A stretch of DNA of 46,271 nt from an uncultured Mediterraneibacter sp. (GTDB lineage Bacteria; Bacillota; Clostridia; Lachnospirales; Lachnospiraceae). The notes under the pieces are model-generated. The model worked only from the letters and a program-made list of their open reading frames with translations. It was not told the origin of the DNA and searched no databases. This document shows positions 1-46,271 of the stretch, in pieces. The stretch lies in the NCBI GenBank assembly GCA_944375765.1, contig CALWAR010000134.1, forward strand, positions 1 through 46,271, written 5' to 3'. Each line of letters starts with the position of its first letter. Position 1 is the first letter of the stretch. The position numbers and the translations under genes are program-made.

Positions 1-2
1 GC

Positions 3-230
3 GACGTTGTTATTGTCCGCAGGCAGGAAGATGCAGAAAGTGGAGACACTGTTATCGCCACTGTAAACGGCACGGATGCCACATGCAAGCGTCTCCGTAA
101 ATATCGGGATGGAATAGAGTTGATCGCGACAAATCCAAGCTATGAACCCATGTATTTTTCCAATGATGATGTCGAAAGAAAACCTGTTCGTATCATCGGA
201 CGTGTTATGGAGTTAAGGGCAAAATTTTAA
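3..230 (+). CDS. S24/LexA-family repressor, C-terminal fragment (partial at window edge)
   Basis: The frame is open from the window edge to a TAA, giving 75 residues. It matches the C-terminal peptidase half of CI/LexA-like repressors: a GDTVIATVNG strand followed by ATCKRL, where the Lys corresponds to the catalytic lysine of the Ser-Lys dyad, then a LIATNPSYEPM stretch and a terminal RIIGRVME strand. In this family the domain self-cleaves when RecA is activated and releases repression. The N-terminal helix-turn-helix lies outside the window. It precedes an Ltp-like lipoprotein and an integrase on the same strand, which is the usual lysogeny-module order, so it is probably the repressor of the integrated element. 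A chromosomal LexA is less likely in this context. Confidence 0.8.
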   Translation, partial: DVVIVRRQEDAESGDTVIATVNGTDATCKRLRKYRDGIELIATNPSYEPMYFSNDDVERKPVRIIGRVMELRAKF

Positions 231-286
231 GTATAACCTCGGAAGAGATTATATAGTGGTGTTTCTCGGAGGAAAGTGAGGAAAAA

Positions 287-1246
287 GTGAATATGAAAAA
301 GATACTTTTGATGTTTATGATTGTCACAATGATATCATTATCCGCTGTGGCTTGCAGTGAAAACGAAGATACTTCCAAGACAAGCAATGAAGAACCGACG
401 TATAAAGAATTACCAGACTCTCAAAACATCGCTGAGCAAATCAAGGCATCAAATGATAACGTCGGAGAAATAGAGACATTTGACGAGACTACAGATCCCA
501 ATGGAAGCCTTGGGCGGCCCGGAGAATATATCAGCAAAGCAGACTTTGAAGATATCCGATTAGATCAATATGGTGAGTATCCTGTTGGTGGAACGATAGA
601 GACTTTTGAAAACGAGTCCGATTGTAACAATCGATATGAATATCTTAAGACATTGCAAGACTCGTCATTGGGAATGCTTGCATTAGATCAATACATATAC
701 AAATACGACAAAATAATTATCCGCTTGGAATATGATTTAACTCCTGAGCAGGCTGAAGAATATCATTCGCAGATTGACACAATTATGGCGCAATATCAGG
801 ATATCAGTACCCAAGAATCTGATACAGATGAAAGTGCTAACCTTGACGCTCAGGAAGTTGAGGAGCAAGCAGTCGCGGAAACTGAGGCGCAAACAACCAC
901 AGAAAATAAGGAACAGGCGGCAACAGAGGATGCAAGTCAGGATTCTATCAATAATGCAACAACAGAGCAACTAAATGCATTGGCATCTGCGGAGAGCTAT
1001 ATTGATCTTATGGGATTTTCCCATAGTGGGTTGATAACTCAGCTTGAATTTGATGGCTATTCAACCGAGGCAGCCACATATGCTGCTGACAACTGTGGAG
1101 CCGACTGGAACGAAGAGGCCGCTGAAAGTGCCCAAAGTTATATGGATGTCATGTCATTTTCCCGGCAGGGGCTGATAGATCAGCTTATATTTGATGGATT
1201 TACTCAGGAACAGGCTGAATATGGTGCTTCGTCTGTAGGGTATTAA
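287..1246 (+). CDS. Ltp-family surface lipoprotein, putative superinfection exclusion
   Basis: This is a 319-residue lipoprotein with a hydrophobic signal and a lipobox ending AVAC, placing the lipidated Cys at about residue 23. A low-complexity Glu/Gln/Thr-rich linker occupies roughly residues 165-225. The C-terminus carries two Ltp-type repeats (SYIDLMGFSHSGLITQL and SYMDVMSFSRQGLIDQL), each followed by a GY/GF-T-x-x-x-A-x-Y helix. In the Streptococcus phage TP-J34 Ltp family these repeats sit outside the membrane and block DNA injection by related phages. The region around residues 90-160 is not recognised. The gene lies between an S24 repressor and an integrase, as expected for a lysogenic-conversion gene. 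The start is GTG at 287; ATG at 293 is equally plausible. The exclusion role is inferred from family and position. Confidence 0.82.
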   Translation: MNMKKILLMFMIVTMISLSAVACSENEDTSKTSNEEPTYKELPDSQNIAEQIKASNDNVGEIETFDETTDPNGSLGRPGEYISKADFEDIRLDQYGEYPVGGTIETFENESDCNNRYEYLKTLQDSSLGMLALDQYIYKYDKIIIRLEYDLTPEQAEEYHSQIDTIMAQYQDISTQESDTDESANLDAQEVEEQAVAETEAQTTTENKEQAATEDASQDSINNATTEQLNALASAESYIDLMGFSHSGLITQLEFDGYSTEAATYAADNCGADWNEEAAESAQSYMDVMSFSRQGLIDQLIFDGFTQEQAEYGASSVGY

Positions 1247-1257
1247 GCAATTAGAAA

Positions 1258-1345
1258 CCGCCCCGGTGCGCCAACACCAGAGCGGGAATACACATCCGAA
1301 GATGTGCGATACTTTGGACAAAGATATTGTATCATCTTCGGTGAC
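1258..1345 (+). other. Structured leader upstream of the integrase
   Basis: The gap before the integrase holds two clear inverted repeats. A G/C-rich hairpin spans 1258-1285 (CCGCCCCGGTG paired with CACCAGAGCGG). A 9-bp perfect inverted repeat pairs CCGAAGATG at 1296-1304 with CATCTTCGG at 1333-1341, and the pairing extends inward through ATAC/GTAT. The layout suggests a folded 5' leader or a binding region for the recombination machinery. No promoter was assigned with confidence, and the function is unknown. Confidence 0.45.
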
Positions 1346-1401
1346 AGGTGGCAAGAGACCATCTGTTATTTTTATACTCAAAATTCAAAGGAGATGATGT
1401 T

Positions 1402-2505
1402 ATGTGGGTAGAACAAACTCAGAAAGGAAAGTACAAGTTCATAGAACGCTACACAGACAGGCTGACGGGCAAATACAGACGGGTTTCTGTTGTACTGGAG
1501 AAAAATACCGCACAAGCCCGAAAGCAGGCTCAGGCGGCGCTTACAGAGAAGATCAGACAGGCTCAATCCGGTGAGCCCGAACAGATGACACTCCGCGAGC
1601 TTATTGAAAAGTATAGGGAAGAGCAAAAGAAGACTGTTAAGCTTTCAACATACCGCAGGAATTATTTTTTTGGAGAGTCGGTCAAAAATGTATTTGGATC
1701 CGATATCCTCATTAATGCACTGACAGCAAGCTATATTCGCGAGAAAATAATTGCCTTAGATCATACGCCTGAACATAAAAATGAACTGATAAAACGCTTC
1801 AAAGCAGTCATGAGATGGGGGTATCGTCACGATTATGTGAAAGATGTATCGTATCTGGATAAAATCGAACGATTCAAAACAGATCCTCGCAGAGCAAGAA
1901 TCGAGGATAAATTTCTTGAGTCATCGGAAGTCGAATCTCTGATCAGCGCCATGAATCTCCCACTTTGGAAGCTGGTCACCCAGATTCTTGTCTTGTCTGG
2001 TTTGAGATTTGGAGAATTAGCGGCACTCAAACGAGAAGAGGTAGACACAGGTAAGCGGTTAATCCGAGTAAGCGCTACATATGATGCAAACAACAGAATC
2101 GAAACAACGCCAAAAACTGCGGACTCAAAACGTGAGGTATATATGCAGGACGAACTTCTGTCGGCGATTCGACGCGCAAAAGCATTTATGCTCTCTCAAC
2201 AAATTGCCTCAGGACGCACCACAAGCCTGTTTCTGAGCGATAAGAATGGTGACCATATAAATTACTACACTTATAGAAAATACTTCGGAGAAACGGCCAA
2301 AAAAGCGCTCGAACGCGATATTACACCGCATATCCTCCGGCATACCCATGCGTCACTACTAATGGAACAGGGAATTGACATTGATACAATATCTCGAAGA
2401 CTGGGGCATTCAGACAGCAGGATCACAAAAGAGATCTATCTGCATGTCACAGAAAAACTAAAAGAACGTGAGCAAGAAAGATTAAAAGAATTAAAAATTT
2501 TATAA
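1402..2505 (+). CDS. Tyrosine recombinase / phage-type integrase
   Basis: This 367-residue site-specific recombinase would catalyse integration and excision of the element. The N-terminus has an AP2-like/SAM-like DNA-binding segment (WVEQTQKGKYKF...). The catalytic domain shows the full tyrosine recombinase set: Arg202 in SGLRFGELAAL, His310-x-x-Arg313 in HILRHTHASLL, His336 in RRLGHSD and nucleophile Tyr346 in KEIYLHV. The start at 1402 is chosen because AAAGGAG lies 9 nt upstream; a more distal in-frame ATG at 1348 has no such site. The gene runs toward the 3' end of the tRNA-Glu gene, ending 90 bp from it, the classic arrangement for an integrase at its own attachment site. No excisionase is visible in the window. 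Confidence 0.95.
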   Translation: MWVEQTQKGKYKFIERYTDRLTGKYRRVSVVLEKNTAQARKQAQAALTEKIRQAQSGEPEQMTLRELIEKYREEQKKTVKLSTYRRNYFFGESVKNVFGSDILINALTASYIREKIIALDHTPEHKNELIKRFKAVMRWGYRHDYVKDVSYLDKIERFKTDPRRARIEDKFLESSEVESLISAMNLPLWKLVTQILVLSGLRFGELAALKREEVDTGKRLIRVSATYDANNRIETTPKTADSKREVYMQDELLSAIRRAKAFMLSQQIASGRTTSLFLSDKNGDHINYYTYRKYFGETAKKALERDITPHILRHTHASLLMEQGIDIDTISRRLGHSDSRITKEIYLHVTEKLKEREQERLKELKIL

Positions 2506-2610
2506 TTTGCCCCTTTTATGCCCCTTTTATTTTTATATCATAAAGAAAATCCCGGAAACACCGACTTCATCGGCACTCCCGGGAACTGTTCCAGTGACTC
2601 CGAGGGGAAT
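2506..2610. other. Probable attachment-site (att) junction at tRNA-Glu
   Basis: The junction between element and chromosome must fall between the integrase stop codon and the tRNA 3' end. Immediately after the integrase a short tandem direct repeat, GCCCCTTTTAT twice (2509-2530), is visible. The tRNA terminator and the tRNA 3' end follow. The other end of the element is outside the window, so the core sequence cannot be defined by comparing the two att copies. The assignment is inferred from gene order. Confidence 0.45.
2546..2584 (-). terminator. Intrinsic terminator of tRNA-Glu
   Basis: On the minus strand a stem of CCCGGGA with TTCCGGG encloses an inner GCCGA/TCGGT stem with a TGAAG loop, followed by ATTTTC. 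It lies about 10 bp beyond the tRNA 3' end and would end the tRNA transcript before it enters the integrase gene. Confidence 0.8.
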
Positions 2611-2666
2611 CGAACCCCTGATTCCAGCGTGAGAGGCTAGCGTCTTGACCGCTTGACCACGGAGCC
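2595..2666 (-). tRNA. tRNA-Glu (anticodon CTC)
   Basis: The 72-nt cloverleaf is complete on the minus strand: acceptor GGCTCCG/CGGAGTC with one G-T pair, D-arm GTC/GAC, anticodon stem CTAGC/GCTGG with loop CTCTCAC giving anticodon CTC, and T-stem AGGGG/CCCCT with TTCGATT loop. The discriminator is A, and CCA is not encoded. It reads GAG codons. An integrase gene ends close to its 3' end, consistent with use as an integration target that leaves the tRNA intact. Confidence 0.96.
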
Positions 2667-2707
2667 GTATTTATATCCGCTGATCGGTTTCCCTCACAGC
2701 GAATATA

Positions 2708-2736
2708 ACTATATCATATACTTTCAGAAGATGCAA
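2708..2736 (-). promoter_or_regulatory. Promoter for tRNA-Glu
   Basis: On the minus strand TTGCAT and TATAGT are separated by exactly 17 bp, about 40 bp upstream of the mature tRNA 5' end. This is a good sigma-A match in the right place. Confidence 0.7.
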
Positions 2737-2744
2737 GCATTTTT

Positions 2745-3683
2745 TTATCCTTTTTGCTCCAGATTCATTTTTTCTGCGGAAAGCCCGGCCGCAACTTCCT
2801 GCTTTACCATGATCCGGAGCGCTTTCTGTTCATTCCTCACGAACACTTTTTCATGGCTGCCGCCGTATTCCCCGTCTATGGTCCAGGGGATCGCCTCCAT
2901 GGACTCAAACTGTACAAATCCTGATTTAAACGAATACATACGCTCCGGATTGATCTGTCTGAGCATGATAGCTCCGAGCAGATCGTTGAGCTCCATCGGG
3001 GTCTTTGGCGTCTTGAGCAGCGTAACCTCAAACTCACCGTCGTCAAACACTACGTTTGTTCCTATAATCCCCTTAAATCCGCCGACTGACCGGGAATTAG
3101 TTACCATTCCGTAGATAAATTCATCCTCTATCTCCTCATCGTCGTGCACGACACGTATTCTGTAGGAAGGTATGTTGAAGATCCTCTTTGCCCCCTCGAG
3201 CACATATGCGAGATGTCCCAGGATGTTCTTCATGCTCTGCTTCGTCTCATAGGAAACGTCAGTAAAAAGACCGAACGCCGCTACATATATAAAATAATCG
3301 TCATTGAGTCGTCCCACATCGCATGGAAACGGCACTCCGTTCACCGCTGTTCCCGCGGCCTCCAGGATATCTTTGGGTATGCCGAGGCTTGATGCGAAGT
3401 CGTTGGTCGTACCTGCCGGGATATATCCCAGAGGCGCGTCATAAGACCGCATCCTCATACCTTTCATCACTTCGTCCAGTGTCCCGTCCCCGCCGCTGCA
3501 GACGATAAGATCATATCCATCCGGACAGGCGCTCATCTTTTCTATTCCGTCACGGCATTTCTGTGTGGGATATACTGTCACTTCGTATCCGCCTTTTGTG
3601 AAAATGTCAAGGACGTCTGAAAGCTTTGGTTTCAGGGCTCCCGTCCCTGCATTAGGATTATAGATAAACAACATTTTTTTCAT
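2745..3683 (-). CDS. Diacylglycerol/lipid kinase family protein (DagK/YegS type)
   Basis: This 312-residue soluble enzyme phosphorylates diacylglycerol or a related lipid and would return diacylglycerol to phosphatidic acid for phospholipid synthesis. It begins with the FIYNPNAGTG nucleotide-binding strand. It carries the family signature GGDGT at residues 64-68 inside SGGDGTLDEVMKGM, then GYIPAGTTNDFASSLG near residues 86-101. The C-terminal beta-sandwich region includes IPWTIDGEYGG. Length and motifs fit the family throughout. The start ATG at 3683 has AAGGGGG upstream. It stands alone between the tRNA and the whiA cluster. The exact lipid substrate cannot be read from the sequence. Confidence 0.93.
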   Translation of the reverse strand: MKKMLFIYNPNAGTGALKPKLSDVLDIFTKGGYEVTVYPTQKCRDGIEKMSACPDGYDLIVCSGGDGTLDEVMKGMRMRSYDAPLGYIPAGTTNDFASSLGIPKDILEAAGTAVNGVPFPCDVGRLNDDYFIYVAAFGLFTDVSYETKQSMKNILGHLAYVLEGAKRIFNIPSYRIRVVHDDEEIEDEFIYGMVTNSRSVGGFKGIIGTNVVFDDGEFEVTLLKTPKTPMELNDLLGAIMLRQINPERMYSFKSGFVQFESMEAIPWTIDGEYGGSHEKVFVRNEQKALRIMVKQEVAAGLSAEKMNLEQKG

Positions 3684-3736
3684 AAACTGTCATCCCCCTT
3701 TATCCATATGACTGTCCGTCTCCGCGGATCATCTAC

Positions 3737-3766
3737 CACAAAAGGCTGCACGCATCGCACAGCCTC
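3737..3766 (-). terminator. Terminator downstream of the whiA-HPr cluster
   Basis: On the minus strand AGGCTGTGCG and CGTGCAGCCT form a stem with a short ATG loop and two internal mismatches, followed by TTTTGTGG. It lies about 80 nt after the HPr-like stop codon and before the lipid kinase, so it probably ends the murB-rapZ-whiA-HPr transcript. Confidence 0.6.
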
Positions 3767-3843
3767 CTTTTCAAACGTCTTTTTCTATATATTCTTATAT
3801 CTGAGTTTTCACCGGCAAACCGGCAGGATATCTTCCACCTGAG

Positions 3844-4104
3844 TTATTTTGCATTCTTCGCAAAAAATGTCCTGATTCCGTCCGCCGCTTTCTTCTCGTC
3901 CTCGCCATCTGTTACGACAGTGATCTTCTCGCCGTTTTCAAGGCTCAGGCTCATCATCCCCATGATGCTCTTTGCGTTGATGTTCTTCCCGCCAATCTGT
4001 ATGTACACTTTACTCGCGTACTGGCTGGCTTCCTGAACAAGCAGCGCAATAGGTCTTCCGTCAAATCCTTCTTCTGTCTTAACTACAACAGGTGTTTTAA
4101 TCAT
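3844..4104 (-). CDS. Crh-like HPr-family protein (Asp at the His15 position)
   Basis: This 86-residue protein has the HPr fold. The active-site loop reads GFDGRPIA where phosphotransferase HPr has G-[IL]-H-A-R-P-A, so Asp15 replaces the phosphorylatable His15. The regulatory serine motif is intact, with Ser46 in NAKSIMGMMSL. That combination defines Crh in Bacillus (which has Gln15): it cannot pass phosphate in the PTS but can be phosphorylated by HPr kinase and act as a CcpA corepressor. Position supports this, because crh follows whiA in Bacillus too. The ATG overlaps the whiA stop codon as ATGA, with the GAGG ribosome site inside whiA, implying translational coupling. The corepressor role is inferred from family. 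Confidence 0.88.
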   Translation of the reverse strand: MIKTPVVVKTEEGFDGRPIALLVQEASQYASKVYIQIGGKNINAKSIMGMMSLSLENGEKITVVTDGEDEKKAADGIRTFFAKNAK

Positions 4105-5060
4105 AATAATCCTCCTTGTTCCTGCCTTACCTTATCCGCCATCTCGCTTAGTCTGCGCAGTCTGTGGTTGATCCCGGACTTCCCTACGGGAGGATCAAGA
4201 GACGCTCCCAGTTCTTTCAGAGTTGCGTCAGGGTTTTCAAGACGGGCCAGAGCGGCCTCCACCAGATTATCCGGCATATGGTCGAACCCCACTGTATCTC
4301 TTAGGTACTTAATGTCCTCAACCTGTTTTACTGCTGCCGACACAGTCTTGTTGATGTTGGCAGTCTCGCAGTTCACCTTCCTGTTCACAGAATTGCGCAT
4401 CTCTTTTAAGATCCTTACATTCTCAAGTTCCATCAGAGAGACATGCGCTTCCATCACATTAAGGATATCCACTATCTGAGAACCCTCTTTTAAATATACG
4501 ACAAAGGACCGTTTCCGATTCACGATCTTGGCATCCATCCCGAAACTGCATATCACTTCCTGGATCTGTTCCGCCGATTCCGGCGAAGAGCAGACGATCT
4601 CAAAATGATACGACTTCTTCGGATCGCTCATGGAACCTGCCGCCTGGTACGCTCCCCTCAGAAACGCTCTTCTGCAGCATATCTGCTGGATAACGAGCGG
4701 ACTGAACGGATGGATATCTCCGGTATCCGCCTTATTCCCGCTTATCATCTTCGTCGCCTGCAGGATGCGAAGCGCATCTTCGTGCCGTCTGACAATGACT
4801 GCATAGGACACGCTCTGCCGCAGGATGTTTCTCCTGATAGAGATATCAGTTCTAATATTAAATGTTTTTTCTATCAATGTAAAGACTTTTCTTGCAACAA
4901 GAAGATTTTCCGAATGTATCTTAATACTGTAATGATCAAAACAGTTGATCACGATCGTTCCGCACATCCCGATAAACGCGGCCAGTTCAGCTATCTGGCA
5001 GTGCCTCGCCGGACTGATGTTCCCCGCAAGTTCTTCCCTTACTTTTCCAGAAAAAGACAT
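4101..5060 (-). CDS. whiA: DNA-binding protein WhiA
   Basis: WhiA is a homing-endonuclease-like protein with a C-terminal helix-turn-helix. It links cell division, chromosome segregation and, in sporulating or filamentous relatives, developmental timing. The 319-residue product starts MSFSGKVREELAGN, the usual WhiA opening. It has the LAGLIDADG-like core (FLRGAYQAAGSMSDPKKSYHFEI around residue 130) and the conserved C-terminus with NVEA-type residues, LKELGASLDPPVGKSGINHRLRRL. The ATG at 5060 is preferred over the upstream in-frame ATG at 5168, which would add 36 residues copied from the rapZ reading region. The rapZ stop codon lies 4 nt upstream. In many Firmicutes yvcK sits between rapZ and whiA; here it is absent. 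Confidence 0.95.
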   Translation of the reverse strand: MSFSGKVREELAGNISPARHCQIAELAAFIGMCGTIVINCFDHYSIKIHSENLLVARKVFTLIEKTFNIRTDISIRRNILRQSVSYAVIVRRHEDALRILQATKMISGNKADTGDIHPFSPLVIQQICCRRAFLRGAYQAAGSMSDPKKSYHFEIVCSSPESAEQIQEVICSFGMDAKIVNRKRSFVVYLKEGSQIVDILNVMEAHVSLMELENVRILKEMRNSVNRKVNCETANINKTVSAAVKQVEDIKYLRDTVGFDHMPDNLVEAALARLENPDATLKELGASLDPPVGKSGINHRLRRLSEMADKVRQEQGGLL

Positions 5061-5064
5061 GATC

Positions 5065-5946
5065 TCACACTTTCCTTTTTGTGATGGCATCCTTGCCGAT
5101 ATCGCGGTGTTCGATGCGCGCCCCATAGTTTTCCTGCTTTTCAAGCCTCTGGTAGAGCGCGTTGGCAATCGTTACCGAACGGTGTTTCCCGCCCGTGCAG
5201 CCGATCGAGATGACGAGTTGATTCTTTCCCTCAAGGATATAGTTCGGGATAAGGAAATCAACCATATCCACGAGCTTTTCGAGAAACATCTGCGACTTTT
5301 CGTTTCCCATGACATAGTCCTGTACTTCCGCGTCATTTCCCGTCTTCTCTTTGAGTTCATCGATATAATAAGGATTCGGCAGGAACCTGACGTCGAACAC
5401 AAGATCCGAATCCTGCGGGATCCCGTACTTGAACCCAAACGACATCACTGTGATATAGAGGCTGCAGAAGCTCTCCCCCTTTACAAATATCTTCTCAAGT
5501 TCCAGCCTGAGCTCTCTTGTAAGCATCTTACTTGTGTCCAGGATATACGTCGCGCGCATCTTGAGGAACATGATCTTCTCCCTCTCTTTTGCGATCCCGG
5601 TGTCAACACGTCCCGATCCGCTTAAAGGATGCTGCCGCCTCGTCTCCTTATACCGTTTGACGAGCACGTCGTCCTGCGCGTCAAGGAAGAGGATCTCATA
5701 CTCCGTCTCTTTCGCATCCAGCTCATCGAGCACCTCCTTAAGTCCCGTAAAATCCTGTCCTCCCCTGACGTCTATGCCGAGCGCGATCTTCTTTACTTTC
5801 TCTTCAGGCTCACTGAACATCTCCACAAAGCGCATGAGCAGAGGGATCGGCAGGTTATCCACGCAGAAATATCCCATATCTTCCAGCATCTTCAGTGCAG
5901 TTGTCTTTCCGGCCCCTGACATTCCTGTCACGATCACAAATCGCAT
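5065..5946 (-). CDS. rapZ: RNase adapter / nucleotide-binding protein RapZ (YvcJ)
   Basis: RapZ-family proteins bind nucleotides. In enterobacteria RapZ directs RNase E to the GlmZ small RNA that controls glucosamine-6-phosphate synthesis; Firmicute YvcJ is an ATP/GTPase. This 293-residue protein has a P-loop GMSGAGKTT at residues 8-16, a FLDAQDD Walker-B-like strand near residue 87, the RRQHPL segment, and the conserved C-terminal GCTGGKHRSVTIAN motif that forms the RapZ sugar/nucleotide pocket. It is 3 nt downstream of murB and 4 nt upstream of whiA, so the three genes share a transcript. Whether it acts on RNA in this organism is not evident. Confidence 0.95.
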   Translation of the reverse strand: MRFVIVTGMSGAGKTTALKMLEDMGYFCVDNLPIPLLMRFVEMFSEPEEKVKKIALGIDVRGGQDFTGLKEVLDELDAKETEYEILFLDAQDDVLVKRYKETRRQHPLSGSGRVDTGIAKEREKIMFLKMRATYILDTSKMLTRELRLELEKIFVKGESFCSLYITVMSFGFKYGIPQDSDLVFDVRFLPNPYYIDELKEKTGNDAEVQDYVMGNEKSQMFLEKLVDMVDFLIPNYILEGKNQLVISIGCTGGKHRSVTIANALYQRLEKQENYGARIEHRDIGKDAITKRKV

Positions 5947-5949
5947 CGG

Positions 5950-6855
5950 TCAAAACTCTCCTATCCTTTTTACTTCCGGTTCCAGCCGGACTCCTGAATC
6001 CTCTTCTACCCGGCGGACTACTTCCGCCATCAGCTCCACGACCTCCGCGGCGGATGCTCCGCCCAGGTTGATCACAAATCCACAGTGTTTCTCCGACACC
6101 TGGGCATTTCCGATACGCAACCCCCGCAGGCCTGCGTCCTCGATCAGCTTGCCCGCAAAATACCCTTCCGGTCTCTTGAATGTGCTTCCGGCGCTGCCGA
6201 ACTCAAGCGGCTGCTTTGATACACGCTTTTCTTTGAGTTCATCCATCCTGGCCTTTATCGTTTCCCGTTCTCCCGGTTCAAGAGCAAGCACAGCCTCCAG
6301 CACGATATAGTCCATTTTGGACACGATGCTCGTGCGATATCCCATCTTCATCTCATCTGCCGAAAGCGTGAGTACCTCGCCCCGGGGAGTAAGGACGGAG
6401 GCGCATCTGAGCACCTGCTTCATCTCTCCCCCGTATGCGCCCGCATTCATGCGAACCGCTCCCCCCAGCGTCCCCGGGATACCGGATGCGAACTCCAGTC
6501 CCGTGAGTCCTGCCCGGCACGCTGATGCAGCGGTTTTTGACAGGAGGGCCCCCGCCTGCGCATGTATCTGAGTCCCCTCAGTCCGGATGCTGCTCATATT
6601 CTTAAACACCTGTATGATGACACCCCGGTATCCTCTGTCCCCCACAAGGAGATTGCTCCCGTTCCCTATGATATAATGCGGGATCTCATGAGCACGGCAC
6701 AGATCTGTGATCTTTTGGATCTCCTCTGTGTCTGACGGCGTGACAAGATAGTCCGCCGGTCCGCCGATGCGAAACGTCGTATGAGCGGACATCGGTTCAT
6801 CTCTAAACACATTTTTATCTCCGGTAATGGCACAAAGTTCATTGTACAGGTCCAT
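5950..6855 (-). CDS. murB: UDP-N-acetylenolpyruvoylglucosamine reductase MurB
   Basis: MurB reduces UDP-GlcNAc-enolpyruvate to UDP-MurNAc with NADPH and FAD, the second committed step of peptidoglycan synthesis in the cytoplasm. The 301-residue protein has the FAD-binding stretch (TTFRIGGPADYLV and IIGNGSNLLV), the GIPGTLGGAVRMNAGAYGGE core, and the type II MurB active-site serine in EFGSAGSTFKRP. The C-terminal VSEKHCGFVINLGGASA contains the conserved glutamate-bearing region. It is the first gene of the murB-rapZ-whiA-HPr operon and has its own consensus promoter upstream. Confidence 0.96.
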   Translation of the reverse strand: MDLYNELCAITGDKNVFRDEPMSAHTTFRIGGPADYLVTPSDTEEIQKITDLCRAHEIPHYIIGNGSNLLVGDRGYRGVIIQVFKNMSSIRTEGTQIHAQAGALLSKTAASACRAGLTGLEFASGIPGTLGGAVRMNAGAYGGEMKQVLRCASVLTPRGEVLTLSADEMKMGYRTSIVSKMDYIVLEAVLALEPGERETIKARMDELKEKRVSKQPLEFGSAGSTFKRPEGYFAGKLIEDAGLRGLRIGNAQVSEKHCGFVINLGGASAAEVVELMAEVVRRVEEDSGVRLEPEVKRIGEF

Positions 6856-6892
6856 AATCTACTCCATTTCTGATCTGCTTATTTGCCTCATT

Positions 6893-6921
6893 ATTATAAT
6901 CCAACCCTATGGGTATGTAAA
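6893..6921 (-). promoter_or_regulatory. Promoter for murB operon
   Basis: On the minus strand TTTACA and a perfect TATAAT are separated by 17 bp. They lie about 40 bp upstream of the murB ATG in the divergent region shared with the CBS-domain transporter. Confidence 0.75.
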
Positions 6922-6928
6922 GCACAGC

Positions 6929-6957
6929 TTGCAAAAGACGCAGATTCAGTGTATAAT
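6929..6957 (+). promoter_or_regulatory. Promoter for the CBS-domain transporter gene
   Basis: On the plus strand TTGCAA and a perfect TATAAT are 17 bp apart. The predicted start is about 100 bp before the gene. The leader contains a short hairpin, CCCGCT-cagc-AGCGGG near 6990-7007, whose role is unknown. Confidence 0.75.
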
Positions 6958-7062
6958 GAACCGGAATCTCTGTAACAGAAAAAGAAAGCTCCCGCTCAGC
7001 AGCGGGCGGCGACCGAGCGTCAGATCAGGCGCACTGTAATGATAAAGGAGTGAAAAAATACA

Positions 7063-8418
7063 GTGGACTCTGGTGACACCTTTCAATTGATCATACTTGT
7101 AATCCTTCTTATGCTCTCAGCATTTTTCTCATCCAATGAGACTGCTCTTACTACCGTGAGCAAGATCCGCCTGCGCGCCCTTGCCGACGACGGCAACAAG
7201 CGCGCTGCTCTTGTGCTTGACATCACGGAAAACCACACCTCCAAGATGCTGAGCGCCATATTGATAGGCAATAATATCGTAAACATTTCTGCATCTTCTC
7301 TCGCAGCCACCCTTGCATACGCTTTCGGCGGATACATGGTAAGCATCGCCACCGCCGTGCTCACAGTCGCGATCCTCGTCTTCGGCGAGATCACGCCGAA
7401 AAATTATGCCACGCTGAACGCAGAGAAGATATCCCTCCGTTATATCCGCGTTATATACATTTTTATGACGGTCATGACGCCGGTGATATTTATCATCAAT
7501 CTCTTTTCTCGCGGGATTATGTTCTTTCTCCGGGTAGATCCCTCCGCTTCCAAAAAGACAATGACAGAGGAAGAACTCCGTACGATCGTTGACGTAAGCC
7601 ACGAGAAAGGCGTGATCGAGAGCGGTGAAAAGGAACTCATCAACAATGTGTTCGACTTAAGCGACGCCAACGCAAAAGATATCATGGTTCCGAGAGTGCA
7701 TGTCACTTTCGCCGATGTGGACAACACCTACGACGAGCTCATCGCGATCTTCCGGGAAGATAAGTTCACGCGGCTTCCGGTCTATGAGGACTCGAAAGAC
7801 AACATCATCGGGATCATCAATATGAAAGACCTTCTGCTCTATGACCGCAGCGAGGCGTTCAACATACGGGATATACTGAGGAAACCACATTTTACCTATG
7901 AGTATAAGAGCATCTCCGAGCTCCTTGTTGAGATGCGCCAGTCCACGTTCAACATCGCCATCGTGCTTGACGAATACGGGGAGATGGCCGGACTCATCAC
8001 TCTCGAAGATATCCTGGAGGAGATCGTCGGAGAGATCCACGACGAGTACGATGAGCAGGAAGAAGAGCGGTTCGTCAAAATCTCTGATCTGGAATACATT
8101 ATCGAAGGTTCTGTAAGCCTGGATGATGTCAACGACCGGCTCAGGATCGGATTTGCATCCGAGGACTACGATTCTCTCGGCGGTCTTATTATTGAGCACC
8201 TGGACCGCCTCCCGCAGTTACACGATGAAGTCGTCACCGAGGACGGTATCCGCCTGGTGGTGGAGAGTCTGGAAAAGAACCGGGCAGAGCGTGTACATGT
8301 GTATCTTCCGGAGAAAGAAGATGAGTCAGACGACAGATCCAATGACAGCAGTGAAGACGCCCGGAAACAGGACAGCGTCAGGCAGGAGGGCGCCGCGGAC
8401 GCACCGGCCGGGGCCTGA
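7063..8418 (+). CDS. HlyC/CorC-family CNNM transmembrane protein with CBS pair
   Basis: This 451-residue membrane protein belongs to the CNNM/CorC family, whose members export or regulate Mg2+ and were once called hemolysins. The N-terminal DUF21 domain (residues 1-180) has three to four membrane helices and the hallmark SAFFSSNETALTT. It is followed by two CBS motifs (IMVPRVHVTFADVD... and RKPHFTYEYKSISELL, about residues 205-335) that bind adenine nucleotides, and a CorC_HlyC domain ending near residue 420. The final 30 residues are acidic and low in complexity. The start is GTG at 7063 with AAAGGAG upstream. It is transcribed divergently from murB. Ion specificity cannot be read from the sequence. 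Confidence 0.92.
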   Translation: MDSGDTFQLIILVILLMLSAFFSSNETALTTVSKIRLRALADDGNKRAALVLDITENHTSKMLSAILIGNNIVNISASSLAATLAYAFGGYMVSIATAVLTVAILVFGEITPKNYATLNAEKISLRYIRVIYIFMTVMTPVIFIINLFSRGIMFFLRVDPSASKKTMTEEELRTIVDVSHEKGVIESGEKELINNVFDLSDANAKDIMVPRVHVTFADVDNTYDELIAIFREDKFTRLPVYEDSKDNIIGIINMKDLLLYDRSEAFNIRDILRKPHFTYEYKSISELLVEMRQSTFNIAIVLDEYGEMAGLITLEDILEEIVGEIHDEYDEQEEERFVKISDLEYIIEGSVSLDDVNDRLRIGFASEDYDSLGGLIIEHLDRLPQLHDEVVTEDGIRLVVESLEKNRAERVHVYLPEKEDESDDRSNDSSEDARKQDSVRQEGAADAPAGA

Positions 8419-8495
8419 CCGGCGATGTAATGTTGTCACCTTTTTCGCTTCTTTGCATACTCTGGTAGAAAGGAATCGGAAAAGGAACTGTTACT

Positions 8496-9266
8496 ATGCC
8501 TTATTCTATCATGCTGGACGCAGGACACGGCGGGCGCGATCCCGGATCGGTGTATAACGGACGGACGGAAAAGGACGACTCCCTCGCCCTGACTCTGGCT
8601 GTCGGCGAGATCCTCCAGGACCGCGGGCTTGACGTTTTGTATACCCGCACGACCGACGTCTATGAATCGCCTTACCAGAAAGCAATGGAAGCAAATGAAG
8701 CGGGGGTCGATTTTTTTATCTCCATCCACCGCAATTCCAGCCCTGAAGCCAATACCTATTCCGGTGTAGAATCCCTCGTCTACAATAAATCGGGAATCAA
8801 ACTGGAAATGGCAGAGAACATAAACGAACAGCTCGAAACCGTGGGATTTTTCAACCTCGGCGTAAAAGAGCGGCCCGGTCTCGTGGTGCTCCGCCGCACA
8901 AGAATGCCCGCTGTCCTCGTGGAAGTCGGTTTTATCAATTCAGACACGGACAATATGCTCTTTGACAACAACTTTGACGACATCGCTCTCGCCATCGCCG
9001 AGGGCATACTTGACACGCTGCAGATGAGCGGGGATATCCCCTCCTCCCCCGGCTCCTATACAGTTCAGGCGGGCGCTTTCAGAAACGGCACATACGCCGA
9101 CCGCCTGCAGCAGGAACTGCTGGATCAGGACTTCCCGGCTGTCATCAGCCAGAACAACGGCCTTTACAGGGTAACTGTAGGCACATATCCCACACTGGAT
9201 GAAGCCGCAGCCATGGAACAGCGGCTCAAACGGGCGGGATATCAGACGGTCATCGTGAGCGGATAA
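8496..9266 (+). CDS. N-acetylmuramoyl-L-alanine amidase with SPOR domain (CwlC-like)
   Basis: This zinc amidase (Amidase_3) hydrolyses the bond between N-acetylmuramic acid and L-alanine in peptidoglycan. Zinc and catalytic residues are visible: His11 (LDAGHGG), Glu25 (RTEKDD), His78 (SIHRNSS) and Glu143 (VLVEVGF). Residues 182-256 form a SPOR-type peptidoglycan-binding domain (YTVQAGAFRNGTYADRLQ...). There is no signal peptide. The length (256 residues), domain order and missing signal match Bacillus CwlC, which dissolves the mother-cell wall at the end of sporulation and leaves the cell without a Sec signal. The sporulation role is inferred. AAAAGGA lies upstream of the ATG. Confidence 0.92.
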   Translation: MPYSIMLDAGHGGRDPGSVYNGRTEKDDSLALTLAVGEILQDRGLDVLYTRTTDVYESPYQKAMEANEAGVDFFISIHRNSSPEANTYSGVESLVYNKSGIKLEMAENINEQLETVGFFNLGVKERPGLVVLRRTRMPAVLVEVGFINSDTDNMLFDNNFDDIALAIAEGILDTLQMSGDIPSSPGSYTVQAGAFRNGTYADRLQQELLDQDFPAVISQNNGLYRVTVGTYPTLDEAAAMEQRLKRAGYQTVIVSG

Positions 9267-10003
9267 ATTCGTGTTTGTAAAAGAGATATTACTGCAGATG
9301 TAAAAATATATTGATCAAATTGTAGACGCAGAAAAAGAAGATACTGCGACGCTATGCCGACTCGCTTTACCTCATCCCCTCGAATCCATGTAACGCGACA
9401 TGAAAATACTCGTTCATTGGAACTCGCATTTTCATGCCTCTAACATGGAGAACGAGGTGTATTCGGAACGCTCTATGTCGACGCATAGCTTAGCAGCATC
9501 TTCTTTTTCTGCTGTCTCATCCAATCAGTACGATTTTTCCCGACTGCAGTACTATTTTTCAACAAATACTCATACAAGCTGGGAGAAACCGGAACTTCGT
9601 CGATAAAGTACACCCTTTCGATTGGTTTTCTGTAAATTCTATGATTGCCGGGGGAGATTTTGCCATTGGATGAACGTAGAAAATCAAACGGATACAGCCG
9701 ATATGATGCACCTTTCGGACAGTCGGGATTGTGATGCGGACGGCGACTGTGTAAGGTCGTTAGGCAAAGTTAAAGCCTGTGATGTGGCGTTAATCAGGCA
9801 AATGAAGTTGTCTGAGTGAAACGAGTTCTTCATTTGCCTGATTGCTTTTAGCCATATCGCAGGTTTGTTACTTTGGCTTATGACCTGTAACCGGAGCCGG
9901 AAGCATTATAATCCCGACTGCTCCGAATACGTGAGTCAATCCACCGTATCCGATTGATTTTCGGATGTTTTACCGAGGAAAGTCTCCCCGACAAACACGA
10001 ATT
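9266..10003. repeat. Gene-free composite element of long imperfect inverted repeats
   Basis: The 735 bp between the convergent amidase and glmM stop codons hold no convincing gene. They are bounded by an inverted repeat, ATTCGTGTTTGT at 9267-9278 and ACAAACACGAAT at 9991-10002 (13 bp if the next base on each side is included). Inside are two long imperfect palindromes. Unit A spans about 9267-9573, centred near 9415, with ATGAAAAT...ATTTTCAT at the core and GCAGAAAAAGAAGAT matched by ATCTTCTTTTTCTGC. Unit B spans about 9637-10002, with a perfect 16-bp stem (9792-9807 with 9828-9843) and a 20-nt loop. A small hairpin lies between them at about 9588-9630. Long arms conserved over 150 bp suggest a MITE-like element or a large folded RNA. 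Confidence 0.8.
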
Positions 10004-11345
10004 ACTCCGCCAGTCTTTCGGCCTCGATGACTTTCACTACACTGTCTACATATTTCTCGCACAGTTCATCGGACTGTGCTTCCACCATAACGCGGATGAG
10101 CGGTTCCGTTCCGCTCTCGCGCACGAGGATCCGTCCGTCGCCGCCGAGTTCGTCTGAAGCTTTCTGCACAGCTTTCATGACTGCCGGATTCTCTCTTGCA
10201 GCCTTTTTGTCTTTCACCCGCACGTTTTTCAGCAGCTGCGGATAGATCTTCACCTCAGATGCCAGCTTGCCGAGCGTCTGCTTCTTTTCGAGTATCACTT
10301 CCATAATCATCAGGGACGTCAGGACGCCGTCCCCCGTTCTGGCGTGTTTGCTGAAGATGATATGGCCGGACTGCTCTCCGCCCAGGACAAATCCGTTCTT
10401 CATCATATTCTCATATACATATTTGTCTCCAACTGCTGTCTGCTCGTACTTCATGCCGATCTTATCACATGCTTTGTAGAGTCCCAGGTTGGACATGACT
10501 GTCGTGACGATCGTATTTCCCTCAAGGCGTCCCTGCTCCATGAGATATTTGCCGCACACATACAGCACAAGATCTCCGTCTATGACATTTCCGTTCTCGT
10601 CAACAGCGATACACCTGTCCGCATCTCCGTCATAGGCGAATCCGACGTCCAGCTTCTTCTCCCTTACGAACTCCTGGAGCACCCCGATATGAGTGGAACC
10701 GCAATTTGTATTGATATTGGTTCCGTCAGGCTCGTTGTTGATGACATAGGTCTTCGCACCAAGCGCGTCAAATACACTTTTAGCGATGGCAAACGCGCTT
10801 CCGTTGGCGCAGTCCAGACCGATGCGCATATCTTTGAATGATCTGGTCGCCAGTGAGATAAGGTGGCCGATATAGCGGTTCCTCCCGGCGGAATAATCTA
10901 CCGTGCGCCCGATGTTTTCTTTCGTGGCGAGCGGAAGTTCCTCTGGCTCTCCGTCGATGTAAGCCTCTATTTTTTCCTCCACTTCTGCTTCCATCTTGTG
11001 CCCCGCACTGTTGATGATCTTGATCCCATTGTCATAAAACGGGTTGTGGCTTGCAGAAATCATGATGCCGCAGTCGAAGTCTTCTGTCCTGACAACATAT
11101 GAAACACTCGGCGTTGTCGTGACATGGAGAAGATATGCGTCCGCGCCGGATGCGGTGATGCCCGCTGCCAGCGCATACTCGAACATATAGCTGCTCCTTC
11201 TCGTGTCCTTCCCTATGACGACCCGCGCCTTATGATCCTGTCCGAAGTACCATCCCAGGTAGCGGCCCACTTTGAACGCGTGCTCCACTGTCAGCACGAC
11301 GTTGGCCTCTCCCCGGAATCCATCCGTACCAAAATATTTTCCCAT
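10002..11345 (-). CDS. glmM: Phosphoglucosamine mutase GlmM
   Basis: GlmM interconverts glucosamine-6-phosphate and glucosamine-1-phosphate, feeding UDP-GlcNAc and hence peptidoglycan synthesis. The 447-residue protein shows all four domains: the start GKYFGTDGFRGEAN, the catalytic phosphoserine Ser99 in ISASHNP, the Mg2+ loop DGDADR near residue 242, the sugar-binding GEQSGHI, and the C-terminal phosphate-binding RESGTEPLIRVMVE. Length is typical. It is a single gene with its own consensus promoter, and it converges on the amidase across the inverted-repeat element. The first base of that element's terminal repeat overlaps its stop codon. Confidence 0.97.
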   Translation of the reverse strand: MGKYFGTDGFRGEANVVLTVEHAFKVGRYLGWYFGQDHKARVVIGKDTRRSSYMFEYALAAGITASGADAYLLHVTTTPSVSYVVRTEDFDCGIMISASHNPFYDNGIKIINSAGHKMEAEVEEKIEAYIDGEPEELPLATKENIGRTVDYSAGRNRYIGHLISLATRSFKDMRIGLDCANGSAFAIAKSVFDALGAKTYVINNEPDGTNINTNCGSTHIGVLQEFVREKKLDVGFAYDGDADRCIAVDENGNVIDGDLVLYVCGKYLMEQGRLEGNTIVTTVMSNLGLYKACDKIGMKYEQTAVGDKYVYENMMKNGFVLGGEQSGHIIFSKHARTGDGVLTSLMIMEVILEKKQTLGKLASEVKIYPQLLKNVRVKDKKAARENPAVMKAVQKASDELGGDGRILVRESGTEPLIRVMVEAQSDELCEKYVDSVVKVIEAERLAE

Positions 11346-11422
11346 ATTGATCTTCCTCTTGCTCTTTATAAAATATTTATGCCGGATCGGGGAACTTCAT
11401 TTCCCTTTTCCAACACGTTACC

Positions 11423-11451
11423 ATTATATTACCATTACAAAAGAGTTACAA
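11423..11451 (-). promoter_or_regulatory. Promoter for glmM
   Basis: On the minus strand TTGTAA and a perfect TATAAT lie 17 bp apart, about 75 bp upstream of the glmM start. A TAATGGTAA-type direct repeat overlaps the -10 region. Confidence 0.75.
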
Positions 11452-11479
11452 GTATTTCTTTTATGTTACAAAACTCTAC

Positions 11480-11508
11480 TTTACGCCGGCATTTTTTTCG
11501 GTTATACT
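11480..11508 (+). promoter_or_regulatory. Promoter for the HAD phosphatase gene
   Basis: TTTACG and TATACT are separated by 17 bp. They lie about 40 bp upstream of the ATG at 11545, back to back with the glmM promoter. Confidence 0.55.
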
Positions 11509-11544
11509 TGAATCTGAAGTATTTTTTCTATGGGGGAATCTGTC

Positions 11545-12333
11545 ATGATAAAACTGATCGCAAGTGATCTGGACGGAACACTTTTGCAGAACAACGCGCA
11601 GGAACTCACTCCCCGCGCCATAGATCTCATACACAGGCTCACGCAGAAAGGCGTTCATTTTGTGGCTGCCAGCGGACGCCAGTACGACAACGAACGCCGC
11701 CTTTTTGCAAAAATAAAAGACGAGATATCCTATATCGCGGAGAACGGTTCTCTGTGCATCTATCAGGGCAAAGTCATCTCCCGGGGCATTATACCGGATG
11801 ATCTGGCTTACCGCATCATGGACGAAATAAAAAAAGAGCCCGGCTACGAGGTGCTTGTCTCCCGCGAGGACGCCTGTTTCATAGAAAACAGTAATCCACA
11901 ATTTACAGATCACATCGTCAATGTAATGAAGAATACGACAAAGATCGTAGACGATGTGACGAAGATCGGCGGGCCGTTCCTCAAGATCGCGACGGCAAAT
12001 ATGGCATCCCGCGACGTCAGCCCTTACCTGAGACGCCTGCAGGAGAGATACTCTCCCGCTTTGAAAGTCGTCACTTCCGGCAATATCTGGATCGATTTCA
12101 TCGTTCCCGGCTATAATAAAGGAACAGCTCTCAAAAAGCTGATGGATCTTTTACATGTAAAACCGGAAGAGTGTATGGCGTTCGGAGACCAGTACAATGA
12201 CGTGGAGATGCTCGATCTCGTCGGGCAGGGATACGCCATGTCAAACGCCGCGCCGGGCATTGCCGGGCATGCCGCCTATGTAACGGACTCTGTAGAGGAA
12301 GTGCTGGAAGACGTTCTCGCCGGTCTTGACTGA
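11545..12333 (+). CDS. Cof-type HAD-IIB family phosphatase
   Basis: This 262-residue haloacid dehalogenase-like hydrolase of the Cof/YcsE group acts on small phosphorylated metabolites such as sugar phosphates or flavin/pyridoxal phosphates. Motif I is DLDGTLLQ, with nucleophile Asp8 and acid/base Asp10. Motif II is the AASGRQ segment, motif III the conserved Lys in YNKGTALKKL, and motif IV GDQYNDVEML. The cap domain (type C2B) lies between about residues 80 and 185. The ATG at 11545 is chosen over an in-frame ATG 15 nt upstream because GGGGGA sits just before it and the family begins MIKLIASDLDG. The substrate is unknown. Confidence 0.9.
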   Translation: MIKLIASDLDGTLLQNNAQELTPRAIDLIHRLTQKGVHFVAASGRQYDNERRLFAKIKDEISYIAENGSLCIYQGKVISRGIIPDDLAYRIMDEIKKEPGYEVLVSREDACFIENSNPQFTDHIVNVMKNTTKIVDDVTKIGGPFLKIATANMASRDVSPYLRRLQERYSPALKVVTSGNIWIDFIVPGYNKGTALKKLMDLLHVKPEECMAFGDQYNDVEMLDLVGQGYAMSNAAPGIAGHAAYVTDSVEEVLEDVLAGLD

Positions 12334-12400
12334 ACCTCATCATGTCCCATCTGCCGGACACAAAAAAGTCCCTCAGTCGGACGGGCACAAAGCAGCCCTG

Positions 12401-14239
12401 TCAGACGCGGAACTTCTTGTGTACTTCCCGGATCAGATCTTTCCATTTGAAGATAACAAGACCGGCCAGGAGCAGCAGGCTTACGCCCGAACATATAACG
12501 GAGGGATACGGCACTGAAGCCACCCCTGCCGCCAGGAGAATGAAAGGGATGAGCCCGAACGCGCCGGCCTGCACAAGATAGAAAAGGTACTCTGACAGTT
12601 CCAGTCTGCCTGCGGCCGATATGATGACCATGGACAGGACATTTACAAGAGCGGCCAAAGGTACGACATAGTCCGCTGACCAGCCCTGCCACCCGGTGAA
12701 CACATCCCACAGGATACTTCCCACAGTCACGATGACGAGCTGCCACATCCCGTTTTTCAGCGGATTCTTTCTCTTACGGTATCCAACCATGATAAGCAGC
12801 CATGTGCAGAATACTCCAGCCGTGACATATCCTGCCCACCATCTTCCGAAAGTAAGTATGTAATCAAGCATCCAGCATATGACAACTGCTGCCGTGCATG
12901 TAAAAGTAAATATCTTCAGCCCCATCAGAGCAGTCCCGGCCGGATTTTCCCGATAACCGGGGAAATCATTCTCTTCTGTATGGCACCTGATCCCCTCGCC
13001 CCTGAGGATATTTACGAAATTCCTGTATATACTGGAGCCTGCGATCTTGGAAGTCAGTCCAAGCACAAGAGCATCCCCGTATGAGCAGGAGCACATCTGA
13101 ATCTTATCCGTACTCGCGAAAAATCCAAATCTCTCGATATATGCGCTGTACTCGGGAGGCATCTGTATCCTCCCGATATTAGAATATACCGCCGTTACGC
13201 TTCGGCCGCCGAGAGTAGTCCCGGCCATCAGGAACAGGTTCTTGATCTCCAGAGGGACCGCACGCAGAAAGACGTTTTTCTCCAGTCTGACAAGTTCATT
13301 CATGCGGCCGGATATCTCTTTCTTAAGCGACTCTTTCCCAAAAGCTTCTTTCATCCTGATAATCATATCCTCAAAGCCCATGTCTTCTCTGAGATCGCAT
13401 ACAGCCTCTATCCAGCTCCAGAAATTTGTCATAGAACCGGAGGGGAAGAAATTCCTCAGATTCACGGGGATCATGAGGGATAACGGTCTTTTCATCCTGC
13501 TTTTTGGCACTTCCTCATAGATGGCGAAAAGAAGTGCCGCCGCCAGATATGCGGTCACAGATACTCCGTGCTCCCCCGCCTTTCTGTGTACCTCTTCTGC
13601 GGAGAGGCACAGTTCAGTTATCTCCATCTCGTCCTGCTCCAGCCGTTCCCCCTTAAGCTGGAACGCAGCGCGAGACTTTGTCCGTCCTCCTGCTCCGTCT
13701 GTCTCCCTGCCCCTGTCTTTTTTTCCTGTATAGTACTGTGAGAAGCTGTCCTCCTCATAATCACTGTCTGTCAGTTCTTCCCCGGCGTCAACGGGTGAGA
13801 ACACTTTTTCAGGATATCTCGCCATCAGATAGTTTCTCACCAGCTCTTCTAAGAACCGGACGGCCCCGGTCCCGTCCGTCAGACCGTGGAACACTTCCAG
13901 ATTGATGCGGTTCCTGTGATAGGATACCTCAAAGAGCAGTTTCTTCTGATCCGGAACATAGATACGGCTGCACGGAGGGCGGTCCTCCGCCCGCACCGCT
14001 GCCGGGATGCTGCGGGGCTCCATGTAGAACCAGAATACACCTTTTCTAAGAACCGAGCGAAAAAGGGGATATTTCTCCAATGTCAGATCCAGAGCATTCT
14101 GCAGCATATCCGGTCTCACCTGCTCTTTTAGAGCACAGTAAAACCGGAACACTCTGGAATCTTTTTTCCCCGTTGCTGCCGGAAATGCCTGCGCCGCATT
14201 ATCCAGTTTTCTCCAGCGTGGTCTTTTCCTGTCCCTCAC
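12401..14239 (-). CDS. Condensation/acyltransferase-like protein with C-terminal membrane domain
   Basis: The protein has 612 residues. The N-terminal 430 or so resemble CoA-dependent acyltransferase or NRPS condensation folds: FHGLTDGTGAVRFLEELV corresponds to the H-x-x-x-D-G active-site motif, and the MIPVNLRNFFPSG strand fits the same fold. From about residue 440 there are six membrane-spanning segments ending in a basic tail, a layout I associate with the DUF6320 family of Clostridia. The start is GTG at 14239, overlapping the esterase stop codon by GTGA. It closes the operon with spoIIR, cation efflux, thioesterase and esterase genes. An O-acyl transfer or lipid-assembly role fits the neighbours but is unproven. 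Confidence 0.7.
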   Translation of the reverse strand: MRDRKRPRWRKLDNAAQAFPAATGKKDSRVFRFYCALKEQVRPDMLQNALDLTLEKYPLFRSVLRKGVFWFYMEPRSIPAAVRAEDRPPCSRIYVPDQKKLLFEVSYHRNRINLEVFHGLTDGTGAVRFLEELVRNYLMARYPEKVFSPVDAGEELTDSDYEEDSFSQYYTGKKDRGRETDGAGGRTKSRAAFQLKGERLEQDEMEITELCLSAEEVHRKAGEHGVSVTAYLAAALLFAIYEEVPKSRMKRPLSLMIPVNLRNFFPSGSMTNFWSWIEAVCDLREDMGFEDMIIRMKEAFGKESLKKEISGRMNELVRLEKNVFLRAVPLEIKNLFLMAGTTLGGRSVTAVYSNIGRIQMPPEYSAYIERFGFFASTDKIQMCSCSYGDALVLGLTSKIAGSSIYRNFVNILRGEGIRCHTEENDFPGYRENPAGTALMGLKIFTFTCTAAVVICWMLDYILTFGRWWAGYVTAGVFCTWLLIMVGYRKRKNPLKNGMWQLVIVTVGSILWDVFTGWQGWSADYVVPLAALVNVLSMVIISAAGRLELSEYLFYLVQAGAFGLIPFILLAAGVASVPYPSVICSGVSLLLLAGLVIFKWKDLIREVHKKFRV

Positions 14240-15198
14240 ATTTCCTGCTCCTTTCCCTTTTCCTGTATCGCCCGCTCTACGTGCAGGAAACGATTGATAT
14301 GCCGGAAACTCTCCTGCACATAGAGATGTTTTATGCCAAGTGCAAAATAGCCGTGCAGCGCTCCGGCGATCCTCTCGATACGAACACGGCCCCCTGCCTT
14401 TCTCATCCGCCGTCCGTACTCTTCCCCCTCATCCCTGAGCGGATCGAACTCCGCAGTCAGTATGAGAGAATCCGGCAGGCGGGAATAGTCCCTTGCACAC
14501 AGAGGCGAAAAATAAGGATCCTGTCTGTCTGCGGATGACCGCTCATACAGCTTCAGATAGTCTTCCATCTTCACACTCGTCAGCAGATATCCCGAACCAT
14601 TGGTACGCACAGATTCATAGGGAGACGCATCCGTATAGCAGTTCGCGAGCGCCGGATAGATCAGGATCTGCCGGCTCACAGTAAAATCCCCGGTATCTCT
14701 GGCGCGCATACATACAGCCGCCGCAAGGTTTCCGCCTGCGCTGTCCCCCATGACCGTGATGTTTTCCGGCAGGATCCCCGGCAGGATCTTCCCCCAGAAG
14801 AGCGCTCCCGCCGCTGCGTAGCAGTCCTCAAACCCCGTCGGGAACCGATGCTCCGGGGCCAGTCTGTACCCGACCGACAGCACGAGCTGTCCTGTTGACT
14901 GCGCCATGCGGGAACATACTCTGTCGTAAGTCTCCACGCTCTCCGTCGTCCAGCCGCCGCCGTGAAAGAACAGCAGGACAGAGAGCGTCTCATTTGCCTC
15001 TTCATCTTTCTTCTCTTCCGGGAAGTAAAGACGCACCGGAACCTTATATTCTCTATTATACACTTCCATATCCAGTTTTTTCAAAAAAATCCTCGTGGGA
15101 TCCAATTTCTTAAGTTCTGCGATCCTCCGCGCCGAAGCCACCTCGACGCCTCCGTAAGACAGAGCCTGCAGGACCGCCTGTATCGCCTTTGCCATCAT
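14236..15198 (-). CDS. Alpha/beta hydrolase, HSL-type esterase
   Basis: This 320-residue esterase/lipase belongs to the hormone-sensitive-lipase (acetyl esterase) family. It carries the oxyanion-hole motif FFHGGGW near residue 79, the nucleophile serine in GDSAGGNLAAAV, the acid in EFDPLRDEGEEY and the histidine in ALHGYFAL. It has no signal peptide, so it acts in the cytoplasm. It lies 4 nt after the acyl-ACP thioesterase, and its stop codon overlaps the start of the condensation-like gene. This pairing suggests that acyl groups released by the thioesterase are esterified and de-esterified by this gene set. The true substrate is not known. The start could also be ATG at 15195. Confidence 0.88.
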   Translation of the reverse strand: MMAKAIQAVLQALSYGGVEVASARRIAELKKLDPTRIFLKKLDMEVYNREYKVPVRLYFPEEKKDEEANETLSVLLFFHGGGWTTESVETYDRVCSRMAQSTGQLVLSVGYRLAPEHRFPTGFEDCYAAAGALFWGKILPGILPENITVMGDSAGGNLAAAVCMRARDTGDFTVSRQILIYPALANCYTDASPYESVRTNGSGYLLTSVKMEDYLKLYERSSADRQDPYFSPLCARDYSRLPDSLILTAEFDPLRDEGEEYGRRMRKAGGRVRIERIAGALHGYFALGIKHLYVQESFRHINRFLHVERAIQEKGKEQEM

Positions 15199-15202
15199 AA
15201 TA

Positions 15203-15928
15203 CTATTTCAGCTCCACGATCGCGTACGGACTGCCGTCTTCACCGCACAGCTCCACCACGATGCGCCCTTCTTCTTTTGATATTTTCGGACATACCATGT
15301 CGCCGAGCACGGCAGATCTCTTGTAATCCACCCGCGCCTGTCCCACCTGGATATCCTCCGGCGCCATCTCCAGCGCCATCTGCACATACTGACAGTTATT
15401 GACATGCTCGTTTGTATCGATATGGTATTTTCTGACCGGAAACGGCGCTTCTGTCTCCCAGCGCTCCGGAAGAGCGATCTTTCTTCCCTCATACGGCATG
15501 TCCAGCGGCTCGCATGTACCGTAGGGCCCGATATGCTCCGCTGTGGGCCTGGCCGGTCTGCCTTTTTCCAGGTCCATAAACACCCAGATGGAATTGGCGC
15601 ACGCGATCCGCTCCCCCGACCCGTCGTTCATGTAGAAGTTGCGGTAGCCGTACAGCCCTTTGAACTCTGTCGCGAATGTTCCCGTTGTTACCTTTTCACA
15701 CAGCCGCGCATACCTGTTCACGATGATCTGCCAGTAGGAGAGCACCCATGCTTTTTTCTCCTCTCTCAGCCTGCCCGTTCCCCGGCCGATCGCCTCGGAC
15801 TGGAAGATACTGCAGTCCTGGAAGTAATTAATAAGCGCAGGGAGCGTTATCGTGCCCCTGTGATCGATCTCACTGTAACGGATCCTCCCGTCAAACTCAT
15901 ACCGGTTTTTTGAACAATTCTCTGCCAT
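15203..15928 (-). CDS. Acyl-ACP thioesterase (FatA/FatB-like family)
   Basis: This 241-residue double-hotdog thioesterase hydrolyses acyl-ACP to free fatty acids in the cytoplasm. The first hotdog has RYSEIDHRGTITLPALINYFQDCS and AWVLSYWQI. The second carries the catalytic Asn/His stretch HIDTNEHVNNCQYV, closely matching the plant and bacterial D-x-N-x-H-V-N-N motif. Length fits bacterial members. It is spaced 6 nt after the cation efflux gene and 4 nt before the esterase, so expression is coordinated. The chain length of its product cannot be told from the sequence. Confidence 0.93.
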   Translation of the reverse strand: MAENCSKNRYEFDGRIRYSEIDHRGTITLPALINYFQDCSIFQSEAIGRGTGRLREEKKAWVLSYWQIIVNRYARLCEKVTTGTFATEFKGLYGYRNFYMNDGSGERIACANSIWVFMDLEKGRPARPTAEHIGPYGTCEPLDMPYEGRKIALPERWETEAPFPVRKYHIDTNEHVNNCQYVQMALEMAPEDIQVGQARVDYKRSAVLGDMVCPKISKEEGRIVVELCGEDGSPYAIVELK

Positions 15929-15934
15929 ACCCTG

Positions 15935-17122
15935 TCACTCCTCTGCCTTTGCCACGTATTCATAGTCCACAGTTATTACGCATGCATATCTGGGATCCAG
16001 CTCTTTGAGCCGTTCCTCCAGCCTCCCCGGCAGTTTCTGCCGCGTTTCGTCATCATACTCGATCGGCACGACCATATCGAAGATGAGATTGATCTGCTTC
16101 TCACCGTACACCACCCGGAAGTCATGCAGACTGCAGGCCGGATCCAGCTCTCTTAATATCTCAGCAGTGTTTTTCCGGATCCGGAGTACACGTTCGTCTT
16201 TCATCTCCACCGGATCCATATGGATGACAAGAAAAATGCCCAGTTCTTTCGCAGCGTCACGTTCGATGCGGTCGATGATCTCATGAGACTGCTCGACGTC
16301 CATGTCGTTGGGCACTTCCGCATGGATGGAAGCCATGCTCCTGCCCGGTCCGTAGTTATGTACGATGAGGTCATGGGTTCCTGCAATGCCGTCGTATTTC
16401 TCTACGAAATGCCTGATCTGCTCATAGACTTCGGGGTCGATCGCTTCGCCTATGAGCGGCTCCAGCGTATCCTTTGCGATACCGACTCCCGCCCACATAA
16501 CGACCAGGGCCACTCCCGCGCCGACAAACCCGTCTATATTGACTCCTGTCAGACCGAACACAATAAGAGAAAGTATCGTCGCTCCTGTCGTGATGACGTC
16601 GCCCATGGAATCTGTAAACACCGCCATCATCACTTTGGAATTAATCTTTTCTCCCAGTTTCCGGTTGAACAGGCCGAGCCACAGCTTCACCGCGATCGAG
16701 AGGAAAAGTATTGCCACAGATGCCGCCTGGAAATTCATCGTTTCCGGCGTTCGTATCCTGCCAATGGAATCTTTCAAGAACGTAAAACCGACTTCCAGCA
16801 CAAGGAAAGAGACGGCAAGAGCCGCTATGTATTCGATCCGCCCGTGCCCGAAAGGATGGTCTTTGTCGGCAGGCTTTTCCGCCATCTTCACACCTGCAAA
16901 GCTGACGACGGATGATCCGGCGTCTGAAAGATTATTAAATGCATCCGCCGTAACGGAGACGCTGTGAAGGATAAGTCCCGTTACAAACTTCACCGCAAAT
17001 AAAAAGACATTGCAGAAGATACCCACGATGCTCGCCAGCACACCATATGCGGTCCTCACGGATATCTTCTCCACGTCCTCATGGTCTTTTATGAAATGTC
17101 TTACCAAAAACTCTGTCATCAT
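15935..17122 (-). CDS. Cation diffusion facilitator (CDF) family efflux transporter
   Basis: This 395-residue inner-membrane antiporter exports divalent metals such as Zn2+, Fe2+ or Mn2+ in exchange for protons. It has six membrane helices. Metal-site residues are seen in TADAFNNLSDAGSS (helix 2) and FTDSMGDVITT (helix 5), with the signature HPFGHGRIEY between helices 2 and 3. A cytoplasmic C-terminal domain of about 180 residues follows (GTHDLIVHNYGPGRSMASIHAEV...), longer than the minimal family form. The helix-2 site is D-x-x-x-x-x-x-D rather than the Zn-type H-x-x-x-D, which argues against strict zinc specificity. It lies 7 nt after spoIIR in the same operon. Confidence 0.92.
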   Translation of the reverse strand: MMTEFLVRHFIKDHEDVEKISVRTAYGVLASIVGIFCNVFLFAVKFVTGLILHSVSVTADAFNNLSDAGSSVVSFAGVKMAEKPADKDHPFGHGRIEYIAALAVSFLVLEVGFTFLKDSIGRIRTPETMNFQAASVAILFLSIAVKLWLGLFNRKLGEKINSKVMMAVFTDSMGDVITTGATILSLIVFGLTGVNIDGFVGAGVALVVMWAGVGIAKDTLEPLIGEAIDPEVYEQIRHFVEKYDGIAGTHDLIVHNYGPGRSMASIHAEVPNDMDVEQSHEIIDRIERDAAKELGIFLVIHMDPVEMKDERVLRIRKNTAEILRELDPACSLHDFRVVYGEKQINLIFDMVVPIEYDDETRQKLPGRLEERLKELDPRYACVITVDYEYVAKAEE

Positions 17123-17129
17123 CTCATCT

Positions 17130-17768
17130 CTACCAGAAAAACCAGCTTATCTTAAAATCTGTGTCCGCTGTCATCCTGGAATACTCCTCTTCTGTCAGAA
17201 CATTTTTTAATCTTCGCCTGCTCTCGTCAGGCATAACTGCATTTGTCGTATCCATAAAGCACAGGCCCGGATAGATCACGCACCACCAGTTGTGGCCCTG
17301 CGCCGCTCCGATTTCGATGCGGAGCGCTTCGTAATTCCCAGCCGGAAATGTCACGTCTCCATAGGTTCTGTCAGGGAACCAGCAGGTAGTGACCGCCGCG
17401 CTCACGGGATATCCGGCGCCGGAGTCAGCGACCGTCTTTCGGCTTATATCTTCTATCTCGTCAATGTGGGCGCGCACCCACGCTTTCGTCTCATCGGCAT
17501 TCGCGCTCTCCGGCATGTCTTCCTCAAGCATGGACAGGACTGCATCACGGACTTTGAGCTTTAGCTCCTGGTCCCCGCTGCTGTCACTGTTTGCCAGAAC
17601 ATGGAAGCGAAGAACCTCCTGCGCCAGATGCTCCTGAAGTCCGGCCTGCTCCGCCGCATCCGCCCTTTGATACATACCGGCCGTCAGCAGAAATGCCAGC
17701 AGAAACGCCAGTATAAAACAGAGACGCACCGCTCTCTTTTCTGTAGATACTATATGTGTTGTTCCCAT
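17130..17768 (-). CDS. spoIIR: Stage II sporulation protein R
   Basis: SpoIIR is the forespore signal that is secreted into the intermembrane space and triggers SpoIIGA to process pro-sigma-E in the mother cell. The 212-residue protein has an N-terminal signal/anchor (LCFILAFLLAFLLTAGMY). It then has the diagnostic core RFHVLANSDSSGDQELKLKVRDAVL, the VTTCWFPDRTYGDVTFPAGNYEALRIEIG strand set and GHNWWCVIYPGLCFMD. It is one of the best markers that the organism makes endospores. In this window it heads a run of tightly spaced metabolic genes (CDF, thioesterase, esterase), an uncommon setting. A forespore-type promoter was not assigned. Confidence 0.95.
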   Translation of the reverse strand: MGTTHIVSTEKRAVRLCFILAFLLAFLLTAGMYQRADAAEQAGLQEHLAQEVLRFHVLANSDSSGDQELKLKVRDAVLSMLEEDMPESANADETKAWVRAHIDEIEDISRKTVADSGAGYPVSAAVTTCWFPDRTYGDVTFPAGNYEALRIEIGAAQGHNWWCVIYPGLCFMDTTNAVMPDESRRRLKNVLTEEEYSRMTADTDFKISWFFW

Positions 17769-17849
17769 TATGATCTCTCCCTGTATTTGAACTGATACAC
17801 GGAGTATGGACAGATCCCGGGATAATATTCATCTGCGCCGTGATTTTTC

Positions 17850-18527
17850 TTACTCTTCTCTGTGGCGCAGCGTACCCACTACAGTAACCACCTGGTTATT
17901 GATATGCTGGCCTGTGATCTCTGTTGCTTTCTCCTTGTCATGCTCCTCGATAGCTCTCATGATCGTGGCATGTTCTTCCAAAAGCTGGGGATAGTACTCC
18001 TTTTTCTTTAAGTATTCTATCCGGTAGCGATACATCTGTTCCCTGAGATTATTCAGAAGCTGTATGAGACGCGTATTGCCGGTGGCAGTGAAGATCACGT
18101 CATGGAACGCCTCGTCCGCCTCTGCGATCTCAGTGATGTCATCACTCTCCAGGATATCCTTGAAACGGGCGGACGCCGCATGGAGTTCTTTTATTTTTTC
18201 TTTGTCAATACGGTCGCATGCAAGCTGTACTGCCAACTCCTCGAGAGCGCAGCGGACTTCCAGTACATCTCTTAAGTTTTTTTCCGTGATCTCCGCCACC
18301 TCTGCGCCTTTCCTCGGTATCATGAGCACAAGGCCTTCAAGCTCCAGCTTGCGGATAGCCTCGCGGATCGGCGTCCGGCTCACGCCGAGTTTGTTGGCGA
18401 GCTGTATCTCCATCAGCCGCTCCCCTGGTTTGAGTTCTCCCCGAAGGATCGCTCGCCGGAGTGTATTGAACACTACGTCGCGCAGAGGGAGATATTCATT
18501 CATCGTAACTTCAAAATCAATCGCCAT
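17850..18527 (-). CDS. GntR-family transcriptional regulator (FadR/FCD type)
   Basis: This 225-residue regulator has a winged helix-turn-helix at residues 10-75 (LRRAILRGELKPGERLMEIQLANKLGVSRTPIREAIRKLELEGL) and a C-terminal all-helical FCD domain (about 85-215). The FCD domain carries Asp/His metal-ligand positions (ADEAFHDVIFTATGN and EEHATIMRAIEEHD), as in FadR-subfamily proteins that sense small carboxylic acids. Its first bases overlap the end of ispE by 11 nt, so it is translated from the ispE message. The metabolite and target operon are not apparent from the context. Confidence 0.93.
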   Translation of the reverse strand: MAIDFEVTMNEYLPLRDVVFNTLRRAILRGELKPGERLMEIQLANKLGVSRTPIREAIRKLELEGLVLMIPRKGAEVAEITEKNLRDVLEVRCALEELAVQLACDRIDKEKIKELHAASARFKDILESDDITEIAEADEAFHDVIFTATGNTRLIQLLNNLREQMYRYRIEYLKKKEYYPQLLEEHATIMRAIEEHDKEKATEITGQHINNQVVTVVGTLRHREE

Positions 18528-19404
18528 GCTGATTCCTCCTCACACTGTGTATATTCGTCACATAAACCTGTCTTGTCAGCGCTTTCTCTCTGATGATCCT
18601 CTGCGCCTCCCGCGCCTGGGAGCGGTTCTCGAACAGGCCGAACACCGTCGGGCCGCTGCCGCTCATCATGGCTCCGAGAGCTCCGGCGTCCGTCATCACC
18701 TGCTTGATCTGCGCGATCACCGGGTGCATCGGTATCGTGACGTCCTCGAGCACATTCCCCATTGAACGGGCGATCCGCCCCAGATCGTGCTGTTCAAGCC
18801 CCGAAAGAATCCCGTCGATATCCGGGTGCTCTGTGATTTCTTTTTCGTCCAACGCTTCATATACGACTTTTGTCGATACGCTGACCGGCGGCTTTGCGAT
18901 CAGCACCGTACATTTCGGCATAGCCGGCAGAGTTTTCAGCTCTTCTCCTATCCCTTCTGCCAGAACTGTCCCCCTCATAATACAATAGGGAACGTCTGCT
19001 CCGAGTTGCACCCCGCGTTCCATCAGACTTTTCCTGGAAAGCCCGAGACGGAACATCCGGTTCATCCCGAAGAGGACTGCAGCCGCATTGGAACTGCCGC
19101 CTGCAAGCCCCGCCGCCACCGGGATGTGCTTTTTCAGCGTGATCCTCACGCCGTCCTCTATCCTGAACTCGTCTCTGAGAAGCTCTGCCGCCTTATATGC
19201 AATGTTGTCTCCGCCTGTAGGAAGAAAACTGAGGTTTGACGCCACCTCGATCCCCGGCGTGCGCACTCTCTCGATCTTTACCTCGTCATACAGGTAGATC
19301 GACTGCATGATCATGCGCACCTCATGATAGCCGTTCTCCTTTCTGCCAAGTACGTCAAGTCCCAGATTGATCTTCGCCAGCGCTCTTAGTTCGATCTGAT
19401 TCAT
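18517..19404 (-). CDS. ispE: 4-diphosphocytidyl-2-C-methyl-D-erythritol kinase IspE
   Basis: IspE phosphorylates CDP-methylerythritol at the 2-hydroxyl using ATP, the fourth step of the non-mevalonate isoprenoid pathway. This GHMP-family kinase has 295 residues and starts ELRALAKINLGLDVLGRKENGYHEV, with the conserved lysine and His. The ATP-binding glycine loop is PVAAGLAGGSSNAAAVL around residue 95. The ADVPYCIMRGT and MSGSGPTVFGLF segments complete the active site. Length is typical. It forms a two-gene operon with the overlapping GntR regulator. Confidence 0.96.
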   Translation of the reverse strand: MNQIELRALAKINLGLDVLGRKENGYHEVRMIMQSIYLYDEVKIERVRTPGIEVASNLSFLPTGGDNIAYKAAELLRDEFRIEDGVRITLKKHIPVAAGLAGGSSNAAAVLFGMNRMFRLGLSRKSLMERGVQLGADVPYCIMRGTVLAEGIGEELKTLPAMPKCTVLIAKPPVSVSTKVVYEALDEKEITEHPDIDGILSGLEQHDLGRIARSMGNVLEDVTIPMHPVIAQIKQVMTDAGALGAMMSGSGPTVFGLFENRSQAREAQRIIREKALTRQVYVTNIHSVRRNQHGD

Positions 19405-19503
19405 CCTGTGTCCTCCATCCGTGATCGCTTCTTAAACAGTATATCGGTATGTCCCGGAATATCCGGGTGTATTTGTCCTTGTTGTATCTTGTATACAGTG
19501 TGC

Positions 19504-21063
19504 TTATAGTATACTCACATTTTCTTTAAAAATCAACAGTTTATCCCCTTGCGAGACTTTTTCTTCATTTAATTCGTTGATCTCCATGATCCCCTCTACC
19601 GTCGTCATATATCTTTTCGCCAGACTCCACAGATCTTCGCCGCTCTGCACGATATGTCCCACGATCCCGGGACGTTCGGCCATCTTTTCCGTATCAAGAG
19701 GCTCCATGCGCACGTCTGTTATGACATTGACCGTGTCAAGCCGGCGCAGGAACACGTCAAAGGACAGAACCGCCTTTATCTCCACTGACTCGCTTCCCGC
19801 AAGCGTGACGGCGAGCTGCTCCACATGATAGGAAAGGCTGCTGCTCACCCGTTCCGGCATATCCGGATACTCGATCAGATAGGAAAACGGAATCATGCCC
19901 TGCCAGCTTCCATATGGCTCTGCATCGTCGCCTCTGAGATAGAGGAACGCCAGATGGAGTATGCCTTCTGTGCGAATCCCCTCCGGCGTGTGCTGTTCGC
20001 TCTCAAGCTGGACGCTCCCCTGGCTGTGCAGGATCTGAAGGACGTCTTCCTTTAGTTCCGGAAGGGAGAGCTTCTCGGACACTTTGCATTTCGACTGGTT
20101 CTGCATCAGGAGTTCCTCGAACTCCGTCTCCTTTGTCTCAAACAGGCACTGCTGCTCAAGGGAATACAGATCGCTCAGTACCTCTGTGTCCTCTTCTTCA
20201 TATATGTTCATCCGCAGGGAAAGAGCCGTTTCTATCCCCAGTATGCGCATCTCCCCGTCTTCATCCAGGCGGACGTCCGTAAGTATGTCTTCAAGGGCAT
20301 GCTGGATATGGTAATACATATTCTCTTTCGCCCCTTCGCAAAGTATGCGCCCTTCAAACGGGACGTTCTGGGATATCCAGTCTGCTTTCTCTTCTGCCGA
20401 GAGATACATGCAGAATACTTCCAGCTCTCCCCTTAACAGCACCTCGTCCTGTCCCATGCGGATATCCAGCCTGCGGATGCTGACGTCAGAGAGCAGTATC
20501 TGTCCGATGCTCTCTTTCGTCCCCGGAACCGTAATCTCTTCTTTGATCCGGTATGTATCCTTTCTCGATACAGCAAGCCGGAGCAGATTCATCTTCTGCG
20601 TCCTGCGGCAGACCGGCGTTTCGCTTTCCACATCTTCTGTCAGCTCCTCGTCCCTGATCCATTCTCTCCCCACTTCGATCTCTGCCATGATGCGCAGGCT
20701 CAGTTTCCTCGAATGTACCACCGATGCAGTAAATTCTGTCCTCGCATTTCTCAGGAAAAAGGATTCATTCCCCTCGCTTGCCGCGTACACCATTTCTTCA
20801 AACGGCATACTTCCCTCAAGAGAGGAGGGGCGTGGATCTGCCGACGACGCCATATACAGGATCCTGAAATACATCTTGCCCGTGATCTTCACATAATTCT
20901 CCACGGTCCGGATATCTTCTGCCTTTAGCTCGGCTTTGCCGTAGATGATCCTCTGAACGTCTTCTTTCTGCTCCGGTACGTTGTAGTCTCCATCCAGATA
21001 GAACTGGTCAAATATACTCTTTCCCTCCTGCGTATAATGTATCGGTCTCCTTATCAGTTCCAT
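19504..21063 (-). CDS. SPOCS (DUF3794) / LysM spore-coat-type protein
   Basis: The product has 519 residues. SPOCS/DUF3794-type repeats (for example EDIRTVENYVKITGKMYFRILYM, and later segments such as EYPDMPERVSSSLSYHVEQLAVTLAG) occupy residues 1-460. A C-terminal LysM domain (IVQSGEDLWSLAKRYMTTVEGIMEINEL, ending KLLIFKENVSIL) follows. Proteins of this layout, related to SpoVID/SafA, direct coat encasement or bind peptidoglycan and related polymers at the forespore surface. The ATG at 21063, preceded by GAGGAGGAGA, is preferred over a longer TTG start. It follows the PrcB-like lipoprotein gene by 11 nt, so the two are coexpressed. Confidence 0.85.
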   Translation of the reverse strand: MELIRRPIHYTQEGKSIFDQFYLDGDYNVPEQKEDVQRIIYGKAELKAEDIRTVENYVKITGKMYFRILYMASSADPRPSSLEGSMPFEEMVYAASEGNESFFLRNARTEFTASVVHSRKLSLRIMAEIEVGREWIRDEELTEDVESETPVCRRTQKMNLLRLAVSRKDTYRIKEEITVPGTKESIGQILLSDVSIRRLDIRMGQDEVLLRGELEVFCMYLSAEEKADWISQNVPFEGRILCEGAKENMYYHIQHALEDILTDVRLDEDGEMRILGIETALSLRMNIYEEEDTEVLSDLYSLEQQCLFETKETEFEELLMQNQSKCKVSEKLSLPELKEDVLQILHSQGSVQLESEQHTPEGIRTEGILHLAFLYLRGDDAEPYGSWQGMIPFSYLIEYPDMPERVSSSLSYHVEQLAVTLAGSESVEIKAVLSFDVFLRRLDTVNVITDVRMEPLDTEKMAERPGIVGHIVQSGEDLWSLAKRYMTTVEGIMEINELNEEKVSQGDKLLIFKENVSIL

Positions 21064-21074
21064 TTCTCTCCTCC

Positions 21075-21539
21075 TCAATCAAACAAAACATCTTTTTCAA
21101 TATATCCAAGTTGTACGACAACACAGGGAAATGTCGCGATCTCTTTTATCTCCTCGCCTTTTTCCGGCCCCAGGAGATTAGTCCTTATGTGCAGCGCTTC
21201 CTCCGTTTCAAAGACTTCCAGTACTTCCACACTGTATCCCGTGGTCGGCTGCTCTCCGTAGCCTTCCGCAATATAGAGCTGTCCCTGATCTGCATACGTC
21301 ATCTGAAACGGCGACTTTTCATTCTGATCCATCGTATCTTTGAGTTCCTGGGGCACGTCTTCCATATCCACCACTGTGAACTCAAGATCTCTGATCTTCT
21401 TGTCTCCGCCATGTCTCGTCACGCAGCCCGTGAGCATAACGAGCAGTATGACTGCCGCCGTGCACACTGCGGCCAGCACCGCCCGGCGGTAGAGCCGGAT
21501 CTGTTCCGCCCCGTCGGTTCCGTCCCGTGATCGTTTCAT
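21075..21539 (-). CDS. PrcB-domain lipoprotein
   Basis: This 154-residue lipoprotein has an N-terminal hydrophobic segment ending in the lipobox LTGC near residue 39. The mature part resembles the PrcB C-terminal domain: a compact beta fold with FTVVDMEDVPQELK, GQLYIAEGYGEQPTTGYSVEVLEVFE and TFPCVVVQLGYIEKDVLF. In Treponema PrcB is a subunit of the dentilisin protease complex; in Clostridia free-standing copies are common and their role is unknown. It precedes the SPOCS/LysM gene by 11 nt, suggesting a shared envelope or spore function. Confidence 0.75.
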   Translation of the reverse strand: MKRSRDGTDGAEQIRLYRRAVLAAVCTAAVILLVMLTGCVTRHGGDKKIRDLEFTVVDMEDVPQELKDTMDQNEKSPFQMTYADQGQLYIAEGYGEQPTTGYSVEVLEVFETEEALHIRTNLLGPEKGEEIKEIATFPCVVVQLGYIEKDVLFD

Positions 21540-21634
21540 TTTCCCGTCCTCGCAGCATTTGTCCCTATAATCATATGTCCTGCGCCGGTAGAATATTCTC
21601 GCAGCAGAACAGCGATTTCTTACAGGTATTTGAC

Positions 21635-21663
21635 TTGTATTTTGTACACTGCGGCTGTATAAT
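21635..21663 (+). promoter_or_regulatory. Promoter for plsC
   Basis: TTGTAT and a perfect TATAAT are separated by 17 bp, about 70 bp upstream of the plsC ATG, in the region divergent from the PrcB-like gene. Confidence 0.7.
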
Positions 21664-21732
21664 TGTCTTTAACGCGGATATGTCAGGAAATGGCATTGTA
21701 TTGTACAAAAAAGAGAAGTTGAGGACTGCGAC

Positions 21733-22467
21733 ATGATTCGATTTATATGCATTGTGATTTTTGTTATTTTATTCCTTATAGTGACCATCCCGGTACTCAT
21801 CATAGAGTCTGTTCTACACAAGTTCCGCCCTTATGCCAGTGATATCAGTTCTCTGCGCATCGTGCAGTGGGCCTTTAAGGTTATTATCAGGATCGCAGGC
21901 GTGGATGTGACAGTCATTGGGGAAGAAAATATCCCTGACGAACCGGTTCTGTTCACAGGCAATCACCGGAGTTATTTCGATATCGTGCTGACCTACAGCC
22001 GGTGCAGTCGGGTGACAGGCTACATCGCAAAAAAGGAGATGAACCGGTATCTTACTCTGTCCTGGTGGATGAGGATGCTCCACTGTCTTTTCCTTGACCG
22101 GAAAGATCCGAAAGAAGGGCTCAAGACGATCCTTCAGGCGATCGATGATGTCAAAAACGGCATCTCCATCTTCGTATTCCCCGAAGGCACCAGAAATGAC
22201 GGCGAGGAGCTGAGCATGCTGCCTTTCAGGGACGGCGCTTTCAAGATCGCCACAAAGAGCGGATGCGCCATCGTCCCTGTCTCCATGAATAACACGGCTG
22301 AGATATTCGAGAACCATCTGCCCAGGATAAAGAAGACGCACGTGATACTTGAATACGGACAGCCGATCTATCCCAATGAGCTTGACAAAGAGACGAAGAA
22401 GCATATCGGAGAATATGTAGAAAGGATCATCCGGGAGACGATCCACAAAAATGTAGAACTTGTCTGA
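21733..22467 (+). CDS. plsC: 1-acyl-sn-glycerol-3-phosphate acyltransferase
   Basis: PlsC transfers an acyl chain to the 2-position of lysophosphatidic acid, giving phosphatidic acid for membrane lipids. The 244-residue protein has one N-terminal membrane helix (FICIVIFVILFLIVTIPVLII). It carries the acyltransferase motifs NHRSYFDIVL (the usual catalytic N-H-x-x-x-x-D form), FPEGTRND, and the IVPVSMNN segment. It is convergent with the last gene of the RiPP region, with a gap of only 25 bp. It appears to be a single-gene unit with its own promoter. Confidence 0.94.
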   Translation: MIRFICIVIFVILFLIVTIPVLIIESVLHKFRPYASDISSLRIVQWAFKVIIRIAGVDVTVIGEENIPDEPVLFTGNHRSYFDIVLTYSRCSRVTGYIAKKEMNRYLTLSWWMRMLHCLFLDRKDPKEGLKTILQAIDDVKNGISIFVFPEGTRNDGEELSMLPFRDGAFKIATKSGCAIVPVSMNNTAEIFENHLPRIKKTHVILEYGQPIYPNELDKETKKHIGEYVERIIRETIHKNVELV

Positions 22468-22492
22468 GATGTACGCCGACGCTACCTGCCTT

Positions 22493-23386
22493 TTATGGTT
22501 GTAAAGGGCGGGTATGCATCTTAAGCCCGTCGAACAACGTTTCTTCCAGCAGTCTGAGTTTGTCCCAGTATTCTTTGTTTTTCGTCTCTTTGATGAACTC
22601 GTCAATTCTTTTTATGATTTCTTTTATACCTCTTACATGATCCGCCGGATCTTCCCCTGAAACCAGGTAATTTTCGAGTCGCCCGCCCGGACGATATTGA
22701 TCTCCCAGAATCCCAAGACATTTCTCTGCAAGAACGGTGTCATAAAAGCCCGTCGCCTTTAGTATACCGAAGCAGTCCGCGATGATCTCATCCACCACTG
22801 CATTTTTCTTATCCGGAAACAGTGTGCGGCATACAACATGGCACAGTTCATGGAATACTCTTATATCAAAAGTTATTTTTGTCCACTCCTCTTGAGAATA
22901 CCTTGTTTCTTCGGCCCTGAGCGCGCTGTATCCGCCTTTCGACACAAGGACGATCCTGTCCTTGCAGTTCCCGGAAACAGATGTAAACCTTCTGAACTCT
23001 GCCTGCCAGTCCGTTTTTCCCGACTTCAGATACTCCTCTTTATGCTTTCTGATCCTGCTCCAGTTGGTTATCCCTGAAATAGTAACCGCACCCATGGACG
23101 GCGGAATCTGAATCTCTTCGCATTTATATCCCAGGCATTTTACTGCCCGTTCAAAGTCTTCGCGCTCTGCGAGATAGATAACCTCCACTCTGCCTGCCGG
23201 GGTTTCCACTGTAAACGCGCGGTCTTCCGCACTTCCTTTAAAATAATCTGGCAGTTCTGCGGGGATATTTCCCCTCAGCGCTGTATTCCTGTATTCTTCC
23301 GACTTGCTCATGCCGTTTTTCACCGGAAGGCAGAGCTGGGGATATCTGCGGACATATTGATCCATTATTTTTTTCTTCTGGTCCAT
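22493..23386 (-). CDS. Uncharacterised protein with HExxH motif, putative zinc metallopeptidase
   Basis: I do not recognise the family. The 297-residue product has no signal peptide or membrane segment and so is probably cytoplasmic. It contains FHELCHVVCR with His179-Glu180-x-x-His183, followed by VDEIIADCFGI (Glu200, Asp204), the spacing expected for zinc ligand and support residues of a gluzincin-like peptidase. An upstream conserved-looking segment is PPSMGAVTISGITNWSRIR (residues 96-114). It is the last gene of the RiPP region on the minus strand, just beyond a strong terminator that follows precursor 1. Removal of a leader or follower peptide, or self-protection, are reasonable guesses. 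A non-catalytic role is also possible. Confidence 0.6.
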   Translation of the reverse strand: MDQKKKIMDQYVRRYPQLCLPVKNGMSKSEEYRNTALRGNIPAELPDYFKGSAEDRAFTVETPAGRVEVIYLAEREDFERAVKCLGYKCEEIQIPPSMGAVTISGITNWSRIRKHKEEYLKSGKTDWQAEFRRFTSVSGNCKDRIVLVSKGGYSALRAEETRYSQEEWTKITFDIRVFHELCHVVCRTLFPDKKNAVVDEIIADCFGILKATGFYDTVLAEKCLGILGDQYRPGGRLENYLVSGEDPADHVRGIKEIIKRIDEFIKETKNKEYWDKLRLLEETLFDGLKMHTRPLQP

Positions 23387-23403
23387 TTCTCTTCCTCCAT
23401 ACG

Positions 23404-23428
23404 AAAAAGGAGACGGCCGCCCGTCTCC
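23404..23428 (-). terminator. Strong terminator between NHLP precursor 1 and the HExxH gene
   Basis: On the minus strand GGAGACGG and CCGTCTCC form a perfect 8-bp stem with a GCGG loop, followed directly by TTTTTC. It sits 18 nt after the precursor 1 stop codon. It should end most transcripts after the precursor genes and leave the HExxH gene to read-through. Confidence 0.88.
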
Positions 23429-23446
23429 TCCCTTTTCCAGGACTTC

Positions 23447-23791
23447 TTACTTATTGCCTCCCTGTGCGCCGCATACTTCTCCTTTTGCTGCGCATGCCTG
23501 TGCAGCGCACGCACCGCCAAAGTCGATAAGGCAGGCGCCCCCTGCCACTGCGTCCAGTTCCTCGTCGCTGAGTTCATCTGAGACCATCGGCGGAAGCACA
23601 AATGTGGCTGCATATGCCGGATCGTTCTCCACCACCTTGATCTTGAAATCTTCCGGAAGTTTTTCTCCGGCTACTTTCTCGATCGCAGAATTCGTGTCTT
23701 CCAGAAGCTCTTTACGGAATTCCTCGTCCGTCACCGCCATCTTCTGAACCTCCATGTAGATCTCGTTGATCTTGTCCTGTGTCCATGCCAT
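23447..23791 (-). CDS. NHLP-family RiPP precursor peptide 1
   Basis: The 114-residue precursor has an 85-residue nitrile-hydratase-alpha-like leader: MAWTQDKINEIYMEVQ, then TDEEFRKELLED, ENDPAYAATFVLPPMVSDELSDEELDAVAGG. The cleavage site is after VAGG. The 29-residue core is rich in Ala and Gly with Cys at 87, 95, 100 and 107 and ends in Lys. It lacks the nitrile hydratase metal-binding cysteine cluster, so it is a leader-derived peptide and not an enzyme subunit. Core positions 95-102 read CAAQACAA, a motif shared with both other precursors. It is the last precursor before the terminator. An excellent AAAGGAGG site precedes the ATG. Confidence 0.93.
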   Translation of the reverse strand: MAWTQDKINEIYMEVQKMAVTDEEFRKELLEDTNSAIEKVAGEKLPEDFKIKVVENDPAYAATFVLPPMVSDELSDEELDAVAGGACLIDFGGACAAQACAAKGEVCGAQGGNK

Positions 23792-23834
23792 AGTTGTTTC
23801 CTCCTTTAATATGAAATGATGTTATTTATGTATG

Positions 23835-23852
23835 AATGCCTCGTCCGGCATT
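23835..23852 (-). other. Inter-precursor RNA hairpin
   Basis: On the minus strand AATGCC-GGACGA-GGCATT forms a perfect 6-bp stem in the 77-nt spacer between precursors 2 and 1. It has no T-tract, so it is more likely an mRNA processing or stability element than a terminator. Just upstream, CTCT-gaaat-AGAG followed by TTTTT overlaps the precursor 2 stop codon and could be a weak attenuator. Confidence 0.45.
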
Positions 23853-23868
23853 GATACCTGAAAAAGCT

Positions 23869-24186
23869 CTATTTCAGAGTAGCGTCAGCCGCGCACGCCT
23901 CCGCGCCGCAGCCCATATTGACAAGGCAGTTTCCTCCTGCCACCATGTCAAGTTCGCTTTCATCCAGCTCGTCGGAAACCATCGGCGGAAGCACAAATGT
24001 GGCCGCATATGCCGGATCGTTCTCGATCACATTTACCTGAAATCCCTCCGGCAGTTTCTCCCCTGCCACTCTCTCGATCACAGAGGTTGGATCTTCCAGC
24101 AGTTCTTTCCGGAACTCCTCATCCGTCACCGCCATCTTCTGTACCTCCACGTAAATTTCATTGATCTTTTCCTGACTCCATGCCAT
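23869..24186 (-). CDS. NHLP-family RiPP precursor peptide 2
   Basis: This is a 105-residue precursor whose 85-residue leader is nearly identical to that of precursor 1 (MAWSQEKINEIYVEV..., VLPPMVSDELDESELDMVAGG). The 20-residue core, NCLVNMGCGAEACAADATLK, has Cys at 87, 93 and 98 and the shared motif C-x-A-[QED]-A-C-A-A as CGAEACAA, ending in Lys. Its ATG lies inside the 3' end of the epimerase gene (29-nt overlap), with GGAGAG as ribosome site. Overlap with the maturase gene couples its translation to that of the enzyme. It is separate from precursor 1 and likely arose with it by duplication. Confidence 0.92.
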   Translation of the reverse strand: MAWSQEKINEIYVEVQKMAVTDEEFRKELLEDPTSVIERVAGEKLPEGFQVNVIENDPAYAATFVLPPMVSDELDESELDMVAGGNCLVNMGCGAEACAADATLK

Positions 24187-25450
24187 TTTTCTCTCTCCTC
24201 TCTTCTAAATATCCTGATTTGTAAAATAATTCTGCGTTTTTCAAAAATCTTGCTTTTTCATATTCTGTCATCGGGACGGCCGTCAGTATATCATTGACAG
24301 AAATGCCGTCCCTGACAAGCATCCGGAAGCCTTCCTGCTCAGCCGCTCCTGTCGTCACTGCCCGGCTGATCTTGTCGCCCCGTATCTTTATCCGGAAGCC
24401 TGACTGCTCCCAGGACACAAAATCTGCCGTCTCCATAGGACTGTCTTTCGGCATCTCACACGGCATCCAGCGTTCGATCATCTCAAGCAGCGCTGCGCGG
24501 TATTCCGCAGGATCTCTGAACGTTCTCTTCTCAAGTATCCTCATCCCGAGAGGGTATCTCTCTCCCGGTCTGTGCGCGGACACGAGCATGACCGTATGTC
24601 TTGGCATATTTGTCACAAATCCACAGATACATATACTTGAGATATTGTCCAGGAACTGCTTGCTTTCCATCTGATCTGAGAGACCGATCGATCTGCCGGA
24701 TCTGGAGTAAGCGTTCACTGACTCCGGGTTATTCATAAGCAGCTCTACATAATAAAGCTCCTCCGGTGTAAATGCCCTGTGTATCTTCTCAAGCTGCTTC
24801 AGTGATGTCACGGAAAAGCGGACTGCCGCATGTGCCAGCTCCTCTTCTCCCAGCTTCCTAAGAAACGTCCTTGTCCTTTCTATATCCCGGTCCGCCGCTG
24901 CAGTCGTCGTCTGGGGAATATAGCCATTTATATCGTAAAAGTCCTGAAGGAACTGCTCATAATCCGGATTATCAAAAGGCTCTGTGGCAAAATAGCACAG
25001 TCCTGCCCCCGCAAAATCTCCAAGCGTCTCTCGCATTACGCCTAATATGTCTCTCCACTCCCGGGTATGTTCCCCGGTATAGCGGTAGACAGCGCTCAGA
25101 CGCTTTGCCGCCAGACAGCAGAAATCACATCCGATACTGCATCCGTCCGTAAGCTCGAAAGCCGCCGGTATGTAATACATCCCTTCCATGTGCCTGCTGA
25201 TGCTGCTCTGAAACCGGTTTCTTGCCTCCTGTCTCTGGAACCACAGTTTAAATCTGGGATCTTTTATCTTATCCGGGGAACCTTTCTCAGCCATATAGCT
25301 CCGCACGTTCCCGATCAGGCTGCGGTACCGTTCCGCATGCGCTTTTTTCATCTCCTGAAGTCCGGACAGATCTTTATATTCTCCGGGATCAGCAATGTAC
25401 TTTTCAGCCTGGCGTTTATACTGCCCCCAGTCCAGCTCAGCTTTTCCCAT
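24158..25450 (-). CDS. PoyD-type radical SAM RiPP amino-acid epimerase
   Basis: This 430-residue radical SAM enzyme resembles PoyD, which converts L- to D-residues in polytheonamide-type proteusins by hydrogen abstraction at the alpha carbon. The [4Fe-4S] cluster motif is ELTDGCSIGCDFCC, with Cys104, Cys108 and Cys111. It is followed by the family hallmark GAGLCYFATEPFDNPDYE and QTTTAAADRD. The C-terminal 120 residues (QEGFRMLVRDGISVNDIL...) hold a leader-binding-like module. It overlaps the upstream SPASM gene by 14 nt and precursor 2 by 29 nt. It is the clearest sign that the product carries D-amino acids. Target positions are not predictable here. Confidence 0.9.
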   Translation of the reverse strand: MGKAELDWGQYKRQAEKYIADPGEYKDLSGLQEMKKAHAERYRSLIGNVRSYMAEKGSPDKIKDPRFKLWFQRQEARNRFQSSISRHMEGMYYIPAAFELTDGCSIGCDFCCLAAKRLSAVYRYTGEHTREWRDILGVMRETLGDFAGAGLCYFATEPFDNPDYEQFLQDFYDINGYIPQTTTAAADRDIERTRTFLRKLGEEELAHAAVRFSVTSLKQLEKIHRAFTPEELYYVELLMNNPESVNAYSRSGRSIGLSDQMESKQFLDNISSICICGFVTNMPRHTVMLVSAHRPGERYPLGMRILEKRTFRDPAEYRAALLEMIERWMPCEMPKDSPMETADFVSWEQSGFRIKIRGDKISRAVTTGAAEQEGFRMLVRDGISVNDILTAVPMTEYEKARFLKNAELFYKSGYLEERREKNGMESGKDQ

Positions 25451-26750
25451 ATTTCTCCTCGTAGTGCAGCTCCAGCAGCGACTTCAGATGATTCTTAAAG
25501 TAGGAACAGGTATCTCTGTCTTTCCCGTCTCTGTTGTTGAGCATCCGCATCTTGGGACATCCCCCGTCGCAGATCGGGAAGAAAAAGCACTTCTCACACT
25601 TTGGATCCTCAAGGAATGACGCTCCGATCATCCCCTCTGCCACGAGTGCCATGTTCCAGTTCAGAAGCGATGAGATGTTTCCGATCACCAGCTCCGGCAC
25701 GCCTACATCGTTCCAGCATTTGTACAGCTCACCGTCCGGACCGATCACGTAGGCGTTCCTCTTTGTCATCGTGCAGCCGCCCGTCACAGCGCTTGGGAAC
25801 ATCGAGAGCGCATTGATGCCGTGTTTCCTGTGTACCTCTTCCAGGAACTGTCCTTTTTCATCTGAATCAAAGAAACAGCTCGTATCAGGATTCACTTCTT
25901 CTCCGTGGACAAATCCCGGATATACTGTGATCTGACTTCCGAATTTCTCAGGATACCGCTCCTGTATGAACCGGTAGACATCTGCAAACTCATCCTGGTT
26001 CGTTCCGTCCACGTTCACACGGATATTGACTCTTCCATCCCATGCCGAGGCGAGAAGACGGTCTATATTGGATACGATCCGGTCATAGGTCGGCCCGCCC
26101 CCGATCAGGTATCTGCGGCTGTCATGCGTCTCTTTCTTTCCGTCCAGAGTGATCTGGATCACTGTCGTCTTAAGTTCATCAAGACTTGCAATCACGTCAT
26201 CGTTCAGCAGATATGCGTTTGTCACGATGAAAGAAGTATATTCTTTCCCCAGGGCCGCTATCTTCCTGTTCAGGCTCTTGATCCTGTCAAGGGCAAGGAG
26301 CGGTTCTCCGCCATACCAGGTGATGGAAAGTCTGGAGATCTTCTTGTGTTTCCGGATGAATTCAACCAGTTCATCCTCCGTCTCTTCCGTCATCATGGAT
26401 GGCGTCCTGTTCTCCTCATAGCAGTAGGGACAGGCAAAATTGCATGCCCGTGTCGGCGCGATCGTAAGCATCAGCGTGTGACCCGCATAGTTGGCTGTGA
26501 GCCTTCTCATTTTCAGGATACGGAAGAAATCATCGTCTCTCCCATCCTCAACAAGGAAGCCTCCGTTGCGCAGATGAAAGTAAAGTTCCGGCGCAGCGCT
26601 GTAATCCGTCCCGTCGGGATCATCTTCGATTTTCCTGATCACAGCAGCGGCCTCTTCACTGACCTGGAGGAATGAATTAGATGCAGAGTTATACAAAAGC
26701 CATCCATTCCGTTCAGATTCAAATAAAAGATTGTATCTTGACCATTTCAT
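25437..26750 (-). CDS. Radical SAM/SPASM peptide maturase
   Basis: This 437-residue enzyme has an N-terminal leader-recognition-like region (residues 1-90), a radical SAM core with C-x3-C-x2-C at Cys103, Cys107 and Cys110 (RACNFACPYCYEEN), and WYGGEPLLALDRI. The C-terminal SPASM domain carries auxiliary cluster cysteines (CTMTKRNAYVIGPDGELYKCW and CEKCFFFPICDGGCPKMR). Such enzymes form Cys-to-carbon thioether bonds or other crosslinks in sactipeptides and ranthipeptides. It sits directly downstream of precursor 3 (15-nt gap) and overlaps the epimerase gene. The conserved Cys pair in all three cores makes thioether formation the most likely reaction, which is an inference. Confidence 0.93.
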   Translation of the reverse strand: MKWSRYNLLFESERNGWLLYNSASNSFLQVSEEAAAVIRKIEDDPDGTDYSAAPELYFHLRNGGFLVEDGRDDDFFRILKMRRLTANYAGHTLMLTIAPTRACNFACPYCYEENRTPSMMTEETEDELVEFIRKHKKISRLSITWYGGEPLLALDRIKSLNRKIAALGKEYTSFIVTNAYLLNDDVIASLDELKTTVIQITLDGKKETHDSRRYLIGGGPTYDRIVSNIDRLLASAWDGRVNIRVNVDGTNQDEFADVYRFIQERYPEKFGSQITVYPGFVHGEEVNPDTSCFFDSDEKGQFLEEVHRKHGINALSMFPSAVTGGCTMTKRNAYVIGPDGELYKCWNDVGVPELVIGNISSLLNWNMALVAEGMIGASFLEDPKCEKCFFFPICDGGCPKMRMLNNRDGKDRDTCSYFKNHLKSLLELHYEEKYGKS

Positions 26751-26765
26751 CCTACAGAAGTCCCC

Positions 26766-27119
26766 TTACTTTATCGATGCCCGTGCTGCACATGCATCTG
26801 CCGGGCATCCGCCCCCTATGCCGATCGCCGCTGCACATGCAGATATACCTATGAGAACCGAAATTCCGCCGGCAACCTGGTCCAGATCCTCATCTTCCAG
26901 TTCTTCGCTGACCATATCCGGCAGGACGAATGTCGCATTATACGCCGGGTCATTCTCAATCACTTTGAATTTCATTCCTTCCGGGAGCGGCTCTCCCATC
27001 TCTTTCTCGATGACCGCATCCGGGTTGTCCAGAAGTTCTTTTCTGTACTCCTCGTCTGTCACCGCCTTTTTCTGAATGTTGAGATAAAGTTCATTCAGCT
27101 TTTCCTGTGTCCATTCCAT
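26766..27119 (-). CDS. NHLP-family RiPP precursor peptide 3
   Basis: The 117-residue precursor starts MEWTQEKLNELYLNIQ; this ATG (27119) is preferred over an in-frame start 18 nt upstream because GAAGGAGG precedes it and the leader then has exactly 85 residues, as in precursors 1 and 2. The leader is diverged but keeps TDEEYRKELL, ENDPAYNATFVLPDMVSEEL and VAGG. The 32-residue core is more hydrophobic (ISVLIGISACAAAIGIGGG), then CPADACAARASIK, with Cys at 95, 105 and 110. The shared C-x-A-[QED]-A-C-A-A motif and C-terminal Lys are present. It is placed 14 nt after the GNAT-like gene and before the SPASM enzyme. Confidence 0.92.
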   Translation of the reverse strand: MEWTQEKLNELYLNIQKKAVTDEEYRKELLDNPDAVIEKEMGEPLPEGMKFKVIENDPAYNATFVLPDMVSEELEDEDLDQVAGGISVLIGISACAAAIGIGGGCPADACAARASIK

Positions 27120-27133
27120 AGTGTCTTCCTCCT

Positions 27134-28057
27134 TCAACCCTTGAGTTTTATGGTTAAATTACATTTAAAATAATTAAATGCCAGAATCGGCCTGCAATAG
27201 CAGGTTGTAAACATCTCCATCTGCCGGTTTCCTTTCTCTACTTCAAACTGAAGCTGTCTGAAGCGTTCCGCGATCCTGTCCAGGACCCAGGTTGAGAAAG
27301 ACGGACCGAGCCGGAGCCGCCTCGCTTCTTTATAGATGTAAAAGCGCCTTATCTTTACAACGTCCTCTGCGACGCGTTCTGTCACGATCCATCCCAGAGG
27401 AGCATCTTCTCCCTTTCTTACCAGGATATAGCTGCTGTCCGTGTCGTACTCCCAGTTATCCTCCCACAAGCCGGGAGACAGATAGTCTTCCGGAAGCTCT
27501 TTCGCTTCCTCCTGTTCTCTCAGCCTTTCCTGCCATTGTTTTGGACTGTCTTTTATAAGAACCGCCTCGAATCCCTTTCTCTCCATGAGATCCGGGCAAT
27601 ACCAGTGAAACTGCTTAAAATGGGGAAAATCTTTTGTGTTTACTCCCACCTGCCGGAGAAACAGGATCTTTTCCAGGACTCCGCTGTTCAGATCTGAAAG
27701 CATTTCTGCACAGGCCGGAACTGTATCATCCGCCTGATCTGTCAGCATGATAATCTTCTCAGCCCCGCGCTGCCGCCTGATAAATCTGAACAGCTCATCC
27801 AGAAAATGTATCATATCCTTTTTATCTGATACGGCTCTGGTAATTCTGAGATAGTGCAGATAAAAATTCATGTCTCCTTTCTGCATCACTCCAAAGCAGA
27901 GCCCGCACGGTATTCCGTCTTTCTCATACATCACTGCGGTGGGCGTATACCGCGGATCATCATACAGGAATACCGGAAGTTTATCTTCGCGCCCCTGGAG
28001 GCGCTGGTACAGGCGCTCTGTCGTATCCCGCTTCTTGATCTCTCTGATCTTGTACAT
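27134..28057 (-). CDS. Tandem GNAT-like acyltransferase of the RiPP cluster
   Basis: This 307-residue protein appears to consist of two GNAT-like halves. The N-terminal half (to about 140) has PCGLCFGVMQKGDMNFYLHYLRI and the helix FLDELFRFIRRQRGAEKI. The C-terminal half has PLGWIVTERVAEDVVKIRRFYIYKEARRLRLGPSFSTWVLDRIAERF and ends with a FTTCYCRPILAFNYFKCNL strand. The acyl-CoA pyrophosphate loop is degenerate, so the fold call is tentative. GNAT enzymes occur in NHLP clusters, where members (selidamide type) attach fatty acyl groups to Lys or Orn side chains. Its place 14 nt before precursor 3 supports a tailoring role. Resistance by acetylation is an alternative. Confidence 0.6.
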   Translation of the reverse strand: MYKIREIKKRDTTERLYQRLQGREDKLPVFLYDDPRYTPTAVMYEKDGIPCGLCFGVMQKGDMNFYLHYLRITRAVSDKKDMIHFLDELFRFIRRQRGAEKIIMLTDQADDTVPACAEMLSDLNSGVLEKILFLRQVGVNTKDFPHFKQFHWYCPDLMERKGFEAVLIKDSPKQWQERLREQEEAKELPEDYLSPGLWEDNWEYDTDSSYILVRKGEDAPLGWIVTERVAEDVVKIRRFYIYKEARRLRLGPSFSTWVLDRIAERFRQLQFEVEKGNRQMEMFTTCYCRPILAFNYFKCNLTIKLKG

Positions 28058-28088
28058 GTCCTTTTTGCTCCTGTATTATTCTCTTTTT

Positions 28089-30656
28089 CTATGCAAGCTG
28101 CCTGCTCGCCAGCTCATAGAACAGGCCGTGCTGTTCCATAAGCGCTTCGTAGCTGCCTTCTTCCACGATACGGCCCTTGTCCATGACAAGTATCCTGTCG
28201 CAGTCCATCACAGTGCTCAGTCTGTGCGCAATCACAAGACGTGTGGCATGAAGTTTATTCAGACTTTCACATACCATAGCCTGCGTCACATTATCAAGTG
28301 CAGACGTCGCTTCATCGAAGAAGAGAATCTTCGGTTTCCCGACAATCGCCCGTGCGATCAGTATCCTCTGCTGCTGTCCGCCCGAGATCGTGCCGCCCAT
28401 CTCCGATACGACGGTGTGCATGCCCATCGGCATCCTTTTAATATCTTCCGCAAGCCCAACCTGCTCCGCCACTCTCTCCGCATCTTTAATCGTCGCCTTT
28501 GGGGAAGATATGGTGATGTTGTCAAAAATGCTTCCCCCGATCAGCCTGCCGTCCTGCAGGACCACGCCGAACTTTTTCCTGAGTTCTCTTTTGTCCATCC
28601 TGTCGATGTCCTTGGAATCATAAAAGATCTTTCCGGATTGAGGTTTCTCAAATCCCAGGAGCAGCTTAAGCAGGGTGGATTTGCCGCACCCGGAGGCCCC
28701 CACGATCCCGACATATTCCCCGGACTCAATATGTACAGAGAGGTCATTAAGAACCAGCCCGCTCGCTTCGTCATAGGCAAAGCTCACGTTCGCGATCTCG
28801 ATGTCGCCTGTCAGATCACCTGGCAGCTCCGAGTCTTCCTCATACTCCGGGAGTGTTTCAAGAATCGGCTTAAGCCTGTCCAGCATCGGAACGATCGCAT
28901 TCAGCTGCGGAAGCGACGTCCCCACCTGCATCATCGCTGCGGAAAAAGCCCCGAATGCAGACATAAATGCCGTAAACTCTCCGGTGGTCAGCGCCATCCT
29001 GTTTTCCACCATCTGAAAATACAGGAAGAGAGTAAACGCACTGCTTGCAACCGTTGTTATCATGTCGATGATATTTGTCAGTCTCTCTTTCCTGAGTGTG
29101 ATCTCTTTCGCATCTCCGTATGGTTTCAGATACTCCAGCAGCGCACGGTCTTCCACTCCTGCGTTCCTTATCTTCTGTATGCCTGAAAGATACTGGTACA
29201 TCCGGCTGTTTGCCTCCGCAGTATCCTCCAGATATTTCTTCTCATACTTCATCTGCCAGAACGACAGGATGAGCACTGCCGCCATAACGACCAGCACCAT
29301 GATCAGAGAGAATTTCATCAGCTCCGGTGAATATTTGTTCATCTGCGTAAGATAGAGCAGAGAGAACACCGCTGACAGAAACGTCTTCACAGCCACGGAA
29401 GACAGCAGATTGTACATGCTGTCGATCTGCAGGATACGGTCTGACAGCTCCGCAGACTTATATTCCCTGAAGAAGCTCTCCGGCAGATTGAACAGACGCT
29501 CGCACGCTGCGGCAAGCACCGAATTTTTCATCTTGCTGACGCCTCTTAAAGACGACAGGTTTTTGACGATGGTAAACGCCAGATTCCCCAGATTGCATGC
29601 CAGAAGCACGGCACATATCTGTATGATCCCGTCTGCGGATCCAAGTGGTATATAGTTGTCATAGATCTGTTCATTCAGCATCGGAAGAAGGATCCCGATC
29701 AGCGTTCCCAGCAGAGTAAGCAGACAGAATCTTATCCAGTCTGACGCATCTGACGCTTTTAATGAGAACTTGAACATTTCTTTTACTGTCATTTTCTTAT
29801 TCGGAAACGGTGCGTACACCGCATACGCTTCCGGCTCAAGCATATTGTCTATATGTCCGTTTACTCTGTGTCTCATATGCTTTTCCGGATCATACATGAC
29901 ATAGCCTTTATTCCCTTCCGGCATCAAGGCAACGGCGCTGTGTCCTTTCTTCAGAAAGCCTACCATCGCGTCGGAATCCGTCTTGTACCATCCATGCTCG
30001 AGCTTTACTTCACGAATGATAAAATTCGATACCCTAGAGATATCCTCCATGCGGAATCTCCGTCCGGAAGACGTAATGATCTTATCATAGGGGGCGAGCG
30101 AGATGTTTTTCCGGTCGCACACATAGGCCGCTGCATCGTACAGCCTGTTGCCGCTTTCCGGTGTGCTCTGTCTGCGCGCGTCTCTGTCAAACAGACTGTA
30201 GATCAGTCTCAGTCCCCTTTTTCGCGTCTCCTCCTGTTCTCTTCTGGCGGAGAAGATATAGCCTTCCTCTTTGATGCTGTTGCGGTCATACACCTCATGA
30301 ATGAGCTCGATATAATCCTCTTCACCCATATTGTACAATCCGGCCCGCTCGACAAATTCATCTCCGAGCTCCTCTGTCATCGTGCCGGGTTCTGTCCGAA
30401 TCCGGGCTGAATCGAGCGCTGTCAGGCAGAAACATCTGTATTCCCCGTCCCTCTCATAACAGAAAGATGGAATCCTCTCGTTTTCCCGGGCTTCATGTAT
30501 CAGCAGCCGTCTTCCGCACTCTCCGTCTCTCCCGACAGGCATAACAAAGACCAGGACAGTGCCTTTCTCTACCACATAGGTATCTGTCGTATTCCTGGTA
30601 AGGTAGGTATCGCCCCCTTGGAGATGGATCATTTGTTCTGAAATATCATTTCTCAT
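28089..30656 (-). CDS. NHLM system ABC transporter, permease/ATPase ABC2 (module 1)
   Basis: This is an 855-residue ABC exporter subunit of the NHLM microcin system (NHLM_micro_ABC2 type). A long N-terminal cytosolic region, about residues 1-310, starts with a cyclic-nucleotide-binding-like beta roll (MIHLQGGDTYLTRNTTDTYVVEKGTVLVFV). Six membrane helices follow (about 315-600). The ATPase has Walker A GASGCGKST, signature ISGGQQQR, Walker B ILFFDEATSALD and switch His in IAHRLSTV. It lacks a C39 peptidase domain, consistent with being the partner of the peptidase-containing ABC1 gene that precedes it by 21 nt. It is intact, unlike its paralogue at 35900-38490. Confidence 0.93.
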   Translation of the reverse strand: MRNDISEQMIHLQGGDTYLTRNTTDTYVVEKGTVLVFVMPVGRDGECGRRLLIHEARENERIPSFCYERDGEYRCFCLTALDSARIRTEPGTMTEELGDEFVERAGLYNMGEEDYIELIHEVYDRNSIKEEGYIFSARREQEETRKRGLRLIYSLFDRDARRQSTPESGNRLYDAAAYVCDRKNISLAPYDKIITSSGRRFRMEDISRVSNFIIREVKLEHGWYKTDSDAMVGFLKKGHSAVALMPEGNKGYVMYDPEKHMRHRVNGHIDNMLEPEAYAVYAPFPNKKMTVKEMFKFSLKASDASDWIRFCLLTLLGTLIGILLPMLNEQIYDNYIPLGSADGIIQICAVLLACNLGNLAFTIVKNLSSLRGVSKMKNSVLAAACERLFNLPESFFREYKSAELSDRILQIDSMYNLLSSVAVKTFLSAVFSLLYLTQMNKYSPELMKFSLIMVLVVMAAVLILSFWQMKYEKKYLEDTAEANSRMYQYLSGIQKIRNAGVEDRALLEYLKPYGDAKEITLRKERLTNIIDMITTVASSAFTLFLYFQMVENRMALTTGEFTAFMSAFGAFSAAMMQVGTSLPQLNAIVPMLDRLKPILETLPEYEEDSELPGDLTGDIEIANVSFAYDEASGLVLNDLSVHIESGEYVGIVGASGCGKSTLLKLLLGFEKPQSGKIFYDSKDIDRMDKRELRKKFGVVLQDGRLIGGSIFDNITISSPKATIKDAERVAEQVGLAEDIKRMPMGMHTVVSEMGGTISGGQQQRILIARAIVGKPKILFFDEATSALDNVTQAMVCESLNKLHATRLVIAHRLSTVMDCDRILVMDKGRIVEEGSYEALMEQHGLFYELASRQLA

Positions 30657-30677
30657 CTATATCTATGTCCCTCCTGC

Positions 30678-32852
30678 CTATATATTCCTTATCAGGCGCT
30701 GGTAATGGCCTTCCTGTCCGGCAAGTTCTTCATGTGTGCCGCGCTGTACGATCCTGCCGTTATCCATGACAAGTATTTCATCGCAGTCTCTGATCGCAGA
30801 CAGACGGTGGGCCACAATAATGCATGTACACCCTCTTCTCTTTATGTTGTCCACGATCTCTTTCTCCACCAGCGGATCCAGCGCGCTCGTTGCCTCATCC
30901 ATGATCAGAACTGACGGGTTGGTCACAAGGGCACGTGCGATCTCCAGTCTCTGCCTCTGGCCGCCTGACAGGTTCGATCCGCCTTCCGAGAGAACATAAT
31001 CGTACGCTCCCGGCTTCTTCGTAATTATATCGTGTATGCAGGCGTCCTTTGCCGCCTTGATGATATCACTTTCCAGGATATGTCTGTTCCACATAGTAAG
31101 ATTATCCCTGATTGTTCCTGAAAACAGCATGATCTGCTGACTGACTGTCGACACACTGATACTCATAACTTCAGATGGAATCTGCCCCATGGGAACACCG
31201 TCCAGGAGGATTTCTCCTGACCATGGCTGGTACAGTCCGCTCAGTATCTTGGATACTGTAGACTTTCCGCTTCCTGACGCACCCACAAAAGCAATCGATT
31301 TTCCTGCCGGAAGCCGGAACGAGAATCCTTCCACAAGCGGCGGCTCCAGGATACTGTAGCCGAAAGAAACGTCTTTCATATCCACATTGCCTGTCAGTTT
31401 TCTGTCCAGGTCAGCCTTTTTCGTTTTCTGATCTTTCGACGGATCAATTTTATAGTTCTGGATGTCTTCCACCCGCCCCATATCTGTCTTCATCGTCTGC
31501 ACTTTCTGGATGACTCCGACAAGACTGTTGATCGGTATGATGAAAGATCCGAGAAGGCTCGTGTACGCCACAAGCTGGCCGACAGACATACTGCCCCCGA
31601 TAACGAGAAGCCCGCCCATCATCAGAACAAGGACATTTGTCGTGTTTTTGGAGATCTCCGGAATGGAATTTAAGATCTCCTGAGTCCTGGACATCTCCTG
31701 TCCCTTTGTGGCAACCTTTCCGTAATTTCCCATAATACGTCCTACATATTCGTTCTCCACGCCGGAAGCCTTCAGCGTGCTCGTAATCGAGACGCCTGTA
31801 TAGAATACGCCGTACATTTTGCCTGTATCCTGCTGCATTTTCTTGGACATGTCTTCCAGCTTTTCCGATGATATTTTCATGAGCAGAATATTTACCGCAG
31901 CTCCTGCCACTCCAATCAGCGTCAGCAGAGGACTGTACATAAGCAGGAGCAGAAGGTAGAAGCAGGAGACAAATATATTCAGGATCGTCTCGCCGAGATC
32001 TCCCGCCAGAAATTCGCTTACTTTATTGTTATTCTCGACTCTTCCTGAAAGATCGCCCACATTCCGCTGATCATAAAATGACATCGGCAGTCTCAGCATA
32101 TGTGAGATAAATCCATGAGCAGATACCAGTGCAAGTTTATTCTGAAGTTTCAGAAGAAGCGCGCTTTTCAAATATGTAAAAAACCCCTGGAAAGCGATTG
32201 TTGCCCCCATCAGTATCAGAAACTGCATAAACCAGGATGTCGTCTGTCCGATCAGGATCTCATCGATAAAGACTTCCGAGAATACCGGCATCATGATACC
32301 GGGGACAACGAGGAATATCCCTGTCAGAAGAAGCGATGCGATCGATTTTCCCTGTCCTTTCAGACGTCTCTGAATGAATTTCAAAAGTGTTCTCTTCTGA
32401 CGTTCTCTCCTGAATCCGGGCCCTTTTTTCAACTGAATCGTTATCCCTGTATAGCCTTCGTCCAGTTCCTTTTTTGTCAGCTTTCTCCGGCCGCCTGCCG
32501 GATCATTCAGATAATAATATTTGCCCTTTTTCCCTTCAAATACAACAAAATGATTAAAATTCCAGTGTATAATGCAGGGAACTGAGGCTTCTTCGATAAG
32601 TTTCCTCAGACTGTATCTGTACCCTTTTGCGATCAGTCCGAGTCTCTTCGCAGCTTTTACAATATTGCTGGCCTTGCTCCCGTCTCTGGAAACTCCTGTC
32701 TCTATGCGCATCTGTTCCAGCGGGATCTCTCTTCCGTAATAAGCAAAGATCATAGAAAGCGACGCCGCGCCGCACTCTGTTGCCTCCATCTGGAAAACAG
32801 TAGGGGTTTTCGCGTATGTTTTTTTCTTTTCAAAAACTATTTTATCTGGCAT
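30678..32852 (-). CDS. NHLM system C39 peptidase / ABC transporter ABC1 (module 1)
   Basis: The 724-residue peptidase-containing exporter cuts leader peptides after a double glycine and pumps out the core. The C39 domain has catalytic Cys27 (MEATECGAASL), His in HWNFNHFVVFEG and Asp in LNDPAGGRR. Six membrane helices follow (about 165-430), then an ATPase with GASGSGKST, NLSGGQRQR, LIMDEATSALDP and CIIVAHRLSAI. The family is the NHLM_micro_ABC1 type that processes NHLP leaders, so the VAGG sites of the three precursors are its likely targets. It sits between the HlyD adaptor and ABC2 with short gaps (26 and 21 nt). Confidence 0.95.
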   Translation of the reverse strand: MPDKIVFEKKKTYAKTPTVFQMEATECGAASLSMIFAYYGREIPLEQMRIETGVSRDGSKASNIVKAAKRLGLIAKGYRYSLRKLIEEASVPCIIHWNFNHFVVFEGKKGKYYYLNDPAGGRRKLTKKELDEGYTGITIQLKKGPGFRRERQKRTLLKFIQRRLKGQGKSIASLLLTGIFLVVPGIMMPVFSEVFIDEILIGQTTSWFMQFLILMGATIAFQGFFTYLKSALLLKLQNKLALVSAHGFISHMLRLPMSFYDQRNVGDLSGRVENNNKVSEFLAGDLGETILNIFVSCFYLLLLLMYSPLLTLIGVAGAAVNILLMKISSEKLEDMSKKMQQDTGKMYGVFYTGVSITSTLKASGVENEYVGRIMGNYGKVATKGQEMSRTQEILNSIPEISKNTTNVLVLMMGGLLVIGGSMSVGQLVAYTSLLGSFIIPINSLVGVIQKVQTMKTDMGRVEDIQNYKIDPSKDQKTKKADLDRKLTGNVDMKDVSFGYSILEPPLVEGFSFRLPAGKSIAFVGASGSGKSTVSKILSGLYQPWSGEILLDGVPMGQIPSEVMSISVSTVSQQIMLFSGTIRDNLTMWNRHILESDIIKAAKDACIHDIITKKPGAYDYVLSEGGSNLSGGQRQRLEIARALVTNPSVLIMDEATSALDPLVEKEIVDNIKRRGCTCIIVAHRLSAIRDCDEILVMDNGRIVQRGTHEELAGQEGHYQRLIRNI

Positions 32853-32878
32853 TTCACTTTTTACCCCATTCTCTGAAA

Positions 32879-34450
32879 TTATTCCATGTTAAACTTTTCT
32901 TTTAACTTTGGAATCACCATCGTGATGGGAGGTACTTCTTCTGTGATCACACTTCCCTGAAGCAGAGTGCCGGCTTCGAGATCGGTCTCTGCGCCTTTAT
33001 CTGTAGACCATGCAAAGCCGCTCGCTGTATCTGCATCTGTGTCGATCTCGCATACGACTTCAAGCACAGCGCCGTTTTTGCTGAAAGTAGACGCCAGCGT
33101 CTCATCGCCAAGTCTTGTAAAGAGATCCGCATAAGAGGTAACATAGTCCGCCACCGAGACGACCGTTCCTGTCATATGACCATATTCTTCTTTCGGAAGG
33201 TTCGTCGCATAGATATTTACTTCCATTCCTTCTCTGACGTTCTTGCCCGAAGAAAGGGACATAAAATATACTGCCTGAAGTTTACCGTCGCTGCCTGTAT
33301 CCTGCTGGCTGATCCTTGCCACCTCACTGTCAAGAGTCACAGTGCTTCCGTTCGTTGCAAAGGTAGAATACACAGTCCCTGACGCTGTGGCCGTGATCTC
33401 CTGGCCAGTCTGAAGTGTCTCATAATTTTTCAGTTCCCGGCTAAGCTGGTTCAGAGTCGCTTCTTTGGCGGCGTTAAACTGTTCTTCCAGAGCGTCTGCC
33501 TGAACACTCTGCGAAGACTCATTTTCTGAAAGCTGCACTTCCATCGACCGCACTTCAGATGCCAGGGACTCCTCCTTGCTTTTAGCCGCACTGTATGCAC
33601 TGAGCGCATTATTGTACGCGTTTGACTTTTCTGTGATATCCGCTGATGTGCGTCCTGCACGATTGAGCTGATTTTCATATGCAGCCTGCTTTTCCTCATA
33701 TACAGCTTTCTTTGCATCTCTTTCTGCTTCTGCCGCGTCCATCTGGGTTTTTAGATCCACGCTGTCCGGCTGTGCTGCATATGCCGCTCTTGCCGCCTGA
33801 TAGGCTGTTTCAGCCGCTTCATATTCTGCAGAAGCCTGTGAATACTCGTACTCGATCACTGTGCTGTTATCAGCCAACAGGGCATTATAATATGCTTCGG
33901 ACGCAGCGTTCATTTCCGCTTCCAGGCGGTTCGTTTCCGCCTGCGCCTCCGCATACGCCTGCCTCAGAACTCCAAGACTCGTCTCGCTTGCATCTGTATT
34001 CAGAGACAGCGTGAGCTTCTGGTTTTTGATCTCGATCAGAGCCTGGTTATCCGCTGTCGCTTTATCATCTTCCGAATCAAATGTGACTGCTTCGACACCT
34101 GCAATCCTCTCCTGAAGCTGTTCAATCGCCTGAGCTGTCTGTGTACTGTTTACCTCATAAAGTACGTCGCCCTCTTCAACATAGTCGCCGCTGCTTACAT
34201 ACGTTTTCGTCACGATTCCTTCGGTCTGTGCATAGACAGACGTAAGCACACTTTCTGTCAGCAGAATCCCGTTCCCTTCCTCGGTAATCGGCACGCGCCC
34301 CAGTATTCCCCAGAGAACCGCAATCACGATAATCACCGCGCCGCCGAGCAGCGCAACCCATGTCATCGGAGAATTAATCACAATCATCTTATCAAGCTGT
34401 TCCGGCGATGAGAGCCGGTCCAGTGATTTTTTCCTGAAAATATCCGCCAT
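32879..34450 (-). CDS. NHLM system HlyD-type membrane-fusion/secretion protein (module 1)
   Basis: This 523-residue adaptor anchors in the cytoplasmic membrane and extends outward to couple the ABC pump to the exterior. It begins MADIFRKKSLDRLSSPEQLDKMI and has a membrane helix at about residues 35-55 (WVALLGGAVIIVIAVLWGIL). A biotinyl-lipoyl-like half follows (VKT/GDYVEEGDVLYEVNS), then a long Ala/Gln/Glu-rich coiled coil (about 125-370) and a beta-barrel C-terminus. The ATG at 34450 with AAGGAAGG is preferred over a start 44 codons upstream that adds unrelated residues. It precedes the C39 exporter gene. Its full length contrasts with the short HlyD-like protein of module 2. Confidence 0.93.
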   Translation of the reverse strand: MADIFRKKSLDRLSSPEQLDKMIVINSPMTWVALLGGAVIIVIAVLWGILGRVPITEEGNGILLTESVLTSVYAQTEGIVTKTYVSSGDYVEEGDVLYEVNSTQTAQAIEQLQERIAGVEAVTFDSEDDKATADNQALIEIKNQKLTLSLNTDASETSLGVLRQAYAEAQAETNRLEAEMNAASEAYYNALLADNSTVIEYEYSQASAEYEAAETAYQAARAAYAAQPDSVDLKTQMDAAEAERDAKKAVYEEKQAAYENQLNRAGRTSADITEKSNAYNNALSAYSAAKSKEESLASEVRSMEVQLSENESSQSVQADALEEQFNAAKEATLNQLSRELKNYETLQTGQEITATASGTVYSTFATNGSTVTLDSEVARISQQDTGSDGKLQAVYFMSLSSGKNVREGMEVNIYATNLPKEEYGHMTGTVVSVADYVTSYADLFTRLGDETLASTFSKNGAVLEVVCEIDTDADTASGFAWSTDKGAETDLEAGTLLQGSVITEEVPPITMVIPKLKEKFNME

Positions 34451-34476
34451 TTCCTGTCCTTCCTTTATCGTGCTTT

Positions 34477-35127
34477 TCACGGAACAAACAAATAGTTGCT
34501 CCAGTTCATCACTGCATGAAACAATATTGCCCCGTAGATTGCCCCTGTCTTCTTCAGCAGAATACAGAAAACGATATGCCATACAAACGTCATGATCAGT
34601 GTTACCCCATAGCCATTCAGAATCAGAGGCAGGAGTCCGCCGTTCATCACCGCCTGATATGGGAGATGGATAAGCATGAACATGATTCCGCTTATCACGA
34701 CCCCTGCATATTTCCTCTCACTGCTCTGTTCCATACGGCTCAGGATATATCCCCGGAAGATAATTTCCTCCGGAATGGCGATAACTGCCATAAAATAAAC
34801 GAACTGGATCAGAAGAGTTCCCGGTTCTGCCATCCCCATGCCCCCGAGGATTCCCGGGATCACAGCGTTTATGATGACAATGGCAGCCGAACATGCCAGC
34901 CCTGCCAGAAAAGACAGAGCGAACCTTTCCCGCACCATACCCAGGGATCTTACGCCGTCTTTCCCTCTTGCTGCCAGGATAAAGCAGAGAATTGTAAGGA
35001 TAATATTGACCCATATCACCAAAGAAACATCCACTAAGAACCTCTCCGCCAGGCCCGCGGCAAGATAGGCAGTCATCATCCCCGCCCAGAGCGCCGCAGC
35101 CTGGAACGCTGTTTTCCTGTCTTTCAT
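34477..35127 (-). CDS. CPBP-family intramembrane glutamic endopeptidase
   Basis: This is a 216-residue multipass membrane protease of the CAAX/bacteriocin-processing (CPBP, Abi) family. Catalytic motifs are in order: PEEIIFRGYILSRM (motif 1, paired Glu), SGIMFMLIHL (motif 2, His), and VWHIVFCILLKKT with AILFHAVMNWSN (motifs 3 and 4). About eight hydrophobic helices are visible. In bacteriocin loci such proteins often confer self-immunity; some process peptides. It is 10 nt after the STAS gene and 26 nt before the HlyD gene, within the RiPP operon. Immunity is the more likely role but is inferred. Confidence 0.9.
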   Translation of the reverse strand: MKDRKTAFQAAALWAGMMTAYLAAGLAERFLVDVSLVIWVNIILTILCFILAARGKDGVRSLGMVRERFALSFLAGLACSAAIVIINAVIPGILGGMGMAEPGTLLIQFVYFMAVIAIPEEIIFRGYILSRMEQSSERKYAGVVISGIMFMLIHLPYQAVMNGGLLPLILNGYGVTLIMTFVWHIVFCILLKKTGAIYGAILFHAVMNWSNYLFVP

Positions 35128-35137
35128 CTGCTTTCTC

Positions 35138-35434
35138 CTATTCTATGGTCAGAATATCCACAAAGCCTGTCATTTCAAAGACCTCCATAATGTCGTCATT
35201 TACATTCTGCAGTATCATCTTGCCTTTCCGGTTCATAATCTTCTGCGCAGCCAGAAGGACTCTCAGCCCTGCCGATGATACATAGTCAAGTCCCTCGAAG
35301 TCGAGATACAGTTCCTCGATGTTATCCAGCGAACTGTTTATCTCTTTTTCCAGCTCCGGAGCTGTCCCTGTATCAAGTCTGCCCGCCAGGCTTATAGTCA
35401 GTACATTTCCATTTTCAGTCTTTTTGATCTTCAT
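35138..35434 (-). CDS. STAS-domain anti-sigma factor antagonist
   Basis: This 98-residue protein is a stand-alone STAS domain of the SpoIIAA/RsbV type. Its phosphorylation loop is LYLDFEGLDYVSSAGLRVLLA; the serine in YVSSAGLR is the residue that a partner kinase would phosphorylate. In partner-switching systems the unphosphorylated form binds and sequesters the RsbW-like kinase. The kinase gene lies immediately upstream (31-nt gap) and a SpoIIE-type phosphatase heads the same operon. No sigma factor gene is present, so the kinase may regulate another partner. Confidence 0.93.
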   Translation of the reverse strand: MKIKKTENGNVLTISLAGRLDTGTAPELEKEINSSLDNIEELYLDFEGLDYVSSAGLRVLLAAQKIMNRKGKMILQNVNDDIMEVFEMTGFVDILTIE

Positions 35435-35465
35435 AGTTATCCTCCATTTATTTATAATAATATTT

Positions 35466-35882
35466 CTATGTAATTTTATTTTTCTTTATTGTCAGGATAT
35501 TGTTCCCTTCTTTATATTGGTATGTCACTTCATCCATCATCTTGCGCACCATATAGATTCCAAGACCGCCGATCTCTCTCTCATCCGCCGAGAGAGTTAT
35601 GTCAGGGTCACTGCGTTCCAGCGGATTATAGCAGACCCCGCTGTCAGTAAATACAATCGTAATCTCTCCTGTATCTTCTTCTCTGCTTATCTCTACGGCG
35701 GCTGTCCCTCCCCCTTCCTTATAGGCATATCTGGCAATATTTACATAAATTTCCTCCGCTGCTATCAGCACCTGTGTTTTCACCTTTTCCGAACAGTCCA
35801 TGCTGTCCAGATTCTCATTCAGAAAGTTATAGACCTGTTCCCATGACTCCAGTGTGGCCGGTAATGTTATCTTCCCTGACAT
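35466..35882 (-). CDS. RsbW-like ATP-binding anti-sigma factor / serine kinase
   Basis: This 138-residue HATPase_c protein of the GHKL superfamily is related to RsbW/SpoIIAB/BtrW. It has the N-box region VLIAAEEIYVNIARYAYKEG, the G1-box DSGVCYNPLERS and the G2-box GGLGIYMVRKMMDEV. In this family the protein phosphorylates its STAS antagonist and binds a sigma factor or other partner. It lies between the frameshifted ABC2 gene and the STAS gene. The start ATG is preceded by AAAGGAG. The combination with STAS and a PP2C phosphatase in one operon indicates a complete partner-switching cycle. Confidence 0.92.
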   Translation of the reverse strand: MSGKITLPATLESWEQVYNFLNENLDSMDCSEKVKTQVLIAAEEIYVNIARYAYKEGGGTAAVEISREEDTGEITIVFTDSGVCYNPLERSDPDITLSADEREIGGLGIYMVRKMMDEVTYQYKEGNNILTIKKNKIT

Positions 35883-35899
35883 TATTTTCTCCTTTCGGT

Positions 35900-38490
35900 T
35901 TAACCGCCTGCTGAAAGCATCTGTCGTTTTGCAAGTTCATAGAAAGCCCCCCCTGCATTCAGCAATTCATCATATGTCCCTTCTTCTACGATCTTTCCAT
36001 GATCCATAACAAAGATACGATCGCATCTTTTCACTGTATTGATCCTATGCGCAATGACGATGCGCGTCATGCGTCTTTTCTCGAGCATTTTTATGATCTT
36101 TCCCTGAGTCTCATTGTCAAGCGCACTTGTTGCCTCGTCCAGGAACAGGACCGTCGGCTTTCCCGCCAGCGCCCGTGCAAGGAGTATGCGCTGTTTCTGT
36201 CCGCCTGAGATCGTACTGCCTGATTCCGTCACAAGTGTATGAAGTCCCATGGGCATCTGTTCTACTTCCTCTTTTAAACTGACTTCATCCAGCAGTTTCC
36301 ATGCCTGCTCCTGCGTCATGCCGGCCACAGAAGCCGAGATATTCTCATAAATGCTTCCCGTAAAAAGTGATTCGTCCTGCAGCACTACACCCAGCTTCTT
36401 TCTGAGATCCGGCTTGCTGATATGATCCAGATTTTTATGGTCATAGAATACGCATCCCTTATCCGGTTTTTCAAACCCCAGCAGGATCTGCAGAAGCGTC
36501 GATTTCCCGCATCCCGATGTCCCCACGATGCCAATGTAATCGCCTTTGTTAGCCCGGATCGATACATCTTCCAGAACGCTGCCTTCCTCTTTGCTGTACG
36601 AGAAAGAGACATTGCTCGCTTCCACGCTCCCGTCCAGTTTTCCCACACTGCCGGAACTGTCCTGCGCCTCTGACGGACATTCCAGGATCGGACGCACCGC
36701 TCGTATGTCGGAAAGATAAAATCCGCTTCAACGACAGACATTATCACATCCACGACACTCTGAGCAAATAATTCTGAAACAGTGAGGAGCGCCACGAACC
36801 TTCCGGTGTCGCCGCTGCTCATCTGACCCAGAAAGAGCAGGAACAAAAGCAGGAAAGTGATTCCCGAATAGAGCCGTGAAAACATATCGATCCATGTGGT
36901 ATCCCTGCTCTGCCGCAGTTCAATCCTGCACATCTTTGTATATCGTTTTAAATATTCATAGAGCGCCCTGTCTTCCATCCCATCTGTACGTATCTTCTGT
37001 ATCCCGCACAGATACTGGTACATGAGGGAGTTTAACATTCCTTCTTCTCTCTGTTTTTCTTTCTCCGCCTCAACGTGTCTTCTGCACAGGATGTAAGCTG
37101 TCACTCCAAAGATCCCGGCACATACCGCAATCCCCGCTCCGGTTCTGACGTCATACATCAGCATGCAGACGCCGAATATGAGAGCAAAAACCAGACTGAT
37201 CGCTGCGTTCACCAGTTCCCGGGATGCGTCTCTGAATATCTCTGCCGCCTTGATCGCTCTCTGCGCAAGATCCGCCGAATCATAGTTTCTTATCATGTCT
37301 TCCGGAAGGTGCATGAGTCTGTCATAGACCGCAGCCATTACGGAGTTCTGTATATGGTTGATGTTGCTGTAGACCGCTGTATTCTTCACCAGTGATATGC
37401 AGAAATACCCGGCCATACACATGGCTATCATAATGCCAAAATCCAGGAGAAGCTCATATTCTCCTGTGGGAACCAGCACATCTGTCAGATACTCGTAGGA
37501 GACCGGAAAGATCAGAGCCGCCAGTGCTCCTGCCGCCACCAGGGCAAAGACAAAAGCCCAGTTTGCCGCAGAAGTTTCCCGGAACCCAAACAGCAGAAGG
37601 CCTTTCAGATCCACTGCGTTCTTTCCAAATGACCGGTAGAATGTGACAGCTTCCCGGTCGATCTTCTCCGCTTCCCGGCTGTCCACTCTCCTTGTCTCCC
37701 CGGCTGCAGGATCATATATAAGATAACGGCCTGCTTTCCTGAAGAGGACGACCGGCACATGATCATCCTTTGTATATCCCAGAAATGCACCTATATTTTT
37801 TCTCTGCCATTCCGGTTCAAGCCGGATCTTTCTTGCCGGTATCTCACAGGCAGACGCCATCTGGAAGATCTCCATTCCCCTTGGGAATTTCTCCTTGAGT
37901 TTTTCAAAGGACAAAATGTCATATCCCTGTCTGGCACAGAGGAAAGAAAATGCTTTATACAGAGGATCCTTATTCAAAAGGTTCCCTTCCATCCCCTCTT
38001 CCCCTGTTTTTTTCCGTCTTTTCCCGGCGATCAGATTCTCCTGTATCAGCTGTCTGCAGTTTTCTATGCTTCGGATACGATCCTGAGCGGACGCATAGAC
38101 GTATGCCTCTTCTTTCATCATAGCCATGTTGTACTTTTCGATCATTTCTTCCTGAAACTCGGATTCATCGAAAAGAAGCACCCCTGCATTTTTTGCAAAC
38201 GTCTTCCGGGTCTGTGCCGGCATATCTACCGCTTTCAGAAAATGGATCTCTGCACGCTCCTGCGCTGCGAGCTGAAAGTTCCAATGCTTTTCACTCATTT
38301 CCATATCAAGAAACGGAATATAGTCCCCTTCGGAAACAGTACACAGATACATTTTTTTGCCAGGTATCTCTCCCTTATATGGCACGATATAGACAAGCAG
38401 GCTGCCGGCAGCTACCTGTCCGCACATGGCGGTGTCCTGTGTCCTGTATGTCTGGCCACCCTGTAGTTTCATAACACTTCCATACCTCAT
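35900..38490 (-). pseudogene. NHLM ABC transporter ABC2 (module 2), frameshifted
   Basis: This is a paralogue of the ABC2 gene at 28089, split by a 1-nt deletion. The first frame (38490 down to the shift) codes the long N-terminal region (MKLQGGQTYRTQDTAMCG...) and membrane helices. It reaches FIFPTYERC and then reads out of frame to a stop at 36385. The ATPase continues in the other frame from GTG at 36697 (VRPILECPSEAQ...) and has GTSGCGKST, ISGGQKQR, LFLDEATSALD and IAHRINTV. Compared with module 1 (DRLKPILE), the expected sequence is YERVRPILE, so one G is missing near 36698-36701. No slippery heptamer is visible. It is either a young inactivation or a sequencing error. Both halves are otherwise intact. 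Confidence 0.85.
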
Positions 38491-40649
38491 TCGTCCTGTA
38501 TCAGACTCCTGTATATCTTAGAATTCTCTGCAAGCATTTCGTGAGTTCCTATTTCCACTGCTCTGCCCTGGTCCATCACGGCGATCAGAGTACAGTCCCT
38601 GATCGCTGACAGCCTGTGCGCGATCACGATACACGTGCACCCTCTCCGTTTGATGTTGTCGAGGATCTTCTTTTCTGTGATCGCATCCAGCGCACTTGTC
38701 GCCTCATCCATGATAAGGATAGAGGGATTTTTCGTGAGGGCCCTCGCGATCTCCAGCCTTTGCTTCTGTCCTCCTGAGAGGTTGAGCCCGTTTTCCCTGA
38801 CCATATATTCATATGAACCGGGCTTTTTCAGGATTTCCTCATGGATACAGGCGTCTTTTGCCGCCTGGATAATATCCCCTTCCATAACCGCAGGATTCCA
38901 CATCGTGAGATTATCACGTATCGTCCCTGAAAACAGGGTGATCTCCTGACTGACTACACCGATTCCGGATCTCAAGACGTCTCCTGATATTTCTTTGATC
39001 GGTCGACCGTCGATCAGGATTTCTCCCGACCATGGTGCGTACAGACCGCTCAGCACTTTCGCCACTGTAGATTTCCCGCTTCCCGAGTTTCCTACAAATG
39101 CGATCGAATCTCCGCTGTTCACGGAGAACGACAGTTCACTTACAAACGGCGGATGAAGTCTGTGATATCCAAATGAAATCTTCTCCACATCGATCCGGCC
39201 CTGTATCCCGGGTCCGGTATCATATTTCAAAGTTCTCTCTTCATTTTCCCGGAACCGGCCGTCCTCCTCATATGATACGATATCGTCCATCCGAAGCATG
39301 TCGACCTTGAATTCCTGTATCTGCCGCACAAACTCCGACGCCTGCATCACCGGATTGAGAAACGCTGTCAGAAGACTTAGAAAGGCTGCCAGCATCCCTG
39401 CCGTCAGTTCTCCCTGAATGACCAGGATACCGCCTGAAAACAGGATCATAACCATGAGGAGCTTGGGGATCGCATCTGCCGCTGTCGTAATTATCTCCTG
39501 TGTTTTTCCGATTTTCTGTTCCTGCCGGGCCGCTTTTGCATAATACCCCATAACTTTCCCTGTATAGCTGTCCTCTGCACCTGACGCCTTGATCGTCTTA
39601 CTGATATTCATACCAGCGTAGACCGCACCCACAAGTTTGCCTTCATCCTGTTTCAGTTTCTGCATATCACTTTCTATGAGACGAAACGCCGCCATTACAA
39701 GTGCCGCGAACAGTAAGACTCCCACCGCACCGGCCAGAGCCAGTTTTTCACTGTATATGAACATCAGCACAAAATAAAAACATGCGGTAAAAACGTCCAG
39801 AGTCATCTGTGTCAGCTTTCCTGACAGAAAATCACACACTCTGTAATTGTCAAAAATCCTCTCGCTCAGATCTCCGGGGTATCTCTGTTCATAAAAATTC
39901 ATGGGGAGCCGAAACATATGATGGAGAAACTCAAACGAAGAATTCAGAACCATGCGGTTCCTGAAGATTCTCAGTATCCATCCTCTGTACAGCATCCATA
40001 CTGCCTGGAACATCAGCACCGCCGAAAAGATCAGAAGAAAAGAAGTGAGCCATTGCTTCTGCCCGCCCTGGAGGATACTGTCAATGAATATCTGCGTCAT
40101 GACAGGAATGATCAGCCCCGGAACTGCCAGGAAGAGTCCTGCCACGATCAGAATCAGAAGATTCCCCTGTTCTCCTTTGATTCTTTCCCACAGAAGTTCC
40201 CGTACTTTCCGGTTCCTGTCCCCCGGCATGAAAGAATCACTTTTCTTAAATTCAAGTACAATCCCGGTAAAACATTCATCGATCTCTTCTTTTCTTAGTT
40301 TTCTCCTTCCGATATCAGGATCATTGATATAAAAATATTTGCCCTTTCGCCCTTCATATACGACAAAATGATTAAAATTCCAGTGCAGGATGCAGGGAAG
40401 CGAGACGTCGTCCAGTTCCTCAAGTTCCATCGCATAGCCCTGTCCTGAAAGTCCGAAGTTTTCCGCTGCCTGCAGTATATTTCCCGCATTGCATCCGTCT
40501 CTTGAGATTCCGGTCTCAATCCTGACCTTTTCAAGCGCCACATTCTTTCCGTGCCATGCCAGGATACTGGTCAGCGCCGCCGCGCCGCACTCCGCCGCCT
40601 CCATCTGAAAGATGAGCGGTGTTTTCACATACCTTTTCATAGTCCACAT
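38487..40649 (-). CDS. NHLM system C39 peptidase / ABC transporter ABC1 (module 2)
   Basis: This 720-residue paralogue of the module 1 exporter has an intact C39 peptidase: Cys21 (MEAAECGAAAL), His in HWNFNHFVVYEG and Asp in INDPDIGRR. Six membrane helices follow (about 165-430), then an ATPase with GNSGSGKST, NLSGGQKQR, LIMDEATSALDA and CIVIAHRLSAI. Its stop codon overlaps the next gene's start as ATGA, giving translational coupling to the frameshifted ABC2. A candidate substrate is the 42-residue double-glycine peptide at the head of the operon, because the NHLP genes sit beside module 1. This pairing is inferred from position. A second start at 40640 is possible. Confidence 0.93.
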   Translation of the reverse strand: MWTMKRYVKTPLIFQMEAAECGAAALTSILAWHGKNVALEKVRIETGISRDGCNAGNILQAAENFGLSGQGYAMELEELDDVSLPCILHWNFNHFVVYEGRKGKYFYINDPDIGRRKLRKEEIDECFTGIVLEFKKSDSFMPGDRNRKVRELLWERIKGEQGNLLILIVAGLFLAVPGLIIPVMTQIFIDSILQGGQKQWLTSFLLIFSAVLMFQAVWMLYRGWILRIFRNRMVLNSSFEFLHHMFRLPMNFYEQRYPGDLSERIFDNYRVCDFLSGKLTQMTLDVFTACFYFVLMFIYSEKLALAGAVGVLLFAALVMAAFRLIESDMQKLKQDEGKLVGAVYAGMNISKTIKASGAEDSYTGKVMGYYAKAARQEQKIGKTQEIITTAADAIPKLLMVMILFSGGILVIQGELTAGMLAAFLSLLTAFLNPVMQASEFVRQIQEFKVDMLRMDDIVSYEEDGRFRENEERTLKYDTGPGIQGRIDVEKISFGYHRLHPPFVSELSFSVNSGDSIAFVGNSGSGKSTVAKVLSGLYAPWSGEILIDGRPIKEISGDVLRSGIGVVSQEITLFSGTIRDNLTMWNPAVMEGDIIQAAKDACIHEEILKKPGSYEYMVRENGLNLSGGQKQRLEIARALTKNPSILIMDEATSALDAITEKKILDNIKRRGCTCIVIAHRLSAIRDCTLIAVMDQGRAVEIGTHEMLAENSKIYRSLIQDE

Positions 40650-40662
40650 TCAATCAACTTTC

Positions 40663-41187
40663 TTACAGCCATAAATCTATCGGATGTACACTCTCTTTCT
40701 GAATCTCCACCTGAAGCACCTCTCCGTCTTCCGGCATGTCCCCGGCTTCCTCTGTCAGTCTGCAGTGGTAGACTGCAACAGGGACGCCATCTGTAAGATA
40801 CTGGAGAAAACTCTCGTTTCCTCTGATATATCCGAGCAGCTCTTCCTGTGAGATCCAGCGGCTCTCCGCTTCGCTGATATACCCGGTCAGAGCCGTGCTG
40901 TCTCCCCCGGCTTTACTCATACTTACTTTCATGTCATTTTCTATTCCCGAGGCATTTTCAAGCTGTACAAAACACAGGATCTCGTTCTTTTCCTGGATAT
41001 AAACCCCAGATCCTTCAGCCAGCATAGGGATCTGTCCCAAAAACACCCATGCCAGAAAAGCGCCTGCTGCCAGAACGCCGCCTGCCGCCGCGATCCACCA
41101 GTGAGAGGGTACACGGCATACCGGACTGGACAGGTTCTCTGCTGTCAGAAGTTTTTCTTTTGCTTTCTCTCTGAAATTCACCGCCAT
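40663..41187 (-). CDS. Minimal HlyD-like protein lacking the coiled-coil (module 2)
   Basis: This 174-residue single-pass membrane protein has a cytoplasmic N-terminus (MAVNFREKAKEKLLTAENL) that parallels the start of the module 1 HlyD (FRKKSLDRLSSPEQL). A helix follows (WWIAAAGGVLAAGAFLAWVFL), then GQIPMLAEGSGVYIQEKNE, matching the start of the outer domain in HlyD. The rest is a short beta domain (ILCFVQLENASGIENDMKVSMSK...VLQVEIQKESVHPIDLWL). The 250-residue coiled-coil of a normal adaptor is absent. It could be a reduced adaptor or an assembly regulator. It lies 2 nt after the phosphatase and 13 nt before the C39 exporter. Confidence 0.7.
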   Translation of the reverse strand: MAVNFREKAKEKLLTAENLSSPVCRVPSHWWIAAAGGVLAAGAFLAWVFLGQIPMLAEGSGVYIQEKNEILCFVQLENASGIENDMKVSMSKAGGDSTALTGYISEAESRWISQEELLGYIRGNESFLQYLTDGVPVAVYHCRLTEEAGDMPEDGEVLQVEIQKESVHPIDLWL

Positions 41188-41189
41188 AT

Positions 41190-42713
41190 CTACTCTCCGG
41201 TTCCTTTATACTCTACGATCAGCATTGTGATATCGTCTGCCTGTGTCGCACCGGCGGCAAATTCATCGATCGACTCTGAGATATGAGAGACGATATCTTT
41301 GATTTCGGACTTCTTTACTTTTTCCAGTTCGCTCTCCAGTCTGTCTTCTCCATACAATGCCAGCTCTGTGTTCGTCGCTTCCGTGACCCCGTCTGTATAA
41401 AGGAGTATTCTCTCTCCGGGCTGCAGTACTGTCTTCCCTGTCCGGTACTGTATTCCTTCCATTCCGCCCAGAACAAACCCGGGGCGCATTTTGAGCATCT
41501 CCACTGTATTGTCATTTCTGCAGATATACGGCGCATTATGTCCTGCGTTGCTGAACTCCATTTCCCCTGTCTTCAGATTCAGAATCGCAAAGAATACAGT
41601 GATAAACAGACCTTTTTCATTGCTCTCCAGGAGCTGTTCATTGGACTGGGTAAGAATCCGGCCCGGTTCTGCATCCATCACTGCCTGATTCCTTATCGTT
41701 GTCTTGCCTGCCATCATAAAGAGAGCCGCCGGCACTCCCTTTCCTGAAACATCTGCAATCACAAACGCCAGATGATCGTCATCGAGCAAATAGAAATCAT
41801 AGAAGTCTCCGCCGACTTCTCTCGCAGGTCTCATACTTGCATAGACATCAAACTCTGTCCTGTCCGGGAAAGCCGGGAACACGGATGGGAGGACAGACTG
41901 CTGTATGTCGCTTGCCACCATCAGGTCCGCCTGGACTTTCGCCGACTCGGCGGAGATCCTGACCGCGTCAAAGAGCGCAGAGTACATGAAAGCATACATT
42001 GCCGTCATGCCTATGATCACGACAATGGCAACAAATATATTTGCATTATAAATACTTCTGAAATTAATGCCGAGAAGATCTATCACAGCCAGAACTAACA
42101 GGAATATGACATATGATGCGATCGGAACTTTCAGAAATTTCCCGATCTCATCCTTGATCTTATTCAGTGTTTCCAGCAGTGCGTCTTTTAAGAAAGTACG
42201 GAACAGGCCCGCACTTATCCCGAGCCAGAAGACCTCTATCAGAATCCTTACCGGTTCTGGCGGATAATCATAAGCTGCTTCGGTGATCCCTGTTGAAAAC
42301 GGAAGATTTGTAATCTCACAGAACACGTTCAGAACGATCGTCTCAACCAAGAGCACAAGCAGGGTGAGGAACACCTTTTCTTCCCATTTTTCTTTATATA
42401 AAAATAACGCAGCTAACACGACAACAGTACCGGGAATCATATTCTGTATAAGATTTGCCAGGGACAGCATGATATTTCCAAACCATGTCACCTCGCCGCC
42501 GTGGACCGCCTCATAATCGGCCACCAGACTCCCTATGCCGGCATAGAGAAATTCATATCCTATAGTCGCCACGACTGCAACGATCCCAAAAAATATATAT
42601 TTCCCGGCAATTCCTTTTGGCTTTTTATGCTCCAGCATAACTGAAATGACAAAAATGCAGCAAATATATAAGACTCCTGAACGAATCCCCTCATCGAAAT
42701 ATTCCATCACCAT
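41190..42713 (-). CDS. Membrane SpoIIE/RsbU-type PP2C serine phosphatase
   Basis: The 507-residue protein has seven or eight membrane helices (residues 1-270) and then a cytoplasmic SpoIIE-type PP2C domain. The phosphatase domain has the QQSVLPSVFPAF linker, metal-binding REVGGDFYDF and AFVIADVSGKGVPAALFMM, FSNAGHNAPY and YTDGVTEATN. In partner switching it dephosphorylates an STAS antagonist; here the STAS and RsbW-like genes are downstream in the same operon. The membrane part may sense a peptide or the transport state. The ATG at 42713 (site ACGGAG) is preferred over one at 42743, which would begin right at the base of a hairpin. Confidence 0.92.
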   Translation of the reverse strand: MVMEYFDEGIRSGVLYICCIFVISVMLEHKKPKGIAGKYIFFGIVAVVATIGYEFLYAGIGSLVADYEAVHGGEVTWFGNIMLSLANLIQNMIPGTVVVLAALFLYKEKWEEKVFLTLLVLLVETIVLNVFCEITNLPFSTGITEAAYDYPPEPVRILIEVFWLGISAGLFRTFLKDALLETLNKIKDEIGKFLKVPIASYVIFLLVLAVIDLLGINFRSIYNANIFVAIVVIIGMTAMYAFMYSALFDAVRISAESAKVQADLMVASDIQQSVLPSVFPAFPDRTEFDVYASMRPAREVGGDFYDFYLLDDDHLAFVIADVSGKGVPAALFMMAGKTTIRNQAVMDAEPGRILTQSNEQLLESNEKGLFITVFFAILNLKTGEMEFSNAGHNAPYICRNDNTVEMLKMRPGFVLGGMEGIQYRTGKTVLQPGERILLYTDGVTEATNTELALYGEDRLESELEKVKKSEIKDIVSHISESIDEFAAGATQADDITMLIVEYKGTGE

Positions 42714-42746
42714 CGCGTTTTCTCCGTTATCACAATTTATCATAAC

Positions 42747-42775
42747 AGGCAGAAGACACTTATGGTCTCCTGCCT
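42747..42775 (-). other. Strong hairpin between the small peptide and the phosphatase genes
   Basis: On the minus strand AGGCAGGAGAC pairs with GTCTTCTGCCT (11-bp stem, one G-T pair, 7-nt loop). It lies 9 nt after the stop codon of the 42-residue peptide and has no T-tract. It is probably a processing or 3'-end-protecting hairpin that raises the level of the peptide message over the downstream genes. Confidence 0.6.
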
Positions 42776-42784
42776 AACTAAAGA

Positions 42785-42913
42785 CTAGCGCCATGCTCTC
42801 GCTCCTCTTCTGCCGCCGGAAACTTTCTCAAGTTCTTTTGGATTCAGAGTTTTTTTCTGGGCTTCTTTTTTCTCAGCTTCTTTTTTCTGAATTTCTTTTT
42901 CATTCTTATTCAT
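42785..42913 (-). CDS. 42-residue double-glycine peptide with RRGARAWR tail
   Basis: The first gene of the operon codes a peptide with a Lys/Glu-rich amphipathic helix, then LNPKELEKVSGG, a textbook C39 double-glycine cleavage site (E-L-x-x-V-x-G-G), and finally the eight residues RRGARAWR. A near-perfect AAAGGAGGTG ribosome site precedes ATG at 42913; a longer in-frame start lacks one. It is unrelated to the NHLP precursors. Possible roles are a secreted signal, a second RiPP, or an export cofactor. Its neighbours, the membrane phosphatase and a second C39 exporter, favour a signal peptide that feeds back on the partner switch. That is a hypothesis. The function is not known. Confidence 0.75.
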   Translation of the reverse strand: MNKNEKEIQKKEAEKKEAQKKTLNPKELEKVSGGRRGARAWR

Positions 42914-42967
42914 TGTTTTCACCTCCTTTTTCAGACAAATTATTCTCAAATTATTTAGAGACTTTTT

Positions 42968-42996
42968 TATATATACCCCCTCCGGGGAATTCTCAA
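42968..42996 (-). promoter_or_regulatory. Promoter at the head of the RiPP operon
   Basis: On the minus strand TTGAGA and TATATA are separated by 17 bp, about 50 bp upstream of the small peptide start. The spacer holds the palindrome CCCC-GGA-GGGG, a possible operator between -35 and -10. No other promoter as good is seen down to the last gene, so one transcript of about 20 kb is likely. Confidence 0.6.
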
Positions 42997-43089
42997 GACA
43001 ATTCTGGATTTGCCCGCACATTTTATAATTCACCTGTATAGCTGCTATCGTTATCCCTAGCCACGGATCGCTTTCCCGTATTATAAAAG

Positions 43090-43135
43090 AAACCCTCAAG
43101 ACCGGTAAGTTCACCTTACGTCGATCTGAGGGTTT
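43090..43135 (-). terminator. Bidirectional terminator downstream of the coiled-coil protein gene
   Basis: AAACCCTCA and TGAGGGTTT form a 9-bp stem that continues inward to GTAAG/CTTAC with small bulges. It is followed on the minus strand by TTTCTTTT and on the plus strand by TATTTTT. It ends transcription from 43146-43898 and insulates the RiPP operon promoter, about 100 bp further on. Confidence 0.82.
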
Positions 43136-43145
43136 ATTTTTATTA

Positions 43146-43898
43146 TTAAGAATCCTGATCCGCGTCTTTTACGGATGTTCCGTCGGTGAGTGCCGAAGCC
43201 TCGTCCTCATCTGTGCCGTCGTCGACCGGGATCCTGTTTGTTGACTCTGTTACAGTTTCATTGATATCAGCGATCTTTTCTCCGATCTGTTCCATCAGAT
43301 CCGAAGATCTCGCCTCTATCTCCTGCACCCGTTCACGCTTACTCTCCAGTGCTTTCCTGCCGTTGGCCCCGTCGAGCTCTATCTCGGCTTTCAGCACCCT
43401 CGCCTCTCCATCCATCTTTTCTTTCGCTGAGGAGACGGTTTCAGTCTGTTCCATGCCCGAAGACAGATCCAGGACGTCCATCATCCTGCGCTGCTCGTAC
43501 TCTTCTTCTGTCATTACCTTTTTGCTGTCAGACAGTTTTGAGTCCTGCTCTTCTACCTCTCCCGCAGCCTGCTTTGCTATTTCCTCTGCGATCTGTTTGT
43601 CCAGCATCTCCAACTGCTCGTTGTATTCATCGATCTTGTCCTGATTTACATAGCCATTTTCAAGACCTCTCTTCATCTCAGCGTCCTTGCTTTCCTGGAT
43701 GAGCTGTTTCTGGTTCATAAGCTGCTGAATGATATTCTGCTTTTTCCCCTGCCCCGAAATAGAAAGAGTGTCTCTGTTTGCCAGCTGGATCGCCAGGCCG
43801 GTCTGCTGTCTGTCGTCATTGTTCTGTCTGTTGACTTTCTGGTTTATGGCAGCCGCGTTGAATACACTGTTTCCCGCTGCGATTCCTGTCAGTCTCAT
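43146..43898 (-). CDS. Uncharacterised coiled-coil protein with DTLSISGQG motif
   Basis: Not recognised. The 250-residue product has no signal peptide or membrane helix. It is rich in Glu, Gln and Lys with two predicted coiled-coil stretches (about 55-115 and 140-220) and an acidic C-terminal tail (VDDGTDEDEASALTDG). Residues 44-56 read DTLSISGQGKKQN, a motif also present in the protein at 45492 (DRLTLSGQ) and, weakly, in that at 43972 (DSLTLAAR). It is read in the same direction as the next gene, about 70 bp upstream, and may be cotranscribed with it. The shared motif suggests a family of cell-structure or export-related proteins typical of Lachnospiraceae. Confidence 0.7.
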   Translation of the reverse strand: MRLTGIAAGNSVFNAAAINQKVNRQNNDDRQQTGLAIQLANRDTLSISGQGKKQNIIQQLMNQKQLIQESKDAEMKRGLENGYVNQDKIDEYNEQLEMLDKQIAEEIAKQAAGEVEEQDSKLSDSKKVMTEEEYEQRRMMDVLDLSSGMEQTETVSSAKEKMDGEARVLKAEIELDGANGRKALESKRERVQEIEARSSDLMEQIGEKIADINETVTESTNRIPVDDGTDEDEASALTDGTSVKDADQDS

Positions 43899-43971
43899 GT
43901 TTGTCTACCTCCTCCAAGTTCTTGTTTCTGTGGTATGGCCGGTAAGCATCCCTGCATCCAGCCAGTGTCCG

Positions 43972-44862
43972 CTAATCATCTTCGGATTTCCCCTCAGCAG
44001 CCTGCTGCAGGATCTCCCGGACGGCCTCATATGTGTCGTGGAAGATCGAGACGCCGCCATTCCACAGCGGCGGCGTCAGATAACCGCCGGCCATCCTCTG
44101 CTGCTCAAAATAATCCATATACGGATCGTCGCTATGTTTCCGGCGTTCCAGTTCCTTGTCGATCATAGCTATTCCTTTTTTAAAAGTCTGCGTCATCTTC
44201 TGAACGGCGGAAAGCGCTCTGTCGACTTCCCCATATATATCTTTGGCGTCTGCATCTATTTTCCAGGGAGACTGTTTCAGATCCCAGGAGAACGAATCAT
44301 CGATCACGTCAGCATATTCACCGTAATCTTTGAGCAGTTTATCCGCTCTGTACTGGTTTGCCTCATTCAGCTTATCCGCTCCGTCCCGCAGAAAAGTATC
44401 CCGGGCTTCCTGCATCGCTTTCAGCATGGTTCCTGCTTCCTCTTCGGACATGTCCTCCGGCATGGCCGTCGTCCCGTCCAGCATCTGCTGATACTGTTGG
44501 ATCGACTGGTCAAATGCAGAAAGCTGATCGCGGTATTCTGTCAGATCCGCTTCCATATATCCCGTCAACTGTGCCCCAAAGCTGTATATCGCCCTGAGCA
44601 TTTTCAGTTCCTCGTCCGACAGTTCGGAGAGTACAGACTCTCTGCTCTCATCTGCTTTCAGCCTCGCGGCAAGCGTCAGACTGTCCGTGCGCCGGACGCT
44701 TTCATCCTGCTTTGTTGTCATCACTGCATTTTCAGCAAGCTGGTTTAAAGTACCGATCACCGGGTTGTTCTGCCGGGTTTGAGCCATGCCTAAAAATCCA
44801 TTCGCCCCAAAAACATTCTTTCCCTGTGCATGAAACATATTATAGAAGTTCGTTATTACCAT
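43972..44862 (-). CDS. Uncharacterised soluble protein, 296 aa
   Basis: Not recognised. There is no signal or membrane segment. The N-terminus reads MVITNFYNMFHAQGKNVFGANGFLGMAQ, the middle contains DSLTLAARLKADESRE (the motif shared with its neighbours), and the bulk is helical and acidic (for example YMEADLTEYRDQLSAFDQSIQQYQQML). It ends DTYEAVREILQQAAEGKSEDD. It is transcribed divergently from the XRE regulator, with a 207-bp spacer that contains repeats, and is followed by 43146-43898. A protein partner of the neighbouring coiled-coil protein is a reasonable guess. No catalytic motif is visible. Confidence 0.7.
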   Translation of the reverse strand: MVITNFYNMFHAQGKNVFGANGFLGMAQTRQNNPVIGTLNQLAENAVMTTKQDESVRRTDSLTLAARLKADESRESVLSELSDEELKMLRAIYSFGAQLTGYMEADLTEYRDQLSAFDQSIQQYQQMLDGTTAMPEDMSEEEAGTMLKAMQEARDTFLRDGADKLNEANQYRADKLLKDYGEYADVIDDSFSWDLKQSPWKIDADAKDIYGEVDRALSAVQKMTQTFKKGIAMIDKELERRKHSDDPYMDYFEQQRMAGGYLTPPLWNGGVSIFHDTYEAVREILQQAAEGKSEDD

Positions 44863-44968
44863 AGTCTGCTCACCCCCTTTTAAGGCGCATTGTGTTCTTC
44901 CACTTTATTCTTGATGAAATACTCTCTGTTAATACTATCGTCATAGATGCATATATGTATAAGAGCGT

Positions 44969-45048
44969 ACTATATATTTTCGTTATTTTTTTACGATAAT
45001 ACATATTATTTTGCAACATATTATCCAATACTATTTACGATATATAGT
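44969..45048. promoter_or_regulatory. Putative XRE-regulator operator region
   Basis: The intergenic space between the divergent 43972-44862 gene and the XRE gene has an A/T-rich set of repeats. An inverted repeat pairs ACTATATATTTTCGT at 44969-44983 with ACGATATATAGT at 45037-45048 (one 3-nt insertion). A direct repeat TTTACGATA occurs near 44989 and again at 45034. This is a plausible binding site for the adjacent regulator. Confidence 0.45.
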
Positions 45049-45069
45049 AGTATAAGGGCGGTGTTGTTT

Positions 45070-45375
45070 ATGATCGACGTCTTAGAACGTATTACGGAAT
45101 ATCGGACGCAAAAAGGATGGAGCGAATACCAGCTTGCAGAAAAGTCCGGCCTCACCCAGTCTACGATCTCCTCCTGGTATCGCAGAAATCTGATCCCCTC
45201 CATCCCGTCGCTGAATAAAATATGCAGAGCGTTCGGAATCACGCTCTCTCAGTTCTTTTCAGAGGAGCATGACACTTTCTCTTTAACAGAAGTTCAGAAA
45301 CAGTTGATACAGGCCTCCGGACATCTCACCCCGGAGCAGCAGAAAGCTTTGGTCCGGTTTTTGGAAAAGCTCTGA
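45070..45375 (+). CDS. XRE-family HTH transcriptional regulator
   Basis: The 101-residue regulator is a Cro/CI-type helix-turn-helix (residues 5-62): ITEYRTQKGWSEYQLAEKSGLTQSTISSWYRRNLIPSIPSLNKICRAFGITLSQFF. A helical C-terminal segment (LTEVQKQLIQASGHLTPEQQKALVRFLEKL) may mediate dimerisation. The ATG at 45070 with GGGCGG upstream is preferred over one 123 nt earlier that has no site and adds hydrophobic residues. It is divergent from the 43972 gene and lies before the 45492 gene. Regulation of these neighbours is inferred from position only. Confidence 0.9.
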   Translation: MIDVLERITEYRTQKGWSEYQLAEKSGLTQSTISSWYRRNLIPSIPSLNKICRAFGITLSQFFSEEHDTFSLTEVQKQLIQASGHLTPEQQKALVRFLEKL

Positions 45376-45491
45376 CAAATCACAGTTTTCTATCAGTTGC
45401 TGCAGCTCTTTCACTCTTGAAAAACTATGCTTCCCAATATATAATATAATTAAAATTACGTGTAGTTTCGATTATTGAGGAGGTGAATGCG

Positions 45492-45998
45492 GTGAAAATA
45501 AATGTGTCCGGCGGTTTATTTCATAATTACCGCGCTTCCGGTTTTGGCGGAAATAAAGCTGAAACCTCATCGCTTTTGGCAGGAGGCGCTAAAAAGGATC
45601 GGTTGACGCTTTCAGGACAAGTGCTTGCAGTAATCCAGATGCACAACAGGATAAGGGAGATTGAGCAGGCAAAAGAAAATGCACGAAATTCTCCCGAAGC
45701 AAAAATGCTTGATAACATGAAAAAGGCTATGTCAGTACTTAAGACTTGTACCAGGATCGCTGCAAGAATACAGGCGGGAGATAAAGTGCCGTTGAAAGAT
45801 TTGCGGTATTTGATGCAACATGATCCACAGGCATATCATATGGCCATGGCTTCCCGAAAACCCAAAGAGAACCCAAAGGAATGTGAGAGCGCTGTTCCGA
45901 AAGGGGAGCAGGACGAAAGACCTGCCAAGGGAGATGCAGCGGAACCGGCAGATGGGATTCCGGTTTCATCTGACGCTGAAAGAGCCTCCGATATCTGA
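45492..45998 (+). CDS. Uncharacterised protein with DRLTLSGQ motif, 168 aa
   Basis: Not recognised. The GTG at 45492 is chosen because GGAGGTG ends 7 nt upstream; the product then begins MKINVSGGLFHNYRASGFGG. It is basic in the first two thirds, with two helices (about residues 45-110, including VIQMHNRIREIEQAKENARN), and acidic and Pro-rich at the end. The motif DRLTLSGQ is shared with the coiled-coil protein at 43146. No signal or membrane helix is seen. It follows the XRE gene by 116 bp and may be cotranscribed with it. Confidence 0.65.
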   Translation: MKINVSGGLFHNYRASGFGGNKAETSSLLAGGAKKDRLTLSGQVLAVIQMHNRIREIEQAKENARNSPEAKMLDNMKKAMSVLKTCTRIAARIQAGDKVPLKDLRYLMQHDPQAYHMAMASRKPKENPKECESAVPKGEQDERPAKGDAAEPADGIPVSSDAERASDI

Positions 45999-46074
45999 GT
46001 CAAACGGATATACTCCGCCCGCTTACCCGCTTATTGGAAAGCTCCTTGTGTTCAGCTATCATTTAAGTACAAAT

Positions 46075-46269
46075 TCAATACTTAATTTCTGTACTAGAAT
46101 TAGTATCCGCCATTTTTTCAATGTCAGATTGATTTTGAGACTGGGACAACCTGAACCGGTTGACCAGGCTATTAAGCATATTCGCCTGTCCGGAAAGCTC
46201 CTCGCTTGCCGCCGCACTTTCCTGGCTGGTCGCAGAGTTTGTCTGAATGACTGAAGATATCTGGTCTAC
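46075..46269 (-). CDS. Methyl-accepting chemotaxis protein, C-terminal fragment
   Basis: Sixty-four residues are visible before the TGA stop, ending at the window edge. VDQISSVIQTNSATSQESAAASEELSGQANMLNSLVNRFRL is the classic end of the signalling domain of chemoreceptors, with methylation-helix Glu/Gln residues (SATSQESAAASEEL). It is followed by a polar tail. It would contact CheA/CheW in the cytoplasm; the sensor part is outside the window. It suggests the organism is motile or at least chemosensory. It ends about 75 bp after the convergent 45492 gene. Confidence 0.9.
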   Translation of the reverse strand, partial: VDQISSVIQTNSATSQESAAASEELSGQANMLNSLVNRFRLSQSQNQSDIEKMADTNSSTEIKY

Positions 46270-46271
46270 TC

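Follow-up and report, generated by a model that had tools for sequence, protein, structure and literature searches.

Among the peptide natural products described to date, the closest parallels are offered by the PoyD proteusins, typified by the polytheonamide and landornamide pathways. The gene cluster considered here, located in a stretch of 46,271 nucleotides from an uncultured Mediterraneibacter sp. (the window), shares with them an NHLP leader, a PoyD-type epimerase above its profile cut-off, a double-glycine (GG) site and a C39 peptidase exporter. It differs in adding Cys-containing CX4C cores, a SPASM enzyme, a tandem GNAT, an HExxH protein and a partner switch, and no B12 radical SAM methyltransferase occurs among its genes. 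CefA and CefB (NF038108/NF038107), for which no paper was found, share with the locus a related SPASM enzyme, the five-residue Cys spacing and, in one relative, a precursor above the CefA cut-off, whereas the window enzyme falls far below the CefB cut-off (206 vs 600 bits) and each window core bears a single CX4C unit with an NHLP leader. Among the matches listed in a literature search on CefB, Cys-every-fifth and similar terms, all were unrelated by title. The selidamides, fatty-acylated RiPPs that include some proteusins, share a GNAT-like protein beside NHLP precursors and an available Lys; the window GNAT differs in its two domains and degenerate CoA loop, an arginase is absent, and radical SAM enzymes replace the lanthionine synthetase. 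The Pseudomonas pfl cluster, in the available portion of PMC12636437, likewise unites an NHLP precursor with a GNAT and an HEXXH enzyme, there a 2-oxoglutarate-dependent hydroxylase (IPR026337); the window HExxH protein is DUF7005, assigned to PF22541.

Export and regulation also have described counterparts. One module of the locus is a complete NHLM export system with all parts above cut-off (TIGR03794, TIGR03796 and TIGR03797), while a second, bearing a hairpin-less HlyD and a split second ABC protein, and an attached partner switch set the locus apart from that system. A PP2C phosphatase, a STAS protein and a HATPase are tied to a secretion system in Bordetella also, where BtrU, BtrV and BtrW act on type III secretion according to the part of PMC8256260 at hand. 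In the window, the exporter is instead a peptide ABC exporter accompanied by RiPP genes, and a sigma factor lies within the locus only in relatives. The part of the cluster concerned with making and exporting peptides is of a known kind. An earlier note on this DNA had not recognised the combination of genes, and the full set was indeed not found in the literature searched, but the pairing of switch and NHLM exporter recurs in the family beside several kinds of RiPP gene, a link likewise not found in that literature. The cluster appears to make, modify and export three small Cys-containing peptides under the control of its own phosphorylation switch, and the proposal that the whole block is one regulated RiPP operon, with the mechanism, modifications and horizontal gain set out below, is probably its best explanation.

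Layout and conservation of the cluster

Every gene named in the earlier note was found in the minus-strand block 22493..42913 by the ORF list and profile searches (Table 1), so that its description of a RiPP cluster holds for the NHLP precursors, the SPASM and PoyD-type radical SAM enzymes, the GNAT-like protein and the phosphatase/STAS/RsbW-like circuit. Its reading of one strand with short or overlapping gaps holds equally: intergenic distances range from -29 to +41 bp, save for the spaces preceding NHLP3 (77 bp) and DUF7005 (60 bp), and a 313-bp overlap within ABC2_B reflects the splitting of that gene. Scans for terminators and promoters gave nothing above shuffles, and a sigma-70-like promoter sought ahead of the GG peptide was not found.

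Table 1. Features of the cluster, in the direction of the minus strand
Feature	Position	Strand	Evidence
Short double-glycine peptide, 42 aa, predicted 8-residue tail RRGARAWR	42785..42913	-	ORF with ribosome site
Membrane SpoIIE/PP2C phosphatase, 517 aa	41190..42743	-	Pfam SpoIIE 8.5e-50; 70% identity to G104
HlyD_B, short adaptor without coiled-coil hairpin, 174 aa	40663..41187	-	No family match
ABC1_B, NHLM exporter with C39 peptidase	38487..40649	-	TIGR03796 884.3 vs cut-off 853.3 bits; Peptidase_C39 1.5e-34
ABC2_B, NHLM exporter, frame broken near 36690	35900..38490	-	Two ORFs: 36385-38490 and 35900-36697
RsbW/SpoIIAB-like HATPase, 138 aa	35466..35882	-	HATPase_c_2 3.5e-23
STAS anti-anti-sigma protein, 98 aa	35138..35434	-	TIGR00377 77 bits, above cut-off
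CPBP intramembrane protease, 216 aa	34477..35127	-	Rce1-like 9e-19; 55% identity to G104
HlyD_A, full NHLM adaptor, 523 aa	32879..34450 (start 34450, not 34582)	-	TIGR03794 235 bits, above cut-off; ribosome site
ABC1_A, NHLM exporter with C39 peptidase	30678..32852	-	TIGR03796 990 bits; Peptidase_C39 1.1e-34; 87% identity to G104
ABC2_A, NHLM exporter	28089..30656	-	TIGR03797 813 bits; 81% identity to G104
Tandem GNAT-like acyltransferase, 307 aa	27134..28057	-	Pfam Acetyltransf_1 20.4 bits, slightly below cut-off 20.7
NHLP precursor 1, core ISVLIGISACAAAIGIGGGCPADACAARASIK	26766..27119	-	TIGR03793 71.7 bits
SPASM radical SAM enzyme, 437 aa	25437..26750	-	Best NCBIfam models Clo7bot, TIGR04463 and CefB, all below cut-off
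PoyD-type peptide epimerase, 430 aa	24158..25450	-	TIGR04517, above cut-off
NHLP precursor 2, core NCLVNMGCGAEACAADATLK	23869..24186	-	TIGR03793 67 bits
NHLP precursor 3, core ACLIDFGGACAAQACAAKGEVCGAQGGNK	23447..23791	-	TIGR03793 65.6 bits
HExxH protein DUF7005, 297 aa	22493..23386	-	PF22541 9.3e-56; last gene of cluster

The same genes, intact and in identical order, occur at a different chromosomal place in a genome of another genus (G104). Eighteen window ORFs, representing 17 genes and thus all but the GG peptide, were matched there in order, and the GG peptide adds to them by sequence; the gene set is therefore more than chance, and an artefact was rejected on the same ground. Together with the short gaps, this order kept in a second genus supports one unit, and the product, regulation and cotranscription of the block are what we infer from the genes. 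Since a close homologue of the GNAT is carried by only 2 of 397 family genomes, conservation of the cluster rests on two clusters.

Precursors and their predicted modification

All three NHLP leaders, of the nitrile-hydratase-like type that marks proteusins, exceed the curated TIGR03793 cut-off of 50.9 bits, and the window cores are related, each containing C-x-A-x-A-C. Across eight short cores (from the window, G104 and L035), 10 CX4C pairs were counted against 1.7 after shuffling, with a maximum of 7 in 2000 shuffles. NHLP precursors of relatives, encoded beside related SPASM/PoyD pairs, carry approximately 30 Cys in five-residue phasing, with 42 CX4C pairs against 8.0 in shuffled sequences (highest shuffle 16). 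The CefA profile matched none of the three window precursors; of four relative precursors scanned at its cut-off of 30 bits, that of L033 lay above (38.5), those of L034 and L035 below (27.4 and 19.8), and that of L036 had no match. ORFs with at least three CX4C pairs were sought in L076-L127, which comprise 47 NHLM stretches plus five more, and in 38 control stretches; those recovered were regarded as noise, the strongest of them, with 21 pairs, being located in control stretch L136. The CefB-like enzyme of L077, itself below the CefB cut-off, is thus left without a recognised precursor.

The SPASM enzyme bears the SPASM domain typical of ranthipeptide and sactipeptide maturases (TIGR04085; 60.7 vs 27 bits), its eight auxiliary Cys are invariant in an alignment of 8 sequences, and its closest solved structure is 5wgg (2.6e-18), the thioether maturase CteB. 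Among the matches listed (25 of 82 families), it exceeds no maturase cut-off, and so thioether formation is proposed by analogy: the enzyme would link the Cys residues of C-x-A-x-A-C to neighbouring carbons. The epimerase passes TIGR04517 (333.2 vs 325 bits), a feature common to proteusins, if not universal, and would convert selected core residues to the D form. Its Cys274 is the sole invariant Cys outside the CxxxCxxC set in an alignment of 6 sequences, which fits the single conserved catalytic Cys of PoyD homologues reported in the accessible part of PMC8326336.

A GNAT fold is predicted for the protein next to NHLP1, a possible counterpart of the selidamide GNATs. Its predicted model (mean pLDDT 62) contains two GNAT-like halves and matched mostly acetyltransferases in the PDB, tandem GNATs among them. 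The first glycine of the CoA loop is replaced in an alignment read by eye, making acylation by this protein uncertain. All six cores of the window and G104 (three each) end in Lys, which makes this residue the candidate acceptor if the GNAT acylates the peptide. The products are best read as proteusins that carry thioethers and D-residues and, possibly, an acyl group.

Beyond the gene set of the earlier note, the last gene of the cluster was identified as the HExxH protein DUF7005. Its H179, E180 and H183, along with D199 and E200, are invariant across the window, G104 and G154, and it may act as a metallopeptidase in a late cleavage; a single-sequence model (pLDDT 39) was left unused. A role as an alpha-ketoglutarate hydroxylase is disfavoured, as DUF7005 belongs to another Pfam family and dependence on O2 would be unlikely if the host is anaerobic like its relatives.

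Export modules and partner switch

The earlier note had counted two NHLM export modules, and both are present, though the second is broken. In module A, HlyD, the peptidase ABC protein and the second ABC protein all exceed their cut-offs, and this module would cut the leader at the GG site and then export the peptide. In module B, residues 5-66 of HlyD_B are similar to the first part of G104 HlyD_A, and the protein shares 49% identity with its equally short counterpart in G104 (172 aa). The two ABC2_B ORFs join at position 428 of the TIGR03797 profile; as the G104 homologue is a single frame of 859 aa, module B is broken in the window assembly and may not work here. Where intact, it would export the short GG peptide. 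The earlier note took this peptide to be unrelated to its neighbours, a view that no longer stands: a homologue precedes SpoIIE at the same place in G104, with a conserved leader and a different tail (KVEITRTW), making it a conserved member of the gene set. Its eight-residue tail could serve as a self-signal.

The three components of a partner switch are all encoded, complete with ATP-site residues and a candidate phospho-Ser. The membrane part and PP2C metal residues of SpoIIE were read by eye. E44, N48, D80, G82 and GGLG of the HATPase ATP site do not vary across 10 aligned sequences, and Ser54 of the STAS protein, which we take to be the phosphorylated position from those of SpoIIAA and RsbV, is invariant in all 12 aligned sequences. 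SpoIIE would dephosphorylate Ser54, whereupon the STAS protein would capture the HATPase and free its target to switch on the operon; this target is probably a sigma factor of the ECF type encoded outside the locus. The ECF sigma factor of the Bordetella Btr switch is BtrS. No sigma factor occurs among the cluster genes, and two sigma factors used as queries against the window's own genome gave fuller matches of only 27-29% identity.

Origin, rival explanations and recurrence in the family

The whole block was probably acquired as one unit by horizontal transfer. A flanking gene (19504-21078) has its counterpart at 185 kb in the G104 contig, where the cluster lies at 2.14 Mb, and a genome of the same genus (G308) matches the window piecewise between 11.5 and 22.5 kb, stopping at 22467, 26 bp before the last cluster gene ends. 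A gene on the other flank (43972-44862) matched neither G308 nor G104, so that the evidence for transfer as a unit comes from a single border. In a phylum sample of 388 genomes, SpoIIE matches at E values up to 1e-120 came from its own genome only. Carriage by a phage or plasmid found no support with the SPASM enzyme as sole query: the viral contigs scanned yielded no relative, and the plasmid search returned 501 records, all below 60% identity (27-35% for the best 8 of 501).

Two of the rival explanations concern the unity of the locus. The genes from the GG peptide to STAS could constitute an independent GG-peptide signalling and export cassette that shares a strand, and no function, with a proteusin cluster running from CPBP to DUF7005. 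The duplicated NHLM genes are in keeping with this, as are the occurrence elsewhere of a switch and NHLM genes with no NHLP precursor above cut-off and the low identity (27-53%) of the window exporters to the other module of G104; the preservation of the full order in another genus at a different chromosomal place, and gaps of just 10 and 12 bp at the STAS/CPBP seam, make it rather unlikely. That the cluster is decaying, with the ABC2_B frameshift and the missing sigma factor marking a locus no longer working in this strain, would account for a gene broken here and intact in G104. This is the least probable of the rivals, given that the remaining genes are open and conserved, that the frameshift may be an assembly error in a draft of 134 contigs, and that the G104 cluster, though its genes are intact, also leaves no room for a sigma gene between them.

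The other two concern the product. It is possible, if doubtful, that the main product is a fatty-acylated proteusin, made chiefly by the GNAT, with a secondary part for the radical SAM enzymes. In its favour, the GNATs of selidamides, a group with proteusin members, attach acyl groups to Lys or (hydroxy)ornithine (PMC9505594, in the part available), the six cores share their terminal Lys, and a Treponema MAG combines a distant GNAT with SPASM, PoyD and NHLP genes. Against it, the annotated cluster genes include no arginase, lanthionine synthetase or hydroxylase, the GNAT is slightly below the Pfam cut-off with a degenerate CoA loop, and three of the four other precursor-bearing relatives have no GNAT in the DNA examined, where a B12 radical SAM-like ORF is found (in L034 by sequence only). 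The Cys motif might otherwise serve metal or disulfide chemistry, with a different reaction, not thioether formation, for the SPASM enzyme. The residue three positions after Cys varies among the cores (D, N, E, Q or K), in contrast to PapB, where the pairs are Cys/Asp or Cys/Glu in the portion of PMC9413430 at hand; the five-residue Cys phasing of relatives and the eight invariant auxiliary Cys of the enzyme render this reading unlikely.

The proposed single regulated operon joins two topics, NHLM-exported peptide natural products and SpoIIE-type phosphorylation switches, the latter familiar chiefly from sporulation and the stress response. If correct, it would provide a handle on the timing of RiPP production in such bacteria, along with a compact enzyme set that could furnish one peptide with D-residues, thioethers and perhaps a lipid, and giant Cys-repeat relatives. 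Switch genes are more frequent at NHLM loci of the family (13 of 47, against 2 of 38 control stretches), as are at least two kinds of switch gene (8 against 0) and all three (6 against 0); when restricted to the 19 genomes that yielded controls, the counts are 10 of 23 and 2 of 38. The other 34 of the 47 loci have no switch gene within the stretch examined. Beside the switch-bearing loci lie lanthipeptide, YcaO and radical SAM genes, which points to a regulated export cassette independent of class. More speculatively, the NHLM exporters of the family might form part of one such partner-switched cassette (SpoIIE, HATPase, STAS and sometimes an ECF sigma factor and DUF7005) that hosts lanthipeptide, YcaO/Nif11 and radical SAM clusters, with the GG octapeptide of the window as its exported signal and, as cargo, a new type of proteusin with Cys-every-fifth thioethers, D-residues and an acyl group. 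An ECF sigma factor lies inside three of the switch-bearing NHLM loci (L092, L120 and L201).

The cluster and its counterpart in another genus

The window is an entire contig (G000:C134) of a draft genome of 2.55 Mb in 134 contigs, and the 18 genes of its minus-strand block are tightly packed, with intergenic gaps of -29 to +41 bp except ahead of NHLP3 (77 bp) and DUF7005 (60 bp); the cluster's chemistry, signal and transcription are what we infer throughout. The gene content and strand described in the earlier note hold, with the correction that the second export module is broken in the window, at ABC2_B. The gene set recurs in G104, a genome from another genus of the family, where the same 17 genes stand in identical order (49-87% identity to the window) and ABC2_B is a single intact frame of 859 aa. 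A homologue of the double-glycine (GG) peptide, its leader kept and its tail different, also lies ahead of SpoIIE in G104, so that the peptide keeps its place in the block but not its description as unrelated.

Among 397 same-family genomes, the GNAT query found one close relative beyond the own genome, that of G104 (59% identity), with two further weak matches in G145 and G352 and none in G308, which shares the window's genus. A 13.5-kb contig of G308 matches the window piecewise from 11.5 to 22.5 kb, leaving 12.4-15.2 kb unmatched and stopping at 22467, 26 bp short of where DUF7005 ends. On the G104 contig, the counterpart of a window flank gene lies at 185 kb and the cluster at 2.14 Mb. From this one border and the two chromosomal places we infer that the block moved between genomes as one unit; the other border was not located, the flank protein on that side being without a match in G308 or G104.

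Searches of open-access literature, a coverage with subscription papers mostly outside it, listed no report, as judged by titles and abstract starts, of this gene combination, which the earlier note had likewise not recognised, nor of NHLM export with a partner switch. The terms sigma, phosphatase and radical SAM are absent by term search from the NHLP/NHLM founding paper (PMC2887384). The individual parts are already known, and the cluster belongs to the proteusin kind, as a new variant; the broader result is the link between the partner switch and NHLM export.

Features of the window and of fetched loci (L) in related genomes (G)
Locus	Position	Strand	Content
Window, cluster (18 genes, ORF and profile matches)	42913 to 22493	minus	42-aa GG peptide, SpoIIE phosphatase, short HlyD_B, ABC1_B, ABC2_B (broken), HATPase, STAS, CPBP protease, HlyD_A, ABC1_A, ABC2_A, GNAT, NHLP1, SPASM, PoyD, NHLP2, NHLP3, DUF7005
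Window, short HlyD-like ORF	40663-41187		
Window, flank gene	19504-21078		Counterpart in G104
Window, flank protein	43972-44862		
Window, integrase ORF	1348-2505		Tyrosine-recombinase-like, judged by eye; about 20 kb from the cluster
L089 and L201 (G179:C19)	~378-396 kb	minus	SpoIIE, HATPase, ECF sigma, DUF7005, five GG precursors, methyltransferase, two YcaO, SPASM, HlyD, two NHLM ABC genes, STAS
L120	13511-16452		ECF sigma gene near STAS and HATPase, beside NHLM exporters
L092	4095-13823		ECF sigma gene near STAS and HATPase, beside NHLM exporters
L118	8551-8987		Two small GG peptides, tails SGIRDKNRADS and SGIRDKNRTDR nearly identical, beside NHLM exporters
L033	11279-12427		NHLP-like precursor, Cys at every fifth residue (core 284 aa, 30 Cys)
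L034	12248-13627		NHLP-like precursor, Cys at every fifth residue (core 374 aa, 31 Cys)
L136	13334-14125		Control-stretch ORF

Partner-switch genes beside NHLM exporters

NHLM ABC2 genes (E <= 1e-150) occur in 40/397 family genomes and exceed the model cut-off in 17, while NHLP leaders exceed theirs in 2/397, with weaker matches in 16 more; since the exporters are far commoner than the leaders, most of them in this family seem to carry other peptides. Models of the switch genes, built from window and G104 proteins, were applied to 47 of the 50 NHLM places (the own locus and two of G104 left out, and some stretches short at contig ends) and to 38 control stretches of 20 kb at hand-picked places in 19 of 38 genomes. 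At least one of STAS, HATPase and SpoIIE was present at 13/47 NHLM loci vs 2/38 controls (Fisher P 0.009, ignoring kinship and shared genomes), at least two kinds at 8/47 vs 0/38 (P 0.008) and all three at 6/47 vs 0/38 (P 0.03), the latter two values likewise ignoring kinship. Within the 19 control-yielding genomes, the corresponding figures are 10/23 vs 2/38 for at least one switch gene (P 0.0005) and 7/23 vs 0/38 for at least two kinds (P 0.0006), both ignoring kinship and with NHLM loci from one genome as non-independent data points. The other 34 NHLM loci bear no switch gene in the stretch examined, so the link is frequent, not obligatory.

Switch-bearing NHLM loci adjoin varied RiPP gene types, including LanM at L087, a SPASM enzyme closest to CefB at L077 and a YydG-like epimerase at L109, the last two under their cut-offs; of the five GG precursors in G179, the one that was checked matches Nif11, barely over cut-off. 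The key residues of HATPase and STAS are retained in alignments. The ECF sigma factors at L092, L120 and L201 have both sigma-70 regions. No sigma factor lies inside the window cluster, and the fuller matches of two sigma queries in the own genome are just 27-29% identical. The closest described counterpart of this switch-export logic is BtrU/BtrV/BtrW (PMC8256260), a switch whose export system is that of type III secretion. Many NHLM loci of the family have short HlyD-like ORFs, and a few have long forms; the L118 stretch holds no switch gene.

DUF7005 (PF22541) occurs in 14/397 family genomes and accompanies NHLM or switch genes in seven of them: the window, G104, G154 (STAS, NHLM), G179 (SpoIIE, HATPase, sigma, NHLM), G230 (STAS, an ABC2 piece), G012 (a distant STAS fusion, a weak SPASM) and G307 (SpoIIE at a distance of 3.6 kb). 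A GG-like ORF adjoins it in G108; G158, G079 and G203 have no NHLM, switch gene or GG-like ORF nearby, and the 3-4 kb contigs of G168, G331 and G090 are too short to judge neighbours. Its HExxH and downstream DE pair are invariant across three genera, from which the working guess is that DUF7005 may be a metallopeptidase for peptide release.

Precursor cores and predicted modifying enzymes

The motif C-x-A-[DNEQ]-A-C, with A or G as the next residue, recurs in all six precursor cores of the window and G104, each of which has a C-terminal Lys. Searching genomes with the SPASM alignment yielded 14 loci. Five of them, L032-L036, come from MAGs of Ruminococcus, Lachnospiraceae, Treponema and Clostridia and encode an enzyme of 52-55% identity, in each case adjoined by a PoyD-type gene; in the stretches examined, NHLP precursors accompany it at all but L032, a 3.1-kb contig. 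The remaining nine (27-40% identity) gave no PoyD, NHLP or GNAT match in the stretches examined. Three precursors among these relatives are long, holding 30, 31 and 19 Cys in cores of 284, 374 and 132 aa. Their Cys lie chiefly 5 or 10 residues apart, with zero pairs at 1-4, 7, 8, 12 and 13, and CX4C pairs number 42 vs 8.0 after shuffling (maximum of 2000 shuffles, 16). Against the cut-off of 30 for CefA in NCBIfam, the L033 precursor scores 38.5, those of L034 (27.4) and L035 (19.8) fall under it, and that of L036 has no CefA match; the NHLP leader model places L035 and L036 over its cut-off and L033 and L034 under.

The SPASM enzyme retains 8 invariant auxiliary Cys in 8 aligned sequences, and its closest solved structure is 5wgg, which we take to be CteB. 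PapB joins Cys to Asp or Glu (PMC9413430), whereas the residue at the matching position of the window and G104 cores varies. Besides CxxxCxxC, the six aligned PoyD sequences (window, G104, L033-L036) share a single invariant Cys (C274), which agrees with the one conserved Cys reported for PoyD homologues (PMC8326336).

The window GNAT gave no significant structure match in a sequence-only search. A model from a two-sequence alignment (mean pLDDT 62) has two GNAT-like halves, and its five PDB matches at E <= 0.001 are all tandem-size acetyltransferases, later matches including single GNATs and aminoacyl-phosphatidylglycerol synthases; TM-scores are low by query, 0.17-0.33 among the 50 matches listed, and at most about 0.6 by target, for single domains. 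Because selidamide GNATs acylate Lys or ornithine (PMC9505594), a guess by analogy is that the window GNAT may acylate its peptide. No GNAT was found at L033, L034 or L036 in the stretches examined. A protein of L033 exceeds the cut-off of TIGR03975, the B12 radical SAM C-methyltransferase model; in L036 the B12-binding match of a radical SAM protein stays under the Pfam cut-off, and L034 has an ORF resembling B12 radical SAM, judged by sequence only. The L033 and L034 precursors bear a long acidic tail and adjoin SPASM, PoyD and B12 radical SAM-like genes. The L136 ORF holds 21 CX4C pairs and is perhaps an antisense reading of a repeat gene.
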